From Flavisolibacter longurius (GTDB lineage Bacteria; Bacteroidota; Bacteroidia; Chitinophagales; Chitinophagaceae): a stretch of DNA of 64,000 nt. The translations under genes were made by a program, and so were the position numbers. The stretch is taken from positions 62,001-126,000 of the forward strand of contig JABUMY010000005.1 of the NCBI GenBank assembly GCA_013327885.1, written 5' to 3'. Positions 1 through 64,000 of this stretch are shown one piece after another. Position 1 is the first letter of the stretch, and each line of letters starts with the position of its first letter. Below the pieces are notes generated by a model. The model was not told the origin of the DNA, ran no database searches, and saw only the letters and a program-made list of their open reading frames with translations.

Positions 1-2615
1 CGGTAGGTAACAAAGGAATTCCAGAGCACCGTTGGCTTATCCAGATTGGAATTGTTGACATTGTCCAATGTGCTGCTGATGGTAACGTTTTTTGGAAAAT
101 TAAGCACAAATCCCAGCTTGGTGGTATTGCTACGATTTGAAAAAGAAGTGAGCGCCGCAGCCGATTGCCTGGACTTGAAATACTGGAAGGACTGTCCCAC
201 ATCAACAATCAAAAGCGAACCAATGGAAAGCTGCAGGGTAAACTGGTTGGCCAGGTTGCGGGTGTCGCTGGTGTTGTAAAGGCCATCCACATAATTGGGC
301 GTTCTGCCGGTGTTGAACTGGCCATTGTACATCAACTGGAGATTATTCTTGTTGAACCGCCGCGAAATATTAAAATGATAATTCAGCCCCAGGTTATTGC
401 TTTTGTCTGCATTGGTAAAATACGAGATCCGCTTGCCCGATGGATCGTTAATAACACTGTCCGTTACCGGGTTTAGCGACCGGTTATAATTACCGCCAAA
501 ACTGCTGTTGATAGAATACAGCGATTTTGGATTTTGCGAATTGAAATTTGCATTGAAGTTGAGGTTGTGCTGTATCCTGTTGCGCAGTTGCGGGTTGCCA
601 ATTCGTATATCATACGCATTGATGTCATCGACAATGGTGTAAAGCTGGTCGATGGAAGGATACTCATAGTTCTTTGCATAATTGACCGAAGCGTAATAAT
701 GATACTTGTCCCGTTTGTTGTATTGGTAGTTGACGTTACCCGTATACCGGAAAAACTGGAAAGAACGGTCAAGGTTGCGCTTAGCGAACGAGGATTCATT
801 CTTTTCAGACTTCAGCTCTGTCATTACCCGTCCCTGGAAGTTAAAGCTTCGGTGGTAGGCTTCTGTCCATTTAAAAAACCCTTTGGAGAGTGAAAGCGAC
901 GGAACATATTCCAGCACTTCGCGTTTGTTACGGTTAGAAAGATTGTCGTTAGCCTTGTACAACTTGGCCGTGCTGTCGTAATCACTAACCTGGCTCAGGG
1001 TGGTGTTGCGGTTGTAATTAAGTCCCTGCGTAAAGTTGAGGGCAATGCCAAACAGGTTGTATCGTCCTAAAAGAAGGCGCTTAAAGCCCGAATAATCAAG
1101 GTTGGCACTCAGGTTTACAAAATCATTTTGCGTGTCGTAACGGCGGTTGAAGGAAGCATTTTTACTCACATCGGTAAACGATTCAAAAATGCTCCGTGTA
1201 TCTCTTTCCGATCTAGAATTGCCCTGTCTCGCATTTACGTTGATGGAAAAACTTTTTAGGGGATCGTCCTGGTCTGATTTGGCAAAACGAAGATCCATCG
1301 ATGTGTTTTGAGAAGTCCGCCGCTGCTGCGAAGTCATCCGGTTGGTGCTTTGCAATACATTGGCCGTATCTCTTACTTCGGTCAGGCGTGTCGATTGTCC
1401 CCTGTCGTTGCTGTTATTGATGTTGCCGTTTACATTCAGGTTGTCGTTATAGCTGTTGGTCTTTACATAATTCACGCCAAGGTCACGCCGGTTGGTCCGG
1501 TTGTCCTGCACCCCTTCTTCCCTGATGAATTGTGGGTTCTCCAGCGTCGTGCGGTTCTGCAGGCTTAGTTCCTGCAGCGAGGCATCGGTTCCCGAAAGAT
1601 TATAATTGACAGTAAGCCGGTTGTTTTGCCGGCTGTTGGCCGATTCAATAAAGTTATGCGTAACAACACCGCCAAGTGAATGGTTTTGATTGATGCCATT
1701 GGTGCCAAAGCGGCCAACGCTGTAAAGATTGGGATTAAAGTTCCGGTAGGTGGTATTCTGAAACATCTCCTGCAGGTTGCCGATGTTTTTGTTGATGTTG
1801 TTGATGCCACCGCCAACACCAACACTGCTCCGTTTGTTGTATAGCTGGAACGACAGGTCGGATTCAAACCGCCTGGTAGTGCCGTAGCCAGCGCCGGCTT
1901 TGCCGAAATAACCTTTCTTGCTGCTTTCCTTCAGCTTTATGTTCATGGTGAGCAGGGAGTCCTGTGGCTGGCTTTGCAGGCCGATGTTGCTCCGGTCGTA
2001 TTCCTGGTAAAGCTGAATTTTATCGATGGCTGCTTTGGGAAGATTTTGCGTTGCCACACGGGTGTCGGTAGAACCCATAAAAGGCTTGCCATCTACCAAC
2101 AGGTTTTGCACTTTCCTGCCGTTGACAGTAATGGAACCATCAGACCAGATGGTAACACCCGGCACCTGGTTCAGCAGTTCTTCCACCACCGCATCGGGAT
2201 TGAGCTTAAACGCGGCCGGGTTGATCTCCAGCGTATCACCGTTCATCCGTACCGGTACCGAGGTAGTGATCACAATGGCATTGGTATCTTTGAGATTCAA
2301 CGCCAGCAGCACTTTCAGCGTATCTGTTTTTCCGGACTCCAGCAGGATGGTGGAATAGTGACCAAGGTAGCCCGTATACGTAACGCTTACCAATAGCTTT
2401 TTTTTCAGGGGCAATTTATCAAACGTAAAGATCCCGTTTGCATCGGAAAGTTTATACGCCAGCATGCTCGAATCGGGGCCGGCAATGCTTACCGTAGCCA
2501 GCTCCAGTGGTGTGTTTGTTTCTGCATCCCGAACAGAGCCGGTCAGCCTGCCGTTTTGGCCCACTGCGGTTATGAACCAGCCAAGCATCAGAAAAACAAA
2601 AAAGGTCTGCTTCAC
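1..2615 (-). CDS. TonB-dependent outer-membrane beta-barrel protein, 3' end cut by window edge
   Basis: The reading frame is open from a GTG at 2615 to the left edge (about 871 codons), read on the minus strand. A signal peptide (MKQTFFVFL..., cut near GQ at residue 20) is followed by a carboxypeptidase-regulatory-like beta-sandwich (about 22-105), then a plug-like domain (about 110-215; motifs VEELLNQVPGV and LLVDGKPFMG). The rest is a long Asn- and aromatic-rich barrel typical of the outer membrane beta-barrel family (OMP_b-brl_3-like TonB receptors). The GTG start is chosen because it gives a full signal peptide and lies 3 bases after the stop of the upstream gene; the next ATG, nine codons in, would delete most of the signal. 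No SusD partner lies nearby, so it is not a SusC of the classical type. The ligand is unknown. Confidence 0.85.
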   Translation of the reverse strand, partial: MKQTFFVFLMLGWFITAVGQNGRLTGSVRDAETNTPLELATVSIAGPDSSMLAYKLSDANGIFTFDKLPLKKKLLVSVTYTGYLGHYSTILLESGKTDTLKVLLALNLKDTNAIVITTSVPVRMNGDTLEINPAAFKLNPDAVVEELLNQVPGVTIWSDGSITVNGRKVQNLLVDGKPFMGSTDTRVATQNLPKAAIDKIQLYQEYDRSNIGLQSQPQDSLLTMNIKLKESSKKGYFGKAGAGYGTTRRFESDLSFQLYNKRSSVGVGGGINNINKNIGNLQEMFQNTTYRNFNPNLYSVGRFGTNGINQNHSLGGVVTHNFIESANSRQNNRLTVNYNLSGTDASLQELSLQNRTTLENPQFIREEGVQDNRTNRRDLGVNYVKTNSYNDNLNVNGNINNSNDRGQSTRLTEVRDTANVLQSTNRMTSQQRRTSQNTSMDLRFAKSDQDDPLKSFSINVNARQGNSRSERDTRSIFESFTDVSKNASFNRRYDTQNDFVNLSANLDYSGFKRLLLGRYNLFGIALNFTQGLNYNRNTTLSQVSDYDSTAKLYKANDNLSNRNKREVLEYVPSLSLSKGFFKWTEAYHRSFNFQGRVMTELKSEKNESSFAKRNLDRSFQFFRYTGNVNYQYNKRDKYHYYASVNYAKNYEYPSIDQLYTIVDDINAYDIRIGNPQLRNRIQHNLNFNANFNSQNPKSLYSINSSFGGNYNRSLNPVTDSVINDPSGKRISYFTNADKSNNLGLNYHFNISRRFNKNNLQLMYNGQFNTGRTPNYVDGLYNTSDTRNLANQFTLQLSIGSLLIVDVGQSFQYFKSRQSAAALTSFSNRSNTTKLGFVLNFPKNVTISSTLDNVNNSNLDKPTVLWNSFVTY

Positions 2616-2618
2616 AAC

Positions 2619-3863
2619 TTAATTTTTGAGTTTGAATTCAACAATGATGGGTGCCGTGCCGGGGGGATTGCTTTTTAAAAATGCCTGCAGTGCAGAAGGT
2701 ACCGCAACGGATTTATTGTTCGCAAAAAAGGCGAGCAGGTCACCCGCCTTTTGCGTTTTGTAAAACCGGGCTCCATTTCGCTGCAATGCGAAATCGCCAA
2801 GCAAATGCAGGTTATACTGATCGGTATCACCCTTAATATTTTTGGCTTTATACGTAGCGTTGGTTTTCTTGTTGTAGATATAGAGATCGAAGTTGCGCAG
2901 ATAGCGTACGCCGAAATAAAGTAGCTGCGGTGTTTCGTAGAAATTATGCACCTGGTGAAGCATCCAGCCATTGTTTCGCTCAAAATTTTCCCGCTCGGTT
3001 TTGTTTTTAAAAGGCTCGGTAAAAAAGCTGGCCGGCAGGCTGTTCTCCATGGGCACAACCAGGTGATAAGCCGGGAAAAGGCTGTCTTTTACCATCTTGT
3101 AAATGGTATCGCAAAACGGCCTTGTTACAAATGATGTATAGGCCGTATTGGCCCTTTGCAGGTTGACGCCGTCTTCCGTATACAAAAAACGCGGTTCGTT
3201 CACCCGGTTGTACGGGAAAAAAGCCTTCACCAGTTGTTTGTCTTTGTAAAGCGTCAGTTCATGATCAAGGCTGTCTTTGAACAGCGAGCTGGTTGTAACC
3301 TGTCCCCGCCAGAAATAATCATCGTAATAATGGCTGGCACCAATGACATCACTTTCTTCCGGCATTTCTTTTTTAATAGCGAATGTGCTGTCGTCAAGGT
3401 CGATGCTGTACTTCCTGAAATATTTTTTGTTGCGGGGATTGTTCCAGTCAAGCCTGATCTTGATCCTGTCTTTTGGCGTGAGCGAATAATTTTTATTGCT
3501 GCCAAAGAAAACGATCCTGTTGGAATGCTCCTGGTAATTGGGGTAAAAATCATCGCCAAGCTTTTTAAAATTTATTTCCCTTACAAAGGTCCCATTCTTG
3601 GCATACAGAAATAGCCTTTTGTCCTGGTAGTTCGTCAGGAGGAAATAATTTTTAGCGATGGTGACACTGTTGAAATTGCCCAATTCTATGCCTTCTTTTA
3701 TCTCCAACGGAATAAAGCGAATGGAGTCAACAAACTGCGATTGCTTTTCGGTGCCCGATGCTTTGGGATGGAGATAGATCTTTTGCAATTGCGCTTGCGC
3801 TACAGATGGTAGAAGGTTGCTAAAAAAGGAAAGGATAAAAAGAGGCAAGAGGCAATTTCTCAT
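2619..3863 (-). CDS. 6-bladed beta-propeller exported protein
   Basis: A protein of 414 residues. The ATG at 3863 gives a clean signal peptide (MRNCLLPLFIL... VAQAQ); a TTG eight codons upstream is possible but adds a polar leader. The segment around FIPLEIKEG, followed by a strand-turn rhythm (LLTNYQDKRLFLYAKNG), is the usual opening of the Bacteroidota 6-bladed beta-propeller family (DUF5128-like), a family of unknown biochemical role often found beside TonB receptors. It ends 3 bases before the start of the barrel protein and is probably co-transcribed with it, perhaps as a surface or periplasmic partner. The family call rests on the N-terminal signature and overall composition; no catalytic motif is visible. 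Confidence 0.7.
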   Translation of the reverse strand: MRNCLLPLFILSFFSNLLPSVAQAQLQKIYLHPKASGTEKQSQFVDSIRFIPLEIKEGIELGNFNSVTIAKNYFLLTNYQDKRLFLYAKNGTFVREINFKKLGDDFYPNYQEHSNRIVFFGSNKNYSLTPKDRIKIRLDWNNPRNKKYFRKYSIDLDDSTFAIKKEMPEESDVIGASHYYDDYFWRGQVTTSSLFKDSLDHELTLYKDKQLVKAFFPYNRVNEPRFLYTEDGVNLQRANTAYTSFVTRPFCDTIYKMVKDSLFPAYHLVVPMENSLPASFFTEPFKNKTERENFERNNGWMLHQVHNFYETPQLLYFGVRYLRNFDLYIYNKKTNATYKAKNIKGDTDQYNLHLLGDFALQRNGARFYKTQKAGDLLAFFANNKSVAVPSALQAFLKSNPPGTAPIIVEFKLKN

Positions 3864-3900
3864 CGCACATAGCTTTGGTCCGGTCAAATTTATGGCTGCA

Positions 3901-3945
3901 AACGTTAATGCAACCTTAACGAATGTTAACAGAAACCTAACCCGA
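3901..3945. promoter_or_regulatory. Phased TTAA repeats upstream of the propeller/TonB receptor pair
   Basis: TTAA or CTAA cores begin at 3905, 3916, 3926 and 3937, spaced 11, 10 and 11 bases, about one helical turn each. They lie 40-80 bases upstream of the ATG at 3863. The spacing suggests a multimeric regulator site or a curved A/T element. It resembles the 10-base repeats at 43925-43954 ahead of the first SusC gene. Function is inferred only. Confidence 0.35.
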
Positions 3946-4110
3946 AAGAGAAAACGTATTTCTACAGGGAAGAACAGAGGTTCCTTTTTCTACCCTAATA
4001 GAATCAAATGGCAGAAACTACATATTGTTGTTCGAACCAGAATCAGGAAGACAAAAGAAAATACTTGTCCTCTTCCTTTCCCAAGGCTACATTCGCTCAA
4101 ATTGAAAACG

Positions 4111-4659
4111 GTGGAGAATGAAACCTTTGTTGTGCAAACAAAAAAGTGGATACTTGATGTGGTGGTCGGCTGCAATTTTTGTCCGTTTGCATTGCCCGAA
4201 GTAAAAAAGGCCAGCATACACTACGAAGTGATCCCCGGAAACAAGGCGGATGTTTTGAAAGCACTTTCCGCATCGCTTCAAAAAATGACAGCGCAGGCAG
4301 AGATAGAAACGATGTTCCTTATTTTACCACAAAACTTCGACCGGTTTCCCGATTACCTAAAGCTGGTATCCGCCGCCGAAGCTTTGTTGAAAAAGGAAGG
4401 TTATGAAGGCATCTTCCAGATCGCTAGTTTTCACCCCGCTTATGTTTTTGCCGGCGCCGGCCTGAATGATGCCGCCAATTTCACCAACCGCTCTCCCTAC
4501 CCCATGCTGCATATTTTACGGGAAGAAAGCGTTAGCAGGGCGGTTGACAGTGTTCCCGGCGCACATAAAATTCCCGAACGAAACATTGCTTTTGCCCGGC
4601 AAAAAGGCCTGGCCTATATGCAGGCCCTGTTTGCAGGTTCTAAAAAGATCGATGATTAA
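4111..4659 (+). CDS. DUF1415 family protein
   Basis: A conserved protein of unknown function, 182 residues from a GTG at 4111 (TTG at 4102 is an alternative). The frame stays open further upstream to 3817, but that part overlaps the divergent gene and its Lys/Arg-rich sequence is not protein-like, so I start at the family's usual N terminus. The DUF1415 signature is visible: WILDVVVGCNFCPFA near the start and later FQIASFHPAYVFAG and NRSPYPMLHILRE. The CPFA motif with its paired cysteines suggests metal or redox chemistry, but no reaction is established. It stands alone and is convergent with the LVIVD lipoprotein gene across a shared terminator. Confidence 0.8.
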   Translation: MENETFVVQTKKWILDVVVGCNFCPFALPEVKKASIHYEVIPGNKADVLKALSASLQKMTAQAEIETMFLILPQNFDRFPDYLKLVSAAEALLKKEGYEGIFQIASFHPAYVFAGAGLNDAANFTNRSPYPMLHILREESVSRAVDSVPGAHKIPERNIAFARQKGLAYMQALFAGSKKIDD

Positions 4660-4746
4660 ATTTTCTACCTATAGTGGTAAATCGTAGGATGGAAAAGGCA
4701 ATAGGAAACGCAACTGAAATTTTGAAGTTGTTTTTTGTATTTCCCC

Positions 4747-4784
4747 AAAAAAAAGAGGCAAGCGTAACACTTGCCTCTTTTTTT
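4747..4784. terminator. Bidirectional intrinsic terminator
   Basis: An A-run plus GAGGCAAG pairs with CTTGCCTC plus a T-run around a short loop (CGTAACA). The stem is about 14 base pairs with U-tracts in both directions. It lies between the convergent DUF1415 gene (stop 4659) and the LVIVD lipoprotein gene (stop 4801) and should terminate both. Confidence 0.85.
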
Positions 4785-4800
4785 ATTTCATGGTGGCTAC

Positions 4801-6411
4801 TTATTTAAACTTGTTCTTTACATCCGTGAAGATCCCTTTGACGACCGCATTTGTACGGTCGATGTAAACATTGCCATAAACCGTTGCAGAACTGTTGGTG
4901 CCGGTAAATTCAAGCGTAGCGCCGCTGTTCAGGCGCAGGTCGCCGTAAACAACGAGGTCGCCTTCGATCTTAAGTGTTGCATTGCTGTTGATATTTAAAC
5001 TGCGCCCGGCAGCACCTGCCGCCAGCGTTCCCCGCACTTCCATTTTTCCGTTGCTGTTGATGTTCAGGTTATCCGAAACGGTCATGTTGCCGCAGAAAAA
5101 CAGGGAGGCATTCACATTCACGTTCTGCAGGGCAACTGAGCCGCTATACCGCAGGTTTTCGTTACTGTTTACATTTAAGTTGGAGCCACCTGTGTAAGCG
5201 GGCAAGCCGTTACAAGCCGTATTGGTTGTCGGCGGTGTAAACTTCACGATCTGCAGTCCACCCTTACCCGACGCAACAAAAAGATAGTTGTCCTTGCTCT
5301 TTACATAATTGGCCGAACCGTCAAGATTGATACTGCCCAATAACTGCAGTGTGTTGTCTGCATTTGCTTTGCAAACATACGTGCCTGCTGCACCGTTAGC
5401 GGCAAAGAACAAACCGTTGTTATTGCTAACGGCATTCGTCACCACATCGTCGGCACTAACACCTGCAGTCGGTGCAGGTAGCTTTATCTCTCCAGCTTTG
5501 GCGCCGTTGTCCGAATTAAAATAAAGTATGCCTTCCTTTCCACCGGCAACCAAAAGAAAATTCTTGTTGAACTCAATGGTGCGTTTTGCTTCCGGCACAT
5601 CGGCAGTTAATGCAATGGTTCGGTTGAGCGAAAAGTTGGCCGCGTTATAAATGCCGATGCCGCTGTTGCCGCCAAGAACGGCGATGCGGTCGTTGTATGC
5701 AGCAACGCCGCGAAGGTCGGGTGAGGCAATGCTGTTGATCTGGCGAAGCGAGTCCCTGTCGAGTGAAAGAAAATATCCGCTGGCACCGGTAGTGGCAAAC
5801 ACGGCATTGTTCGCAACCGTGATGCCGGTGGTAACCTGGCCGGGCAGGTAAGCATATTTTGTTTTACCCGTAGGTTTTCCACCGGAAAGCTCTATCCAGC
5901 CTACCATGGCCGGGTCGGTTATGCCGGCCAGTTTGTAAATATCTGTAGCGCCGGCAAAGTATAACCTGTTGTTGGAAAAATAGAGTGAGTTGATATCGGT
6001 ATCGGGAATGATAACACTTGAAACCAACTGGGGATTTGAAACTGAAGCAATGTTAAAGATATCGATGCCACCAAGGTAGGTTTCACCTTCCGTGTTATAC
6101 GAAACATAAGCATAGCTGCCGTCGATCTCCACATGGGTTGCTTTCAGCGTACGGGAGCCATAGACAGGCGCCTGAACAGATCCGAGTAATTCCATGAGGT
6201 ACTGGCTGCCTTCAGTGCCTGTGTTTTGTATACCGGCGATGTTTGTATTCATGCCAATTACACCGGCTGATGCTAGCTGTAAGCGTTGCGATAATTGCGC
6301 AGCGTCGGAAGAAATAATGAGTTGCGGGTCTTTCGATTTGGACAGGTCGTCCTTTTTACATCCAAAAAGCAGGGCAGCCGTGGCAAAAGCCAGGAGAGCA
6401 ATTTTTCTCAT
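4801..6411 (-). CDS. Lipoprotein with LVIVD-type beta-propeller and Asn-rich C-terminal repeats
   Basis: A protein of 536 residues. A lipoprotein signal peptide ends in LLFGC (Cys18). Residues about 80-400 carry repeated units such as YAYVSYNTEG...GGIDIFNIAS, YLFVASGKGGLQIVKF and FLLVAGGKEGILYFN, the LVIVD beta-propeller pattern of surface proteins. From about residue 410 a second array follows, with repeats NLNVNSNENL, NLNINSNGKM, SLNINSNATL and DLRLNSGATL. These look like a right-handed beta-helix or bactofilin-like stack (LEVRGTL, LKIEGDL steps). It is monocistronic, with a terminator just downstream. Likely a cell-surface structural or binding protein; ligand unknown. The combination of propeller and helix is stated from repeat pattern only. 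Confidence 0.7.
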   Translation of the reverse strand: MRKIALLAFATAALLFGCKKDDLSKSKDPQLIISSDAAQLSQRLQLASAGVIGMNTNIAGIQNTGTEGSQYLMELLGSVQAPVYGSRTLKATHVEIDGSYAYVSYNTEGETYLGGIDIFNIASVSNPQLVSSVIIPDTDINSLYFSNNRLYFAGATDIYKLAGITDPAMVGWIELSGGKPTGKTKYAYLPGQVTTGITVANNAVFATTGASGYFLSLDRDSLRQINSIASPDLRGVAAYNDRIAVLGGNSGIGIYNAANFSLNRTIALTADVPEAKRTIEFNKNFLLVAGGKEGILYFNSDNGAKAGEIKLPAPTAGVSADDVVTNAVSNNNGLFFAANGAAGTYVCKANADNTLQLLGSINLDGSANYVKSKDNYLFVASGKGGLQIVKFTPPTTNTACNGLPAYTGGSNLNVNSNENLRYSGSVALQNVNVNASLFFCGNMTVSDNLNINSNGKMEVRGTLAAGAAGRSLNINSNATLKIEGDLVVYGDLRLNSGATLEFTGTNSSATVYGNVYIDRTNAVVKGIFTDVKNKFK

Positions 6412-6642
6412 AAGGTTGGATTTTTATTTTTTCAACAATTGGGCGCCAAAGTAGAAATTAATTGCGGCATTGTTCGCATCCTCCAGTGAATTTCTTTTTT
6501 AAAACTTACGTGAATACTTCTTTTTGTCTGGGCAAATTCAGTTATCACCTGCCAGCAAGCAAAATGTTGCGTAAGCGCATTTGAACGTTTCCACTATCAT
6601 TCGTTTACCCTAAATCTCCATCCAACTATATCTGATTCAAAA

Positions 6643-6661
6643 TCCGATTGGTTTAATCGGA
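6643..6661 (-). terminator. Probable terminator overlapping the ABC-M1 stop codon
   Basis: TCCGATT (6643-6649) and AATCGGA (6655-6661) form a perfect 7-base-pair stem around a 5-base loop. Read on the minus strand it is followed by TTTTG. The stem includes the stop codon of the ABC permease/M1 gene (6653). The U-tract is short, so strength is uncertain. Confidence 0.45.
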
Positions 6662-9600
6662 CAGTTGTTTTACATTGTCATCACGCCGCAGATCGATCAG
6701 CAGGTGGTTGGGGTCAAGCCCACCGCTGTTAGGCTTTCGCGGAACAGTAACGCTGATGGTCTGCTCACCCGACCGGATGCGGTGCATTTGTAAATAAATC
6801 GGTTCTTGCAGCCTTTTGCCTTCTTCATAAAGGCCTACCTCCAGCCAATCATTCATGGGAACGTTGTGTTCCACACCCGTTGCGTCAACAATCACCTTTT
6901 GTGCCTCTACTTTCAGCTTAACCTGCCAGTTGCCATCTCCTGTTTTCGCTACCGCTATGCCCTTTGTCTTCAAACGCCAATACGTATTTTCTTTAAAAAG
7001 ATCGTGTAACAAGTAGTGCAAGGAGTCGGGAGTCACCTTTTGTAATTCTTCGTAAAGATGGAGCGTAGTGGGATGCCGCAACTGGCCTGAAGCCTGTTTC
7101 TGAAGAAGGGCCCGAAGCGCCCCGTTGACTTTTTCTTTACCGATGTACTGATCCAAAGCATGCATGGCAAGCCCGCCCTTCCGGTAGTATAAAAAATCTT
7201 CATTGGCCCGAAGCAAAGAGGTCGTAGAGAGTGACCGCGGCATTTCGTAAGAAGAATGCAGGTAGTCGACATATTTCTGCAGGTGACCTTTACCGTAAGC
7301 CTTTTCCAGCACCTGCATGCCGGCATATACGGAGAGGCCCTCGATCAGCACACCGGCACCTTCTACGTTGGCCGGTGATAAGCGGGCCATTCCCCACCAC
7401 TGGTGTGCTACTTCATGCGCCAGGATATAATAAAGAAGGTCAAATCCCTCTGGGCTGTCATCGGGATTCAACAGCGGGTATTGTTCACCGTAATAAACAA
7501 TGCCGGCATCGGCGGTGGCGCCACTTACGGTTCCGGCACGTTCTACCAGTGTAAACTGATGGTAGGGATAAGCGCCGAAACTCTCCGTATAATAAGCCAG
7601 CGAAGCTTTTACACTCCGTAACATCCTGGCTGTATTCTGCGCATGATCCGGGTGGTAATAAAGTTTGATGGCGATGTTATTCCACGACTCTTCCTTCACT
7701 GCATACTTGCCCGATAAAATAGCGAATTCACCGCCGATAGAACCTTCTGTTTTATAGTGGAAATAGCGTCGGTCGCCCTTTGTCCAGGTTTGTTGAAAAG
7801 CACCCGGCGCTACGGCCACTTCGCCCTTTGTTGTACCAATAACGGCTTCCAGGCTGCTTTGTGTTGTACTGAACGGTTTTTTCTGTGCAGCCGTATCATA
7901 AAGCGAAGGCATTTCTGGTTTAGCCGCAGGCAAATATTTTTTTCGGAGTACCGCATCCCTGATCTCCCGGTACGACTGGTAGCCGATCACCGGCAATAGA
8001 TTGAAATTGGTAAAGTAAGTGCCGCCCTCAACTACCAGTGCCTTGTTATTTTTCTGCTGGAAACCACGCTGGTGATAGTGCACAGCAAAATTTAACTGCA
8101 GCGAATCGCCTGGCTGCAATGGTTTCTGCAAGGCATACATGTAGTGACCCAGTTTTTTATCTTCTACAACAGGTATAGACACCTGGTTGAAACGGATGGC
8201 AACAGGCTCGAAGCCGGAACCACTTCCGATATGGATGGTGTCAATTGGCAAGCTTTCCCTGTTCACCAATGTATACGTTGCATTTATGTCTGCCTGCTGC
8301 TTATCGGGATAAATCTCAACGTGCAACTTTGTTGCCGTTAGTTGGGGTTGCGGTGCATTCCGGTACCGGCTGTATTGTTGTTCGTAAGCCGCTTGCCGCT
8401 TAAGGCTTTCAGAAGCCGTTACGTATTCATTCAGCACATTGGTATTGTAAAAAATAAAACTTCCAACGGCAAAAAGAAGAATCAATCCTATGCTTGCTAC
8501 CCAAGCCGTTGACCCGTTAAAACGTTTCGGGGCAAGTTTGATCCGAGATATCAAACCTTGTTCTCTTCCCCCTGGCCAAAGCATTCTCGCTGCTACAGCA
8601 AGCAGCAAAGCCCAGGCAATCCAGTACAGCTTAAACCAAAGCCACGAACCGAGTGTGTTTCCAAAGCCACGCAAATCAGTATATTCCCACTTCGGGCCGG
8701 CTCCAAAAATGAGCAGGTTGTGTTCTACCTGAAAAGCCGAAGGAAAGGCCATAAAGCCAAAGGTTAAAAGCACCACAAGATGAGCAATGCTTTTTTGGTT
8801 TATTACTACGTGAATTACCATTGCAAGCAAGGAAAAAAGCAGGTAATCGACCAGTTGCAAACCAAACAATACTTGCAGGTAAAGTCCAATCTCCAATTGA
8901 TGGTAGCCCATGCCCAACTGCATACCAATCCCACCTGCCAAAAGAAAAACCATCCAAACCAAAACGACCAGTCCGAATCCCAGGAATTTACCGGTAAACA
9001 AAACCCAATCCGGTACCGGTGCTGTGTCCGTTAAGTCATTGATACCCGCCGCCCTTTCACGCCAAACCAATTCACCTACGAAATACATAAGTAGCAGTGG
9101 CATAACCAACCACGGTGTACCAAGGTTGGTTAAAGGTGTGGCCAGGTAGTGGAGCACCTGCGACGTAGTGGGCAGCAGCGGAATGCCAAATTGCGTCAGG
9201 ATGCGGGAGCCAAACAGGGCTGAAGCAAGTGCGAGAACGCCAACCAGTAGGAGTCCTGCAGGATGCTTTGCTATTTTAGTAAAAGACGATCCCGCTATGA
9301 TAAGCACCTGGCGAAGTCCGGTTGCATATCCAAACGTCTGCTCAACCTGCGGGATGGAAATAGCAGTGGCCCTTGTAACAAAGTTCTCGGTCAAAGTTTT
9401 GGTCATTGGTTTTGGCTGCCGTAAAAAGCGGCTCCACCAACTTTTTGTTTCGACATGCGAAAAACTGAAGCGGGTGTACGTCAGCCACAACAAAAGGACT
9501 GCCGCGCCACTCCACAGCACACGGTTCCAAAGAAAAAATCCCTGCAGCGAAACCAGCCGTGTATTTTTTTCTGTTGGCGTCCATGTTTGCAGTTCGTTGC

Positions 9601-10243
9601 CGAGGATGCCGGTCACGCCGACAGGATCGAGCAATTTTACCAGGTCCCAATCGCCAAAAAGCTTAGCCGCTGCAAGGGCAAACACCTGGGCAAAAATGGC
9701 TAACAAGAGGCTGGCCAAATAACTGGTCATAACCTGCCTGCTCAACGCAGCAAAGCCGAACTGAAGCGCCGTTGCAATAAATACAGTCGGCAAGGCAAGC
9801 AGGAAGTAAACATTAAAATAAGCCGATGCCCTGAATGGCAACAAGCCGCCTTCGTCCATCCCAAACAGGTGAAAGGAAAAGAGCACACCAACCGGCAAGG
9901 AAAGCACCAGCAAGGCATTCACCACAAGGGCTGCCAGGAATCTTCCGCCCAGATAATGAAGCTTTGTAACCGGCGTTGTATAGGTGAGGTGATGCATGCG
10001 CACCTGCACATCTCTTGCCGCTGCTTCCCCTGCAATAGAGGCGCCCATGACCAGCCACAAAAGGGCACCAATAACAACAGTGGCTGTGATGTGAAAGGTA
10101 TTGTTTGCATACACGCCATCGCCAGGCGTGGTGAGCCCGTTCATGATAAGGGTAAACAGGAACAGCACAATAAAATAAAGTTGGGTGGACAGGCGACCTG
10201 CTAGGTAGGCGAACTCGTAGCGAAAGATCTTCCAGAGCTTCAT
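6653..10243 (-). CDS. ABC-2 type permease fused to M1 aminopeptidase domain
   Basis: A protein of 1196 residues. Residues 1-590 hold two sets of hydrophobic helices of the ABC-2 permease type (first set about 15-275, second about 310-590, with the cytoplasmic loop GELVWRERAAGINDLTD typical of this family). From about 640 an extracytoplasmic M1 peptidase region follows: zinc motif HEVAHQWW at 943-950 (His943, Glu944, His947) and a downstream GLSVYAGMQVLEK segment supplying the third ligand. It overlaps the upstream ATPase gene by 4 bases, so the two are translationally coupled. This permease/peptidase fusion is known in Bacteroidota but its substrate is not. It may export and trim peptides, or couple proteolysis to transport. 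The divergent LytS/LytTR pair is the obvious candidate regulator. Confidence 0.9.
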   Translation of the reverse strand: MKLWKIFRYEFAYLAGRLSTQLYFIVLFLFTLIMNGLTTPGDGVYANNTFHITATVVIGALLWLVMGASIAGEAAARDVQVRMHHLTYTTPVTKLHYLGGRFLAALVVNALLVLSLPVGVLFSFHLFGMDEGGLLPFRASAYFNVYFLLALPTVFIATALQFGFAALSRQVMTSYLASLLLAIFAQVFALAAAKLFGDWDLVKLLDPVGVTGILGNELQTWTPTEKNTRLVSLQGFFLWNRVLWSGAAVLLLWLTYTRFSFSHVETKSWWSRFLRQPKPMTKTLTENFVTRATAISIPQVEQTFGYATGLRQVLIIAGSSFTKIAKHPAGLLLVGVLALASALFGSRILTQFGIPLLPTTSQVLHYLATPLTNLGTPWLVMPLLLMYFVGELVWRERAAGINDLTDTAPVPDWVLFTGKFLGFGLVVLVWMVFLLAGGIGMQLGMGYHQLEIGLYLQVLFGLQLVDYLLFSLLAMVIHVVINQKSIAHLVVLLTFGFMAFPSAFQVEHNLLIFGAGPKWEYTDLRGFGNTLGSWLWFKLYWIAWALLLAVAARMLWPGGREQGLISRIKLAPKRFNGSTAWVASIGLILLFAVGSFIFYNTNVLNEYVTASESLKRQAAYEQQYSRYRNAPQPQLTATKLHVEIYPDKQQADINATYTLVNRESLPIDTIHIGSGSGFEPVAIRFNQVSIPVVEDKKLGHYMYALQKPLQPGDSLQLNFAVHYHQRGFQQKNNKALVVEGGTYFTNFNLLPVIGYQSYREIRDAVLRKKYLPAAKPEMPSLYDTAAQKKPFSTTQSSLEAVIGTTKGEVAVAPGAFQQTWTKGDRRYFHYKTEGSIGGEFAILSGKYAVKEESWNNIAIKLYYHPDHAQNTARMLRSVKASLAYYTESFGAYPYHQFTLVERAGTVSGATADAGIVYYGEQYPLLNPDDSPEGFDLLYYILAHEVAHQWWGMARLSPANVEGAGVLIEGLSVYAGMQVLEKAYGKGHLQKYVDYLHSSYEMPRSLSTTSLLRANEDFLYYRKGGLAMHALDQYIGKEKVNGALRALLQKQASGQLRHPTTLHLYEELQKVTPDSLHYLLHDLFKENTYWRLKTKGIAVAKTGDGNWQVKLKVEAQKVIVDATGVEHNVPMNDWLEVGLYEEGKRLQEPIYLQMHRIRSGEQTISVTVPRKPNSGGLDPNHLLIDLRRDDNVKQLSD

Positions 10244-11166
10244 GGCTGTACCTCCTGCGCTTGTTGCATCACCAGTTTTTGATCATAGCCTGCCATGGTG
10301 GTAAAGTAAACATCCTCCAGGTCGGGAGCCACGCCTTCAAACCCAGGGCCCGGGTCTTCTTCGCTATACACATGAACAACAGTTTTGCCACTTAGCAGCT
10401 TGGTAGAAATGACACGGTGTTCCTGCTCCAATTGAGGCAAAGCGCTTTTTTCTACAATGCGGCGCCAGATCTTTCCACCTAAATTTTCTACGGCTTGCAC
10501 CGGCTCCGCTTCCAGCAATATTTGCCCCTTGTTGATGATGGCCATCCTGGTGCAAAGCTCCCGCACATCTTCTACAATGTGGGTCGATAGTACAACCACA
10601 CTATTCTCACCCAACTCACTCAGCAGGTTTAAAAACCGCACCCGTTCGGCAGGGTCCAGTCCCGCTGTTGGCTCATCCACGATCATCAGCTTTGGATTGC
10701 CCAGCAAGGCCACAGCTACGCCAAACCGTTGTTTCATTCCACCCGAAAAGCCACCCAGTTTTTGCCTGCGGGCTTCCCAAAGGTTGGTTTGTTTCAACAG
10801 GGCTTCCACTACTTCTTTTCGCGATGCACGGTTCGTGATGCCTTTGAGCACGGCAAAATGATCGAGCAGGTCTTCTGCTTTTGCTTTGGGGTAAAGACCA
10901 AATTCCTGCGGCAGGTAACCCAGTGTTTGGCGCACCTCTTCTTTTTGCGTCAATACGTTGATGCCATCGAGGGTAATGGCACCGCTATCGGGCTCCTGCA
11001 AGGTGGCCAGGATGCGCATAAGGGTTGACTTACCGGCACCGTTCGGACCCAGCAAACCATACATGCCAGCCGGAATGTTGAGCGAAATATTTTGCAGGGC
11101 CTGCACGCCATTTGCATAGGCTTTGGAGACATTGCGTATGGAAAGGCTGAACGGTTGATTTTGCAT
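10240..11166 (-). CDS. ABC transporter ATP-binding protein
   Basis: A protein of 308 residues with all nucleotide-binding motifs: Walker A GLLGPNGAGKSTLM, Q-loop region TLGYLPQEFGLYP, signature FSGGMKQR, Walker B LMIVDEPTAGLDP and switch His in STHIVEDV. The roughly 80-residue C-terminal extension is usual for ATPases that partner ABC-2 permeases of the NatA/drug-export type. The stop codon overlaps the start of the permease-M1 gene (shared 10240-10243), so it drives that permease. Substrate unknown. Confidence 0.93.
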   Translation of the reverse strand: MQNQPFSLSIRNVSKAYANGVQALQNISLNIPAGMYGLLGPNGAGKSTLMRILATLQEPDSGAITLDGINVLTQKEEVRQTLGYLPQEFGLYPKAKAEDLLDHFAVLKGITNRASRKEVVEALLKQTNLWEARRQKLGGFSGGMKQRFGVAVALLGNPKLMIVDEPTAGLDPAERVRFLNLLSELGENSVVVLSTHIVEDVRELCTRMAIINKGQILLEAEPVQAVENLGGKIWRRIVEKSALPQLEQEHRVISTKLLSGKTVVHVYSEEDPGPGFEGVAPDLEDVYFTTMAGYDQKLVMQQAQEVQP

Positions 11167-11422
11167 TTTTCTATCGTTTATAGCGGCTACTTTTTAGGAA
11201 GATGAAAGCGCCGTTGTTGGTACGTTCATTTCACTCCCAACAAAACAAGGCATGCCGGAGGAAAAAGAAAAAGGCGATATGCGAATGGGCAGAACAAATC
11301 GACAACTTCTCTTTTTGGTGCCATCAACGAACTTGCAGGTTCTAATTGACCGTTGATAGATTGGATAGGGCCATGGGTCGAGTAGAGAGCCACCAAACGG
11401 CAGGAAAAAATACCTTTGGCGG

Positions 11423-12460
11423 ATGAAGCGGATTAAAAGAGTGTTTTTGTGGGTCCACCTGGTTCTCTGGACCTTGTTTGGCCTGCTGCTGGCCCTTCAG
11501 CTTAGCCAGGACACTGCCTCTTGGCTTCAATTGACCGTGGCTGTTATGCTCTCTACCCTCTATGTTTTTTACAGCCATTTCTATCTTCTTATCCGGTATT
11601 CAGGCAAACGAAAAAATCGGTCTTACTATCTCAGGCTGGCCGCGATTATTTTTAGCGGCCCCATTCTTTATTTGCTTTTTCACTACCGCAAACTGGACAG
11701 CTTCGATCTTTTACAGGAATACTATCTTGTTTCCCTGTTCTCTATTGTTCTACCTTTTATTTTCTTAAGCTGGCTGGCCAGGGTAACAGAGAACCTTGTT
11801 GTCAACACCGTTAAAAAAGAGCAGTTGGAAAAGCAGGCTGTGGAGGCCGAACTGTATTACCTGAAATCGCAGATGGCACCGCATTTTTTGTTCAACACCC
11901 TGAATAATATCTATAACCTGGTATACAAACAGGCACCTACGGCACCCGATGCCGTTTTGCAGATGGCTTCGCTCATGCGCTACATGCTTTACGAATCGAA
12001 TGCGGAAACCGTACCGCTTACAAGGGAGCTGGCGTACTTGCAGGATTACACCAGTTTGCAGCAGCTGCGCTACAAGCAAAGCCCGGTCGTTGATATAAAG
12101 TTCGAAGGTGAACCGGAAGCTTGTTACGTTTCCCCACTCTTGTTTATCCATCTGCTTGAAAATGCTTACAAACACAGCCCGGCGGGACTGGCCCCCGGTA
12201 CGATAAAAGTGACAGTTGCCGTAAAGGACGACACCCTTACCTTCAGCGTGCAAAATCCCGTTGGCAGGAAAAATGGAAATGCACTGGATGAACCCGGCGG
12301 CATTGGCTTGCCGAATGTCCGCAAACGGCTTGCTTTACTCTATCCTGGCCAGCATTCATTGGACGTTCACGACAACGGGGAACAATTCTTTATTGAATTA
12401 AAAATTCACGCTCTTCAATTAAGCGCAAATGAAAGGAAAGCTCACCTGCTATATCATTGA
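11423..12460 (+). CDS. LytS-type sensor histidine kinase
   Basis: A protein of 345 residues. Four hydrophobic segments in residues 8-120 form a membrane sensor without a large external domain. They are followed by a coiled coil and the His_kinase (pfam06580) box MAPHFLFNTLNN with phospho-acceptor His154. The C-terminal ATPase part shows HLLENAYKHSP (N box) and GGIGLPNVRKRL (G box). The gene overlaps the response regulator by 32 bases, so the two are co-expressed. The pair is divergent from the ABC/M1 operon across a 256-base gap, which suggests control of that operon; the stimulus is not visible. Confidence 0.92.
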   Translation: MKRIKRVFLWVHLVLWTLFGLLLALQLSQDTASWLQLTVAVMLSTLYVFYSHFYLLIRYSGKRKNRSYYLRLAAIIFSGPILYLLFHYRKLDSFDLLQEYYLVSLFSIVLPFIFLSWLARVTENLVVNTVKKEQLEKQAVEAELYYLKSQMAPHFLFNTLNNIYNLVYKQAPTAPDAVLQMASLMRYMLYESNAETVPLTRELAYLQDYTSLQQLRYKQSPVVDIKFEGEPEACYVSPLLFIHLLENAYKHSPAGLAPGTIKVTVAVKDDTLTFSVQNPVGRKNGNALDEPGGIGLPNVRKRLALLYPGQHSLDVHDNGEQFFIELKIHALQLSANERKAHLLYH

Positions 12461-13157
12461 CGACGAGCCGATGGCGCAGGAGATACTGGAAGCCTACATG
12501 GCAAAGGTTTCTTTTCTTGAGCTGAAAGGCAGCTTTACAAGCCCCCTGGAAGCTGTGCGTTTTTTGGAGCAGGATAAACCCGACCTGTTGTTCCTCGACA
12601 TTAACATGCCAGACCTGGATGGGCTTAGTTTTATCCCGATGCTCAACCCGAAACCATCCATCATCCTAACCACAGCTTATAACGAATATGCCCTGAAGGC
12701 CTTTGAGCTGGAGGTAAAAGATTACCTGCTGAAGCCCTTTTCTTTTGAACGGTTTTACAAAGGCGTGCTACGCATTTACCAGGAGCAAATGCAACGGCTG
12801 GAACCGGAAACGAAGACGCCGAAAGAAAGCCCTAAAAACGAGCCCGAATATATCTTTTTGAAGGCAGGTCACCGTATCCGGAAACTGGCTATCGGTGACA
12901 TCATTTTTGTAGAAGGGATGAAAGACTACCTGCGGATTCATACGGCCGAAGAAAAGATCATGACGCTATTAAATTTTGCCAAACTGGAAGAGCTATTGCC
13001 GGCAAAGAATTTTGCCCGTGTTCACCGGTCATTTCTTGTGGCAATGGACAAAATTGACCACATCGAGAAAAACAGGATCCATATTGCCGACCAGGTCATT
13101 CCCATTAGCGACACGTACGCAGAAGCGTTCTATAAAATGCTGAACGGTTACCAGTAA
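12429..13157 (+). CDS. LytTR family response regulator
   Basis: A protein of 242 residues. The receiver domain occupies about 5-120, with acidic pair DDE at 11-13, phospho-acceptor Asp57 in LLFLDINMPDLDG and the KP motif in DYLLKPFS. A linker leads to a LytTR DNA-binding domain at about 140-240 (IFVEGMKDYLRIHT, FARVHRSFLVAMDKI). It starts inside the 3' end of the kinase gene. LytTR proteins bind pairs of roughly 9-base direct repeats; I did not find a convincing pair in the 11167-11422 gap by eye. Confidence 0.93.
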   Translation: MKGKLTCYIIDDEPMAQEILEAYMAKVSFLELKGSFTSPLEAVRFLEQDKPDLLFLDINMPDLDGLSFIPMLNPKPSIILTTAYNEYALKAFELEVKDYLLKPFSFERFYKGVLRIYQEQMQRLEPETKTPKESPKNEPEYIFLKAGHRIRKLAIGDIIFVEGMKDYLRIHTAEEKIMTLLNFAKLEELLPAKNFARVHRSFLVAMDKIDHIEKNRIHIADQVIPISDTYAEAFYKMLNGYQ

Positions 13158-13234
13158 GAAGGAAACGATGCTATGCAACCCGGTGGAATTTGTTTTCTTC
13201 CGTACGAAAAAATCTCAACCCATAGCAAAACAAA

Positions 13235-13248
13235 AATGCATTTGCATT
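13235..13248 (-). terminator. Weak terminator after the GH51 gene
   Basis: On the minus strand AATGC-AAAT-GCATT forms a 5-base-pair hairpin followed by TTTGTTTTG, directly overlapping the stop of the GH51 gene. Short stem, so only a possible terminator for the DapA/POT/DUF1680/GH51 gene run. Confidence 0.3.
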
Positions 13249-15202
13249 ATCCCTTTTTCAGCCGAATTACATTCACGCTGCCTGGCTTTGCCCCAAACCT
13301 GAATTGCTTTCCCGGTACGCTAAGCACGGTTTCAACCGGAACAAACTTTGCCGGGTTATCCAACGTGTTTTCGGCTTCCATGTCGGTACCGGAAAGAGTA
13401 AGAACAGTAGCCTTTTTTGCGGGCTTTCCAAAACCTTCAATGTTGAAGGCAATCTCTTTTGCCACCGGATTTGCGTTCACCAGTTTGATGATCAGGTCAC
13501 CGCTTTCCGCATCCATAGTGGATGAAGCATAGAGGCTGTCCTGCCCTGCTACTGCTTTATTTGCCTGCAAGGCCGGTACCACTGCAGAACCTTTGTTGGT
13601 TGAAAAAAGTTTCTGCACATAATAATTGGCAGAGCCCACGGATCGTAAGTTATCAAACCAAATCAGGTTTGGCGACCACTGCCAGGCATCCACATGGGCC
13701 AGCAGGGGTGCATACGATGTCATTCGCACCACCTGTGCATTGCGTTCCAGCCCGGTCATAAAAGCAGCTTCTGAAAGTGCTGCCAGCCAGTTGTTCTTGC
13801 GCCGGCCATCTTCACCTGGCTTGTCGTGGGCAGCATATTCCCCGGCAAACACTTTTGGCCCTGTTGTATCGTAGCTATCGTAGCGCCTGGCGTTGCGGGT
13901 AAAAAAAGCAGGCGGCGCATAATAGTGCTCATCAACCATATCAGGCTTTAATACTTTCATTTCCTGCCATAAGTAAGTAAACATATCACCACCGGCAAAA
14001 GGTCCTGCCGAACCAACAATTTCAATGGCAGGATATTTTGCTTTGATGGCATCCATAAAAACCTTGGCTCTTGCTACATACTCGGGCCCCCACTGTTCGT
14101 TGCCAACACCAATCATCTTTAAATTAAACGGCGCCGGGTGGCCCATTTCTGCACGGAGTTTGCCCCAACCGGTATCAGTACTACCGTTGGCAAATTCAAC
14201 AAGGTCCAGCGCATCCTGTATATACGGATCCAGTTGGTCCATTGCCGCCAGTTCACCCGTGTTGAACTGGCAGGCCATGCCGCAATTCAAAATGGGCAGG
14301 GGCGCCGCGCCAATATCTTCTGCCAGTAAAAAATATTCGTAAAAACCAAGACCGTAAGACTGGTAATAATCTGCCGGGGAGCGCTGGGCAATTTCCGAGC
14401 TCCAGCGGTTAACGATCACTTTCCTGTCCTCTACCTTACCAACAGTCTTTTTCCATTGGTACCGGTTGGCCAGGTCGCGGCCTTCTACAATGCAGCCGCC
14501 GGGAAAACGCAAAAAGCCCGGTTTCAGGTCGGCCAGCTTTTGCACCAGGTCAGCCCGCAAGCCATTCTCGCGGCCCTTCCAGGTATCTTTTGGAAAGAGG
14601 GATACCATGTCCAGTTGAACGGTTGCGGGTCCGTTGACCAACAATTTCAGCGAAGCCTTTGCATCGGTGCTGCTTGCGGTAAACGAAGCCTTGTGTGTTG
14701 CCCATGCACCGCTTATCCCCTGCACACTGGTTTTGCCAATAACCTCGTCTTTGCTATTGAGAAGAAGAATGTCAAGAACAGGATTTCCGGCGCCTTCTTT
14801 CCGGGCTAAAACGGAGAAATGATAGGTGGCACCCTGGCGTACGCCCATGCCCCGGAAGCCTTCGTTCTGCAAGCCGATAACGGAATCAGCGCTGTGGTTA
14901 ATGACCTGCAGGTAACGGGGATTGTTCTCTTTTCCTGAATTAAAAACATCCACCCGGCCCTGTGGCTTTTGTCCCATTTGAATGCGCCAGCCCATCAAGG
15001 GAACGGCAAATTCAAACGAACGATTTTTCACCATCTCCGCATATACGCCACCGTCAGCAGCAAAGTTGATGTCTTCAAAAAACAATCCCCACATGGTGGG
15101 CTGAATAGCGGCCAGTTTTTTATCGGCCTGTATGTTGATGGTTTGCGCATTGGAAGCCATAGAAAATATAAGGCAGGTCGCTACAGCTAAAAATTTTTTC
15201 AT
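13247..15202 (-). CDS. GH51 alpha-L-arabinofuranosidase, exported
   Basis: A protein of 651 residues from the ATG at 15202, which gives the signal peptide MKKFLAVATCLIFSMASNAQ; the upstream in-frame extension is not signal-like. It removes terminal alpha-L-arabinofuranose. The family opening MWGLFFEDINFAADGGVYAEM is followed by a carbohydrate-binding beta-sandwich (about 90-210). The catalytic barrel shows GVGNEQWGPEY (acid/base Glu369) and VFAGEYAAH (nucleophile Glu455), and a C-terminal beta domain ends the protein. It is the last gene of a same-strand run DapA1-POT-DUF1680-GH51 (193-base gap before it). In extensin glycans the outermost arabinose is alpha-linked, so this enzyme could act before the beta-L-arabinofuranosidases; arabinan or arabinoxylan are equally possible substrates. 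Confidence 0.92.
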   Translation of the reverse strand: MKKFLAVATCLIFSMASNAQTINIQADKKLAAIQPTMWGLFFEDINFAADGGVYAEMVKNRSFEFAVPLMGWRIQMGQKPQGRVDVFNSGKENNPRYLQVINHSADSVIGLQNEGFRGMGVRQGATYHFSVLARKEGAGNPVLDILLLNSKDEVIGKTSVQGISGAWATHKASFTASSTDAKASLKLLVNGPATVQLDMVSLFPKDTWKGRENGLRADLVQKLADLKPGFLRFPGGCIVEGRDLANRYQWKKTVGKVEDRKVIVNRWSSEIAQRSPADYYQSYGLGFYEYFLLAEDIGAAPLPILNCGMACQFNTGELAAMDQLDPYIQDALDLVEFANGSTDTGWGKLRAEMGHPAPFNLKMIGVGNEQWGPEYVARAKVFMDAIKAKYPAIEIVGSAGPFAGGDMFTYLWQEMKVLKPDMVDEHYYAPPAFFTRNARRYDSYDTTGPKVFAGEYAAHDKPGEDGRRKNNWLAALSEAAFMTGLERNAQVVRMTSYAPLLAHVDAWQWSPNLIWFDNLRSVGSANYYVQKLFSTNKGSAVVPALQANKAVAGQDSLYASSTMDAESGDLIIKLVNANPVAKEIAFNIEGFGKPAKKATVLTLSGTDMEAENTLDNPAKFVPVETVLSVPGKQFRFGAKPGSVNVIRLKKG

Positions 15203-15395
15203 AACAAAAAGTAGGTTTACCAAAAACAGGGTAGCCGGGTTTGCATAATAGTTATTGGACTTTCTCATTTACAAACAACCTTCTTTATGCAAATGATTTT
15301 TTTCTAAAGAACCCTGGTTGCTTGTACTCTTCAGTTATTTTTCAAGCAAACAAATTAATGCTTTTGTGTGTAGCATTCGTAGTGCAACAAAACGT

Positions 15396-18300
15396 CTATT
15401 GCAATTCTACATCCAGGTAAACAGAATGACGCCCATAGGTTTCATAAAACGGTTTGAAGATTACGCCATCGATCGTAAACTGCAAAGAACCAGGGTCGCC
15501 TTTGATGGACTTTCCCAGGTCGTCGGCAGCAAGCGAAAGTTTACGCCATTCTTTTCTTGCTTCCGGCTCCTGTGCGGCCAGCAATACCGGACCGTAAAAC
15601 AGGCTGGCGATGTTTGGCTGATCCATCACCGGGTCAAGGTGAAAAGAGAAAGGCATTATTAATTCGATCACATCCCCATCCTTCCACCTGCGGCTAAGCT
15701 TGAGGTAACTTCCTGGCGTCGCCTTTAGCTGCTGGGCCTTTCCATTGATCGTTACAAAAAAACCATTGGTAGCCCAGGCCGGCACCCGTACATGAATATC
15801 AAACTGGCCACTCCCTTTGATCTTCAATCTGGTCTGGTCTTCCCTTGGGAAACTCGTTGTTTGCTCCACAGTTATTTTTCGCTCTGCCCATTGCAGTTTT
15901 GAAGGCACATACAAATTCACATACAGCGCCTGGTTGTTCAAACTTTTAAAGTAAATCGAATTTTGCAGCTTGGTACTGCTTTCAATAGCCGTTCCGTTAC
16001 AACAGGTAAAGCCGGTCATATCCGGGTTGCCAAATTGCTTGCCGGATCCCGGACGCAGGGGTACATGGTAAGTATTGGCAGGACTGTTTTCAGCAACAGA
16101 AGCCAGGATATGGTTGTACAAGGCCCGTTCGTAATAGTCCATCAACTCGGCCCGCGGATCAAAAACGAAAAGGCCGCCGGTCAGCTTCAGCATGTTGTAG
16201 GTGGCGCAGGTTTCGTTTTGCCCGCCGGAAGAAAAGCCGTTCTCATACAGCGTTGCGGGTTGGCCAATAAAGCATTCTGCGTTGGCAGGATTGCGGGCAC
16301 CGGCCACACCGCCAATGCTGTACATATAATCGTTGACCATCTTGTACCAGAAATTATCAGCCACGCTGTAGTATTCAGGGAGCTGGGAAACACGGTAGGT
16401 CTCTACGCTCCCTACCACCTGCGGTATGTGCTGGTTGGCATGCAAGCCCCGGAAAAGGTCAACGTTTTTGGCCAGTCCATGCGAATGAGCCGTATCACCA
16501 AAAAACACGCGGATGTTGTCAAACAATTGCGCTGTTTTCAGGTGAGAGGATTTGCCCGTGATCCGGTAAAGCCTTGCCATGGCTTCATTCATGCCACCAA
16601 ACTCTCCGGCAATGTAGGTGTTCCACATTTTTATCAGCGTGTCCTTGGGTAACTGTCGCAAGCGTGCATACACCCAGTCGCCCATGTCGCTGGCTATTTG
16701 AAGCGCTTTCTTGTTGCCGCTTACTTCGTACACATCCGTTAAGCCGGCTAAAATTTTATGCAGCGTATAATAAGGCGCCCAAATTTGATTCGGCTGTCCG
16801 CCGTACTTAGCGCCCTTTTCCAGCATAATGAACTGGTCGGGCGGATAAGCACTGATAAAGCCTTTACCCCAGTTCCAATAATCGGTGCGAATGCCTCCAT
16901 CACTAAGGTCAGAATCATAGGTGGTCTTGCCCAGTCCGACCGGTACGGCTCCCGGGTCAGCAACATGGGCACCGCCTTTTTCTTGTGGCCTGCCGGATAA
17001 TTGCGACAAGTCAAAAAGCGTATTGACCATGACCTCCATTTTTTGGAAGAAAGCCGCCTGGAGGGTTTTATCGTATCCCGTGCTGGCATAGGCCTGTGCA
17101 ATGGCGGTTAGGTAATGACCGGTTGCATGTCCTCTTAACTTGGTATCCCGGCTGTCCCACACACCCAGCGGTTTTGCGCCTTCGGGTTGCTTTTGCCCAA
17201 AGGCATGGCGAAACATATAAAGAAACGAGTTCGGGTCAGTTTTGGCCAATGTGCCGATAAACTTATCCCGGTTTTCAATAAACTTGGATGCTTTGCCCTG
17301 CGCATCCCTGTTGAGCGAAACCTGTCCCAATGCAAAAGGAGCCAGCTTAAGAGTTGGCGCTACCGGTTTCTTTGCTGCGGTAACGGTTACAAAAGCTTTG
17401 GGGCTGAAATCCGTTCCCGCCACCTTTCCCACAACCGTGTAGCTGCCGGCCTTCTGTACCTCTGAATTGTCCGTAGGCGCAGGCCAGAGCACCCTCACTT
17501 TGGGCTCCTTTCCCTTCATAACTCCTTTATACGTTCCGGCTACATAAGCAGGCAGGCGTGGCAAATTTCCGACGGCCGTTTGCACCTGCACATCTGCCAC
17601 CTGAACGAGGTAGGCATTGTAAAGCCGGGTCTCGGCGGGAGAAAATTTTGGAAGCTCGTCCTCCACCCGCTTCCGCGTTGTATTGACCGAGCCTTCATTA
17701 ACGCCGCCTCTCCGGGCATTGGTAAAAATGCCGGCCACTTGCCCCGCGGTCAGGGGCACACGGTAAATGCGAAAATCATGCACCAGTGCATCCAAATTGG
17801 GATCTCCCGGCGACAATGATCTCCCGATAAAAAGCTGTTTTTCTCCTGGCTGCTCGCCAAATACGTCGGCAAGCTCCAGTGCGATGTCACCCGTTTGTCC
17901 CACCGGTTTACTATCGATATAAGCTGTCAGCGTTTTGGAAGGAACATCGATGACAATGGCAAGATGAACCCATTTATTGGTTTCCACAGCCGGGAAAACA
18001 ACGCCTTTTTGAACCCCGTTTTTGGCGGCGATCACAGCCTGGAAATTTCCTGTGTTGCCGGTACCGACAGGGGCCGCAAAAAAATGATGGCCGGACGGCC
18101 TTCCAAAATCAAAAATTCGCTGTCCTGGTTTTTTCGATCGCAGGAAGATCCAACCCGAAAGGCTCAGTGATTCGAGATCGGCTAACGCTTCTCCCGGCAG
18201 TTTTACAAAAGCATTGCTGTCACCGGAAAGGGACAACACTTTTCCAAACCGGTTGTCGGTTACAAATTTGATTTCCTTGTCAGCGTAGGTGGCGTGCAGG

Positions 18301-18512
18301 TTGTTCCGCGACCAGTCCTTGCCATCCCCGTTAAAAAGGTACCGTGCTACCAGTCCCGTTTCTCCAATGCCATCCAGGATCTGGTCGCCATTTTGCGCCT
18401 GGGCGGTTTTCACACCAAGGATAAAAACAGTAAGAAACAAAATGACACGCAGGCTTTTTTTGCAGACTTTCCTATAAAGACTATTGACACCAACCATTTG
18501 TACGCTATTCAT
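15396..18512 (-). CDS. LamG-containing DUF1680 beta-L-arabinofuranosidase (GH146/GH127-like)
   Basis: An exported protein of 1038 residues. A signal peptide (to about residue 40, AQAQ) is followed by a concanavalin/LamG-like domain (about 55-260), a bacterial Ig-like group 4 segment (about 310-380), then the DUF1680 (alpha/alpha)6 catalytic domain (about 385-1030). The zinc-thiolate catalytic set of this clan is present: Glu767 and Cys769 in ETCATYN, and Cys837-Cys838 in TCCNGT, of which one should be the nucleophile. Known members cleave beta-L-arabinofuranosides, including Hyp-linked ones. It lies 43 bases after the POT transporter gene in the same orientation, tying sugar removal to peptide import. 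Assignment between GH127 and GH146 is uncertain by eye. Confidence 0.87.
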   Translation of the reverse strand: MNSVQMVGVNSLYRKVCKKSLRVILFLTVFILGVKTAQAQNGDQILDGIGETGLVARYLFNGDGKDWSRNNLHATYADKEIKFVTDNRFGKVLSLSGDSNAFVKLPGEALADLESLSLSGWIFLRSKKPGQRIFDFGRPSGHHFFAAPVGTGNTGNFQAVIAAKNGVQKGVVFPAVETNKWVHLAIVIDVPSKTLTAYIDSKPVGQTGDIALELADVFGEQPGEKQLFIGRSLSPGDPNLDALVHDFRIYRVPLTAGQVAGIFTNARRGGVNEGSVNTTRKRVEDELPKFSPAETRLYNAYLVQVADVQVQTAVGNLPRLPAYVAGTYKGVMKGKEPKVRVLWPAPTDNSEVQKAGSYTVVGKVAGTDFSPKAFVTVTAAKKPVAPTLKLAPFALGQVSLNRDAQGKASKFIENRDKFIGTLAKTDPNSFLYMFRHAFGQKQPEGAKPLGVWDSRDTKLRGHATGHYLTAIAQAYASTGYDKTLQAAFFQKMEVMVNTLFDLSQLSGRPQEKGGAHVADPGAVPVGLGKTTYDSDLSDGGIRTDYWNWGKGFISAYPPDQFIMLEKGAKYGGQPNQIWAPYYTLHKILAGLTDVYEVSGNKKALQIASDMGDWVYARLRQLPKDTLIKMWNTYIAGEFGGMNEAMARLYRITGKSSHLKTAQLFDNIRVFFGDTAHSHGLAKNVDLFRGLHANQHIPQVVGSVETYRVSQLPEYYSVADNFWYKMVNDYMYSIGGVAGARNPANAECFIGQPATLYENGFSSGGQNETCATYNMLKLTGGLFVFDPRAELMDYYERALYNHILASVAENSPANTYHVPLRPGSGKQFGNPDMTGFTCCNGTAIESSTKLQNSIYFKSLNNQALYVNLYVPSKLQWAERKITVEQTTSFPREDQTRLKIKGSGQFDIHVRVPAWATNGFFVTINGKAQQLKATPGSYLKLSRRWKDGDVIELIMPFSFHLDPVMDQPNIASLFYGPVLLAAQEPEARKEWRKLSLAADDLGKSIKGDPGSLQFTIDGVIFKPFYETYGRHSVYLDVELQ

Positions 18513-18555
18513 TGAAAATTACGATTTGCCGGGTTAACAAAATGGAACAGGATCA

Positions 18556-20148
18556 CTATACAGCTTTTGTAGCGCTGCCCATCATTTTAGACAATTTGAA
18601 CGATAAAAGATAGAGGATTGCACCGGCTACACCGGCCAGCAAGACAAAGATGAAAAAGTAGGTTTGCAAATCACCGATTTGAATACCCAGGAATTGAGGC
18701 ACGGGACAACCGGCACAGGGCTCCGGGTACAATGCACTCATGGTGCCGGCCAGTTTGTTACCGGTAGCAGTAGCCAAAAACCAAAGGCCCATCATCAGGG
18801 CTGCAAACCGGTGCGGGGTTAATTTATTCACCAGCGAAAGGCCAATCGGGCTTACCAACAATTCGCCTACCGAATGCAAAAAGTACAGGCCAACCAACCA
18901 AAAAAGGCTCACTTTCACCCCGGCGCTTACCGGCGTGCCAAAGGCAATAACCAAAAAACCCAATGCTAAAAAGAGTAAGCCAAAAGCTTGTTTGAGTGGT
19001 GCCGGTGGTTCTATTTTCTTTTGCGCCAACCGGCGCCAGAGCCAGGCAAACAAGGGTGCCAGCAGCACAACAAACACGGGTCCCAGGCTTTGAAAATAAC
19101 TGGCGGGAATTTCCCATGTCCCAACATTTCTGTTTGTTTGTTCGTTGGCAAAAAATGTCAGGGAAACACCGGCCTGCTCAAAGCACATCCAAAAGAAAAC
19201 AACAAACAAAAGAATAATCACGATCACGCCTAACCGCTTTTTCTCGATACGGCTGAGGGACTTGTCCGTGATGATGGTAAATGGCACCACCAGGCTGGCG
19301 CTGTAGATCAGTGCCCCCAGGGGATCAACATCCAAAGCGGTGATCATCAGCATTGCCACTGCCAGCAAGGTAAAAACAAACACCAGCAACTGCCAGCGCT
19401 GCACCATCGATTGTGGCCCTGTTCCCTGTCCGCCACCGGCATTTTTTTCCCTGCTCCTTTTTTGCGGCACCATGCCGATAGGTTCTCCGCCCGGCGCCAC
19501 CAGGTATCTGTTTTTGGTAGCATAAAAAACGGCCAGGCTGATGATCATACCGATACCCGCCGCCAGAAATCCCCATCGGAAATGAATGGTTTCTCCCAGG
19601 TAACCGCATACCAGCGGCGCCAGAAAAGCACCGGCATTGATACCCATGTAAAAGATCGTATAGGCAGCATCTTTCTGTGTACTTTCTTTTTCCGGATACA
19701 ACTGCCCAACCATGGCAGAAATGTTTGGCTTAAAGAAACCGTTGCCGGTAAAAAGAAAGAACAGGCCGGTCCAAAGCAGGAACAGGTGAAGACCTGGTGT
19801 TGTGTCGAGCGAGGCGCAAACGGCCAAAACAAATTGTCCTACCGCCATCATCAGTCCGCCGATAAAGATCGACTTTCGGCCACCCCAGAATTTATCCGCG
19901 ATATAGCCACCGATAATGGGCGTTAAAAAAGCCAGGCCGGTATAACTTCCATAGATGGATGACGCCCTGGCTTTTTCATACAGCAGGTGGTCCGTCATGA
20001 ACAAAACAAAAATGGCCCGCATGCCGTAGTAGCTGAACCGTTCCCAAAACTCCGTCATGAACAATACGTACAAGCCGGCCGGGTGCCGTTTTGCACTTCC
20101 TGCTTTTCTAACCTTCGCTGAGATATTTTCAACGACAACATTTTCCAT
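18556..20148 (-). CDS. POT/PTR family proton-coupled oligopeptide transporter
   Basis: A protein of 530 residues with about 14 hydrophobic helices. The hallmark E33xxERFxYY motif (EFWERFSYYGMRAIFVLF) lies in helix 1, and the PTR2 signature region FFKPNISAMVGQLY is present. Such carriers import di- and tripeptides across the inner membrane with protons. It is flanked by DapA1 (78 bases upstream) and the LamG-DUF1680 glycosidase (43 bases downstream) on the same strand, so it is probably in one operon with them. The context suggests import of Pro/Hyp di- and tripeptides freed by the periplasmic peptidases encoded nearby; specificity is inferred. Confidence 0.93.
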   Translation of the reverse strand: MENVVVENISAKVRKAGSAKRHPAGLYVLFMTEFWERFSYYGMRAIFVLFMTDHLLYEKARASSIYGSYTGLAFLTPIIGGYIADKFWGGRKSIFIGGLMMAVGQFVLAVCASLDTTPGLHLFLLWTGLFFLFTGNGFFKPNISAMVGQLYPEKESTQKDAAYTIFYMGINAGAFLAPLVCGYLGETIHFRWGFLAAGIGMIISLAVFYATKNRYLVAPGGEPIGMVPQKRSREKNAGGGQGTGPQSMVQRWQLLVFVFTLLAVAMLMITALDVDPLGALIYSASLVVPFTIITDKSLSRIEKKRLGVIVIILLFVVFFWMCFEQAGVSLTFFANEQTNRNVGTWEIPASYFQSLGPVFVVLLAPLFAWLWRRLAQKKIEPPAPLKQAFGLLFLALGFLVIAFGTPVSAGVKVSLFWLVGLYFLHSVGELLVSPIGLSLVNKLTPHRFAALMMGLWFLATATGNKLAGTMSALYPEPCAGCPVPQFLGIQIGDLQTYFFIFVLLAGVAGAILYLLSFKLSKMMGSATKAV

Positions 20149-20226
20149 GGCTTTGGTTTAACGAACCTTTGTACTGCTACCATACCTGCATAAAAACTGC
20201 CTATCGGTTACCGATACCCGCATTTC

Positions 20227-21162
20227 CTATGCAACCGCAACGGCCTTTTCGCTTTCCTTATAGTCGGGTAATACAGGACGGCTGGCCAGGGCTTCTTCGA
20301 TAATGTTCAGCACCCGTTCCCGTTCGTCCCCAATCAGGGTCAACCGGGGTGCACGAACCGTTTCACTACCAATACCGGCCTGTTGTTCGGCCAGCTTGAT
20401 GTACTGTACCAGCTTTGTATGAATATCCAATTCCAAGAGTGGCATAAACCAACGGTAGATGGCCACAGCTTCCGCAATACGACCGGCTTTTGCCAACCGG
20501 TAAATGGCAACCGTTTCGGCAGGGAAAGCGCAAACCAATCCCGCTATCCAGCCATCGGCGCCCAGCAGCAATTCTTCCAGCGCTAATGTATCTACACCGC
20601 ACAATATCTTGTACCGGTCGCCGAAATGATTGATCATGCGTGTTACATTGGTCACGTCACGTGTAGACTCTTTTACGGCCTGGATGTTGGCGCAGCCGGC
20701 GAGGTCTTCAAACATGGCCAGGGTGATCTCGGTTTTGTAGTCAACCGGGTTATTGTATAAAACGATAGGCAGATCGGTTTCACCCGCAATCGATTTAAAA
20801 TATTCAACGGTCTCGCGGTGGTCGCTTTTGTAACGCATGGGTGGAAGCAGCATCAATCCTTCAGCACCCCATTTTTTGGCCAGCCTTGCCTGGTGAATGG
20901 CTTCCCGTGTCGACCCTTCGGCAATGTTGATGATCACCGGTATTCTTCCGTCGATCGTTTCCACGGCAAATTTTACCAGGGTCTCTTTTTCGGCTTCGGT
21001 TAATACACTTGCCTCGCCAAGGGTACCGCCAAGGATCAACCCATCGATGCCGGCCTTTAACTGCACCAACAAATTTTTTTTGAAGAGATCAAGATCCAGG
21101 CTGTCGTTGTAACCAAACTTGGTGGTGATGGCGGGAATCACGCCTTTCCAGGATAAATGCAT
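20227..21162 (-). CDS. DapA-family lyase 1, probable pyrroline-4-hydroxy-2-carboxylate deaminase
   Basis: A cytoplasmic protein of 311 residues. The DHDPS-fold marks are present: GGTLGEAS phosphate/carboxylate loop, catalytic Tyr136 in VLYNNPVDY and Schiff-base Lys164 in QAVKESTRD. It is a clear paralogue of the protein at 50123-51067 (both have MLLPPMRYK, YNNPVDYK, CGVD and ADGW motifs at matching places). That copy sits inside a hydroxyproline catabolic operon, so the likely reaction is delta1-pyrroline-4-hydroxy-2-carboxylate to alpha-ketoglutarate semialdehyde plus ammonia. An alternative in the same family is L-2-keto-3-deoxyarabonate dehydratase, which would fit the arabinosidases in the same gene run. 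It heads the run DapA1-POT-DUF1680-GH51 and is divergent from the AraC regulator. Confidence 0.75.
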   Translation of the reverse strand: MHLSWKGVIPAITTKFGYNDSLDLDLFKKNLLVQLKAGIDGLILGGTLGEASVLTEAEKETLVKFAVETIDGRIPVIINIAEGSTREAIHQARLAKKWGAEGLMLLPPMRYKSDHRETVEYFKSIAGETDLPIVLYNNPVDYKTEITLAMFEDLAGCANIQAVKESTRDVTNVTRMINHFGDRYKILCGVDTLALEELLLGADGWIAGLVCAFPAETVAIYRLAKAGRIAEAVAIYRWFMPLLELDIHTKLVQYIKLAEQQAGIGSETVRAPRLTLIGDERERVLNIIEEALASRPVLPDYKESEKAVAVA

Positions 21163-21293
21163 ACTTGTTATTTTTTCAAAAATACCCTTGCCACCAGAGG
21201 GCAGCTAAACCGTTTTTAATGAATGATCAACAGAAATTAACCTTTTGCCCTACCTAGCAATTCTTTCAGAAAAGAAGCCCGGAAGCGGCAGGG

Positions 21294-21314
21294 CCCGGCT
21301 ACCGAATATTAATC
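21294..21314. promoter_or_regulatory. Candidate operator between DapA1 and the AraC regulator
   Basis: CCCGGCTACCGAATATTAATC lies in the divergent promoter region. Its core GCTACCGAAT plus TAATC recurs, with two bases fewer between the parts, on the opposite strand at 44195-44209 beside the SusC operon. It also resembles the GCCGGCTTACCGAA element at 44057-44070. It could be a binding site of the divergently encoded AraC protein; untested. Confidence 0.35.
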
Positions 21315-21427
21315 ATCCATAGCAGGATTTTAACCAAAAAAAGGGATGATGTGCTCAATTAAGGCTAAGAAATGTAAATTGAAGCTGAAACGCCTGTATT
21401 TCCAAACTGCGAACGCTGAGACAACAC

Positions 21428-22309
21428 ATGAAAATTTTACAATTCACCTTGCCTGCACCGGATAACAAAACGATCATCACCAAAGAAGAACGCCTCCCCT
21501 ATTTTTATCCCCATCTTCACCGCCATTACGAAGTGCAGTTAGTATGGATAATAAAAGGAGAAGGCACGCTGGTAGCTGACAACAGCATGCACAGTTTTAA
21601 TAACAACGAGATCTACTGGATTGGCGCCAACCAGCCGCATGTTTTTAAAAGCGAAGCCTCTTATCTGGCAGAAGACAGCGGGAAAGAAATTGAAACCCTG
21701 AACATTTTTTTCAACCTCGATAAACACCTGGCTTCGTTCTTCTCTATTCCGGAAGTAAAAAACCTGAGCCAGTTTATCAAGCAACACAATGCCGGCTTTA
21801 AAATACCACCATCAAAGGTGACAGACATTGCCTTAAAAATGGTGATGGTAAAAGAAACGACAGGCATCGAGCAATTCATTCATTTTATCGATCTCTTAAA
21901 AACCCTTTCCCTGCTGGATGATATCAAGCCACTCACCAGCCAGACAAAATCGGTGAACTATAGCGAGCATGAGGGCATCCGCATCGCCACCATCTACAAT
22001 TACATCATGCAGAACTATGAAAAACAAATTACGCTGGAAGAAGTAGCCAAGCTTGCCTACATGACACCACAGGCGTTTTGCCGGTATTTTAAAAAACACA
22101 CGCAGCATACCCTTGTATCCTTCATCAACGAGGTACGTATTAACGAAGCCTGCCGCAAGCTTACTGATGACCGGTACGAAAGCATTGCCTCCATTGCTTA
22201 CGATACGGGCTTTAATAGCATAACTAATTTCAACCGGGTGTTCAAATCCGTTGTCAAAAAATCACCAAAAGAGTTTTTGGACAGCTACCGGCAGAAGGTG
22301 CATAATTAA
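21428..22309 (+). CDS. AraC family transcriptional regulator
   Basis: A protein of 293 residues. The N-terminal half is a cupin-type ligand pocket (HLHRHYEVQLVWIIKGEG, NNEIYWIGANQPHVF). The C-terminal half, about 190-290, is a double helix-turn-helix AraC domain (ITLEEVAKLAYMTPQAFCRYFKK and the classical second signature SIASIAYDTGFNSITNFNRVFK). It is divergent from the DapA1-POT-arabinosidase run and followed 155 bases later by the Xaa-Pro aminopeptidase gene on the same strand. It is the only sequence-specific regulator in the central block, so it is the prime candidate to sense hydroxyproline, a Hyp peptide or arabinose and switch on the locus. Confidence 0.93.
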   Translation: MKILQFTLPAPDNKTIITKEERLPYFYPHLHRHYEVQLVWIIKGEGTLVADNSMHSFNNNEIYWIGANQPHVFKSEASYLAEDSGKEIETLNIFFNLDKHLASFFSIPEVKNLSQFIKQHNAGFKIPPSKVTDIALKMVMVKETTGIEQFIHFIDLLKTLSLLDDIKPLTSQTKSVNYSEHEGIRIATIYNYIMQNYEKQITLEEVAKLAYMTPQAFCRYFKKHTQHTLVSFINEVRINEACRKLTDDRYESIASIAYDTGFNSITNFNRVFKSVVKKSPKEFLDSYRQKVHN

Positions 22310-22464
22310 TACAAAGCATTGCATTTCTCTACTGAAAAATCAAATATAGAACGACACCCTCGTTCTGTATTTCTGTACTGGCAATGGAATCGTTAGACTT
22401 GCAACCCCGATTCAGTTGGTAAACTTTTCTTCTTTCGCCAACACGGCAATTAAATCGTTTGAAC

Positions 22465-23874
22465 ATGTTTGATAAGCATACTTATAGCAGCAGAAGAGCC
22501 AGCCTGCGTGAAAAATTAGAAAGCGGCCTTCTTCTTTTTTTAGGCAACGGGGAAAGCAGCATGAATTACAAAGACAACTGGTACCCCTTCCGGCAGGACA
22601 GCACGTTCTTATATTTCACCGGGTTGGACAAGCCCGACCTGGCGCTCCTGATTGATATCGACAACGATAAGGAAATCCTGTTCGGCAACGACCTGACGGT
22701 TGACGATCTTGTTTGGCATGGCCGGCAAAAAACCATCGCGGAACAAGCCCACCTTAGTGGTATTCAAAACGTGCAGCCCCTCGCCTCCCGACAGGCCAGC
22801 ATCAAACAACTTGCGGGCAATCGTACCGTTCATTTTTTACCGCCCTACAGGCCTGAACACACAATACAACTTAGCGAACTTTTAGGGCTGGCGCCGGGTG
22901 CAGTGAAAGCATCGGCTTCGGTACCGTTGATAAAAGCCATTGTCGGTCTACGCTCCTATAAATCCGAAGAAGAAATAAGCGAGATAGAAAAAGCAGTGAC
23001 GGTGACCACGCAAATGCAGGCGGCCGCCATGCAATTTGCCAGGGAAGGAATGACGGAAGCGGAACTGGCCGGACGGCTCCAGGGAATCGCCATCGGTGCC
23101 GGTGGCAACCTAGCTTTTCCTACTATCTTAACGGTTCATGGCGAGATCTTACACAATCACTACGGAACGAACCTTCTAAAAAAAGGTGATTTGGTACTCT
23201 GCGATTGCGGTGCCGAAACAGGCTTGCATTATGCCGGTGATCTCACCCGGACCTTTCCTGTCAATGAAACATTCTCGACTCTACAAAAAGAAGTATACGA
23301 CATTGTTCTGGCGGCGCAAAAGGCAGCCATAGAAGCCCTCGCACCGGGCACCCTTTTCAAAGATGTTCATTTGCTAGCCTGCGAAAAATTAGTGGAAGGA
23401 TTAAAGCAGATTGGCCTGATGAAAGGTGATGCAAGGGAGGCCGTGCAAGCCGGCGCCCACACCTTGTTCTTCCAGTGTGGCCTGGGCCATATGCTGGGTC
23501 TTGACGTACACGATATGGAAAACCTGGGTGAAGAATACGTGGGATATACTGAAGACCTCAAAAAAAGCACGGAATTTGGCTTGCGGTCGCTGCGGCTTGG
23601 ACGGGAATTGGAAGCAGGTTTTGTGGTTACGGTTGAACCGGGATTGTATTTTATTCCCGAACTGATCGACCTCTGGACGGCTGAAAAAAAGCATCCGCAA
23701 TTTATCAACTATTCTGAAGTGCAGGCTTTTAAACCCTTTGGTGGTATCCGAATTGAAGATGACCTTTTGATCACTGCAAACGGAAGCCGCGTGTTGGGAA
23801 AGCCCCTCAACAAAACGGCCGATTCGGTGGAATCGGCACGTTTGCAAAAAGGTGAATTAGCGTTTACAGCTTAA
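22465..23874 (+). CDS. M24B Xaa-Pro aminopeptidase (aminopeptidase P)
   Basis: A cytoplasmic protein of 469 residues from the ATG at 22465 (a TTG two codons earlier is possible). An AMP_N domain occupies about 1-135, and a pita-bread M24 domain follows with the complete dinuclear metal set Asp247, Asp259, His342, Glu391 and Glu431 (DCGAE, AGDLTRTF, GLGHMLG, VEPGLYF, GIRIEDD). It removes an N-terminal residue ahead of proline and could release Xaa from Xaa-Pro or Xaa-Hyp peptides imported by the POT carrier. No signal peptide is present, which fits a role after uptake. Its TAA stop directly abuts the stop codon of the convergent S9 gene. Confidence 0.94.
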   Translation: MFDKHTYSSRRASLREKLESGLLLFLGNGESSMNYKDNWYPFRQDSTFLYFTGLDKPDLALLIDIDNDKEILFGNDLTVDDLVWHGRQKTIAEQAHLSGIQNVQPLASRQASIKQLAGNRTVHFLPPYRPEHTIQLSELLGLAPGAVKASASVPLIKAIVGLRSYKSEEEISEIEKAVTVTTQMQAAAMQFAREGMTEAELAGRLQGIAIGAGGNLAFPTILTVHGEILHNHYGTNLLKKGDLVLCDCGAETGLHYAGDLTRTFPVNETFSTLQKEVYDIVLAAQKAAIEALAPGTLFKDVHLLACEKLVEGLKQIGLMKGDAREAVQAGAHTLFFQCGLGHMLGLDVHDMENLGEEYVGYTEDLKKSTEFGLRSLRLGRELEAGFVVTVEPGLYFIPELIDLWTAEKKHPQFINYSEVQAFKPFGGIRIEDDLLITANGSRVLGKPLNKTADSVESARLQKGELAFTA

Positions 23875-26067
23875 TTATTGCGACCAACCCAATCGTCCGC
23901 CACCAGGACAGTGCTCATTCAGGTAAGCAGTAAACAGGGCCGACAAATGCTGGGAGGTCCCGGGCCCTTCGCTGATGCCGTGTGTGCGGTTGGGATAACT
24001 CATCATCTGAAATTGTTTTCCGTGCTTGACCAGTTCATTGACCAGGAGTTCGGTTCCCTGATAGTGCACATTGTCATCACCTGTGCCGTGGATCACCAGG
24101 AGGTTGCCTTTTAAATTTTTTGCATGGGTCACCGGCGAACCATTCAGGTAATCTTCCCTGTTCTCCTGTGGTAATCCCATATAGCGTTCCTGGTAAATGT
24201 TATCGTACAACAACTGGTTGGGAACCGGTGCAATGGCAATGCCTGTTTTGTAAATTTCCGGGTACTGGAACAAGAGGTTTAACGTGGTAGAACCGCCACC
24301 GCTCCATCCCCATACGGCAATACGGCTTGTGTCCACAAACGCCCACTGCCGGATCTTCTTCGCCGCCATGGCCTGGTCTCTTGTATTCACAATACCAACT
24401 TTCCGGTAAATAGCTTTTCGCCAGGCGGCCCCTTTCGGCGAGGGTGTTCCCCTGCCGTCAAGACTGATCTGAATATAGCCATCGGCTGCAATGTCGCCCT
24501 TGTACAAACGGGTGCCGGCACTGCCGTCGGCGTCTTTTACCGTGGCACCTGCCGGTTCTGCATACACGTAAAAAAGCACCGGGTATTTTTTTGTACTGTC
24601 AAAGTTTTTGGGAAGGATCATCCAGCCGTCCATCGTCACGTTGTCTTCGGTTGTGAGCTGGAACATTTTAACCTCCGGACGGTCTGCCCGCTGTGCCTGT
24701 AGCTGCGACTGCACCGGCTTGATGGTTTTATGACCGGCCACACGAATCCATTCCACAACCCGTTGGCCTTTGCTGTTGGAAAAACGATGAAAAGAATAGG
24801 TTGCGCCTGGGCTCATGTCGTAATGGTGTGTTCCTTCCAGGGAAGCCGGTGACAACAATTCCATGCCCTTTTTGCCGTCGATGCTTATCCTGTACAAATA
24901 CTGCTGGGTTGCATTGTTTGGCGAAGCCGTAAAATAAACAAAGCCGCTTTTTTCATCCACGCCTTTGATCGTGATGATGTCATAGTTTCCTTTTGTCAGC
25001 AGTGTTTCTTTTCCCGTCCTGTCGATCCGGTAAAGATGCCGCCAGCCGTCTTTTTCCGATACCCATAAAAATTCTTTTCCGCCCTTTATCCATTCCCAGC
25101 CGGTTGGGTCATCACTCCACCTTGCTTTTACGTCAATCCAGGCGGCATCTTTCTCGGAATAAATCGCCTTGGCCGTTCCGGTGTTGACATTACACAGGAA
25201 AACCCTAGCTTCATTCTGTTTTCGGTTGAGTTGCTCCAGGACGATCTCTGTACTGTTGGCAGCCCATTCCATCCGCGGAATATAATGCTGGCGCGGATTA
25301 CCGGGAACCTGCATCCAGGCCGTCTGGCCTGTTTCGATAGTCACCACGCCAAGTTTTGCCGACGAAGGATCTTCGCCTGCTTTTGGGTATTCAACCGGGA
25401 TGGTAAAAGAATAAAGCGAATCGGTATTGTTGATCATCAGAAAATTCCGGATGTTGGTAGCATCGATCTGCCAGTAGGCTATCTGCCGGTTGTCGGGACT
25501 CCAGCGAAAACCATCACGGCAATCAAATTCTTCTTCGTAGGCCCAGTCGAACGTGCCGTTGATCAACCGGGTTGTGCCATCTTTTGTCAGCTGCCGGACT
25601 TCGCCGGAAGCAAGATCTTCCGCATAAATATTATGGCCACTGACGTAAGCCACCTTGCTGCCATCGGGTGAAAATTTTGCGTACATCAGCGATGATGCCG
25701 GCCGCTCTTTTCCCAATTGCCGCAAGCTGTTGGACGCCACATCCAGTACCCAGTAATCACCCCGTGTATCCAGCCGCCAAACCTTTTTGGAATTTGCATA
25801 CAAGAGTATTTTTTTCCCATCGCCACTGAAATAAAAATTACGAACGGCCAGCGGTTTGCTTCCTCCCTGCGGCACCAGGCGTTGCGAGTCGACAAGCACC
25901 GTACGGGAAAAATCCGGCAATCCGTATTGAATGATTTGATTTTGCTCGATGGCGTAATAACTGGCGCCATCAGCCGCCCATTTTATGCCGGATAGGGACT
26001 GGGCTGATAAGGAAAAACAGGACAATAAAAAGAAAGCGAGAAGGTAATAAAGCTTGAATTGTTTCAT
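23875..26067 (-). CDS. S9B dipeptidyl-peptidase IV-like protease, exported
   Basis: A protein of 730 residues with a signal peptide (to about residue 22, LSAQ). The N-terminal 8-bladed DPP IV propeller carries the amino-terminus-binding acidic motif FDWAYEEEFD. The C-terminal alpha/beta-hydrolase has Ser589 in GWSGGGST, Asp in HGTGDDNVHY and His in NRTHGISEG. DPP IV enzymes remove Xaa-Pro dipeptides from N termini, here presumably in the periplasm. It follows the M1 aminopeptidase gene on the same strand (66-base gap). Together with the POT carrier it would convert proline-rich peptides to importable dipeptides. Confidence 0.94.
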   Translation of the reverse strand: MKQFKLYYLLAFFLLSCFSLSAQSLSGIKWAADGASYYAIEQNQIIQYGLPDFSRTVLVDSQRLVPQGGSKPLAVRNFYFSGDGKKILLYANSKKVWRLDTRGDYWVLDVASNSLRQLGKERPASSLMYAKFSPDGSKVAYVSGHNIYAEDLASGEVRQLTKDGTTRLINGTFDWAYEEEFDCRDGFRWSPDNRQIAYWQIDATNIRNFLMINNTDSLYSFTIPVEYPKAGEDPSSAKLGVVTIETGQTAWMQVPGNPRQHYIPRMEWAANSTEIVLEQLNRKQNEARVFLCNVNTGTAKAIYSEKDAAWIDVKARWSDDPTGWEWIKGGKEFLWVSEKDGWRHLYRIDRTGKETLLTKGNYDIITIKGVDEKSGFVYFTASPNNATQQYLYRISIDGKKGMELLSPASLEGTHHYDMSPGATYSFHRFSNSKGQRVVEWIRVAGHKTIKPVQSQLQAQRADRPEVKMFQLTTEDNVTMDGWMILPKNFDSTKKYPVLFYVYAEPAGATVKDADGSAGTRLYKGDIAADGYIQISLDGRGTPSPKGAAWRKAIYRKVGIVNTRDQAMAAKKIRQWAFVDTSRIAVWGWSGGGSTTLNLLFQYPEIYKTGIAIAPVPNQLLYDNIYQERYMGLPQENREDYLNGSPVTHAKNLKGNLLVIHGTGDDNVHYQGTELLVNELVKHGKQFQMMSYPNRTHGISEGPGTSQHLSALFTAYLNEHCPGGGRLGWSQ

Positions 26068-26133
26068 AAAAAATTCTTGCAGCGATAAACGAAAAAGCTA
26101 ATGCTAGCGGTCATGATTAAATGGTACAGCCAC

Positions 26134-27813
26134 TTAACGCGACGCAATCTGTGCAGGCTTGATATAATACATCTTTTCAATTTCGGCAGCGGTAAAAAGG
26201 GACGCTTCTTCCTTGCTTATGTTCAGTGATTTCCACGTCGTTGTCGGGTATATCTTTTTGGTCACTGTTTTATTCGTTAAGGTCAACGGCAGGTTAAAGC
26301 CGGCGACAGCGTTTGTATACCGAAATGTCACTTGTTTTCCATCAGCAGAAAAATAGTATTCAAAGTTGGGTATACCTGTTGTCCGTAAATATTGGTCAAA
26401 AACTTTCTGGTAGTTAAAACCGGCCATTTTGGAGATATAACCTTCCACTTGCTGTGCCGTCACGGTTTGATGATAAAAGGTTGCGTTCAGCCCCCGCATG
26501 ATCCTTCTGAAAAGGCTGTCGTTCCCGATGCTGTGCCGGATGGTGTGAAGCATATTGCCACCCTTTGGATACATATCGCCGCTACCCTGCTGGTTCACGC
26601 CATAGGCCGGGATAATGGGTTTGTCGTTGCGGATGCCTCTTCTTGTACCGGCATTGTATTCATTGCCGGCCTGCTCACCAAAATGGTAATCTACAAAAAG
26701 GGTTTCGCTGTAATTGGTAAAGCCTTCATGGATCCACATGTCCGCCAGGTCTTTGCTGGTGATGTTGTTGCCAAACCATTCATGGCCGCTCTCATGGATA
26801 ACGATAAAGTCCCACTTCATCCCCCAGCCTGTTCCCGATCCATCCCGCCCCCGGTATCCCGGCGCATAATGGTTACCGTAAGCAACGGCGCTTTGGTGCT
26901 CCATGCCCGTATGCGGAACATCCACCAGCTTAAACCCATCCTGGTAAAACGGGTAAGGCCCAAACCAATGCTCGAACGCTTTTAACGTATTGCGGGCTTC
27001 TCTGGGCAGGTATTGTTTTGCCCGGGCTTCGTTGTAATCCAGTACCCAGTAGTCAAGGTCTAGTGCACCCTTTTCTCCCGGGTAGGTTTCGGAAAAATGC
27101 ACATACTTACCAATGTAGGGAATGATGTTGTAGTTGTTGATGGGATTAACCACACCCCATTTGTAGGTGGTGGTGCCATCGCCATTGTTTTGCGTTGACA
27201 GCAACCTGCCATTGGCAACGGCCACCAACGAATCGGGTACGATCGTGGAAAGAGAAGCGCCTTTGTCCGGCTCATCGCTTTGGTGGTCTTTACAGGGATA
27301 CCACACCGAGGCGCCTAAGCCCTGGCAGGTGACCGTCATCCAGGGTCGTCCCAACGAATCTTTTGTAAAGGTCCAGCCCCCATCCCAGGGTGCCCGAACC
27401 GCCTCCCTTGGCGTGCCGCTGTAATAAACGGTAATGTCATTGACAGCAGCCGCCTTTTGTTGCGGAACTTTTATATACCAGGCAGCTCCGTCTTTCGTAA
27501 AATCGAGCTTCCTTCCCTTGTTAAAAACAACGCTGTCGATATGCAAAGGCTCCTGCAGGTCAACCTGCATGCGTGGGGAATGTTCTCCCTGTACCACCTT
27601 GTATTGAATGACGTTCCTGCCGCGAATTGTTTTCCCGTTATAATCCGGCTGCACCGTGATGTCGTAGTGCAGTACATTCCACCAGGTCCGGTCCTTGTTC
27701 AGGCTACCGCGCAAGGAATCGGCACGGGTAAATTGTTGCCGGCCGGAAGACGGCTGCGCCAGCGCTAACAAAGGAGATGCAACAAAGAGAAAAAGAAGGA
27801 TCGGTAATTTCAT
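26134..27813 (-). CDS. M1 family aminopeptidase, exported
   Basis: A protein of 559 residues. The ATG at 27813 yields the signal peptide MKLPILLFLFVASPLLALAQ; the longer frame to 27906 lacks signal character. Zinc motif HESGHEWF at 340-347 (His340, Glu341, His344), third ligand in MWIHEGFTNY, and the substrate-binding motif here reads GMEHQSAVAYG in place of the usual GAMEN. It trims N-terminal residues from peptides. It lies 66 bases upstream of the DPP IV gene and 99 bases downstream of the TlpA-like gene, all on the same strand. Confidence 0.92.
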   Translation of the reverse strand: MKLPILLFLFVASPLLALAQPSSGRQQFTRADSLRGSLNKDRTWWNVLHYDITVQPDYNGKTIRGRNVIQYKVVQGEHSPRMQVDLQEPLHIDSVVFNKGRKLDFTKDGAAWYIKVPQQKAAAVNDITVYYSGTPREAVRAPWDGGWTFTKDSLGRPWMTVTCQGLGASVWYPCKDHQSDEPDKGASLSTIVPDSLVAVANGRLLSTQNNGDGTTTYKWGVVNPINNYNIIPYIGKYVHFSETYPGEKGALDLDYWVLDYNEARAKQYLPREARNTLKAFEHWFGPYPFYQDGFKLVDVPHTGMEHQSAVAYGNHYAPGYRGRDGSGTGWGMKWDFIVIHESGHEWFGNNITSKDLADMWIHEGFTNYSETLFVDYHFGEQAGNEYNAGTRRGIRNDKPIIPAYGVNQQGSGDMYPKGGNMLHTIRHSIGNDSLFRRIMRGLNATFYHQTVTAQQVEGYISKMAGFNYQKVFDQYLRTTGIPNFEYYFSADGKQVTFRYTNAVAGFNLPLTLTNKTVTKKIYPTTTWKSLNISKEEASLFTAAEIEKMYYIKPAQIASR

Positions 27814-27912
27814 TTCAATAAGATTGAATCGGTATAAAGCGTGCGCAAATGAAGATACTTTTTTAGAGCTATCTGACAGGCCACGGTTCTTCACGATGAC
27901 CGACATTCCTCA

Positions 27913-28968
27913 CTAATTTTCCAAAAGCTCCTGCAACTTTTGTTTCAGCGATTCCGGATGCAGGTCAGCGGCAATTATTTTTTTGTTTTCGTCCATTAAA
28001 ATATTGAAAGGTATAGCTTCCAAAAAGTAGCGTTTGACCAGGATGTTATCCCAACCTTTCAAATCTGAAATCTGTATCCAGGGCAACTTATCTTCTTTAG
28101 TGGCCTTTTGCCATGCCTGCTTGGATGACTCTACGCCAATACCTACGATTGCGAATCCCTTGGATTTATATCGGTTGTAAAGTTCTACCAAGGCCGGATT
28201 CTGCTGTCGACAAGGCACACAGTTATGAGCCCAGAATTCCAATAAGGTATATTTGGAGGAAAGCTTTTTTGATGAAAACCAAGTCCCTTTGAGTGTTTTC
28301 ATCCGGAAGTCTGCTACTGTGAATCCAGGTTGAGTGAGACTGTCCCTGCGATAGGCATTTTCGATGCGTTGCCTTTCCTCTCCAGCTATTTTTTTGTCTA
28401 TAAGAGCAATGAGGTCACGGGCACTTTTTTTGGTAGTAGCCAGGCCTGTTAGCCGAACAGAAAAAGCAGATTGCGGATGGCGGAGAATATAGTCCTTTAG
28501 CAAGACATCATAATATTTTACCAGTGAATCGTTTAAACTGGTCGGCGGCACTTCCATGAATCGATATAGGACACTATCTTTTCGTTCAAGCAATAACTTA
28601 AATGTTTCTGTTTCCGCAGACGCTGACAGCGACGTATAATGTAACCACGCTTTGCTTGTTGCATCACTTCCTTCCGGCCTTGTTTCCTGGAGCACCATGT
28701 CTAAATCGCCACCGCCTAACCATAACAACGTTGGATGGGATTTGTCGGTATAGATCCAGCAGTCTCCTCCGCTTGCTAATGTACCTTCAAAGAAAAATGT
28801 TTTGTCAGGTCTGATCGGAATTTCCGCGTTGACATAGGCTCCTTGCACGAAGACTTTTTCTGCCGTTGACGCTTTGTTGATCCGCCCTTTAATGGTAAAA
28901 TTCACTTGCTGCGCATGAACGCAAATCGTCGTACACCAGAAGAAAATGACAAAAGCTAAAATTCGCAT
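27913..28968 (-). CDS. TlpA-like thiol-disulfide protein with DUF4369 N-terminal domain
   Basis: A protein of 351 residues from the ATG at 28968. A signal peptide (MRILAFVIFFWCTTICVHAQ) is followed by a DUF4369 beta domain (about 22-120), a helical linker and a C-terminal AhpC/TSA thioredoxin-fold domain with FWAHNCVPCRQQNP (CVPC redox pair). It probably reduces or forms disulfides in the periplasm. Such proteins are common in Bacteroidota and no link to peptide or glycan use can be read from sequence; being upstream of the M1 and DPP IV genes on the same strand may be chance or may give shared transcription. Confidence 0.87.
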   Translation of the reverse strand: MRILAFVIFFWCTTICVHAQQVNFTIKGRINKASTAEKVFVQGAYVNAEIPIRPDKTFFFEGTLASGGDCWIYTDKSHPTLLWLGGGDLDMVLQETRPEGSDATSKAWLHYTSLSASAETETFKLLLERKDSVLYRFMEVPPTSLNDSLVKYYDVLLKDYILRHPQSAFSVRLTGLATTKKSARDLIALIDKKIAGEERQRIENAYRRDSLTQPGFTVADFRMKTLKGTWFSSKKLSSKYTLLEFWAHNCVPCRQQNPALVELYNRYKSKGFAIVGIGVESSKQAWQKATKEDKLPWIQISDLKGWDNILVKRYFLEAIPFNILMDENKKIIAADLHPESLKQKLQELLEN

Positions 28969-29397
28969 CGTTTGTAATTTAGGAAGCAAAGGCCGCTACG
29001 AATACGCAAACCGTATTGGTATAGTCATCTCTTCTCATTCGTTTGTCAACCCTTTTTTACTAGAGCTGTCTGAAACGGAAATGATACCATTTTTATGTAA
29101 TTGGTATTTGAAAGCCAACATCATGTAGCCGTGAATTTACACTGTTACGTCATGAACTTACCCCGTAGCCATTTCAACTGGTCAATATCCTAGAAGCAAA
29201 GGACAAAATTTTGCCAGACGCCATGCAGGGCGAAATGCCGGCCTAAAAATCAACCTATCCCTCCCGGCACAGGACAGAAGCCATCTCAAGGCCAGTTAAA
29301 TTTCGTTGATGATTTATCAATATCAGGTAGTGATGACCTACGCGATTGATGCACTTAAAATTTATCTTCAGTGCTCTTTTTCCTCGAACTATTTTAT
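28969..29397. other. 429-base divergent intergenic region
   Basis: Lies between the TlpA-like gene (minus) and the APC permease gene (plus), so it should hold both promoters. ATACCA at 29084-29089 and TGGTAT at 29102-29107 form an inverted pair, and TTGGTAT occurs again near 29015. No ORF of protein character and no convincing TTTG/TAnnTTTG pair was seen. Confidence 0.5.
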
Positions 29398-30846
29398 ATG
29401 AAGGAGCAGACGTTCAAGCCAACGCTAAAGCTTTTAGATGCAACCATGATCGTAGCCGGGTCAATGATCGGTTCGGGCATTTTTATTGTCAGTGCCGACA
29501 TCACCCGCAACGTGGGCAGCACCGGCTGGCTCCTGATCGTTTGGCTGATCACCGGGTTTATGACGATTACTGCCGCCCTCAGTTATGGTGAATTAAGTGC
29601 CATGTACCCCAAAGCTGGCGGCCAGTACGTTTACCTGAAAGAAGCCTACAATCCGCTCATTGGCTTTTTATATGGCTGGAGTTTTTTTTCCGTCATCCAA
29701 ACGGCAACCATCGCCGCCGTTGGCGTTGCATTTGCCAAATTCACCGCTTACCTTCTCCCGGCCATAAGCGAAGACCGGGTAGCGCTGGACCTGGGCTTTC
29801 TCACCATTTCACCGGCACAGCTTTTAGCCATTGTGGTCATCACCACGCTTACATATATCAATACCAAAGGCATTAAAAACGGCAAGCTGATTCAAACCAC
29901 GTTTACCCTGACCAAGCTCCTCAGCCTCTTCGGCCTTATTGTTTTTGGATTGCTTGCCTTCAAGCCGGAGATCTGGCAAAGCAACTGGACCAATGGCTGG
30001 AACATGAATAAATTGAATACAGATGGCAGCACGGCATCGTATACAACCATTGCCGCCCTGGGGGCCATTGCTGCTGCCATGGTGGGCTCCATCTTTAGCA
30101 GCGATTCCTGGAACAATGTGACCTTCATTGCCGGCGAGATCAAAAATCCAAAACGCAATGTAGGGCTGAGCCTTTTCCTGGGAACGTTGGTGGTAACACT
30201 GATCTACATTGCCACCAACATCATGTATACGGCCGTTTTGCCCCTGCAGGAAATTGCCGCCGCCGACAAAGACCGGGTGGCGGTAACGGCTTCCAATGTA
30301 ATTTTTGGCAATGCCGGCACCATGATTATTGCGCTGATGATCATGGTTTCCACGTTTGGCTGCAACAACGGGATCATCCTCGCCGGTGCAAGGGTATATT
30401 ACACCATGTCGCAGGATGGTGTGTTCTTTAAAAAAGTTGGACAACTGAATAAAAATGCGGTTCCCGGTTATGCCCTTTGGCTGCAATGCCTGTTTGCCTG
30501 CGCCTGGTGCCTGAGCGGCCGGTATGGCGACCTGTTGGATATGATCTCTTTCGTGGTGGTAGCGTTTTACATGCTGACGATCGTGGGCATTTTTATCCTG
30601 CGGAAAAAACGGCCGGATGCGGAACGACCGTACAAAGCCTTTGGCTATCCCGTGTTACCGATCATTTATATCATCATGGGACTGGCGTTTTGCAGCCTTC
30701 TTATTGTTTACAAGCCAAAGTTTACCTGGCCCGGGCTCATCATCACATTACTGGGTATCCCGATCTACTACCTTGTTCTCGCCAATAAAAAAACAAAGCA
30801 ACGGCAAAACAGGGAGGCAAGCGTGGAGCAGGTGGAAGAAGTATAA
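29398..30846 (+). CDS. APC superfamily amino-acid permease
   Basis: A protein of 482 residues from the ATG at 29398 (a GTG nine codons upstream is open). It has about 12 hydrophobic helices and the APC helix 1 signature MIVAGSMIGSGIFIVSADI, followed by ALSYGELSAMYPKAGGQYVY. It resembles the LAT-type branch (SLC7-like), which moves neutral amino acids. Inside this locus it could carry proline or hydroxyproline, but substrate cannot be read from sequence. It stands alone and ends at a strong bidirectional terminator. Confidence 0.9.
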   Translation: MKEQTFKPTLKLLDATMIVAGSMIGSGIFIVSADITRNVGSTGWLLIVWLITGFMTITAALSYGELSAMYPKAGGQYVYLKEAYNPLIGFLYGWSFFSVIQTATIAAVGVAFAKFTAYLLPAISEDRVALDLGFLTISPAQLLAIVVITTLTYINTKGIKNGKLIQTTFTLTKLLSLFGLIVFGLLAFKPEIWQSNWTNGWNMNKLNTDGSTASYTTIAALGAIAAAMVGSIFSSDSWNNVTFIAGEIKNPKRNVGLSLFLGTLVVTLIYIATNIMYTAVLPLQEIAAADKDRVAVTASNVIFGNAGTMIIALMIMVSTFGCNNGIILAGARVYYTMSQDGVFFKKVGQLNKNAVPGYALWLQCLFACAWCLSGRYGDLLDMISFVVVAFYMLTIVGIFILRKKRPDAERPYKAFGYPVLPIIYIIMGLAFCSLLIVYKPKFTWPGLIITLLGIPIYYLVLANKKTKQRQNREASVEQVEEV

Positions 30847-30880
30847 CCTACTGCTGAAATGAATAAAATAATCTTCGTTT

Positions 30881-30928
30881 ATTCAAACAAAAAAGCTGCA
30901 GAAACATCTGCAGCTTTTTTGTTTGAAT
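30881..30928. terminator. Strong bidirectional terminator, perfect 21-bp stem
   Basis: Positions 30881-30901 are the exact reverse complement of 30908-30928 around a 6-base loop (AAACAT). The core GCTGCAG/CTGCAGC is flanked by A- and T-runs, so it ends transcription from both the APC gene (plus) and the S9 gene (minus). Confidence 0.93.
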
Positions 30929-30938
30929 AGAATCTATT

Positions 30939-33260
<2,322 letters not shown>

Positions 33261-33347
33261 GGTGCTGTTTTGTTTATTCTTTCGTTGGTTTTTGCGGCGG
33301 CTGCCAAGAAGCATTGCTCTAAATTTTAAAGCTGAATTTCCTTCGTT

Positions 33348-35759
33348 CTATTTCACTTTCCATTCATGAATGCCGGTAGAATGTTTTTCCGGCAACTGTA
33401 CTTCAAGCTTGAGCGCCGTTGTGGTAACAGGCTCAAATTTTATTCGATTGAATTTGTCCTTTGCAATTTCATACGGCATAGCGTTGTTTACCAACACCCA
33501 TTCAGCCCCTTTTTTGTAATAAAGCTTGTACGAAGCCGGAATGCGACAACCGCCAAAGGGTCCATCATCATACCAATACACTTCCGATTCTGAAATAGTC
33601 GTTTCTTTTTCAAAATCATACTGTACAAATTCGGTCGTATTGTTCTTTGGCCACCAATGCAGGTAAGTGTTGTTTTGATCAGCCGAATTCATGGGTTCTA
33701 TCTGGTCATTCAGGGCCATATAGGAACGAGTGTTGCGCAACGAAGACTGTACTTTGCTCGTTGCCGCCACCGTTGGTGCCGGTTTTGGTTTTGCCGCCGA
33801 CTCTTCATAAGGGATCCACACCATCATTTCGTTGGCGCCCCTGTTGGCCCAGGTGTAATACGGGATGGCAACCACTTCCTGGTTGCTTTTCAGCAGCACA
33901 TCAGAGTTCAATTGTCGCTTGGCACTGGAGCCTTGCGTGGTCAGTATCGTCACGCCATTCATAAAGCTTTCGTTGAAGACCGCTTTCACCGGTGCGTCTT
34001 TGCTCACCAAAATATTTTGCACCAGGTTGTCTTTGTTGTCGGGTCCTTCCAGGCAGTAAACAATGGGACCCCGCTGCAGGGCAAAACGGCCGGCATCGTC
34101 TTTTACATTTTCATGTGCAATGATTTTTTGCGCTTCCATCGGGAAATCAACAGTGATCTTATCGCCTTTCTTCCAGGTACGGGATAACACGGCATAGCCG
34201 TTCTTTGTTTCGTAGGAAACAGCCTTCCCGTTCACGGTGATGGCTACGGGTTTTTGATCCGCTTTGATATAACGATAAAGATCGCTGGGAGCCGGCTTTT
34301 GCTGCGCCCATCCAGGTATCCTGACGTTCACCGTAAAGGCCGTTGTTTTTGCAGGATCTACCTGTAGGTTCACCCTTCCTTCCCAGGGATAATTGGTGGT
34401 CTGCGCAATCTTTACGTTGCCAGACGTTAAGGTAACGGTGCTGGTGTTTCCCATAAAAAGATTCACATACAGGTTGTTCTTGTTCTGCGCATACACATAA
34501 CCGGGAACAGAAGGCAAAAAGCGGGTCATGTTGGAAATACAACAGGCACAGCTAAACCAGGCACTGCGCTGGTGCTGTCCCATGGAAGAAAGCGGGTTGG
34601 GATAAAAAAACCGGTTGCCGCTTTGCGATAGTCCTGACAGCAAACCATTGTACAGGGTTCTTTCCAGCACATCGATATATTGGGCATCGCCGTGCAGCAA
34701 AAACATACGCTGATTCCAGTATACGTTGGCAATGGCGGCACAGGTTTCGGCATAAGCCGACATGTTTGGCAACTGGTAGGCTTTTCCAAAGGCCTCACCG
34801 GCACCGGTAGCGCCAATGCCGCCGGTGATGTAGATCTTTTTACCCACCACATCTTCCCAGATGTCGTCAATAGCCTTGAGATAACGTTCATCTCCGGTAA
34901 GGGCGGCCACATCGGCCATGCCGGTATACATATACGTGGCCCGAACGGCATGTCCCACGGCTTCGTGCTGGTCAAACACCCTCTTGTGTCCCTGGTGGTA
35001 TTCGCTGCCTTTGGGGCCTCTTACATCCAAAAAGAATTTTGCCAGGTCGAGGTAGGCTTTCTTACCGGTTACGCGGTACAATCTTGCCAGGCCCAGCTCC
35101 ACGATCTGGTGGCCGGGATATTTTTCTTCTTTTCCCCAGCCAAAATCTTTCACCAGCAAGTCAGCGTTTTTAATGGCGATGTTCAGAAGGTTCTTTTTAC
35201 CGGTAGCCTGGTAATGTGCCACCGCCGCTTCAAACAAATGGCCTGAATTATACAGTTCGTGGCTCAGGTCTTCTTCTTTTTCCCAACGCTTGGCACCTAC
35301 CCAATCGTGCAGCTTGGCGGGTTTGGCAGTACGAAACGTAAACAGGTAGCCATCCGGCTCCTGAGCGGCAGCAATAATGGCGATGAGCGAGTCAAGGCTT
35401 TTTTCCAGGGCCGGGTTGGGCTTAACCTGCAAAGCATACGAAGCGCCTTCTATCACCTTGTACAGGTCCGTATCGTCGAAGGTGTATTCGGTCAGCTTAT
35501 CACCGACTGGCTTTTTGCCTGCCGCTTTCAGAAAGTTATCGATCCGACCTTCCGATTGGCATTTTTCCAGTACATACGGAATGGTGACATTGGCATTTAA
35601 TTCCATTTTTGGTTGCCAAAACTTATCGTGCACATGCACATGTGTAAAGCTGACGGGTTGAATCGGGTAATCCCTGTTCTGCGCCCCGGACCTGCCCGGT
35701 ACAACAAACAAAAAAACGCCGGAAAAAAGGATACCCCTGAATAAGGAACGGTTGTACAT
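33348..35759 (-). CDS. GH127 beta-L-arabinofuranosidase with discoidin-like C terminus
   Basis: An exported protein of 803 residues (signal peptide to about residue 26, SGAQ). The DUF1680 (alpha/alpha)6 domain shows YAETC with Glu338 and Cys340, and SCACC with Cys404, Cys406 and Cys407. Glu338 and Cys340 carry the same numbers that I recall for the zinc ligands of Bifidobacterium longum HypBA1, the enzyme that releases L-arabinose from Hyp-linked beta-arabinooligosaccharides of extensin. Residues about 670-803 form a galactose-binding/discoidin-like domain (DFEKETTISESEVYWYDDG). It is followed by an S9 prolyl peptidase gene on the same strand. The GH127 call is firm, the extensin substrate is inference from family and context. 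Confidence 0.93.
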   Translation of the reverse strand: MYNRSLFRGILFSGVFLFVVPGRSGAQNRDYPIQPVSFTHVHVHDKFWQPKMELNANVTIPYVLEKCQSEGRIDNFLKAAGKKPVGDKLTEYTFDDTDLYKVIEGASYALQVKPNPALEKSLDSLIAIIAAAQEPDGYLFTFRTAKPAKLHDWVGAKRWEKEEDLSHELYNSGHLFEAAVAHYQATGKKNLLNIAIKNADLLVKDFGWGKEEKYPGHQIVELGLARLYRVTGKKAYLDLAKFFLDVRGPKGSEYHQGHKRVFDQHEAVGHAVRATYMYTGMADVAALTGDERYLKAIDDIWEDVVGKKIYITGGIGATGAGEAFGKAYQLPNMSAYAETCAAIANVYWNQRMFLLHGDAQYIDVLERTLYNGLLSGLSQSGNRFFYPNPLSSMGQHQRSAWFSCACCISNMTRFLPSVPGYVYAQNKNNLYVNLFMGNTSTVTLTSGNVKIAQTTNYPWEGRVNLQVDPAKTTAFTVNVRIPGWAQQKPAPSDLYRYIKADQKPVAITVNGKAVSYETKNGYAVLSRTWKKGDKITVDFPMEAQKIIAHENVKDDAGRFALQRGPIVYCLEGPDNKDNLVQNILVSKDAPVKAVFNESFMNGVTILTTQGSSAKRQLNSDVLLKSNQEVVAIPYYTWANRGANEMMVWIPYEESAAKPKPAPTVAATSKVQSSLRNTRSYMALNDQIEPMNSADQNNTYLHWWPKNNTTEFVQYDFEKETTISESEVYWYDDGPFGGCRIPASYKLYYKKGAEWVLVNNAMPYEIAKDKFNRIKFEPVTTTALKLEVQLPEKHSTGIHEWKVK

Positions 35760-36097
35760 ACGCTACTACTGAATGGTGAAGAAATAAGAGACTTGACACT
35801 TTTGCCAGGTGCCTAAAAGTAACCGACCTAAGTTCGCCAGATTATAAGGATTTTATCACCCTTTTCTCCAATATTAACCAGTTTTCTTTTTGCATGCCGG
35901 CTTACCAAAGTGGGGATTAAAAGTAAGCCGGGGAAGCGAGGTCAGTGAAACGTTCCCACTCTTACCAAGCACAGTACATTTTACGTCTTTCGCTAATCAA
36001 CTACAAGAGAGAAAATGGAATTTCATGCTAAAACACAAAACTTCTTGCACGATCAAAGGATAGCAGAACCTGCCAGTGGCAATCTTTCGCTTCACGA
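35760..36097. other. 338-base intergenic region upstream of GH127
   Basis: No gene seen. It contains the promoter region of the GH127 gene (minus) and the inverted repeat at 35896-35931. A 39-codon plus-strand frame from 36015 runs into the metallopeptidase gene and looks spurious. Confidence 0.6.
35896..35931. promoter_or_regulatory. Inverted repeat, candidate operator of GH127
   Basis: CCGGCTTAC (35897-35905) and GTAAGCCGG (35923-35931) are a perfect 9-base inverted pair with a 17-base spacer. The left arm with its flank, GCCGGCTTACCAAA (35896-35909), matches GCCGGCTTACCGAA at 44057-44070 upstream of the SusC operon in 13 of 14 positions. A shared regulator is plausible. Confidence 0.45.
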
Positions 36098-36979
36098 TCA
36101 GCTTTTCCTTGCAGGCCTGACGTTCTTGCTGTAGTACACATCCGCCGGAATGTGATGGCCCCAATAAACCTGCTCAAGGATTTTGTATAAGGCAGGATCA
36201 TAGTTTTTTAAATCCTCCGGCGATTGCACCCTTATATCCCCATCATAAAATTCGTAGTTCGACCAGAACCACCATTGTGAGCCCTCCGCCCAGTATTCCG
36301 CTACCGTATTGATGGCATACTGGCCTTTGTAAAGTCCCTTGGCTTTCGCCGCCTCATAGGCCTGCCCGATTTGCCTGTAAAGGGCCGTATCTGCCCTTCG
36401 CATGGCGCTCATGATGTTATGGCTGAATTCATGCACCAGGATATTTTCGCCATAATAACGCGTACCCGGGTAACCCAGCAAATTTTCCTCCGCACACGAT
36501 GTAACCGTTCCGCCCATGCCTCTTGCGCGGCCGTTCCAATATTCCCTGTCACTCATGCCGGCAATGCCGCCGGGCTTATCATAATTCTCCCGTTCTCCGG
36601 GTGTTAACCGGGGATCGTCTTTTGCTGGCTTTTTCCAGTGGCGGCGTTCGGGCAGATCGGTTTCCATCTCGGATTGTGCCATGACTAAAACACGGGCACC
36701 CTGCCTTATGAGGGCAGTCCGTATATCTGGTCTTTTGACAAGCATATAGTTCACAATATCTCTTGCCACAAGTAGCGCATCAACCGGCACCTTTTCCGAA
36801 GAAACGATGGGAATGCCGTACGCATCCGAATAGTTTTTGTAAAAGGTATCGAGGTTCAATGCGGCAGGCGGTGTTGTTACCATGGCCTGTTTGTAATCAT
36901 TTAGCGGTTGGCCCCTTTCCTGAGCCTTCGCCTGGAAGAACAAAAAAAGCAGGGCAGGAAAAAAGAAATGTTTGCGCAT
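36098..36979 (-). CDS. Putative exported zinc metallopeptidase (HEFSH), family not identified
   Basis: A protein of 293 residues from the ATG at 36979 (signal peptide MRKHFFFPALLFLFFQAKAQ). The zinc motif HEFSH is at 183-187 and a possible third ligand lies in VAEYWAEG (Glu228 or Glu232), preceded by the conserved-looking run EENLLGYPGTRYYGENILV. This order (HExxH, then EYxAE about 40 residues later) recalls gluzincins of the anthrax lethal factor/M34 type, which include Pro-Pro endopeptidases, but overall similarity cannot be judged by eye. The position between the GH127 gene and the SusC/SusD operon makes a role in cutting proline-rich polypeptide attractive. Function is not established. 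Confidence 0.6.
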   Translation of the reverse strand: MRKHFFFPALLFLFFQAKAQERGQPLNDYKQAMVTTPPAALNLDTFYKNYSDAYGIPIVSSEKVPVDALLVARDIVNYMLVKRPDIRTALIRQGARVLVMAQSEMETDLPERRHWKKPAKDDPRLTPGERENYDKPGGIAGMSDREYWNGRARGMGGTVTSCAEENLLGYPGTRYYGENILVHEFSHNIMSAMRRADTALYRQIGQAYEAAKAKGLYKGQYAINTVAEYWAEGSQWWFWSNYEFYDGDIRVQSPEDLKNYDPALYKILEQVYWGHHIPADVYYSKNVRPARKS

Positions 36980-37292
36980 ATAAACGGGATCTATGTTTTT
37001 ACAGCGATACCGGTGAAACTTTCGACTCGGAAATTTGACTTCGAAACAACCAATCATTTTACATCGGATAAGATCCTATTCGAAATGACTGCGAGTTTGT
37101 TTTCATGCATGAAATTGAACCGAAAATAAAAGAGCAAATTTTATAAGCCAGAAACAACGTCACTGGTTTTCGCTCTATATGAAAAGAAGACAGGCGAAAG
37201 AATTCGCCTGTCGCACGTTATGCTAAGAGAGACTAAGAAATTTGAGCAGGCCGATTTGCTTTGCAACTAACAAAGCAAGCCTTTGCTGCTGC
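36980..37292. other. 313-base intergenic region between the metallopeptidase and the SusC/SusD operon end
   Basis: Contains the likely promoter of the metallopeptidase gene and the hairpin at 37189-37212. No ORF of protein character was seen. Confidence 0.55.
37189..37212 (-). terminator. Terminator hairpin of the SusC/SusD operon
   Basis: GACAGGCGAA pairs perfectly with TTCGCCTGTC around a 4-base loop. On the minus strand it is followed by TTCTTTTCAT, a moderately U-rich tail. It lies 80 bases beyond the stop of the DUF5007 gene, the last gene of the SusC operon. Confidence 0.6.
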
Positions 37293-38267
37293 TTACAGCT
37301 TAAGCGCATCGCTCAATTTTACTTCAACGATGTAAGTACCTTCCATCATCACCTGGAATTCAAAACGCGGATTGGCCGATTCGGCGCGGATGGTTCGGTT
37401 ATCGATGTGCAGGAATTGCGCAGGAATCCGATAATACATCAGGTAACCCCAGTTGGTGGCCGGCGTTATGTATTTGGCCATGGGGAACGGCGCCACTTCA
37501 AAATCGCAGATCAACGCCGTATCGGTAACAATCACCGGGTTAAACCGTGCATAGGTTTCAAATGTAGGACGGTCGCCCCTTTTGATCACCTCTCCTGCTT
37601 TGGGATTGAAGGTTTTTCCGTTTTTGTCCACGATCTTGAGAATAACCCTGGCGCCATCGCCGGAAACACGCTTGCAGGAAACTTGGGGAAGCTTCATATC
37701 TGTGAAGGTCTCCATCGGTGAAGCGGAAGCAGCGCCGGTGCTGATCAGTGTAAAATAATCTTCTGTATAGGGATCGATCACCTGTATCTGGCCAATGGAC
37801 GGAAATACCTTGGTGCCGCGTACATTTTGCATTTCCACATCAAAATCATAGATGCCAAGCGGCAGGTTTTTAGAACCCCTGTTGAATACGATCTGGCCGC
37901 TTTTTTCATTAAAGATCATCGGCTTTACTTTTTGTATTTCCCTTTTTTTGTTGAGCAGGGCAACCGTAGTATCCGTTTCGGGATTAAAGGAAAGGCCATC
38001 TTTGAACACCAGCAACTCGTATTCGGTGTTAAATTCAGCCGGAGCGGCTTTGCCGTCTTTGGTGCGCAGGTTAACCATTTTAAAAGTGTACGGTGGCGTA
38101 GAGCCATCACCCTCGATAGCGGCTGATTTTACCAGCGGCATGCCCCTTTTGGCAAGAATGATATTATCCTTGTACCGCACCAGGTCACTCATAAATCCTT
38201 CCTCGATCTTTTTGCAGGCGGTAACCACAACGAGCAGTATGGTCGCGATAATGCTTATTTTTTTCAT
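37293..38267 (-). CDS. DUF5007-like lipoprotein of the SusC/SusD operon
   Basis: A protein of 324 residues with a lipoprotein signal ending VVVTAC (Cys18) followed by KK, as in exported surface lipoproteins. The rest is beta-rich, with two apparent domains (about 40-160 and 170-320). I recall similar proteins under the name DUF5007 beside SusD and fasciclin genes in Chitinophagaceae. It is the last gene of the operon (28 bases after the fasciclin gene). Such third and fourth lipoproteins usually act as surface ligand-binding proteins in the manner of SusE/SusF; the ligand is not known. Confidence 0.65.
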   Translation of the reverse strand: MKKISIIATILLVVVTACKKIEEGFMSDLVRYKDNIILAKRGMPLVKSAAIEGDGSTPPYTFKMVNLRTKDGKAAPAEFNTEYELLVFKDGLSFNPETDTTVALLNKKREIQKVKPMIFNEKSGQIVFNRGSKNLPLGIYDFDVEMQNVRGTKVFPSIGQIQVIDPYTEDYFTLISTGAASASPMETFTDMKLPQVSCKRVSGDGARVILKIVDKNGKTFNPKAGEVIKRGDRPTFETYARFNPVIVTDTALICDFEVAPFPMAKYITPATNWGYLMYYRIPAQFLHIDNRTIRAESANPRFEFQVMMEGTYIVEVKLSDALKL

Positions 38268-38295
38268 GACTGATTGTTTATAAAATGCCTGTAGA

Positions 38296-38982
38296 TTAAT
38301 TCAACCGTTCGGAGTTAAAGAATAAGCGATGGTTACCGTGCAGCACGTGAATGATTCCCGTTGTTGTAACAATTCCTGACGTTTGGCAATCATAGGAAAT
38401 ATCTTTTTCTGCAGCAGGAATGGATGCCGGGTCGGGCTGCAGGTCATCCCGTGAACCGATCACTTTTGAAAAGCGCACATAATCCACACGGTTGACATAA
38501 GCACCGTAATCCTGCGTTCTCCGCAAATTGATCAGGAACTGTACATTCGGAATCGGCCCGAGAAGACTGTTGTACAACTGACCGGTAACCGTCATCTGGT
38601 CGCGGTTGATCTTGCCTTCAAACATGTACATTTTCAGCGAGTCCTTCATTTCGTTCACAGGCAGGCTGTCGATGGTAAAGCGCAGGTTTTCGTTTCCCAG
38701 TTGTACGCCACGCCTTATTTTCCTTGCCTGCACAAAATCAGCAACGCCATAATTGGTGGTAGCAAAAAATGTAATGTTGCCATTAACAGCGTCTTTCATG
38801 CCTGCACGGTCAATGATGCGAACGAGCGAATCGAACACCGGCTTCGACTTTAGAAAGTCATAGGTGGTCATGTTCACGTTGGGGTTTGTTTGCCCGCCAT
38901 CATTTTTGTAATCATCCTTTTTGCAGGATGCCAGCATGGCCAGGGATAGCAGGAGAAAGGTGACAGGGAAATATCTTTTCAT
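38296..38982 (-). CDS. Fasciclin-domain lipoprotein
   Basis: A protein of 228 residues. A lipoprotein signal ends MLASC (Cys20), and a fasciclin (FAS1) fold follows, recognised by NGNITFFATTNYGVADF near residue 70 and by GIIHVLHGN near the C terminus. FAS1 domains mediate adhesion or protein binding and also occur in plant fasciclin-like arabinogalactan proteins. It lies between SusD (19 bases) and the DUF5007 gene (28 bases) in a tight operon, so it is probably part of the surface-exposed uptake complex, perhaps a protein-binding subunit. Confidence 0.85.
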   Translation of the reverse strand: MKRYFPVTFLLLSLAMLASCKKDDYKNDGGQTNPNVNMTTYDFLKSKPVFDSLVRIIDRAGMKDAVNGNITFFATTNYGVADFVQARKIRRGVQLGNENLRFTIDSLPVNEMKDSLKMYMFEGKINRDQMTVTGQLYNSLLGPIPNVQFLINLRRTQDYGAYVNRVDYVRFSKVIGSRDDLQPDPASIPAAEKDISYDCQTSGIVTTTGIIHVLHGNHRLFFNSERLN

Positions 38983-39001
38983 GATGTGTTTTTTTTGAAT
39001 G

Positions 39002-40684
39002 CTAAACTTTACCGATCCAGTAAGGTGTTTGCTTAAGCGATGGATTGTAGCGGAAGAGCAAGGGATCTACCGGGAGGTAGAAGCCTTCCCGTTTAAAGCG
39101 TATCTCATCTGATGGCAGCCAGTCAACATTGTTCTTGTATTCACGGGTGCGCAGCAGATCGTAAAAGATGTGTCCTTCCAGGAACAATTCTTTTCCCCTC
39201 TCCAGGATGTATTGTTCCATCACTTCCTGTTTTGAAAGACCATGGGCCAGGATAAGATCTTTGTCGTTCGGATCGTTGGGATCTTTGATGTGGGCACCGT
39301 TGCGGATTCTGAAAAAGTTGATGATGTCAACAGCCGCATCCGGGTTATTGCGGTACAACTCCACCTCCGCTTTCAGCAGCATGATATCCGCCAGGCGGAA
39401 AATGACCATGTTGTTACTCAGGTAAGGCTCGCGTTTGTTGGGACTTCTGTACGTAACATTGGAGTACTTGATGCTGGAGGGCCTGTCCTGTTTTACGTAG
39501 TCAAAATTTTTCCGGAAGCGAATGTCAGTGCTGTCCATGATCGTTTTATTTTCATCCGGCAACCATACCCATTGCGTACCGTCCCACCACCAATGCGCAG
39601 GAATAAATTCACCGCTGATCTTAAAGTGCTTGGTCAGGTAGGCCTGTGGTACAAAAAAACGTGGGTTGGAACCAAAATATTCTACATAGTCGCCACGAAG
39701 AAAGGACATACCAATATGACCGGCAGAACCTTCAAGGTTGTCTTCGCTGGCTGCCAGCTCAAAGATGCCTTCCGTGCTTTTGCCAATGAACGTATTGTAA
39801 TAACGTGAGGTGTCTGTCAAGGTATAGCCGCCCATGGTCATGATCCTGTTGATAGCAGTGTCGGCGCTGTTGATGTCCTGCATATCGGGCTGGCTGCTGT
39901 TGACATTCTTCATGGTGCCACGCCATAGGTAGAAATGCGCCAGTAAGGCATAAGCAGATCCTTTGTTGGCGATCACGCCCCAGTCGCCTGCATTCTCGTA
40001 ACCCCAGTTCAGCAGGCTGGCAGCCATTTGCGCATCTTTTTCGATCTGTGCATACACTTCTGTTTTCGGACTGCGTGGCAACTGCGGTGCGGTGAGCGGG
40101 TCTTCGTAAGTGGTTGTCACCAGGGGCACATCGCCCCAAACGCGGGTCATCACAAAGTAGGAAAGACCGCGCAGGAAATAAGCCTGGCCCAGGATGTTTT
40201 TCCTGAATTTTTCAGCATCTTCTTCATCGCTGAAAATTTCGGAAGATGCTGCCGTTGCTTTTTCGATGATAAGGTTGGACATGGCAATAGACTTGTAATG
40301 CTTTGTCCAGTTACCAAGCGAGTTGTAATTGTAGCTACCGGTAAAATCGCCATTTTGAATGGACTCAAGGCCGTCGCCACCGCCACGATCGCCGCTGTAC
40401 TGGATCGTGAAGTAGTTTTTAGCCATGGCATCACCATACATGTAATAGTAGATCTTGCCGCCGTTATAGCTCCAGCTATCATTTGAATTTGGGCCAAAAA
40501 ATGCTGCCCTTACCAGGGAGTAATTGCCTGCCATGGCTGACCTGAAATCGCGGCCATTTTTCCAGAAGGCGTCTGCGTAAGTAGAGTTCTTCGGCTCCTG
40601 GTCGAGGATCTTTCTGCAAGAGCTAACTGCCAGCAACGTGATGGCGGTGACCAGGTATATTGCGTGGATAGAAATTCGTTTCAT
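39002..40684 (-). CDS. SusD/RagB family surface lipoprotein
   Basis: A protein of 560 residues with lipoprotein signal LLAVSSC (Cys23). The SusD hallmark regions are present: FRSAMAGNYSLVRAAFFGP near the N terminus, ILGQAYFLRGLSYFVMTRVWGDVPLV in the TPR-like part, and YILERGKELFLEGHIFYDLLR near the C terminus. It caps the SusC porin and captures ligand. It lies 18 bases after SusC. In a Hyp/arabinose locus the ligand could be glycosylated peptide, with RagB-type peptide uptake as a known precedent. Confidence 0.95.
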   Translation of the reverse strand: MKRISIHAIYLVTAITLLAVSSCRKILDQEPKNSTYADAFWKNGRDFRSAMAGNYSLVRAAFFGPNSNDSWSYNGGKIYYYMYGDAMAKNYFTIQYSGDRGGGDGLESIQNGDFTGSYNYNSLGNWTKHYKSIAMSNLIIEKATAASSEIFSDEEDAEKFRKNILGQAYFLRGLSYFVMTRVWGDVPLVTTTYEDPLTAPQLPRSPKTEVYAQIEKDAQMAASLLNWGYENAGDWGVIANKGSAYALLAHFYLWRGTMKNVNSSQPDMQDINSADTAINRIMTMGGYTLTDTSRYYNTFIGKSTEGIFELAASEDNLEGSAGHIGMSFLRGDYVEYFGSNPRFFVPQAYLTKHFKISGEFIPAHWWWDGTQWVWLPDENKTIMDSTDIRFRKNFDYVKQDRPSSIKYSNVTYRSPNKREPYLSNNMVIFRLADIMLLKAEVELYRNNPDAAVDIINFFRIRNGAHIKDPNDPNDKDLILAHGLSKQEVMEQYILERGKELFLEGHIFYDLLRTREYKNNVDWLPSDEIRFKREGFYLPVDPLLFRYNPSLKQTPYWIGKV

Positions 40685-40702
40685 AAAAATTGACGCTTGC
40701 TT

Positions 40703-43700
40703 TTAAAAGTTTAATTCAACACCGATGGTGTACTTTTTGGGAATCGGGTAGCCGGCACCGTTGTATTCGCCGTAAGGGTTTACCGCTTCGGCATCGGGCA
40801 GCTTTTTGGATTGCTGAATCATCAGCAGGTTATCGATGATGCCAAACACCCGTAGCTTGTTGATACCGCTCCGCTTCAGGCCGTTGTTGCCGAAATTGTA
40901 ACCCATGTTCACACTCTTGATCCTGAAATAGCCACCTCTTTCAAGGAAGAAAGTTTGCGCACTGGTGTAGTATGCCCGCCAGGAACCAATGTCATACTTC
41001 GCGTAGGTAGCAATGTCTCCCGGCTTTTGCCAGATATCGATCTTGCTGAAATCAGGTGTAGAATACTGTGCAAACGTATTGGCATCGGCAAAGCTGGACG
41101 TGTTGAAGATGTCGGATTCATACAGGTTAAGCACATCCCTGTCGAAGGTGAACGTGGAGAAGATGCTCAGGTTAAATCCTTTGTAAGTAAAGTTGTTGAT
41201 CCAGCCACCGGTGAATTTCGGGTTGGGATCGCCAACAGGCATTTTATCGGGATTTACCCAGTCGTTGTAAATGTCGATAAAGCTGTTACCATCAAGATCG
41301 GCCAGGTAAAATTCACCACCCTGGTAAGGTCCGTTACCACCCAATCTATCACCCGTGAAGGGATTACCGGGTACATGATCATCGGTTTGAAAAACACCCA
41401 GGGTTTTGTAGAGGTAAAACGAATTGATTGGCCTGCCTACGGAGAGGATGTGTGATTTATCGAACCGGTCGCCACTCATGGGAAGGTCACGACCGCCATT
41501 CGGCAGGCTTAAAATTGCATTCTTGTTATACGAAATGTTGAAGGTCGATTGCCATCTCAGGGCACTGCTGTTCGAAAGCGGGTTAGCTGTAAAGGTGAAT
41601 TCCGCACCGGCATTCCGTACGCCAATGGAGTTGGTCATCGCCTGGTCGTAGCCCGTAGTAACGGGAAGGATCACACTGAACAACTGCAAGGAACTTTCTT
41701 TGTTATAGATGTCGAATGAAGCGGAATATTTTCCATTCATCAACTCCAGGTCCGTACCAACGTTCCATTGCAGGGATTTTTCCCAGCTCAGGTTTTTCTG
41801 TGCCACACCATTCAGGAAGTTGGGGGTAACAGCAGCCTGCCCATTGTAGGAAGCCGATTGCGTGTTGCCGGCAAAAGCGCCTGCATTTACGTTGTACAGA
41901 TTATACTGGAGATAATTCGATCCCGGCAAACTTCCGGATGTACCCAGACTGGCCCGCAGCTTTACAAGTGTGAAAGGCAGCCGGGAATTTTTGATAAAGT
42001 TTTCTTCGGATACGATCCAGCCAACAGAAGCAGAGGGGAAATAACCCCACTTGTTGTTCTTGCCAAAACGGGAAGAACCATCACCCCGGAAGCTGCCCGA
42101 CAGCAGGTATTTGCCGTCGTAGTCATACGACAACCGGCCATAGAAGGACAGCAAGCCAAAGGCCTGGTAGTCGGACGAAGCGCCAATGCGGTTTTGAATA
42201 AAGCCCTGCACAACCTGTATCTGGTCGGAAACACCATTGGCGCCGGCAGCATACACGGTTTGGTTTTCGTTGAACTGAATATCCGATCCTACGACTGCGC
42301 TGAGATTGTGTCGGGAAAAGCCCTGGTTATAGGTAAGGAAGTTGGAAGAAAGCAAGTTTACGTTGTTGCTGGAAAATGCCGAGGAATAATTGCCATTCCC
42401 GTTTTCCAATGCATTGGTGCGGTTGAAATCTCTTCTTGACATGTTGAGCATGTAAGAATTCTGCGAGCTTGCCCGCAGGTTTTTGGTGATCTCGTACGTA
42501 AGGTTCAAGTTGAAAGAAAACATATTGCCTACGTTCTTGTCCATGTTCTCGTCGTACTGTCCCAACAGGAATTCTTTCTTGACCGGGTCGAGATTGAAAA
42601 GCGAAGAGGGCATACCGCCGGCGTTAAGATTGATGGGGCTGGAAGAGCTGCCGTTACCACGGGCACGATCGCTACGTGAGTAATAGATGATCGGGTTGAT
42701 ATCCAGTTTTCCTCCCAGCGATTTTGCATTTAAATTCAACCGCATGGCATAACGCTTAAAGCCGGTTGCCTTGATGATCCCTTCTTCGTCGTAATAACTT
42801 GTGCTGAAACGATACGCCATGCCGCCATCAGCACCACCGCTTAAACTCAGGTCAGCACTCTTGATCAAGCCCGTTTGATAAAACATATCCTGCCAGTCGG
42901 TGTTGCCGTTAAAGGCCGGGTTCAAACTATCGGTAAGCAACATGGGTAAATTGCGCTGGTTAGGATAAAGCAGCTGGCGCTGCAGGATTTCCATCTTCTG
43001 TCTGCGTTCAACCGTACCCAATGTCACATCACGCAACTCGGGTCGCTGGGTGATACCGGTATAGGCTACGATCGTCACCCGGGGGGCACCGCTTCTGCCT
43101 TTTTTGGTTGTGATCAGGATAACGCCGTTTGCTGCCCTTGAGCCATAGATAGCGGAAGCAGAAGCATCTTTCAATACATCGATGGACTCAATGTCATTTG
43201 GGTTGATGCCTGCAAGAAAGTTTGTACCGGTGCCGGTATTGGGACTGGTATACGTCTCCGTGGGTTGCGGCACCCCATCTACCACATAAAGGGGCTGGTT
43301 AATGACGTTAAAGCCATCGTTATCAAAATCACGGCTAACAAGGGAGTTGCCCCGAACAGATACGGTAGGCGTTGCTCCCGGCTGCCCTGAGAAGTTTTGC
43401 ACGTTCACACCCGAAAGGCGGCCCTGCAGCAACTGGTCGAAGCTGGCCGCCGGCAGGTTTTCAATTTCTTTGCCCGAGATACTGGAAATAGCTGCCGTTG
43501 TCTTTTTACGTGTGATCTTCTGGTAACCGATCACAACGACGCCTTCCATTTGAGAGTCTGAATCAACAAGGGAAACGGTCAGGCTGCCGTCGGTGCCGAC
43601 CGTTACATTCTGGGTCACGTAGCCCACCGCGCTGATCACCAGCACGTCTCCCGGTTTCGCCGGGATGTTGAAGACCCCTCTCAGATCAGATTGAGCGCCG

Positions 43701-43840
43701 ACGTTGGTACCCTTTACCATAACGGCGGCAGCTTCAACAGGGACACCCTTTGCATTCTGCACGACCCCTCGGACAGGTACTTGCGCAATGGATGAAAGTA
43801 CTGTGCATAGGAAGCACAGCAAAAGCGTAACTTTTTTCAT
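40703..43840 (-). CDS. SusC/RagA family TonB-linked outer-membrane transporter
   Basis: A protein of 1045 residues. A signal peptide (to about residue 20) is followed by a carboxypeptidase-like regulatory domain (about 22-95), a TonB-box-like stretch VVVIGYQK, a plug domain (about 115-225, DPNDIESIDVLKDASASAIYG-type signature as NPNDIESIDVLKDA) and a large beta-barrel ending in the aromatic terminus VELNF. It transports large ligands through the outer membrane with TonB energy. It is the first gene of SusC-SusD-fasciclin-DUF5007. No anti-sigma/ECF pair is adjacent, so control is probably by the AraC protein or a distant regulator. Confidence 0.96.
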   Translation of the reverse strand: MKKVTLLLCFLCTVLSSIAQVPVRGVVQNAKGVPVEAAAVMVKGTNVGAQSDLRGVFNIPAKPGDVLVISAVGYVTQNVTVGTDGSLTVSLVDSDSQMEGVVVIGYQKITRKKTTAAISSISGKEIENLPAASFDQLLQGRLSGVNVQNFSGQPGATPTVSVRGNSLVSRDFDNDGFNVINQPLYVVDGVPQPTETYTSPNTGTGTNFLAGINPNDIESIDVLKDASASAIYGSRAANGVILITTKKGRSGAPRVTIVAYTGITQRPELRDVTLGTVERRQKMEILQRQLLYPNQRNLPMLLTDSLNPAFNGNTDWQDMFYQTGLIKSADLSLSGGADGGMAYRFSTSYYDEEGIIKATGFKRYAMRLNLNAKSLGGKLDINPIIYYSRSDRARGNGSSSSPINLNAGGMPSSLFNLDPVKKEFLLGQYDENMDKNVGNMFSFNLNLTYEITKNLRASSQNSYMLNMSRRDFNRTNALENGNGNYSSAFSSNNVNLLSSNFLTYNQGFSRHNLSAVVGSDIQFNENQTVYAAGANGVSDQIQVVQGFIQNRIGASSDYQAFGLLSFYGRLSYDYDGKYLLSGSFRGDGSSRFGKNNKWGYFPSASVGWIVSEENFIKNSRLPFTLVKLRASLGTSGSLPGSNYLQYNLYNVNAGAFAGNTQSASYNGQAAVTPNFLNGVAQKNLSWEKSLQWNVGTDLELMNGKYSASFDIYNKESSLQLFSVILPVTTGYDQAMTNSIGVRNAGAEFTFTANPLSNSSALRWQSTFNISYNKNAILSLPNGGRDLPMSGDRFDKSHILSVGRPINSFYLYKTLGVFQTDDHVPGNPFTGDRLGGNGPYQGGEFYLADLDGNSFIDIYNDWVNPDKMPVGDPNPKFTGGWINNFTYKGFNLSIFSTFTFDRDVLNLYESDIFNTSSFADANTFAQYSTPDFSKIDIWQKPGDIATYAKYDIGSWRAYYTSAQTFFLERGGYFRIKSVNMGYNFGNNGLKRSGINKLRVFGIIDNLLMIQQSKKLPDAEAVNPYGEYNGAGYPIPKKYTIGVELNF

Positions 43841-43924
43841 GCAGTAGGTTTTATTTAAAATTGAGAATACGACTATAGAAAGCAGGCACTAAAACTAGAC
43901 GGAAAGAGCAGGAATGAGTTTACG

Positions 43925-43954
43925 AATCTTAACCAACGCTTACCAATTTTTACC
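43925..43954 (-). repeat. Three contiguous 10-base direct repeats upstream of SusC
   Basis: On the minus strand, from 43954 down, the units read GGTAAAAATT, GGTAAGCGTT and GGTTAAGATT, with no spacer. They start about 85 bases upstream of the SusC ATG. Helically phased direct repeats are typical of multimeric activator sites. Compare the phased TTAA elements at 3901-3945 before the other TonB-receptor gene pair. Confidence 0.55.
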
Positions 43955-44040
43955 TTAGTTTCTTTAGTAATATTTTGAAGGAAAGCGCAGGAAAAGATGA
44001 TGTTCATACGCGGTATTGCCGAAACAAGGCACTGGCTATA

Positions 44041-44075
44041 CGGCCGGCAATAAGCGGCCGGCTTACCGAAACAAG
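44041..44075. promoter_or_regulatory. CGGCCGGC repeat with GCCGGCTTACCGAA element
   Basis: CGGCCGGC occurs at 44041 and 44055, and the two GCCGGC cores (44043-44048, 44057-44062) can form an inverted pair. The right copy continues as GCCGGCTTACCGAA (44057-44070), shared in 13 of 14 bases with 35896-35909 upstream of the GH127 gene. Confidence 0.4.
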
Positions 44076-44194
44076 CAACAGAAAACTTGACATAAAAGCA
44101 TTGCATTTTCATTCTCTATCATTCCCATATTGACAGGAACAACTGCGTGAAACGAAAAGCTTTACAATTGAAATAAAAAGCGTGGGAACAGGAA

Positions 44195-44263
44195 GATTAA
44201 TTCGGTAGCGCAGGATGAAAACCGGCATATTAAAAATGCTCCGGCATTACGCTATCGAATAAA
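44195..44263. repeat. Long imperfect dyad downstream of DUF885
   Basis: TTCGGTAGCG (44201-44210) faces CGCTATCGAA (44250-44259), 9 of 10 paired with one G-T, and inside them GCAT/ATGC (44225-44228, 44236-44239) pair near the centre. It could be an RNA stem-loop in the 3' region of the DUF885 transcript or a regulator site. The left part, on the minus strand GCTACCGAATTAATC, matches the element at 21298-21314. Confidence 0.4.
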
Positions 44264-44331
44264 GAGGCACCTGGTTCACCTCTGGTGAATCATTGTTGAA
44301 CAGCATTCATCCTTAGCTCTTGTGTTTGCGA

Positions 44332-46113
44332 TCAATGCGCCAGTTGCTTTACCGGAACATCGTAAAACTTCCATTTTGTTGTAAAGTCTTCTGCCAGTGA
44401 CTGGTTTGTCAGGATGGCCCTGATCATTTCCACGGGCATTGCATTCAATTGCAGGATGGCATCATGAAATTGTTTGTATGTCATTTTGCCACTGTCCACC
44501 AATTCTTTTTTCAAGGCATAAAACTGGCGGCCACCGGTGAGGTAGGCCAACTGGTAAAGAGGCGGGTACCGGCCAACGAAAGAACGGCGCACTTCGCCTT
44601 CGGCATTGGCTCTTTCATGCCCAACGCGGTCTACCAGGAAATCGATGCACTGCTGCGGATTCCATTTCCCCATATGATAATTCAGCGAAAAAATAATTCT
44701 TGCACAGCGATGCATGTGCCAGAACAACATGCCCATCCGGTCTTCGGGACTTTGCGGGAACTTCATGTCCCACAGGAGAAGCTCCCAATACAGGGCCCAG
44801 CCTTCGGTCCAGAATGGTGTGTTGAAGTTGCGATAGGTTCTGTACCGGCTGTTCATGTAGTATTGCAGGTTATGTCCCGGAATGAGTTCGTGCTGCACGG
44901 TAGCCCTTGAAAAATGCGGATTGTTTCCCCGCATACTCATGCGCCTTTCTTCTTCGGCCATTGTATTAGTGGGATAAGAAATACTGATATCGGCACCACC
45001 GGTAAAAAACGGATTCACCAATTGCCGCTCGGGTGTCATCATGATCATGCCCCAGGTTTCTTCGGCCAGTGGCGGAACGGTTATGAGGTCGTGCTTTTTG
45101 ATAAAATCAACCGATTCGTTGTAAAGACGCAGTATCAATTCGGGTTGCTTTCCGGCAGGCACAAACGTATTTTTTACTTTTTCCTGTGCTGCTTTCCAGT
45201 TCGTGCCAAAACCCATCTCTTTTGACGCTTTCAGCAGCTCGGCTTCGCACCAGGCAAATTCACGGTTTGCCTGCTCGATCAGTTCTTCCGGCGAATAAGG
45301 GATCATTTCATAGGTCAGTTGTTGCACCAACACATCGCGTCCTACGGGCTGGCCTACGATCCCACTTTTATCCTGCGGCGGAACGTCGCTGGCTTTGTTT
45401 TTAAAGGCCGTTGCATAGGCCGTTAACGCTTCATCCAATGTTTGGTAAGACTTGGGCACCCACCAGGTAAACATGGGATCGTAACCGTTGTAAAATTCAT
45501 TGATGCTGGCAAGCGTTTGCTTTAGGTTGGCGATAATGCCGCCGCTTTCATACAGCACATCCGAATCCAGCTTTTTTTCTTCTTTCAACTGTGCTGTCAG
45601 TGCTTTTACTTCGGCTGCCATGCCAGCCCACTCTTTTGCTACCTGTTCGGCATCGAGCTGGCCGCCACGGCGCCTTGTTTTTTCCAGGCTGTAAACCTTA
45701 TCGGCAAAAGGGAACCAGGGTTTTGTCTTTGCATCGGTTCTTGCATCATCTGCTGCAAGGCGCAGCTTTTCATCCAGGTCGCGTTTGAAAAGAATATAGT
45801 CGGCCTTGCATTCCTGCGAAAGCGATTTAAAGCTGATCGCCTCCAGCCTTTTTAAATACGAACGATGCAAGCTTTCAAGCTTCTCACGCTTTTCCGGCGA
45901 ACCGGCACCGGCATCGCCGCCCCACCCTCTGCTGCTGGTGCTTGGACTATAATACCTGGCCAGCGCACGGTAATCTGCATTGTAATGCTGCATCAGGTTG
46001 GGCATTTCCTGGCAAGGCACAAATTCACTGTTCTTGCTTTGCGAAAAAGCAGAGATGCTTAACAAGCAAATACAAAAGAAAAGATGGGTGCGATGTATGA
46101 AATGTTTTTGCAT
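44332..46113 (-). CDS. DUF885 family metallopeptidase-like protein, exported
   Basis: A protein of 593 residues. The ATG at 46113 gives a signal peptide (MQKHFIHRTHLFFCICLL... AFSQ); the frame to 46170 adds a non-signal extension. The DUF885 hallmark HELIPGH is at 408-414, an HExxxGH zinc-type motif, with RTYRNFNTPFWTEGWALYWE supplying a downstream Glu. Members are thought to be thermolysin-like peptidases. It is the last gene of the run DapA2-aldehyde dehydrogenase-epimerase-oxidoreductase-DUF885 (59-base gap), which suggests activity on Hyp-containing peptides; cleavage specificity is unproven. Confidence 0.85.
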   Translation of the reverse strand: MQKHFIHRTHLFFCICLLSISAFSQSKNSEFVPCQEMPNLMQHYNADYRALARYYSPSTSSRGWGGDAGAGSPEKREKLESLHRSYLKRLEAISFKSLSQECKADYILFKRDLDEKLRLAADDARTDAKTKPWFPFADKVYSLEKTRRRGGQLDAEQVAKEWAGMAAEVKALTAQLKEEKKLDSDVLYESGGIIANLKQTLASINEFYNGYDPMFTWWVPKSYQTLDEALTAYATAFKNKASDVPPQDKSGIVGQPVGRDVLVQQLTYEMIPYSPEELIEQANREFAWCEAELLKASKEMGFGTNWKAAQEKVKNTFVPAGKQPELILRLYNESVDFIKKHDLITVPPLAEETWGMIMMTPERQLVNPFFTGGADISISYPTNTMAEEERRMSMRGNNPHFSRATVQHELIPGHNLQYYMNSRYRTYRNFNTPFWTEGWALYWELLLWDMKFPQSPEDRMGMLFWHMHRCARIIFSLNYHMGKWNPQQCIDFLVDRVGHERANAEGEVRRSFVGRYPPLYQLAYLTGGRQFYALKKELVDSGKMTYKQFHDAILQLNAMPVEMIRAILTNQSLAEDFTTKWKFYDVPVKQLAH

Positions 46114-46172
46114 ATACTGGAATTGAATAGCGCAGACTTGTAATAGAATTCTCACAACAGATGCATTCAACC

Positions 46173-47417
46173 TTAGGAAAAACGCTCCGGGTGAAAGGCA
46201 TCAATAGCCACTTCCGGTTTTTTGTTATTGGCCAGGTCAGCCACCACTTTTCCACTGGCAGGGCCAAGGCTTAAGCCCATCATGGCATGGCCGCCAGCAA
46301 TGATCAAATTTTCAAACTTGTTTGATTTTCCCAAGTAAGGCAGTCCGTCGGGCGAACAAGGACGAAAGCCAAACCAGATGTCTTTTTTCTCCGGCATTAT
46401 TAACCGCATGCCCGGAAAATAAGCCGGAACAGATTGCACAATGCCTTCTACCCTGTTCATGTTGACCTGGCTGTTTACCGGTGCTATTTCCATCGTACCG
46501 CCATAACGCATACGGCCATCCATAGGCGTTATGGCTACCCGGGCTTCACAAAGAATGGCCGGCACATTCAGCTTTTGTTCTGGCTGGTCCTGTGTGTACG
46601 AATAGCCTTTCCCTGGCATAAGCGGAATGGTAAGCCCGGCCATCTTTGACAACTGTGGCAGCCAGGAGCCGCCGGCCATAACAACGATATCGCCTTCCAG
46701 TTCACCTTTCGTTGTCACCACTTTTTTTATTTGCCTGCCGGAAGAAACGATTCTTTCAACAGGACTGTTTGTTTGAAAGGTTACGCCGGCATTTCGAAGG
46801 GAATCAAGCAATTGGGGGAGCAATTTATTAGGGTATAAATGCGCATCGCAACGGTAATGTACAGCGCCTAAAATATCCAGCTCTGTTTCGGGCTCCAACG
46901 CTTGCACTTCTGCTTTGTTGAGCACTGCAGCATCCAGGCCCATGGCTCTTGCCTTTTCGGCAAGATGCACTTCTTCTTCGGCAACTTTTTCTGACTTGTA
47001 ATACATCAGGATGCCTTTGTTCTCCAGGGCAAAATCAAATCCCGGCTCGTTTTGCAAGGCTGCAAAAAGCGATTTGCTGTATAGGTTTAAATTAAGGAGG
47101 TAAGGTGCAGCGGCTTCCACGTTTTGCGCCTTCGCAGTTTTCATAAACTTCAGGCCCCATGAAACAAGATCCCAGTTCAACGAAGGCTTTACATAAAAAG
47201 GACTTTTGGAATTAAACATCCATTTGATTCCCTGCGAGATCATGCCCGGTGCCGCCAGTGGTACAAAATGACTGGGAACGATCATTCCGAGATTGCCGTA
47301 TGAGCAACTGTCAAGCATATCTGTTTTATCAACCACCACTACATCCCATCCACTTTTTCGTAAATAGTATGCAGAACTCAAACCAATGATACCGCCTCCA
47401 ATGACTACCGCTTTCAT
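46173..47417 (-). CDS. FAD-dependent D-amino-acid dehydrogenase, probable cis-4-hydroxy-D-proline dehydrogenase
   Basis: A protein of 414 residues of the DAO/DadA family. The FAD-binding GxGxxG lies at residues 7-12 (VVIGGGIIGLSSAYYL), an acidic residue ends strand 2 (VVVDK), and the C-terminal FAD contact is GHAMMGLSLGPASG. GFRPCSPDGLPYLG is typical for DadA-like enzymes. No signal peptide is present. It lies 39 bases after the hydroxyproline epimerase gene, so the likely reaction is oxidation of cis-4-hydroxy-D-proline to delta1-pyrroline-4-hydroxy-2-carboxylate, with electrons going to the respiratory chain. A broader D-amino-acid substrate range cannot be excluded. Confidence 0.88.
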   Translation of the reverse strand: MKAVVIGGGIIGLSSAYYLRKSGWDVVVVDKTDMLDSCSYGNLGMIVPSHFVPLAAPGMISQGIKWMFNSKSPFYVKPSLNWDLVSWGLKFMKTAKAQNVEAAAPYLLNLNLYSKSLFAALQNEPGFDFALENKGILMYYKSEKVAEEEVHLAEKARAMGLDAAVLNKAEVQALEPETELDILGAVHYRCDAHLYPNKLLPQLLDSLRNAGVTFQTNSPVERIVSSGRQIKKVVTTKGELEGDIVVMAGGSWLPQLSKMAGLTIPLMPGKGYSYTQDQPEQKLNVPAILCEARVAITPMDGRMRYGGTMEIAPVNSQVNMNRVEGIVQSVPAYFPGMRLIMPEKKDIWFGFRPCSPDGLPYLGKSNKFENLIIAGGHAMMGLSLGPASGKVVADLANNKKPEVAIDAFHPERFS

Positions 47418-47456
47418 ATCACAGAATATTGCTTACAGATGAATGTCGTTACTTTT

Positions 47457-48458
47457 TTAGATAACTTGGAACCCATGTGCATAAGGATCGTCGTCATCGA
47501 TGATGATGGTGTTATAACCCGTTACAATTGCCCAGCCTTCAATGCTGGGTACAATGGCAGGCTTACCGGCAATGGTTGTTTCCGCCTCTATCCGCCCGGT
47601 AAACTGGGAGCCGATGATGCTTTCATGAATAAACGCATCGCCCTTTTTTAGTTTTCCCTTGCCATACCACTGTGCCATCCGCGCCGAGGTTCCCGTACCG
47701 CAGGGAGAGCGGTCAATGGCCTTGTCGCCATAGAACACCGCGTTTCTTGCCGTTGCATTGCTGTTAATGGTCTTGCCCGTCCACATCATGTGACTTAGGC
47801 CTTTGATGTGCGGAATCTCAGGGTGTACAAAATCATATTTTTCGTTGATGCGCTGCCGGCAAACACGGCTCCAGGAGATCAGTTGATCAGCAGTAAAATC
47901 CTGCAGTCCGCTAAAGGCTTCCTGGGGATCAACGATGGCATAAAAGTTACCGCCATAGGCCACATCTACCTTAATTTTTCCCAGGTCCGGGCAATCCACT
48001 TCCAGGCCTTCGGCTGCTAAAAACGAAGGAACGTTTGTCAGCTTAACAGACTTTACTTTTTTGCCTTCCTGTTTGTATTCGATCAGCACCAGGCCTGCCG
48101 GTGCTTCCATGCGGAGGATGCCCGGTGTTTTGGGTGTTACCAGTCCTTCTTCAATGGCGATGGTGATGGTGCCAATGGTGCCGTGGCCGCACATGGGCAA
48201 ACAGCCGCTGGTTTCAATGAACAAGACACCAATATCATTCTGCGGATCACTTGGCGGGTAAAGAATGCTGCCGCTCATCATGTCATGCCCGCGGGGCTCA
48301 AACATCAACCCTTTCCGGATCCAATCATATTCTTTTAAAAAATGCAAACGACGCTCCATCATGGAAGCGCCGTTCAATATCGGTCCGCCGCCTGCCACCA
48401 ACCGAACAGGGTTGCCGCAGGTGTGCGCATCCACGCAAAAAAACTTTTTTGAAGCCAT
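47457..48458 (-). CDS. 4-hydroxyproline 2-epimerase
   Basis: A cytoplasmic protein of 333 residues of the proline racemase fold. Both catalytic cysteines are present: Cys90 in MCGHGTIG and Cys253 in DRSPCGTGTS, as needed for two-base epimerisation; the related trans-3-hydroxyproline dehydratase has Thr at the second place. The N-terminal substrate motif reads VDAHTCGNPVRLV. It should convert trans-4-hydroxy-L-proline to cis-4-hydroxy-D-proline, the first step of the pathway. Proline racemase itself is the main alternative, but the three neighbours encode exactly the remaining hydroxyproline steps. Confidence 0.92.
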   Translation of the reverse strand: MASKKFFCVDAHTCGNPVRLVAGGGPILNGASMMERRLHFLKEYDWIRKGLMFEPRGHDMMSGSILYPPSDPQNDIGVLFIETSGCLPMCGHGTIGTITIAIEEGLVTPKTPGILRMEAPAGLVLIEYKQEGKKVKSVKLTNVPSFLAAEGLEVDCPDLGKIKVDVAYGGNFYAIVDPQEAFSGLQDFTADQLISWSRVCRQRINEKYDFVHPEIPHIKGLSHMMWTGKTINSNATARNAVFYGDKAIDRSPCGTGTSARMAQWYGKGKLKKGDAFIHESIIGSQFTGRIEAETTIAGKPAIVPSIEGWAIVTGYNTIIIDDDDPYAHGFQVI

Positions 48459-48525
48459 TCTATTTTTCTCCCGTTAGCAAATTAAGATTGAAACGATGCT
48501 TTCTGCTACATAAACTTTGCCGGTG

Positions 48526-50139
48526 TTAAGCAAGTACCGATGCGTTTCTTCCCAGCAATGCTTCTGCGGTAAATTGTCCGTTAACACGCCGCGTAATGTT
48601 CAATGGATTATCATCCTTTAACGCATCAGGTAAAAATTCTTCCGGGCAATACTGGAAGCAAACCGGCCGAACAAACCGCTTGATCGCATCGGCTCCAACC
48701 GATGTTGACCTGCCATCAGAAGTAGCGGGGAACGGTCCGCCATGAACCATTGCATAACAAACCTCAACTCCCGTTGGTACACCGTTGTAAAGTATTCTTC
48801 CGACCTTTTCTTGTAGGACATCGATACAATCAGAGAATTCTTCAATATCATGATACGTTCCCAGCACGGTGCCGGTCAGTTGTCCTTCCAGTACCGCCAT
48901 GGCGCTTAAAAGTTCGGTCTTGCTGTTGCATTTTACAACCATGGAAAACGGCCCGAATACCTCTTGCTGCAAACGATCATTCCGAATAAAATCATCCGCC
49001 GTTACTTCTACCAAAGCCGCTGTCGCTTTATGTGTGTTGCTTGCATTCCCGCCAACAAACAAAGCCTTAACACCTTCAGCGTTCAGCAACTTTTCTCTTT
49101 CCTGGTAATAACTGCTGCAGATTGTTTTGTTTAGCATCGTTGCTTCCGGAGACGCTTCCAACAGTGAGGAAAGCTTGCTGATAAAGTCAGCACTGGTGTC
49201 ATTGTCCAATACAAATAACAACCCCGGGTTGGTACAAAACTGGCCGGTGCCCAGCGTGATGGAAGCCGCAAACATCGCCGCTGCTTTTTCCGCATCTTCT
49301 TCCAGCTTTTGGGGCAGCAACAAAACAGGATTAATGGAGCTCATTTCCGCGTACACGGGAATGGGAACTTTTCGGTCGTTCACAGCAGTTTTGTATAAAC
49401 TTGTACCGGCACGGTAAGAGCCGGTAAAGCCGACGGCTTTGATAGCAGGATGCTTTGCCAGCACCTGTCCCAAGACGGAACCTTCTCCAATAAGGGAAGA
49501 AAAAACGCCATCCGGCATGCCCGTTTTTTGAGCTGCACGGATAACGGCATCTGCCACCAGCTCGTTTGTACCCAGGTGCGAAGAATGCGCTTTCACAATA
49601 ACGGGGCATCCTGCTGCCAAAGCCGATGCGGTATCGCCACCGGCGGTGGAAAAAGCAAAGGGAAAATTGCTCGCCGCAAAAACAGCAACAGGTCCCAGCG
49701 GGACCAGCATCTTCCGCAGGTCGGCCCGCGGCAAAGGCGTGCGGTCAGGCAGGGCCGTGTCAATGACTGCTTCTACCCAGGAACCTTCACGAAGCACCTC
49801 GGCAAATAATTTTAACTGTCCTACCGTACGGCCACGTTCCCCGATTAGTCTTGCCTGCGGCAAACCGGTTTCCAGCATGGTTCTTTCAATCAGTACATCA
49901 CCCAAGGCCAAGATTTCATTGGCAATGGCTTCCAAAAAAGCCGCTCTTTGTTCAGGGCTTTTTCGTTTATACGGGGCAAACGCCGCCAGTGCTTTTGCGG
50001 CGGCTTCTTCAATTTCATCTTCAGTGGCAACCGTAAATTTTTCCGGAAGATTGCTTCCGTTTACGGTGCTAAAGACCTGGAGCGTTTTACTTCCCTGCTG
50101 CGTTTTTGTAAAGCCTGTATAATTATGCCCACACAGCAT
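48526..50139 (-). CDS. Alpha-ketoglutarate semialdehyde dehydrogenase (NADP-type aldehyde dehydrogenase)
   Basis: A protein of 537 residues from the ATG at 50139 (a TTG at 50145 is open too). Aldehyde dehydrogenase marks are general base Glu265 in YAEMSSINPV and nucleophile Cys302 in GTGQFCTNPG. The substrate/cofactor region SNFPFAFSTAGGDTASALAAG is that of the KGSADH branch (2,5-dioxovalerate dehydrogenase). It oxidises alpha-ketoglutarate semialdehyde to alpha-ketoglutarate, the last step for hydroxyproline, and also of oxidative L-arabinose breakdown. Its start overlaps the DapA2 stop by 17 bases, so the two steps are translationally coupled. Confidence 0.92.
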   Translation of the reverse strand: MLCGHNYTGFTKTQQGSKTLQVFSTVNGSNLPEKFTVATEDEIEEAAAKALAAFAPYKRKSPEQRAAFLEAIANEILALGDVLIERTMLETGLPQARLIGERGRTVGQLKLFAEVLREGSWVEAVIDTALPDRTPLPRADLRKMLVPLGPVAVFAASNFPFAFSTAGGDTASALAAGCPVIVKAHSSHLGTNELVADAVIRAAQKTGMPDGVFSSLIGEGSVLGQVLAKHPAIKAVGFTGSYRAGTSLYKTAVNDRKVPIPVYAEMSSINPVLLLPQKLEEDAEKAAAMFAASITLGTGQFCTNPGLLFVLDNDTSADFISKLSSLLEASPEATMLNKTICSSYYQEREKLLNAEGVKALFVGGNASNTHKATAALVEVTADDFIRNDRLQQEVFGPFSMVVKCNSKTELLSAMAVLEGQLTGTVLGTYHDIEEFSDCIDVLQEKVGRILYNGVPTGVEVCYAMVHGGPFPATSDGRSTSVGADAIKRFVRPVCFQYCPEEFLPDALKDDNPLNITRRVNGQFTAEALLGRNASVLA

Positions 50140-51067
50140 TTTCAACGGGTTGAAGGTTCAGGTAATCCGGCAATTCGGGCCGGGTGTTCAGCGCTGTTTG
50201 AACAATGTCCACAACGGCTTTGTGCTCTTGTCCGCTAAGCGGCAGCCGGGGTGCTCTTACGTCTTCGGTGCTGATGCCCGTCATGGTAGCCGCCAGCTTG
50301 ATGTATTGTACCAACTTGGGATGGATATCTAATTCCAGCACCGGCAAAAACCACCGGTAGATCTTTAACGCTTCCTGGTAATAGCCTGCTTTCACCAGGC
50401 GGTAGATGGCCACTGTTTCCCGCGGAAAAGCATCCACCAGGCCAGCCACCCAGCCATCAGCGCCCATGCAAAGGCTTTCCATGGCCAGCGGGTCAACACC
50501 GCACAGAACAGAAAAACGGTTGCCAAAACGGTTATACATCCGCGTTACATTCGATATATCCCGTGTGGATTCTTTTACGGCCTGTATGTTTGGCAGTTCT
50601 GCCAGTGCCTCAAACATATCCAGTGTTACCATGATTTTATAATCCACCGGATTGTTGTAGATCATGATGGGCAGTGGTGTATTTTCAGCAACGTTTTTGA
50701 AATAGGTTACTGTTTCTTCGTCATCGGCTTTGTAGCGCATGGGAGGCAACAGCATCAAGCCGTCGGCGCCTGCCTCTTCTGCTTCCCTCGCGGCCTGGAT
50801 AGCGCCACGGGTGGTCTGCTCGGCAATATTCATGATGACAGGTACTTTATTCTGCACCAGTTCTTTGGTGTAAAGCAGCAGGTCCCGCTTTTCCACATTG
50901 AGCAAGGTACTGGCCTCACCCAGCGAACCACCCAAAATGATCCCATCCACACCGGCATTCAACTGCTCCTCTATATTGCGTTTGAAGACATCATAATCAA
51001 TCGCATCATCCTTTTTAAAAGGTGTAAGAACCGCAGGATAAACACCTTTCCATGCTACAGCAATCAT
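50123..51067 (-). CDS. DapA-family lyase 2, probable pyrroline-4-hydroxy-2-carboxylate deaminase
   Basis: A cytoplasmic protein of 314 residues with the DHDPS catalytic set Tyr137 (MIYNNPVDY) and Schiff-base Lys165 (QAVKESTRD), and the GGSLGEAS loop. It is the first gene of the hydroxyproline operon and overlaps the semialdehyde dehydrogenase gene. In known pathways this family member deaminates and dehydrates delta1-pyrroline-4-hydroxy-2-carboxylate to alpha-ketoglutarate semialdehyde. It is a close paralogue of the protein at 20227-21162, so the window carries two copies in two gene runs. True dihydrodipicolinate synthase is unlikely given the context. Confidence 0.88.
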   Translation of the reverse strand: MIAVAWKGVYPAVLTPFKKDDAIDYDVFKRNIEEQLNAGVDGIILGGSLGEASTLLNVEKRDLLLYTKELVQNKVPVIMNIAEQTTRGAIQAAREAEEAGADGLMLLPPMRYKADDEETVTYFKNVAENTPLPIMIYNNPVDYKIMVTLDMFEALAELPNIQAVKESTRDISNVTRMYNRFGNRFSVLCGVDPLAMESLCMGADGWVAGLVDAFPRETVAIYRLVKAGYYQEALKIYRWFLPVLELDIHPKLVQYIKLAATMTGISTEDVRAPRLPLSGQEHKAVVDIVQTALNTRPELPDYLNLQPVENAVWA

Positions 51068-51330
51068 AAGTAGTTTTTTATGTTTAGAATAGAAACCAAA
51101 AGTAAACCGGAGGGAATAGAACCGATGGCCCGCAATTAATCCATCATTTACCTATTTTAACCCGTTTCGCCGACATCATATAGCTGAAGATACTTGTTTG
51201 TAAACTTTTTTCTTGTTGTCCTTTTTACCAGGTCAGTCGTTACGTATCTGGATTACCATAATTTGGATAATCACCTTTCTTCCTGATTGGCGTCAGCATT
51301 TATAGCCGGTTTTTCTTTTATGTTCGAAAC

Positions 51331-52407
51331 ATGAAATGGGTTCTTTACCTGGCATTGTTCGGACTATTTTCCTGCAAGGAAAAGGAAGAAACGCTACGGC
51401 CCGTTGTACAAAACATTACCGAATCCGTTTATGCGGCCGGAAAGGTCCTGAGCAAAAACCAGTATGATGTTTATTCGGCGGTGAACGGCGTGATCAAGCA
51501 GGTATATGTTACCGACGGAAGCCTTGTAAAAAAGGGAGATGTTCTGCTGACCCTTGTGAATGAGGCGCCGGCGTTACAACGGGAAAATGCGCAACTGGCG
51601 ACAGCTTTTCAATCGGTGCAGGCCAATCGCGATAAACTGGCCGAAGCCGAAGCTGCCATTGGGCTGGCAACCTCAAAATGGCAAAACGATTCGCTGCTGT
51701 TTCACCGCCAGCAACGATTATGGGCAAACGGCATTGGCACCCGCAACGACCTGGAGCAACGTGAGCTTGCCCGGGAGAATGCAGGAACAGCGTTGCAAAC
51801 CGCACGACTACGCTACCAACAATTAAAAAAGCAACTGGCGTTTGCCGATCAGCAGGCACGGAAATCCTATCAGCTTAGTAGCGCCGTTGTCAGTGATTAC
51901 AGTATCCGCGCAAAACAGGATGGAAAGGTGTATAACCTGTCGAAAGAACCCGGAGAGTTTGTGAGCCCACAGGCACCGGTGGCCATCATCGGCGCAGCCC
52001 ATGAATTTATACTGGAACTGCAGGTGGACGAATACGACATTGCGAAAATTCAGCCAGGGCAAAAAGTGCTGGTTACCATGGACAGTTACAAAGGCCAGGT
52101 GTTTGAAGCGAGTATCGCTAAAATTGACCCCATCATGAACGAACGTACCCGTTCAGTTACCATTGAAGCCAGTTTCACAAAGCCACCAGCCAACCTATTA
52201 CCCAACCTGAGTGCAGAAGCCAATGTGCTAATCCGCTCCAAACAAAATGCGCTGACCATCCCGCGGAATTATCTTCTCGACGATACAACGGTTTTGCTGC
52301 AAAGCGGTGAAAAGCGAAAAGTAACCGTTGGTTTAAAAGATTACCAGCAGGTAGAAATCATCAGTGGCCTTGGCAAAGATGACATTTTGAAAAAACCTGC
52401 CGAATGA
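51331..52407 (+). CDS. Periplasmic adaptor lipoprotein (HlyD/MacA-like)
   Basis: A protein of 358 residues with lipoprotein signal LFGLFSC (Cys15). A barrel-sandwich (biotinyl-lipoyl-like) domain VYSAVNGVIKQVYVTDGSLVKKGD leads into a long helical hairpin (about 85-170, Gln/Ala/Leu-rich coiled coil). The return half YSIRAKQDGKVYNLSKEPGEFV and a beta-barrel domain follow. It overlaps the FtsX-like permease gene by 4 bases (ATGA). Together with the two downstream genes it makes a MacAB-type efflux or lipoprotein-transport system. It is divergent from the hydroxyproline operon with a 263-base gap; a functional link is not evident. Confidence 0.9.
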   Translation: MKWVLYLALFGLFSCKEKEETLRPVVQNITESVYAAGKVLSKNQYDVYSAVNGVIKQVYVTDGSLVKKGDVLLTLVNEAPALQRENAQLATAFQSVQANRDKLAEAEAAIGLATSKWQNDSLLFHRQQRLWANGIGTRNDLEQRELARENAGTALQTARLRYQQLKKQLAFADQQARKSYQLSSAVVSDYSIRAKQDGKVYNLSKEPGEFVSPQAPVAIIGAAHEFILELQVDEYDIAKIQPGQKVLVTMDSYKGQVFEASIAKIDPIMNERTRSVTIEASFTKPPANLLPNLSAEANVLIRSKQNALTIPRNYLLDDTTVLLQSGEKRKVTVGLKDYQQVEIISGLGKDDILKKPAE

Positions 52408-53663
52408 TGCAGAAGCTAAATATCAACCTTGCGGCTTCGCTGTTAGCAGCACGGTGGCGGCAAACCTTGGTAGCAGCCATTGGCGTTACCTTCAGTATTG
52501 CCATGTTCATTACCCTGCTAAGTTTTATGACTGGATTGAACATTATGCTCGATAGCCTGGTCATCAACCGCACACCACACATCCGGCTTTTTAACGAGAT
52601 AAGGCAAAATCCGCGGCAACCCATTACGCAGGTCGACTCTCTTCGCAATTATCACCACTTTATTTCTTCGGTAAAAAGCAGCTTGAGCCGCGAAGCGATC
52701 TACAACAGCGCCTCCATTTTAGCGACGCTGCACAATGACAAACGTGTGCAGGGTATTTCGCCCAAGATCAACACCGCTGCCTTCTTTAACAACGGCAGCC
52801 AGCGACTCAACGGCATCATCTATGGCATCGATGTACAGGCAGAAAACAATCTTTTTCATTTTTACGAATATATCTCACAGGGAGACGGGGCCAGTTTAGC
52901 CATTGTTCCCAACAGCATTATCCTCGGCAAAGCATTGGCAGAGATCCTGCTGGCAAACATTGGCGATGTAGTGTATGTAACCACGACTACCGGCGAGATC
53001 TTTCCCCTGAAACTCGTGGGTCTTTATCAATCCGGGATCAACGATCTGGATAAGGTCACAGCCTATACCTCGTTGGCAACTGCACAAAAGCTGCTGGGCA
53101 AGCCAGCCAATTATCTCACCGATATACAGATCCGGCTTTTTGATATGAACACCGCTCCTGCCCTGGCCAAAGAATACGCAAACTTATTTAACACGCAGGC
53201 TATCGATATTCAAACGGCCAATGCCGAATTTGATACCGGCACATCGATACGCACCCTCATCTCCTACATTGTTGGCATTACCCTGTTGACGGTAGCGGGG
53301 TTTGGCATTTATAATATTTTGAACATGATGATCTACGAAAAAATGGACTCGATAGCCATTCTGAAAGCTACCGGGTTTTCCGGTGCGGATGTCAAGCGGA
53401 TCTTTCTGCTGATTGCACTGAGCATTGGCCTGTTTGGTGGCTTGCTGGGACTGGGCATTGGCTATGGGCTGTCGGCCATCATTGATCAAATTCCGTTTGA
53501 AACAACGTCGCTGCCAACGATCAAAACCTACCCGGTAAACTACGACCCTGCCTTTTATGGCATTGGGATTTTGTTTGCGATCGGCACTACTTATTTCGCC
53601 GGGCTTTTTCCCGCCGCCAAAGCCGGACGGGTTGACCCGGTAGTTATCATCAGGGGGAAATAA
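52404..53663 (+). CDS. ABC transporter permease, MacB/FtsX type
   Basis: A protein of 419 residues. There is one N-terminal membrane helix (LVAAIGVTFSIAMFITLLSFM), a large periplasmic domain (about 50-270), then three C-terminal helices (about 285-310, 335-365, 385-410) of the FtsX family. The cytoplasmic stretch EKMDSIAILKATGFSGADV is the standard ATPase-contact loop. It is followed one base after its stop by the ATPase gene. Likely mechanotransmission-type export with the adaptor encoded upstream; substrate unknown. Confidence 0.92.
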   Translation: MMQKLNINLAASLLAARWRQTLVAAIGVTFSIAMFITLLSFMTGLNIMLDSLVINRTPHIRLFNEIRQNPRQPITQVDSLRNYHHFISSVKSSLSREAIYNSASILATLHNDKRVQGISPKINTAAFFNNGSQRLNGIIYGIDVQAENNLFHFYEYISQGDGASLAIVPNSIILGKALAEILLANIGDVVYVTTTTGEIFPLKLVGLYQSGINDLDKVTAYTSLATAQKLLGKPANYLTDIQIRLFDMNTAPALAKEYANLFNTQAIDIQTANAEFDTGTSIRTLISYIVGITLLTVAGFGIYNILNMMIYEKMDSIAILKATGFSGADVKRIFLLIALSIGLFGGLLGLGIGYGLSAIIDQIPFETTSLPTIKTYPVNYDPAFYGIGILFAIGTTYFAGLFPAAKAGRVDPVVIIRGK

Positions 53664-53664
53664 C

Positions 53665-54345
53665 ATGGCTGAAATCATCCTCGAAGCTCGCCATATCAAT
53701 AAGCGGTTCAGCAAAACAGATCCTGCCCCGGTGCTATCCGATGTCAGTTTTACGGTGACAAGGGGCGAGTTTGTATCGGTGGTAGGAAAGTCCGGTTGCG
53801 GCAAGTCTACCCTGTTATACATTCTTTCCACCATGGACACTGACTATGAAGGCAAGCTCTATATTGATGGTGAGTTGATGACGGGAAAAAAGCCTGCCCG
53901 CCTGGCGGAAGTCCGGAATGAAAAAATCGGTTTTGTATTCCAGTTTCATTACCTGCTCAATGAGTTTAACGTGTTGAAAAATGTAATGTTGCCGGCGTTG
54001 AAACTGAATCGTTTTACTGAAAAAGAAATTACGGCAAAAGCCATGAAATGGCTGGAGGCGCTCGACATTGCCCATGTGACCAACAGCTACCCGAAAAACC
54101 TGTCTGGTGGCGAAAAACAACGGGTGGCGATAGCCAGGGCGTTGATCAATGACCCGCATATTATTATGGGAGATGAACCCACGGGCAACCTGGACAAAAA
54201 AAATAGTACAATCGTTTTTGATATTTTTAAAAGCCTGGCAAAGCAATACGGGCAAACGCTTTTAATTGTTACCCATGACCCTGAATTTGCTGCCGGCACG
54301 CAACGAATCATTGAGATGGAAGACGGAAAGATCATCAAGCAATAG
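53665..54345 (+). CDS. ABC transporter ATP-binding protein, LolD/MacB type
   Basis: A protein of 226 residues. Walker A GKSGCGKSTLLY, signature LSGGEKQR, Walker B IIMGDEPTGNLD and switch His in IVTHDPEFA are all present. The length and GFVFQFHYLLNEF Q-loop match the LolD/MacB subfamily that energises FtsX-type permeases. It is the third gene of the adaptor-permease-ATPase operon, with only one base after the permease stop. Confidence 0.94.
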   Translation: MAEIILEARHINKRFSKTDPAPVLSDVSFTVTRGEFVSVVGKSGCGKSTLLYILSTMDTDYEGKLYIDGELMTGKKPARLAEVRNEKIGFVFQFHYLLNEFNVLKNVMLPALKLNRFTEKEITAKAMKWLEALDIAHVTNSYPKNLSGGEKQRVAIARALINDPHIIMGDEPTGNLDKKNSTIVFDIFKSLAKQYGQTLLIVTHDPEFAAGTQRIIEMEDGKIIKQ

Positions 54346-54665
54346 CAGAAAATCGCTGGTATACACTTAACGGTAAGACATACAAAAGCCTTTCTACCCA
54401 TGTAGCGTAATTCTTTTGTTTGGCAGGTACTGGCTTACACACTGCAGAATATCGCAACCATGCGTAAGTAGGATCGAAAGCCACACATAATTTTAGACCT
54501 TGGGATTTAATTCGCTTGGAATTTTCAACACATCCGCAGTAAGTCTATTCTGTCGCGTCTTAAATTTTGCAAGTCAGATCCGCCTATACACATCCACCAA
54601 CACGAAAAAGCATGAGTTCCTTTGGATCCCTCGAACCACAAATAGTCGCTGTCTGGCAATTACAC
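54346..54665. other. 320-base convergent intergenic region
   Basis: Between the ATPase gene (plus) and the LLM monooxygenase gene (minus). Short open frames (54500-54694 and 54567-54821, plus) lack protein character and run into the monooxygenase gene. No clear terminator hairpin, tRNA or repeat was seen. Confidence 0.5.
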
Positions 54666-55700
54666 TTATGCATGGACCGCTTCCTTGTGAATGACCGCGT
54701 CGGCAAACCGCTCCATTTCTTCCAGTTGCGGACTGCATTGCAAAAGGAAAAAATTAACACCGGCCCGTTCAAATTCACCGATCCTGTCCTGCACCTGTTG
54801 AGGCGTACCGGTCAAGCCTGAACGCAACCCACGGTTGCTGACGGAATAATCTTCCAGGGAAACCCTTTGCTCCAACTGTGTACCGGCCAGCCATTGCTGA
54901 TAGTTATTGTAACCAGCACTTCCTTCGTTCACATTGGTAATGCGTTCCAGTTCTTTTTTCACCGCTGTTTCGCTGCTCCGGATGATGCTGTAGGCTGCCA
55001 CACCAAACTGCATTGGTGGCAGGCTTTTCTGTTCCCGCCGCTCCTGCATATCGGCAATTCTCCGCCCAATCACTTGCGGGTTGTCGCCATGCATAACATA
55101 ACCATCACACTGCGACGAGATCAGATCTTTTGCCTTACCACTTTCACCACCAGCATACAAAAAAGGTCTTGGCCTGGTTACCGGTTTTGGCTGAAGAACA
55201 TTGTCTTTTACCTTATAATATTTGCCGTCAAAATTAAAATGATCCTTTTTCCATACATTATCCAAAACGGTAAGCCACTCTTCCGTACGGGCATAACGAT
55301 CGTCATGCTGTTCAAACTGCACGCCGTATTTTTCTGCTTCATCTTTCCACCAACTACTCACCACATTCAGGGAAAGACGGCCCCCGCTGATGTGATCAAT
55401 GTTGGCAGCTGCTTTGGCCAGAAGTGCCGGGTTATGAAACGTTGGCCTCACCGCCACCATCAATTCCAGACTTTCAGTTACCGCCGCTAATGCAGCCGTT
55501 GTACTCCAGGCATCCAGGCTCGGTGCTTCAACACCCTTGATGTCGTTCAGGTTCAATTCAGCTATGAGTGTGAGGTCATAGCCCAGTTCTTCGCTTCGTT
55601 TCGCAAGGCGTTTTACATAAGCCCATTCGGCCAGCATGTTTTCTTCTTCTACATTGCGCAGCCATCCGCCAAAAACCGGCATCCAATATCCGTATCGCAT
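54666..55700 (-). CDS. LLM class flavin-dependent monooxygenase
   Basis: A cytoplasmic protein of 344 residues with the bacterial luciferase-like TIM barrel: RLAKRSEELGYDLTLIAE near the N terminus, HISGGRLSLNVVSSWW in the middle, and FLYAGGESGKAKDL, the phosphate-binding region seen in SsuD/SfnG-type enzymes. Such FMNH2-dependent enzymes cleave alkanesulfonates or dimethyl sulfone to release sulfite, though other members oxidise non-sulfur substrates. It lies 94 bases downstream of the ATP-grasp gene and near the poly-cysteine leader ORF, which favours a sulfur role. The exact substrate is not readable. Confidence 0.87.
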   Translation of the reverse strand: MRYGYWMPVFGGWLRNVEEENMLAEWAYVKRLAKRSEELGYDLTLIAELNLNDIKGVEAPSLDAWSTTAALAAVTESLELMVAVRPTFHNPALLAKAAANIDHISGGRLSLNVVSSWWKDEAEKYGVQFEQHDDRYARTEEWLTVLDNVWKKDHFNFDGKYYKVKDNVLQPKPVTRPRPFLYAGGESGKAKDLISSQCDGYVMHGDNPQVIGRRIADMQERREQKSLPPMQFGVAAYSIIRSSETAVKKELERITNVNEGSAGYNNYQQWLAGTQLEQRVSLEDYSVSNRGLRSGLTGTPQQVQDRIGEFERAGVNFFLLQCSPQLEEMERFADAVIHKEAVHA

Positions 55701-55794
55701 CGTTATTTGTTTTTTTAAATTGATTGCTTCTTCACCGTTGCAATTGACCCGATGGTGAATTCAACTTAACTTGTAAAAAAATTGTTTCTGGACT

Positions 55795-56775
55795 TTACTG
55801 TACTGCCACTGTGGGTGCTTCTTTAACATCCTGCCGTTGTGCTTCCAGGAAATCAACCAGTAGCGCATGCGGATTGAAGCCGATCACATTTACAGCATCC
55901 GCAACGAAATTGGATAGTGCATTCACATCATTATAAACCAACTTCCCATCGCGGTCATCAATCATGTATTCAATACCACCCACATCAATCCCTGCCGCTT
56001 GTACAATAGCCTCCACTGCATCAATCACCTCTTGCGGCGGATTGTAGCCTTCCACTTTCAAACCGTTCCTGGGAGCATCCAGTGCACACGCATTTCTGAC
56101 CAGTTCTTTTCCATCACTGGTTTGGCAGATATCAGCCGGGCATAAATTGAAGGATTCGCCGGTTGTGTACACCTTAATTGCGTACAGAAATTTTCCACCC
56201 AACGTCTCTACCCTTGTTATAAATCCGCCACGGGCTGGGATAAATTCCTGAACAAGTGCAGTTTTGTCGATACCAAAATCAAGGGCATTCCCTGCAATGT
56301 CTTTTTCTAACTCCTCCAGGTTATTGTATTTGGTGATCCCCGCTCCGCTGCCGCCAATATTGGCTTTCACTACAATGGGAAAACGCAAGCCTTCTGCTGC
56401 TGCTAACACCTGTGATGGATGATTGACAACACGTGAGGCCGGGTAACCGTAGCCAAGTTTTTTTATCAACGATAACTGCGCAGCTTTAGAAACTTCATAA
56501 CCAAAAGCCTTGTAACCATTGATTGTTTTTGTACCAAAATTTTCAAGATGCTTTAAATAACTAAGCGTAAAAAAAATTCCCTGTTCACCATCCCGCAAAT
56601 AGGCGGATGGGCTCATGCGGTTAAAGAACAGCGAGTAACGCCGCTTTGTGTCTTCGATGGCAAAACGATGTTGCGTTGGATTGATGCTTTCATAGGGAAT
56701 TCCTCTTTTCTCCAGCTCGGCAAACAAAGGTTTAAACCAGTCGGGATGCTCATGATAAATAGCTATAGGCCTCAT
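55795..56775 (-). CDS. ATP-grasp (RimK-like) ligase
   Basis: A protein of 326 residues of the ATP-grasp superfamily. The N-terminal pre-ATP domain (about 1-95) is followed by FPIVVKANIGGSGAGITKY (ATP-binding Lys and glycine loop), ALVQEFIPARGG and a metal-binding end GIEYMIDDRDGKLVYNDVNALSNF. RimK-type enzymes join a carboxylate to an amine, often glutamate or a peptide. No signal peptide. It is divergent from the leader ORF/SusC operon and co-directional with the LLM gene. The product of ligation is unknown; a role in a thiol or peptide metabolite is speculation from context. Confidence 0.82.
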   Translation of the reverse strand: MRPIAIYHEHPDWFKPLFAELEKRGIPYESINPTQHRFAIEDTKRRYSLFFNRMSPSAYLRDGEQGIFFTLSYLKHLENFGTKTINGYKAFGYEVSKAAQLSLIKKLGYGYPASRVVNHPSQVLAAAEGLRFPIVVKANIGGSGAGITKYNNLEELEKDIAGNALDFGIDKTALVQEFIPARGGFITRVETLGGKFLYAIKVYTTGESFNLCPADICQTSDGKELVRNACALDAPRNGLKVEGYNPPQEVIDAVEAIVQAAGIDVGGIEYMIDDRDGKLVYNDVNALSNFVADAVNVIGFNPHALLVDFLEAQRQDVKEAPTVAVQ

Positions 56776-56840
56776 ACGTGTAATTGAAATGTTGAATGGA
56801 TTCAGTGAAATGAAAATTTTTACGTTGATGCAAAAATTTT

Positions 56841-56873
56841 TTTGGCAGCCACGAAAATAGGCGTTTATATTTG
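56841..56873 (+). promoter_or_regulatory. Bacteroidota-type promoter of the leader ORF/SusC2 operon
   Basis: TTTG at 56841-56844 (-33 element) and TATATTTG at 56866-56873, a perfect match to the TAnnTTTG -7 consensus, are separated by 21 bases. The start site is expected near 56879-56881, about 40 bases before the leader ORF. Confidence 0.7.
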
Positions 56874-56874
56874 T

Positions 56875-56889
56875 CTACCAAATTAGTAG
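56875..56889. promoter_or_regulatory. Imperfect palindrome at the predicted start site
   Basis: CTACCAAATTAGTAG is a near-palindrome (CTAC and GTAG arms, AA/TT centre) starting one base after the -7 element and covering the predicted +1. The position suits a repressor operator; which protein binds is unknown. Confidence 0.5.
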
Positions 56890-56920
56890 GATTTAATTTT
56901 TTACATCAATCCGCAAGACG

Positions 56921-57028
56921 ATGATTTACCAACGAGCTTTGTTCTCATGCCTGATCTTTTTTGACCCCAATCACGCTGCCATGGCAACTTTCGCCACCGA
57001 AACTGCCTCTTGTTGTTGTTGTTGCTGA
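56921..57028 (+). CDS. 35-residue leader peptide ending in five consecutive cysteines
   Basis: ATG at 56921 to TGA at 57026-57028. The peptide begins MIYQRALFSC and ends ETASCCCCC, with codons TGT TGT TGT TGT TGC directly before the stop; a further Cys is at residue 10. An internal ATG (56981) would give a 15-residue version with the same tail. It lies about 40 bases after a good promoter and 120 bases before SusC2. A run of one amino acid at the end of a short uORF is the classic layout of an attenuation leader that measures charged tRNA, here tRNA-Cys. Poly-cysteine uORFs with this role are described in mycobacteria; I know of no well-studied case ahead of a SusC gene. Translation is inferred. 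Confidence 0.75.
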   Translation: MIYQRALFSCLIFFDPNHAAMATFATETASCCCCC

Positions 57029-57148
57029 TCTCTTCGATTTCCGCGGTAGTGCGGATTCCCGTCTAACCTTGCTTCTACTGAACACAGTTAAATATTGATT
57101 GTGCTACGGCACCTGACACCCCTATTTCATTTCTAAAACATAGATTTT
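57029..57148 (+). promoter_or_regulatory. Putative attenuation region between leader ORF and SusC2
   Basis: Two small hairpins can form: TCCGC/GCGGA around GGTAGT (about 57040-57056) and GTGC/GCAC around TACG (near 57102). They are mutually exclusive with a longer-range pairing of GTAGTGC with GTGCTAC (two G-U pairs). No U-tract follows, so a Rho-dependent or translational mechanism is more likely than an intrinsic terminator. Structures were found by eye and not scored. Confidence 0.4.
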
Positions 57149-60100
57149 ATGACTCGACTTTTACCAAAAGGGTTTTTCCTTTTGTTGCCCCTGCTTGCAT
57201 TCCAGGCTAGCTTTGCGCAAACATTGCTTACAGGGACGGTTCGTGGTGGCGAGCCCACGCAAACACTCGAAGGCGCAACCATTCGTGTGAAGGGCACCAA
57301 CCTCCAAACGCTTTCCAAAGCCGATGGCAGCTTTCAACTTTCGGTGCCACAACTCCCGGCACAACTTTCCGTCAGCTTTACCGGCTACGAATCACAGGAC
57401 GTGACGGCAACAACAACAACGGCTTCTATTCACTTGACCCGTCGCGAACAGAATCTTGATGAAGTGGTCATAACGGGGTACAGTACCCAAAATAAAAAGT
57501 TCATTGCAGGCTCCATTCAAACCATCAGCGGCCAGTCGATACGCGATGTACCGGCAGCAGGCTTTAACCAATTGCTGCAGGGAAAAGCAACCGGCGTGCA
57601 GGTTTCGGCCAACTCCGGCGTGCCTGGTGGTGGTGTTACCTTCCGTATTCGCGGCAACAATTCCATCAACGCATCCGTGGATCCACTTTATATTGTCGAT
57701 GGCGTTTTTATCTCTACTGTGGACCCGATACAAACAGGCCTGGGCAATCAGCAGGGTTCCAATCCCATCGCCGACATCAACCCTTCTGACATCGAAAGCA
57801 TCACCATCCTGAAAGACGCCAACGCAACAGCGATTTATGGTTCGCTGGGTGCAAATGGTGTGGTGATCGTAAACACCAAAAGAGGAAGACTGAACAGCAA
57901 GGCCAAGATCAGCCTGAATGCGTACCGCGGATGGAGCAATGCTACCAAAAAATTCAAGGTGGCAACGGGGCCTGAGACAGCATTGCTGACAAACGAATCA
58001 CGCATCAACACAGCAAAGGACAATGGCATTGATCCCTCTACCGTTTCGCTCATCGCCAACCCCGAAATACAACCCACTTATAACCGGACGGATGACCTGT
58101 TTAGAACTGCTGCTACCACTAATTACGAAGTGTCGGCACAAGGCGGATCTGCACAGAGCACTTATTATGTTGGCCTTGGTTATTTGAAGCAGGAAGGCAT
58201 TGTGCGGCCTTCCAACTTTGAGCGGTATACCGCAAGACTGAATTATGACAATTACATCAGCCAGAAAATAAAAGTGGGAACCAGCATCAACCTGGCCCGC
58301 ACCTGGCGCAATGTAAGCAGCAGCGATAATAACCCACAAGGCGTGATCAATTCGGCGTTGTTTCCCCGCTCCTACCTACCAGTTTTGAACGCGGATGGCA
58401 CCTATGCCCGTTATGGAAGTTTCGACAACCACCTGGCCCTGATCGCCCATCTCGACAACAAAGCCGTAGGTTGGCGAATCATAGGAAATCTCTATGGTGA
58501 ATATGCCATTCTTCCGGGATTAAAGTTTCGCACCAGTTGGAGCCTGGATAACGGCAGTGAATATGAGAACAACTATACAAGTACCTTACTCGCTGCCGGT
58601 ATTTCCAACAATGGTTCGGCTGCCTCTTACGAAACCAAAAACCTGGTACTAACCAATGAACAGGTGATCACGTTTATCAAGTCTGTTGGTGTTGGCAATA
58701 AACACAACATCAATGCACTGATCGGCAACACGATCAACACCGTGCTTTCACAAGGAACCAATGCTACAGGTACCGGCTTTGCCAGCAATGACCTGAAGGC
58801 CGTATCAGTGGCATCGATCCGCTCAGGTTCATCGTACCAGAACCAGTCTAAGCTGGCTTCTTTCTTTGGAAAAGCAAGTTACACCTACAACAATCGTTAT
58901 ACAGTTGACGCCAGTTTACGGGCAGACGGTTCCTCTAAATTTGGCGCCAACAAACGGTGGGGATATTTTCCCTCCGGTGGATTTACCTGGCGTGCCGTCC
59001 AGGAAGATTTCATTCGCCACCTTCGCATTTTTGACGAGCTCAAACTGCGGGCAAGTATTGGCCTCTCCGGGAATCAAAACGGCATTGGGCCCTATGCAGC
59101 GCAAGGGCTCTGGTCGTCCGGTGCCAACTACCTCGATCAACCGGGCATTGCCCCCTCGCAACTGGCTAACCCCGATCTTACCTGGGAAACAACCCGCCAA
59201 ACCGATATTGGTGCAGAATTCAGCGTGCTAAAAAACCGGTTGTTCGTTTCCGTTGATTATTACAACAAATACACTTATGACCTGCTATTGAACGTGCCGG
59301 TTCCTTATCGCACGGGCTTCGCTTCTTACCTGCAAAACTTTGGTGCTGTCAGCAACAAGGGATATGAGCTCGCCATCCGTTCAGAAAACATCAATGGAAA
59401 AGATTTTACCTGGAGCACAGAATTCAATGTCTCAAAGAACACCAACCGCATTGAGAAACTGGCTTCCGATATTTCCCTGGGCGCATCGGGACGAAACATT
59501 TCCATCCTGCGACAGGGTTATGCCGTTAATTCATTCCAACTCTATAAACAGCTATTTGTCGATCCGCTAACTGGCAACGCAGTGTACGATGACGTAAATA
59601 AAGACGGCCAGATCACGGCCGCCGACCGGCAGATCGTGGGCAATGCCCTGCCTCGCTTTACGGGTGGACTCACCAACAACATCCGTTACAAAAATTTTGA
59701 TTTTTCTTTCTTTTTCTACTTCCAGGAGGGGAACCAGATCATGAACATGAATGATTTTTTCATGGTGCATGGTGGCACACAGTCCAATATTGGTTTTCTG
59801 CCCCGGCAACTGCAACGCTGGCAAAAAGCGGGTGATGTAACCGATATTCCAAGGCTGACCACAACCTCGCTGAATCCAACCGCCAACAACAGTGGAGCGA
59901 ACAATTATGGCGGCAGCGTGGCCAATTTAAGCAGCCGTTACCTCGAAGATGGTTCTTTCATTCGCCTGCGTACGGTTTCGCTTTCGTATACTGTACCGGA
60001 AGCCGTGGCAAAGTCACTGCACCTAACCAGCCTGCGGGCTTACATACAGGGAACCAACCTGCTCACATTTACACACTACGGCGGCCTTGATCCGGAAGTC

Positions 60101-60196
60101 AGCTCGCAAAGCGGTAACCAGAATACGGCTGGTTATGACTGGGCCACTGTGCCCCAACCCAGAACCATTCAACTTGGTGTCAACCTGATTTTCTAA
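57149..60196 (+). CDS. SusC/RagA family TonB-linked outer-membrane transporter (second copy)
   Basis: A protein of 1015 residues. A signal peptide (to about residue 24, ASFAQ) is followed by a carboxypeptidase-like regulatory domain (about 26-100), a TonB-box-like VVITGYSTQ, a plug (about 115-240, NPSDIESITILKDANATAIYG) and a barrel ending in VNLIF. It lies 18 bases before SusD2 and downstream of the poly-cysteine leader. It shares architecture but little detailed barrel sequence with the SusC at 40703-43840, so the ligands differ. Control by cysteine supply would point to a sulfur-containing ligand such as peptides or sulfonated organics. Confidence 0.95.
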   Translation: MTRLLPKGFFLLLPLLAFQASFAQTLLTGTVRGGEPTQTLEGATIRVKGTNLQTLSKADGSFQLSVPQLPAQLSVSFTGYESQDVTATTTTASIHLTRREQNLDEVVITGYSTQNKKFIAGSIQTISGQSIRDVPAAGFNQLLQGKATGVQVSANSGVPGGGVTFRIRGNNSINASVDPLYIVDGVFISTVDPIQTGLGNQQGSNPIADINPSDIESITILKDANATAIYGSLGANGVVIVNTKRGRLNSKAKISLNAYRGWSNATKKFKVATGPETALLTNESRINTAKDNGIDPSTVSLIANPEIQPTYNRTDDLFRTAATTNYEVSAQGGSAQSTYYVGLGYLKQEGIVRPSNFERYTARLNYDNYISQKIKVGTSINLARTWRNVSSSDNNPQGVINSALFPRSYLPVLNADGTYARYGSFDNHLALIAHLDNKAVGWRIIGNLYGEYAILPGLKFRTSWSLDNGSEYENNYTSTLLAAGISNNGSAASYETKNLVLTNEQVITFIKSVGVGNKHNINALIGNTINTVLSQGTNATGTGFASNDLKAVSVASIRSGSSYQNQSKLASFFGKASYTYNNRYTVDASLRADGSSKFGANKRWGYFPSGGFTWRAVQEDFIRHLRIFDELKLRASIGLSGNQNGIGPYAAQGLWSSGANYLDQPGIAPSQLANPDLTWETTRQTDIGAEFSVLKNRLFVSVDYYNKYTYDLLLNVPVPYRTGFASYLQNFGAVSNKGYELAIRSENINGKDFTWSTEFNVSKNTNRIEKLASDISLGASGRNISILRQGYAVNSFQLYKQLFVDPLTGNAVYDDVNKDGQITAADRQIVGNALPRFTGGLTNNIRYKNFDFSFFFYFQEGNQIMNMNDFFMVHGGTQSNIGFLPRQLQRWQKAGDVTDIPRLTTTSLNPTANNSGANNYGGSVANLSSRYLEDGSFIRLRTVSLSYTVPEAVAKSLHLTSLRAYIQGTNLLTFTHYGGLDPEVSSQSGNQNTAGYDWATVPQPRTIQLGVNLIF

Positions 60197-60214
60197 ACCT
60201 CACAATGCGAAACA

Positions 60215-61552
60215 ATGAAACGTTTTACCCGATATCGATTTTTTATTTTGGCAAGCCTCTTCCTGTTTGCTTCCTGCAAAAAATTCCTGGAAGAAACACC
60301 AAATAACGCACTGCCCGCCAATCAAAGCATTACCAATGCCGGAACGGCAAGAGCGGCCATCATTGGTGCCTACGACGCCGTGCAGGGCTACTATGCCGCC
60401 AACTACCCAACCCTGGGAACCATTACGGCCGACAACGTGATCTTTAACGGAACACTTAGCCAATACCTGCAATTGGACCAGAATGCCATTCCACCAGACA
60501 ATGTAACAACAGTGGCTGCTTACCAGGGCATTTACCGAGCCATCAATTCGGCCAACAGCGTCATTGCCAATGTACCTGCTATCACGGATCCTTTGCTTTC
60601 CAGTGCAGAAAAAGAAAAGATACTTGGGGAAGCCTATTTTATCCGTGCCCTTGGCTATTTTGACCTGGGTCGCGGATGGGGAGGCGTTCAGTTGCAACTG
60701 AATCCGACGACAGACCTTTCGTCTGCCCGGGGCATCAAGCGCAGCACCTTGCAGCAGACCTACAACCAGGTGCTGGAAGATTTGAAAAAAGCCGAGCAAT
60801 TGCTTCCGCAAGATGCCACTACACGCAACCGTGCACAAAAATCTACGGCCCTTGCCCTGCGGGCCCGCCTGCACCTTTACCGAAAAGAATGGGCAGACGC
60901 CGAAAACTATGCTTCGCAAGTGATCGGCAACAGTAAATATGCACTGGTACGTCCGTACAAGTCGTTTTTTAGCGCACCCTTCGGAACACAGGAAAGCATA
61001 CTTGAACTCACCTTCTCTGCCAACGACCGCAATTCATTCTGGAACCTCTGGTATCCCAGCGCAGCAGGCGGACAGTTTACATTAAAGCCTTCGGCCTCTT
61101 TTGTGAGCAAGATCACCAACCCGGCCGTCGGTGGCAACCGTAGCGAATTGGTCGCCGGATCGGGTAACAATGTTTATGGTGTGTTATACAATACGGCAGG
61201 CACAAGCACCGATCCGTCATACGTGATCAGAATTGCGGAGCTCTACCTCATACGGGCGGAAGCCAGGGCGCAGCAGGGCAAACTTTCCGAAGCCAGGGCG
61301 GACCTGGATGTAATACGAAACAGGGCCGGTCTTACGCCAACAACAGCATCCACAAAAGAGGAAATTCTTTTGGCCATTGAAGAAGAAAACAGCCTTGAAT
61401 TTGCGTTTGAAGCACACCGTTGGTTCGACCTGGTTCGCACCGGACGAGCCGGCGAGGTGCTGGGCATAACCAACCAAAATTTCTGGTTGTTTCCTATCCC
61501 GTATTCCGATGTGTTATCAGACCCCGATGTGGTGCAAAATCCAGGCTATTAA
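60215..61552 (+). CDS. SusD/RagB family surface lipoprotein (second copy)
   Basis: A protein of 445 residues, about 110 shorter than the other SusD in the window. The lipoprotein signal ends LFLFASC (Cys21). SusD features are GTARAAIIGAYDAVQGYY, ILGEAYFIRALGYFDLGRGWG and the C-terminal IEEENSLEFAFEAHRWFDLVRTGRA. It partners the SusC gene 18 bases upstream and is followed 48 bases later by an M14 carboxypeptidase gene. The short form matches RagB-like members that bind peptides or small ligands, but this is only suggestive. Confidence 0.95.
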   Translation: MKRFTRYRFFILASLFLFASCKKFLEETPNNALPANQSITNAGTARAAIIGAYDAVQGYYAANYPTLGTITADNVIFNGTLSQYLQLDQNAIPPDNVTTVAAYQGIYRAINSANSVIANVPAITDPLLSSAEKEKILGEAYFIRALGYFDLGRGWGGVQLQLNPTTDLSSARGIKRSTLQQTYNQVLEDLKKAEQLLPQDATTRNRAQKSTALALRARLHLYRKEWADAENYASQVIGNSKYALVRPYKSFFSAPFGTQESILELTFSANDRNSFWNLWYPSAAGGQFTLKPSASFVSKITNPAVGGNRSELVAGSGNNVYGVLYNTAGTSTDPSYVIRIAELYLIRAEARAQQGKLSEARADLDVIRNRAGLTPTTASTKEEILLAIEEENSLEFAFEAHRWFDLVRTGRAGEVLGITNQNFWLFPIPYSDVLSDPDVVQNPGY

Positions 61553-61600
61553 CACAACGCAAACCAATCTTTTCAAACCACGCATTAACTACCAACGAGT

Positions 61601-64000
61601 ATGAAACGCATTTCTATTTTCCTCCTGCTGCTTTTAGCTTTCTTCAGTGAGGCAACGGCGCAAACGGCCTATTTTTTTCCGAAAGCAAAAGCGCTTGACG
61701 CCAGTATTCCAACGCCGGAACAATTCCTGGGCTATCCCATCGGATCGCATTATACACGACACGACCAGATCGTGGCCTACTACCGCGAACTGGCCCGAGT
61801 GAGTAACCGCGTACATGTGCAAACCATCGGCAAAACCTATGAAGAAAGGGAGCAGATCGTGGCCACCTTTACCTCGCCGGATAACTACAACCGGCTCGAA
61901 GAAATCCGGCAGGAGCATCTTACCCTTATCGATCCTGCCAAACCTATCCTCAGTAAACAATCACCCGTGATCATTCATCTTGGTTACAGCGTCCATGGCA
62001 ATGAAAGCTCCAGCGGCGAAGTAAGCCTACTGACGGCATACTACTTAGCCGCCAGTAAGGATGCTGAAACAGAAACCTGGCTGAAAGAAGCCGTGATCCT
62101 TATTGATCCTTCGCTTAACCCGGATGGAAGAGACCGCGCCGCCAATTGGTACAACAGCTACAAATCGTGGCCACCTGTTTCCGACCCTATTGACAAGGAA
62201 CACCAGGAAGGGTGGCCAGGCGGCCGTACCAACCACTACTTTGCAGACCTGAACCGCGACTGGCTGAACCTTGTGCATGTGGAAAGCCGCAACCGGGTGA
62301 AGTTTTTTCACCAGTGGTATCCCAATGTGCAGATTGATTTTCACGAGCAAGGCTCCAACGCAACCTATTATTTTGAGCCGACACCAAAGCGTCATGAAAG
62401 TCCCATCATTCCGCAATTTTTGTATGACCAGAATGCAGTGCTGGCAACGTACCATGCAAAAGCGCTGGATGAGATCGGGTCACTTTATTTTACGAAAGAA
62501 AATTACGACAACCTCTCTCCTATTTATGGCAGTACCTACCCGAAATTTTTTGGCAGTGTAGCCGCCACGTTTGAAGAGGCCAGTTCCCGCGGACTGGTAA
62601 CCGAAACCACGAATGGCTTACTGACGTTTCCGTTTTCCATTCGCAATCACCTGACCACGTCTTTCTCTACTATCAGGGGTGCCGTTGCAGAAAAAGAAGC
62701 GTTGTTTAAGGTGCAAAAAAACCTGTTCAAATACGGGTTGGAACAAGGCAGGGCAAACAAAGCCAAAGCATACCTGTTTGGTGATAGTCGCGATGAAACG
62801 CTTACGCAAAAGTTTCTTCAATTGGTTTTGCAGCACCACGTCAATGTGCATGAACTGAGCGACAATGCAACGGTGAATGGAAAGAAATTCGAAAAAGGAA
62901 AAGCCTACATCGTACCCTCAGAGCAGCCCAATTTTTTGATTGTGCATTCGCTGTTTGAAGAAAACATTTTACAGGACAGCATCTATTACGACAACACCGG
63001 CTGGAGTGTGATCCACGCCTATGGGTTGCAATATGCTCCCGTTACTTCCAACATTGCGAAAGGAGAAAGAGTAACGGCTACACCGGAAAGCAAAGGCTCG
63101 GTACAGGGAGGAATTTCCAACCTCGCTTACATCAGTTCTTATACCGATTACAATGCGACAAAAGCCCTTTACGCATTATTGCAAAACGGCCTGCTGGTGA
63201 AAACAACGTTCAAGCCATTTACGGCACTTGTGGGAAGCGAAAAGAAAGCTTTCGGTCGCGGGTCGCTGGTGATACCTGTGGCAGGACAAAACATGTCACC
63301 CGACAGCTTACACAGGCTTCTGCAAACGGTAGCACAGACAGCCGGTGTTCGCTTCACATCTGTCTCAACCGGCTTTAGTGCAGAGGGCATTGACCTGGGA
63401 AGCAGCAATATCAAGGCCGTTCGCAAACCAGAAGTGGCCCTGGCTTTCGGGCAAGGCGTAACGGCATCAGAAGCAGGACAAATTTGGTTGCTGTTAAACC
63501 AGCAACTGGGTTTGCCCGTCACCAAATTGGACCTGCAAAATTTTGAACGGGCCTCCCTGAAGCGCTACAACACCCTCATTTTACCGGCCGGAAATTATTC
63601 GGCATGGAACAAAGGAACCATTGAAAAAATCAAATCCTGGGTTGCAGATGGCGGCACCCTTATCACCCTGCAAAACGCAAGCGCATGGGCTGTACAAAAC
63701 GAACTGGCAAATGAAAAGCTGGTTGAAGACACAAGTCCGGGTACAAGCGCCGGCGGAAGACCGGCGCTGGTTGCCGCAAGCCGTCCTGCCCGCCCTGTAC
63801 AGCAAACTGCTTTGGGCCAAAGCAGCAACGATGCTGAAACGCCGAAAGCTGAACCTGCCGTGTCGGCCAACAAAGAAGCGACCCGTCTTGATTTTGCCCA
63901 GCAGCAGGATGTGGAAGGCGCCAAACGAATCAATGGCGCCATCTTCACGGCGGACCTGGACACGACCCACCCCTTGGCATTTGGTATTAATGATCGCAAA
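61601..64000 (+). CDS. M14 family zinc carboxypeptidase, 3' end cut by window edge
   Basis: 800 codons are visible and open to the right edge. A signal peptide (MKRISIFLLLLLAFFSEATAQ) is followed by the M14 catalytic domain with HGNE (His132, Glu135) and His248 in IDFHEQG as zinc ligands, NPDGRDR for substrate carboxylate binding, and Glu325/Glu326 in ATFEEASS as likely catalytic base. From about residue 590 a class-I glutamine-amidotransferase-like domain follows (YNTLILPAGNY, WVADGGTLITLQN), a common C-terminal addition in Bacteroidota M14 proteins. It should release C-terminal residues from peptides in the periplasm. Being third in the SusC2/SusD2 operon, it suggests peptide as the imported material. 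Confidence 0.92.
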   Translation, partial: MKRISIFLLLLLAFFSEATAQTAYFFPKAKALDASIPTPEQFLGYPIGSHYTRHDQIVAYYRELARVSNRVHVQTIGKTYEEREQIVATFTSPDNYNRLEEIRQEHLTLIDPAKPILSKQSPVIIHLGYSVHGNESSSGEVSLLTAYYLAASKDAETETWLKEAVILIDPSLNPDGRDRAANWYNSYKSWPPVSDPIDKEHQEGWPGGRTNHYFADLNRDWLNLVHVESRNRVKFFHQWYPNVQIDFHEQGSNATYYFEPTPKRHESPIIPQFLYDQNAVLATYHAKALDEIGSLYFTKENYDNLSPIYGSTYPKFFGSVAATFEEASSRGLVTETTNGLLTFPFSIRNHLTTSFSTIRGAVAEKEALFKVQKNLFKYGLEQGRANKAKAYLFGDSRDETLTQKFLQLVLQHHVNVHELSDNATVNGKKFEKGKAYIVPSEQPNFLIVHSLFEENILQDSIYYDNTGWSVIHAYGLQYAPVTSNIAKGERVTATPESKGSVQGGISNLAYISSYTDYNATKALYALLQNGLLVKTTFKPFTALVGSEKKAFGRGSLVIPVAGQNMSPDSLHRLLQTVAQTAGVRFTSVSTGFSAEGIDLGSSNIKAVRKPEVALAFGQGVTASEAGQIWLLLNQQLGLPVTKLDLQNFERASLKRYNTLILPAGNYSAWNKGTIEKIKSWVADGGTLITLQNASAWAVQNELANEKLVEDTSPGTSAGGRPALVAASRPARPVQQTALGQSSNDAETPKAEPAVSANKEATRLDFAQQQDVEGAKRINGAIFTADLDTTHPLAFGINDRK

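Follow-up and report, generated by a model that had tools for sequence, protein, structure and literature searches.

A candidate utilisation locus for arabinosylated hydroxyproline-rich glycoproteins in Flavisolibacter longurius

Gene content of the block

The block at 13247–51067 of the window (the whole 64,000-nucleotide stretch of Flavisolibacter longurius DNA that was analysed) holds genes for hydroxyproline (Hyp) catabolism, glycosidases, proline-type peptidases, POT and amino-acid permeases, a SusC/SusD pair and an AraC regulator (Table 1). This content had been claimed in a sequence-only reading and proved to be real, with each of the gene calls holding at its coordinates. In addition, our analyses identified a second HypD paralogue, a secreted protein with a predicted Pro-Pro endopeptidase (PPEP) fold (U1), two lipoproteins (U2 and U3) and a promoter box. 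Signal peptides in the block were called by simple heuristics. The SusC and SusD genes adjoin and the hydrolase genes are co-directed, as in a SusC/SusD utilisation locus, and the order SusC-SusD-U3-U2 was repeated in two Pedobacter loci (L173 and L178).

Table 1. Features of the block and its promoter boxes, by position in the window
Feature	Position	Strand	Evidence
GH51 alpha-L-arabinofuranosidase	13247..15268	-	PF22848, PF06964
GH146-type glycosidase with LamG domain	15396..18512	-	PF07944 246 bits, PF13385
POT di/tripeptide:proton symporter	18556..20148	-	TIGR00924 336 bits, cut-off 130
Second HypD paralogue (HypD2)	20227..21162	-	PF00701 204 bits; 62% identical to 50123-51067
Hyp box between AraC and HypD2	21324..21337	-	15.2 bits
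AraC regulator, divergent from HypD2	21428..22309	+	PF12833
M24 aminopeptidase P / prolidase type	22459..23874	+	PF00557, PF05195
S9 dipeptidyl-peptidase IV type	23875..26067	-	PF00930 296 bits
M1-type aminopeptidase	26134..27906	-	PF01433; HESGH motif
Thioredoxin-like exported protein	27913..28989	-	PF13905
Amino-acid permease	29371..30846	+	PF13520 204 bits
S9 peptidase (DPP-IV type)	30939..33314	-	PF00930, PF00326
GH127 glycosidase	33348..35759	-	PF07944 370 bits
Hyp box before GH127	35868..35881	-	13.3 bits
U1, secreted zincin with predicted PPEP fold	36098..37057	-	Structure model, signal peptide, HExxH; gene previously unannotated
U2 lipoprotein, weak DUF5007 resemblance	37293..38267	-	PF16398 E 0.0054, below cut-off; lipobox
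U3 lipoprotein	38296..38982	-	Lipobox; Pfam search without match
SusD-type lipoprotein	39002..40684	-	PF14322, PF07980; lipobox
SusC-type outer-membrane importer	40703..43840	-	TIGR04056 699 bits, cut-off 368
Weaker Hyp box before SusC	43923..43936	-	10.5 bits, inside range of coding matches
DUF885 protein, probable exported peptidase	44332..46170	-	PF05960 180 bits; close to HypE/DAO in several relatives
FAD-dependent D-amino-acid (putative D-hydroxyproline) dehydrogenase, DAO family	46173..47417	-	PF01266 231 bits
HypE, 4-hydroxyproline 2-epimerase	47457..48458	-	NCBIfam NF010578 equivalog 610 bits, cut-off 376; Cys90 and Cys253
Aldehyde dehydrogenase (ALDH), probable 2-oxoglutarate semialdehyde dehydrogenase	48526..50145	-	PF00171
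HypD-type deaminase (DHDPS family), operon gene 1	50123..51067	-	PF00701 203 bits; heads HypD-ALDH-HypE-DAO order in relatives
Hyp box before HypD-ALDH-HypE-DAO-DUF885 operon	51151..51164	-	20.0 bits, top match of window

Gene families and gene order indicated that the four enzymes of a pathway from trans-4-hydroxyproline to 2-oxoglutarate, via HypE, a D-amino-acid dehydrogenase, HypD and ALDH, are encoded in one operon, with three of the four products below their equivalog cut-offs. HypE exceeded its cut-off and has the Cys/Cys catalytic pair. The putative roles of the HypD-type deaminase, the ALDH and the DAO-family dehydrogenase were assigned from family and gene order. The top NCBIfam matches of the ALDH were 2,5-dioxovalerate and alpha-KGSA dehydrogenases, far under cut-off, and the DAO-family protein scored 271 bits against a D-amino acid dehydrogenase subfamily whose cut-off is 383. 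The nearest relatives of HypD2 head the Hyp operon in many related genomes, and 59–79% relatives of the amino-acid permease occur in several HypE or U1 loci.

Both DUF1680-clan enzymes reported in the sequence-only reading are present, and both carry the Glu-x-Cys and Cys-Cys motifs of PF07944 enzymes (in the GH127 enzyme E338, C340 and a CC motif at 406). The structure closest to the GH146-type protein was PDB 5opj, which we take to be BT0349, followed by 8k7y/8k7x; these structures and a PF07944 tree (built by a quick method, with a long-branch warning) placed it with GH146 enzymes, not GH127. The GH127 protein was closest to 6ex6 (732 bits), presumably BT1003, then to 4qjy (472), 5mqo (322) and 3wkw (HypBA1, 305), and the same tree set it nearer 6ex6 than HypBA1. 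Among named NCBIfam families, the GH127 protein matched aceric acid hydrolase best, rather than a Hyp-arabinosidase, at 467 bits and below the equivalog cut-off of 950. The GH127 enzyme may have aceric-acid hydrolase activity; that both enzymes are Hyp-arabinosidases is plausible.

Based on these parts, we propose, with a probability of about 0.7, that the block serves to utilise hydroxyproline-rich glycoproteins (HRGPs) that are arabinosylated and of the extensin type, from plant or green-algal walls. Extensins and related glycoproteins rich in Hyp are tough wall proteins with poly-Hyp, and extensin itself, with Ser-Hyp4 and Hyp-arabinosides, would be the best fit to the parts. An arabinogalactan protein or other HRGP might be the target instead, with arabinogalactan-Hyp under attack, and GH30, GH43, GH2, GH97, GH31 or melibiase-like genes at some HypE loci are consistent with this. 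We consider it rather unlikely, given that the block yielded no galactanase family and that contiguous Hyp with short arabinosides suits beta-arabinofuranosidases and a Pro-Pro endopeptidase fold.

U1 and its family

PPEPs are a rare type of protease whose cleavage site lies between two prolines. In a Foldseek search with the predicted model of U1, PPEP-1, PPEP-2 and PPEP-3 were the sole matches at E<=0.001, indicating that the model has the PPEP fold, with moderate TM-scores of 0.40–0.42 by query length and 0.56–0.66 by target length. The HExxH motif, the catalytic Tyr and the third-ligand Glu were invariant in 50/50 members of the U1 family, and the signal peptide suggests that translation starts at Met27. 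Matches at the sequence level were weak: ATLF was found with one of 12 members (E 0.0058) and M90 with six of 12 (best 0.098), and phmmer of U1 against the PDB returned four weak matches, with no PPEP among them.

The surroundings of U1-family genes were examined at 80 loci. A GH127/146, HypE or HypD gene lay within 10 kb at 31 of these, which span Bacteroidota to Asticcacaulis, Sphingomonas and Xanthomonadales; GH127/146 genes were found at 27/80 (about 1 expected) and HypE at 11/80, and loci with either neighbour came from 14 of the 35 genus labels. U1 at 60% identity or more was present in 10 of 148 genomes, nine of them bearing HypE (Fisher 3e-5). U1 could be a protease for surface proteins of the bacterium itself and not a nutritional extensin protease, as PPEP-1 cleaves adhesion proteins and so releases its maker, according to excerpts of PMC11460543, and at 49/80 U1 loci no Hyp or beta-arabinosidase gene was seen within 10 kb. 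We regard this as unlikely, because the recognised neighbours are catabolic across phyla and U1 co-occurs with HypE. Our more specific proposal, which is tentative and falls a little short of even odds, is that U1 is the founder of an unrecognised PPEP-fold endopeptidase family of Bacteroidota, Acidobacteriota and Proteobacteria that would open the poly-hydroxyproline of arabinosylated extensins, within a conserved, AraC/box-controlled HRGP regulon joining glycan, peptide and imino-acid catabolism for one substrate.

Conserved linkage and the promoter box

The sequence-only reading had made its one-locus view depend in part on conserved co-occurrence in relatives, and such co-occurrence was found. 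Of 40 HypE-bearing relatives, 20 had a GH127-family gene no more than 20 kb from HypE (29/126 genes), compared with 1.0 expected, and 13 had one within 5 kb, compared with 0.25; PF07944 matches scoring less than about 49 bits were left out of these counts, as were second fragments of an ORF. Among 73 further genomes of the phylum the linkage was seen in 10 (0.74 expected). It recurs in many genera and, via the U1 family, also in Proteobacteria. Co-oriented genes of both types were found between HypE and DAO, GH146-type in G071, G045, G034, G083, G054, G043 and G041, and GH127 in G040, G056, G067, G054, G043 and G041. In the tree, the HypE-linked GH146 and GH127 genes were separate from the BT0349 clade, whose nine other rows were all unlinked; in the clade of the GH146-type gene of the window, one of five rows (G001) was linked within 20 kb. 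As a control, GH43 lay within 20 kb of HypE at one of the 150 places listed (354 matches in all), approximately chance, and one more GH43 (71 bits), outside those 150, was 8 kb from HypE in G083.

The divergent AraC-HypD pair was present in 13 genomes, this one included, and a box, TnGGTTAAAATAnG, was derived from AraC/HypD promoters in other genomes, the matrix being trained without this genome. A first motif search, of intergenic sequence with 40 bp coding flanks, returned motifs that were merely the conserved gene starts of AraC and HypD, and was redone without flanks. One coding match, at 15.1 bits, exceeded the box before GH127, and no box of at least 13 bits was found before the DAO, ALDH, M24, POT or GH51 genes. 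A strict 12-mer of the box occurred 31 times in the whole genome, compared with 15 times for the reversed control. Thirty of these loci were inspected. A mechanical ORF call placed 25 of them within coding sequence and five in intergenic DNA; of the five, two were the HypD promoters, one preceded a 79-aa ORF, another stood 30 bases upstream of a glycine-cleavage P-protein gene and the last had no downstream gene in view. As the sites were mostly coding, the box alone points to few further members and some matches are chance.

Together, the conserved linkage and a box common to HypD/HypE, GH127 and, more weakly, SusC support the one-locus interpretation. We believe it very unlikely that two ordinary neighbours adjoin here, a locus for arabinan/RG-II pectin (GH51, GH127, GH146 and SusC/D) and a Hyp/proline-peptide operon for free Hyp or gelatin. 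The closest solved structures of the two glycosidases, the distances to HypE (12 kb from the GH127 end, 29 kb from GH146) and the 20 of 40 HypE genomes, several on short contigs, that lack a GH127-family gene at 20 kb or less from HypE are consistent with two neighbours. Against these stand the recurrent, often intra-operon linkage, the near-chance GH43 control and the box shared by the Hyp operon and GH127; in addition, the unlinked genes are the BT0349-like ones, which in this genome include one whose match lies 1.2 kb from that of araA. Use of the Hyp part for animal collagen or gelatin peptides, with unrelated glycosidases, is highly improbable: Hyp is abundant in collagen and Gly-Pro-Hyp peptides suit S9, M24 and M1 peptidases, but collagen has no arabinose, GH127-family genes are linked to HypE, and no M9 collagenase exceeded the cut-off in any of the 40 HypE-bearing genomes (weak matches in four).

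Proposed pathway and known systems

For the HRGP locus that we favor, we infer the substrate, cleavage sites and step order from the parts. The secreted U1 would cut the poly-(hydroxy)proline backbone, and the glycopeptides would be imported by SusC/SusD with lipoproteins U2 and U3. GH51 would take off the alpha-arabinosyl cap, GH127/GH146 would release the beta-arabinosyl residues, and the S9, M1 and DUF885 peptidases would trim the peptide. Small peptides and Hyp would then be taken up through the POT symporter and the amino-acid permease, Hyp would be freed by the M24 peptidase in the cytosol, and HypE, DAO, HypD and ALDH would convert it to 2-oxoglutarate. The AraC regulator presumably binds the box and would turn the parts on jointly.

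In the open-licence literature we found no single microbial system taking an extensin-type glycoprotein to central metabolism, no paper pairing 4-hydroxyproline epimerase with arabinofuranosidase, and none joining hydroxyproline epimerase, glycoside hydrolase and Bacteroidetes. The locus offers a whole testable pathway with a predicted regulator box, candidate Hyp-arabinosidases marked by their position in the Hyp operons of relatives, and a previously overlooked family of peptidases predicted to share the fold of enzymes known to cut Pro-Pro bonds.

SusC/SusD polysaccharide utilisation loci have in common with this block the SusC/SusD pair, lipoproteins, exported glycosidases and a regulator, to which the block adds peptidases, peptide and amino-acid carriers and an entire imino-acid pathway. 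Hyp loci in a genome neighbourhood study of the proline racemase superfamily reportedly contain HypE, dehydrogenase, deaminase and semialdehyde dehydrogenase genes, as here; relatives of the present locus differ in having glycosidases inside the Hyp operon. The text of that study (eLife 03275) has no occurrence of glycos- or arabino-.

Bifidobacterium longum and Xanthomonas euvesicatoria have a HypBA1/HypBA2/HypAA system (GH127 or GH146, GH121 and GH43). In this system, as described in the excerpts available, beta-L-arabinofuranosidases strip arabino-oligosaccharides off hydroxyproline-rich glycoproteins, as we propose here, and the alpha-arabinosidase is of GH43 rather than the GH51 of our locus. 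Excerpts of PMC6085000 describe a frameshift-disrupted prolyl-oligopeptidase gene adjoining hypAA in Xanthomonas, and mention no Hyp catabolic genes, which the present locus has. Extensin use by Latescibacteria was proposed from the presence of GH127, without a locus, in the portion available of PMC4454575.

U1 shares with PPEP-1, PPEP-2 and PPEP-3 the predicted fold, HExxH, the catalytic Tyr, the third-ligand Glu and a Tyr-Glu spacing of 7 (PPEP-3 residues from an excerpt of PMC12828418). It differs in its 14–17% identity to them, its Gram-negative hosts and its position beside Hyp and beta-arabinosidase genes. By description, in excerpts of PMC13164431, Svx of Pectobacterium resembles the role proposed for U1, as a secreted metallopeptidase (gluzincin) acting on arabinosylated extensin, but is, unlike U1, a two-domain protein with an acyltransferase-like domain.

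Gene content of the block

The ORF calls and the Pfam and NCBIfam scans bore out the gene list of the sequence-only reading, which had proposed a single locus (13247-51067) for the utilisation of hydroxyproline-rich glycoproteins such as extensin, and the gene content of the block was confirmed as first observed. The genes of the hydroxyproline (Hyp) run (see table) were separated by 2 to 67 bases or overlapped. Reading right to left, DUF885 was followed by SusC, SusD, U3, U2, U1, GH127 and S9 peptidase genes, all co-directed, and then by an amino-acid permease; Trx, M1 and S9; M24 and AraC; and HypD2, POT, GH146-type and GH51 genes. HypE scored 610 bits, far over the NCBIfam equivalog cut-off of 376, while the putative assignments of HypD, ALDH and DAO as Hyp enzymes were based on family and gene order. 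HypD1 and HypD2 were 62% identical, and the operon-heading HypD in many relatives was nearest to HypD2. Simple N-terminal heuristics predicted GH51, GH146, GH127, S9, M1, Trx, DUF885, U1 and SusC to be non-cytosolic, SusD, U2 and U3 to be lipoproteins, and HypD1/2, ALDH, HypE, DAO and M24 to be cytosolic.

Features of the block and matches to the predicted promoter box
Feature	Position	Remark
HypD-type DHDPS (HypD1)	50123-51067	co-directed with the next four genes of the Hyp run
ALDH	48526-50145	in co-directed Hyp run
HypE	47457-48458	in co-directed Hyp run
DAO-family dehydrogenase	46173-47417	in co-directed Hyp run
DUF885	44332-46170	in co-directed Hyp run
U3	38296-38982	
U2	37293-38267	
U1	36098-37057 (-)	319 residues
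HypD2	20227-21162	
Box before Hyp operon	51151	20.0 bits, top match in the 64 kb window
Box before HypD2/AraC	21324	15.2 bits, second match
Box before GH127	35868	13.3 bits, next after a 15.1-bit coding match
Box before SusC	43923	10.5 bits, after two coding matches, level with further coding ones

A histidine kinase/LytTR response regulator pair (11423-13157) adjoins the GH51 end of the block, and another SusC/SusD pair with an M14-type carboxypeptidase lies beside the Hyp block (57149-64000 and beyond). A distant PF07944 (GH127/GH146 clan) gene of 102 bits is found about 2.2 kb beyond the window end (G000:C48:128188).

Linkage of HypE with GH127/GH146-clan genes

HypE (NF010578) matches were found in 43 of 148 relatives and exceeded the cut-off in 40, of which 35 also had a PF07944 match. 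Conserved co-occurrence, on which the sequence-only reading had staked its proposal, was found in these relatives. For the 126 PF07944 genes scoring over about 49 bits, with random placement as the expectation, at least one lay within 20 kb of HypE in 20 of the 40 genomes, the window's own included (19/39 without it), versus 1.0 expected (29 genes versus 1.02), and within 5 kb in 13 versus 0.25. An even draw of 392 phylum genomes gave HypE over the cut-off in 81; among the 73 HypE-bearing genomes new to the search, 10 had a PF07944 gene within 20 kb versus 0.74 expected. In the GH43 control (354 matches in total), one of the 150 matches listed lay within 20 kb of HypE (G025), and a further GH43 of 71 bits was near HypE in G083, outside those 150. 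In family f1, taken as genomes G000-G088 and counted by hand from match listings, PF07944 was present in 33/38 HypE-bearing versus 24/51 other genomes (Fisher 1.2e-4; genome size uncontrolled).

A GH146-type gene co-directed with HypE and DAO lay between the two in G071, G045, G034, G083, G054, G043 and G041, as did a GH127 gene in G040, G056, G067, G054, G043 and G041. HypE with DUF885, partly with S9, M1 or M24 peptidases, GH127/GH51 and SusC, occurred in G030, G080, G013, G055, G001 and G024. No glycosidase was recognised near the Hyp genes in, e.g., G061, G065, G077, G082, G118 and G130. Other HypE loci carried GH97, GH31, GH2, GH30, GH43, melibiase-like, GtaA-like, M61 and DUF5695 genes. 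The DUF5695 proteins (G083 L077:12952-15681 and G001 L061:4020-6809; 1178 and 189 bits) had DUF885, GH97, GH31 or M61 nearby.

The tree of 81 PF07944 proteins was made by a quick method with long branches flagged, and should be read with care. Among solved structures, which carry less specific names in the database used, we took 6ex6 to be BT1003, 5opj BT0349, 3wkw HypBA1 and 8k7x/8k7y Bll3HypBA1. HypE-linked rows made up 12/16 of a GH146-type clade (11 genomes; the G041 gene is in two pieces), 7/7 of a GH127 subclade, 7/14 of the window-type GH127 clade and 1/5 (G001) of the clade of the window's GH146-LamG protein; the other 9/9 rows of the BT0349 reference clade were unlinked. Beyond the family, PF07944 proteins of about 1,020 residues were separated from HypE by about 8 kb in G166, G340 and G515, those of G166 and G340 matching the partial profile range seen in the GH146-LamG clade.

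The BT0349-clade GH146 gene of the window's genome (G000:C49:243357-246188) has araA as a neighbour, with 1.2 kb between their matches, and the two are a separate arabinose/arabinan-type locus of the same 5.75 Mb genome. In G290 (C1:10277-14293), a 1585-residue ORF has one full-length and one partial PF07944 domain, the latter of the range typical of the GH146-LamG type, which suggests that two kinds of beta-arabinosidase have been fused. In G087 (C33:636500-644000, L098), DUF885, HypD-type and clade I GH146 genes occur together, apart from HypE.

The predicted U1 peptidase family and promoter box

Searches of Pfam, NCBIfam and PDB with the U1 product, a predicted secreted zincin with a Pro-Pro endopeptidase (PPEP) fold, gave no match at usual thresholds. 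At 60% identity or more, U1 was present in 10 of 148 relatives, nine of them HypE-bearing (Fisher 3e-5); a U1 locus is also present in Flavisolibacter sp. BIN11 (JAGIAB010000013.1). A genome-contig scan found 251 U1 relatives, of which the best 80 loci were analysed with flanking sequence reaching no farther than 10 kb. GH127/146-like neighbours (BLAST E<=1e-10, some below 30% identity) occurred at 27 of these 80 versus about 1.1 expected, HypE at 11, and any of GH127/146, HypE or HypD at 31, leaving 49 with none. Fourteen of the 35 genus labels among the 80, unevenly sampled, had GH127/146 or HypE beside U1; neighbour-positive loci included Asticcacaulis 7/7, Sphingomonas 7/12 (HypE absent) and Pedobacter 4/9. 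The Asticcacaulis loci held GH146, DUF885, U1, DAO and HypD, with HypE in 6/7. The order in Pontibacter (L151) was HypE - DAO - DUF885 - S9 - M24 - M1 - U1 - GH127, and that in Pedobacter (L178), GH127 - SusC - SusD - U3 - U2 - x - U1, was near to the window's. Neither the U1 copy of G064 nor that of G001 was mended: one contains an in-frame TAG, the other a stretch of Ns.

AraC was divergent from HypD in 13 genomes, including the window's, and the strictly intergenic DNA between them contained the motif TnGGTTAAAATAnG (score 74 versus 33-35 in shuffles). When the window was scanned with a matrix trained without its genome, the third match (15.1 bits) was coding, and four of the best 15 were intergenic, all facing block genes, in a window that is 6.8% intergenic. 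Across fetched regions, training promoters excluded, boxes of at least 13 bits preceded 22/178 block-family versus 6/574 unannotated-gene promoters (Fisher 6e-10), these cases being partly dependent as some regions are near relatives or one contig fetched twice (G001, L220); column-permuted matrices gave at most two block matches in 100 trials. Matches preceded S9, SusC, U1, GH127, GH146, DUF885, HypD, HypE, M1 and permease genes, and the 13-bit box was in 0/13 DAO, 0/10 ALDH, 0/9 M24, 0/8 POT and 0/3 GH51 promoters. We infer that the AraC protein binds the box. An intergenic box also lies between TonB-receptor-like and protease-like ORFs, named by eye, at G000:C49:67121 (L255).

Comparison with known systems

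The extensin-locus reading was strengthened by the linkage, the shared box and the unexpected predicted peptidase U1, which would suit a proposed substrate with such a backbone. Its weakest points are GH127 specificity and the distance between the Hyp operon and the glycosidases in the window's genome. In the open-licence literature we found no paper joining 4-hydroxyproline epimerase with arabinofuranosidase, nor one joining hydroxyproline epimerase, glycoside hydrolase and Bacteroidetes. Related published work covers HypBA/HypAA of Xanthomonas (PMC6085000), Latescibacteria (PMC4454575), proline racemase superfamily neighbourhoods (eLife 03275), PPEP-3 residues (PMC12828418) and PPEP-1 (PMC11460543). 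Two further reports describe XeHypBA1 and Bll4HypBA1 as GH146 enzymes active on Araf-beta1-Hyp (PMC10850190) and the cleavage of extensin by Svx (PMC13164431).
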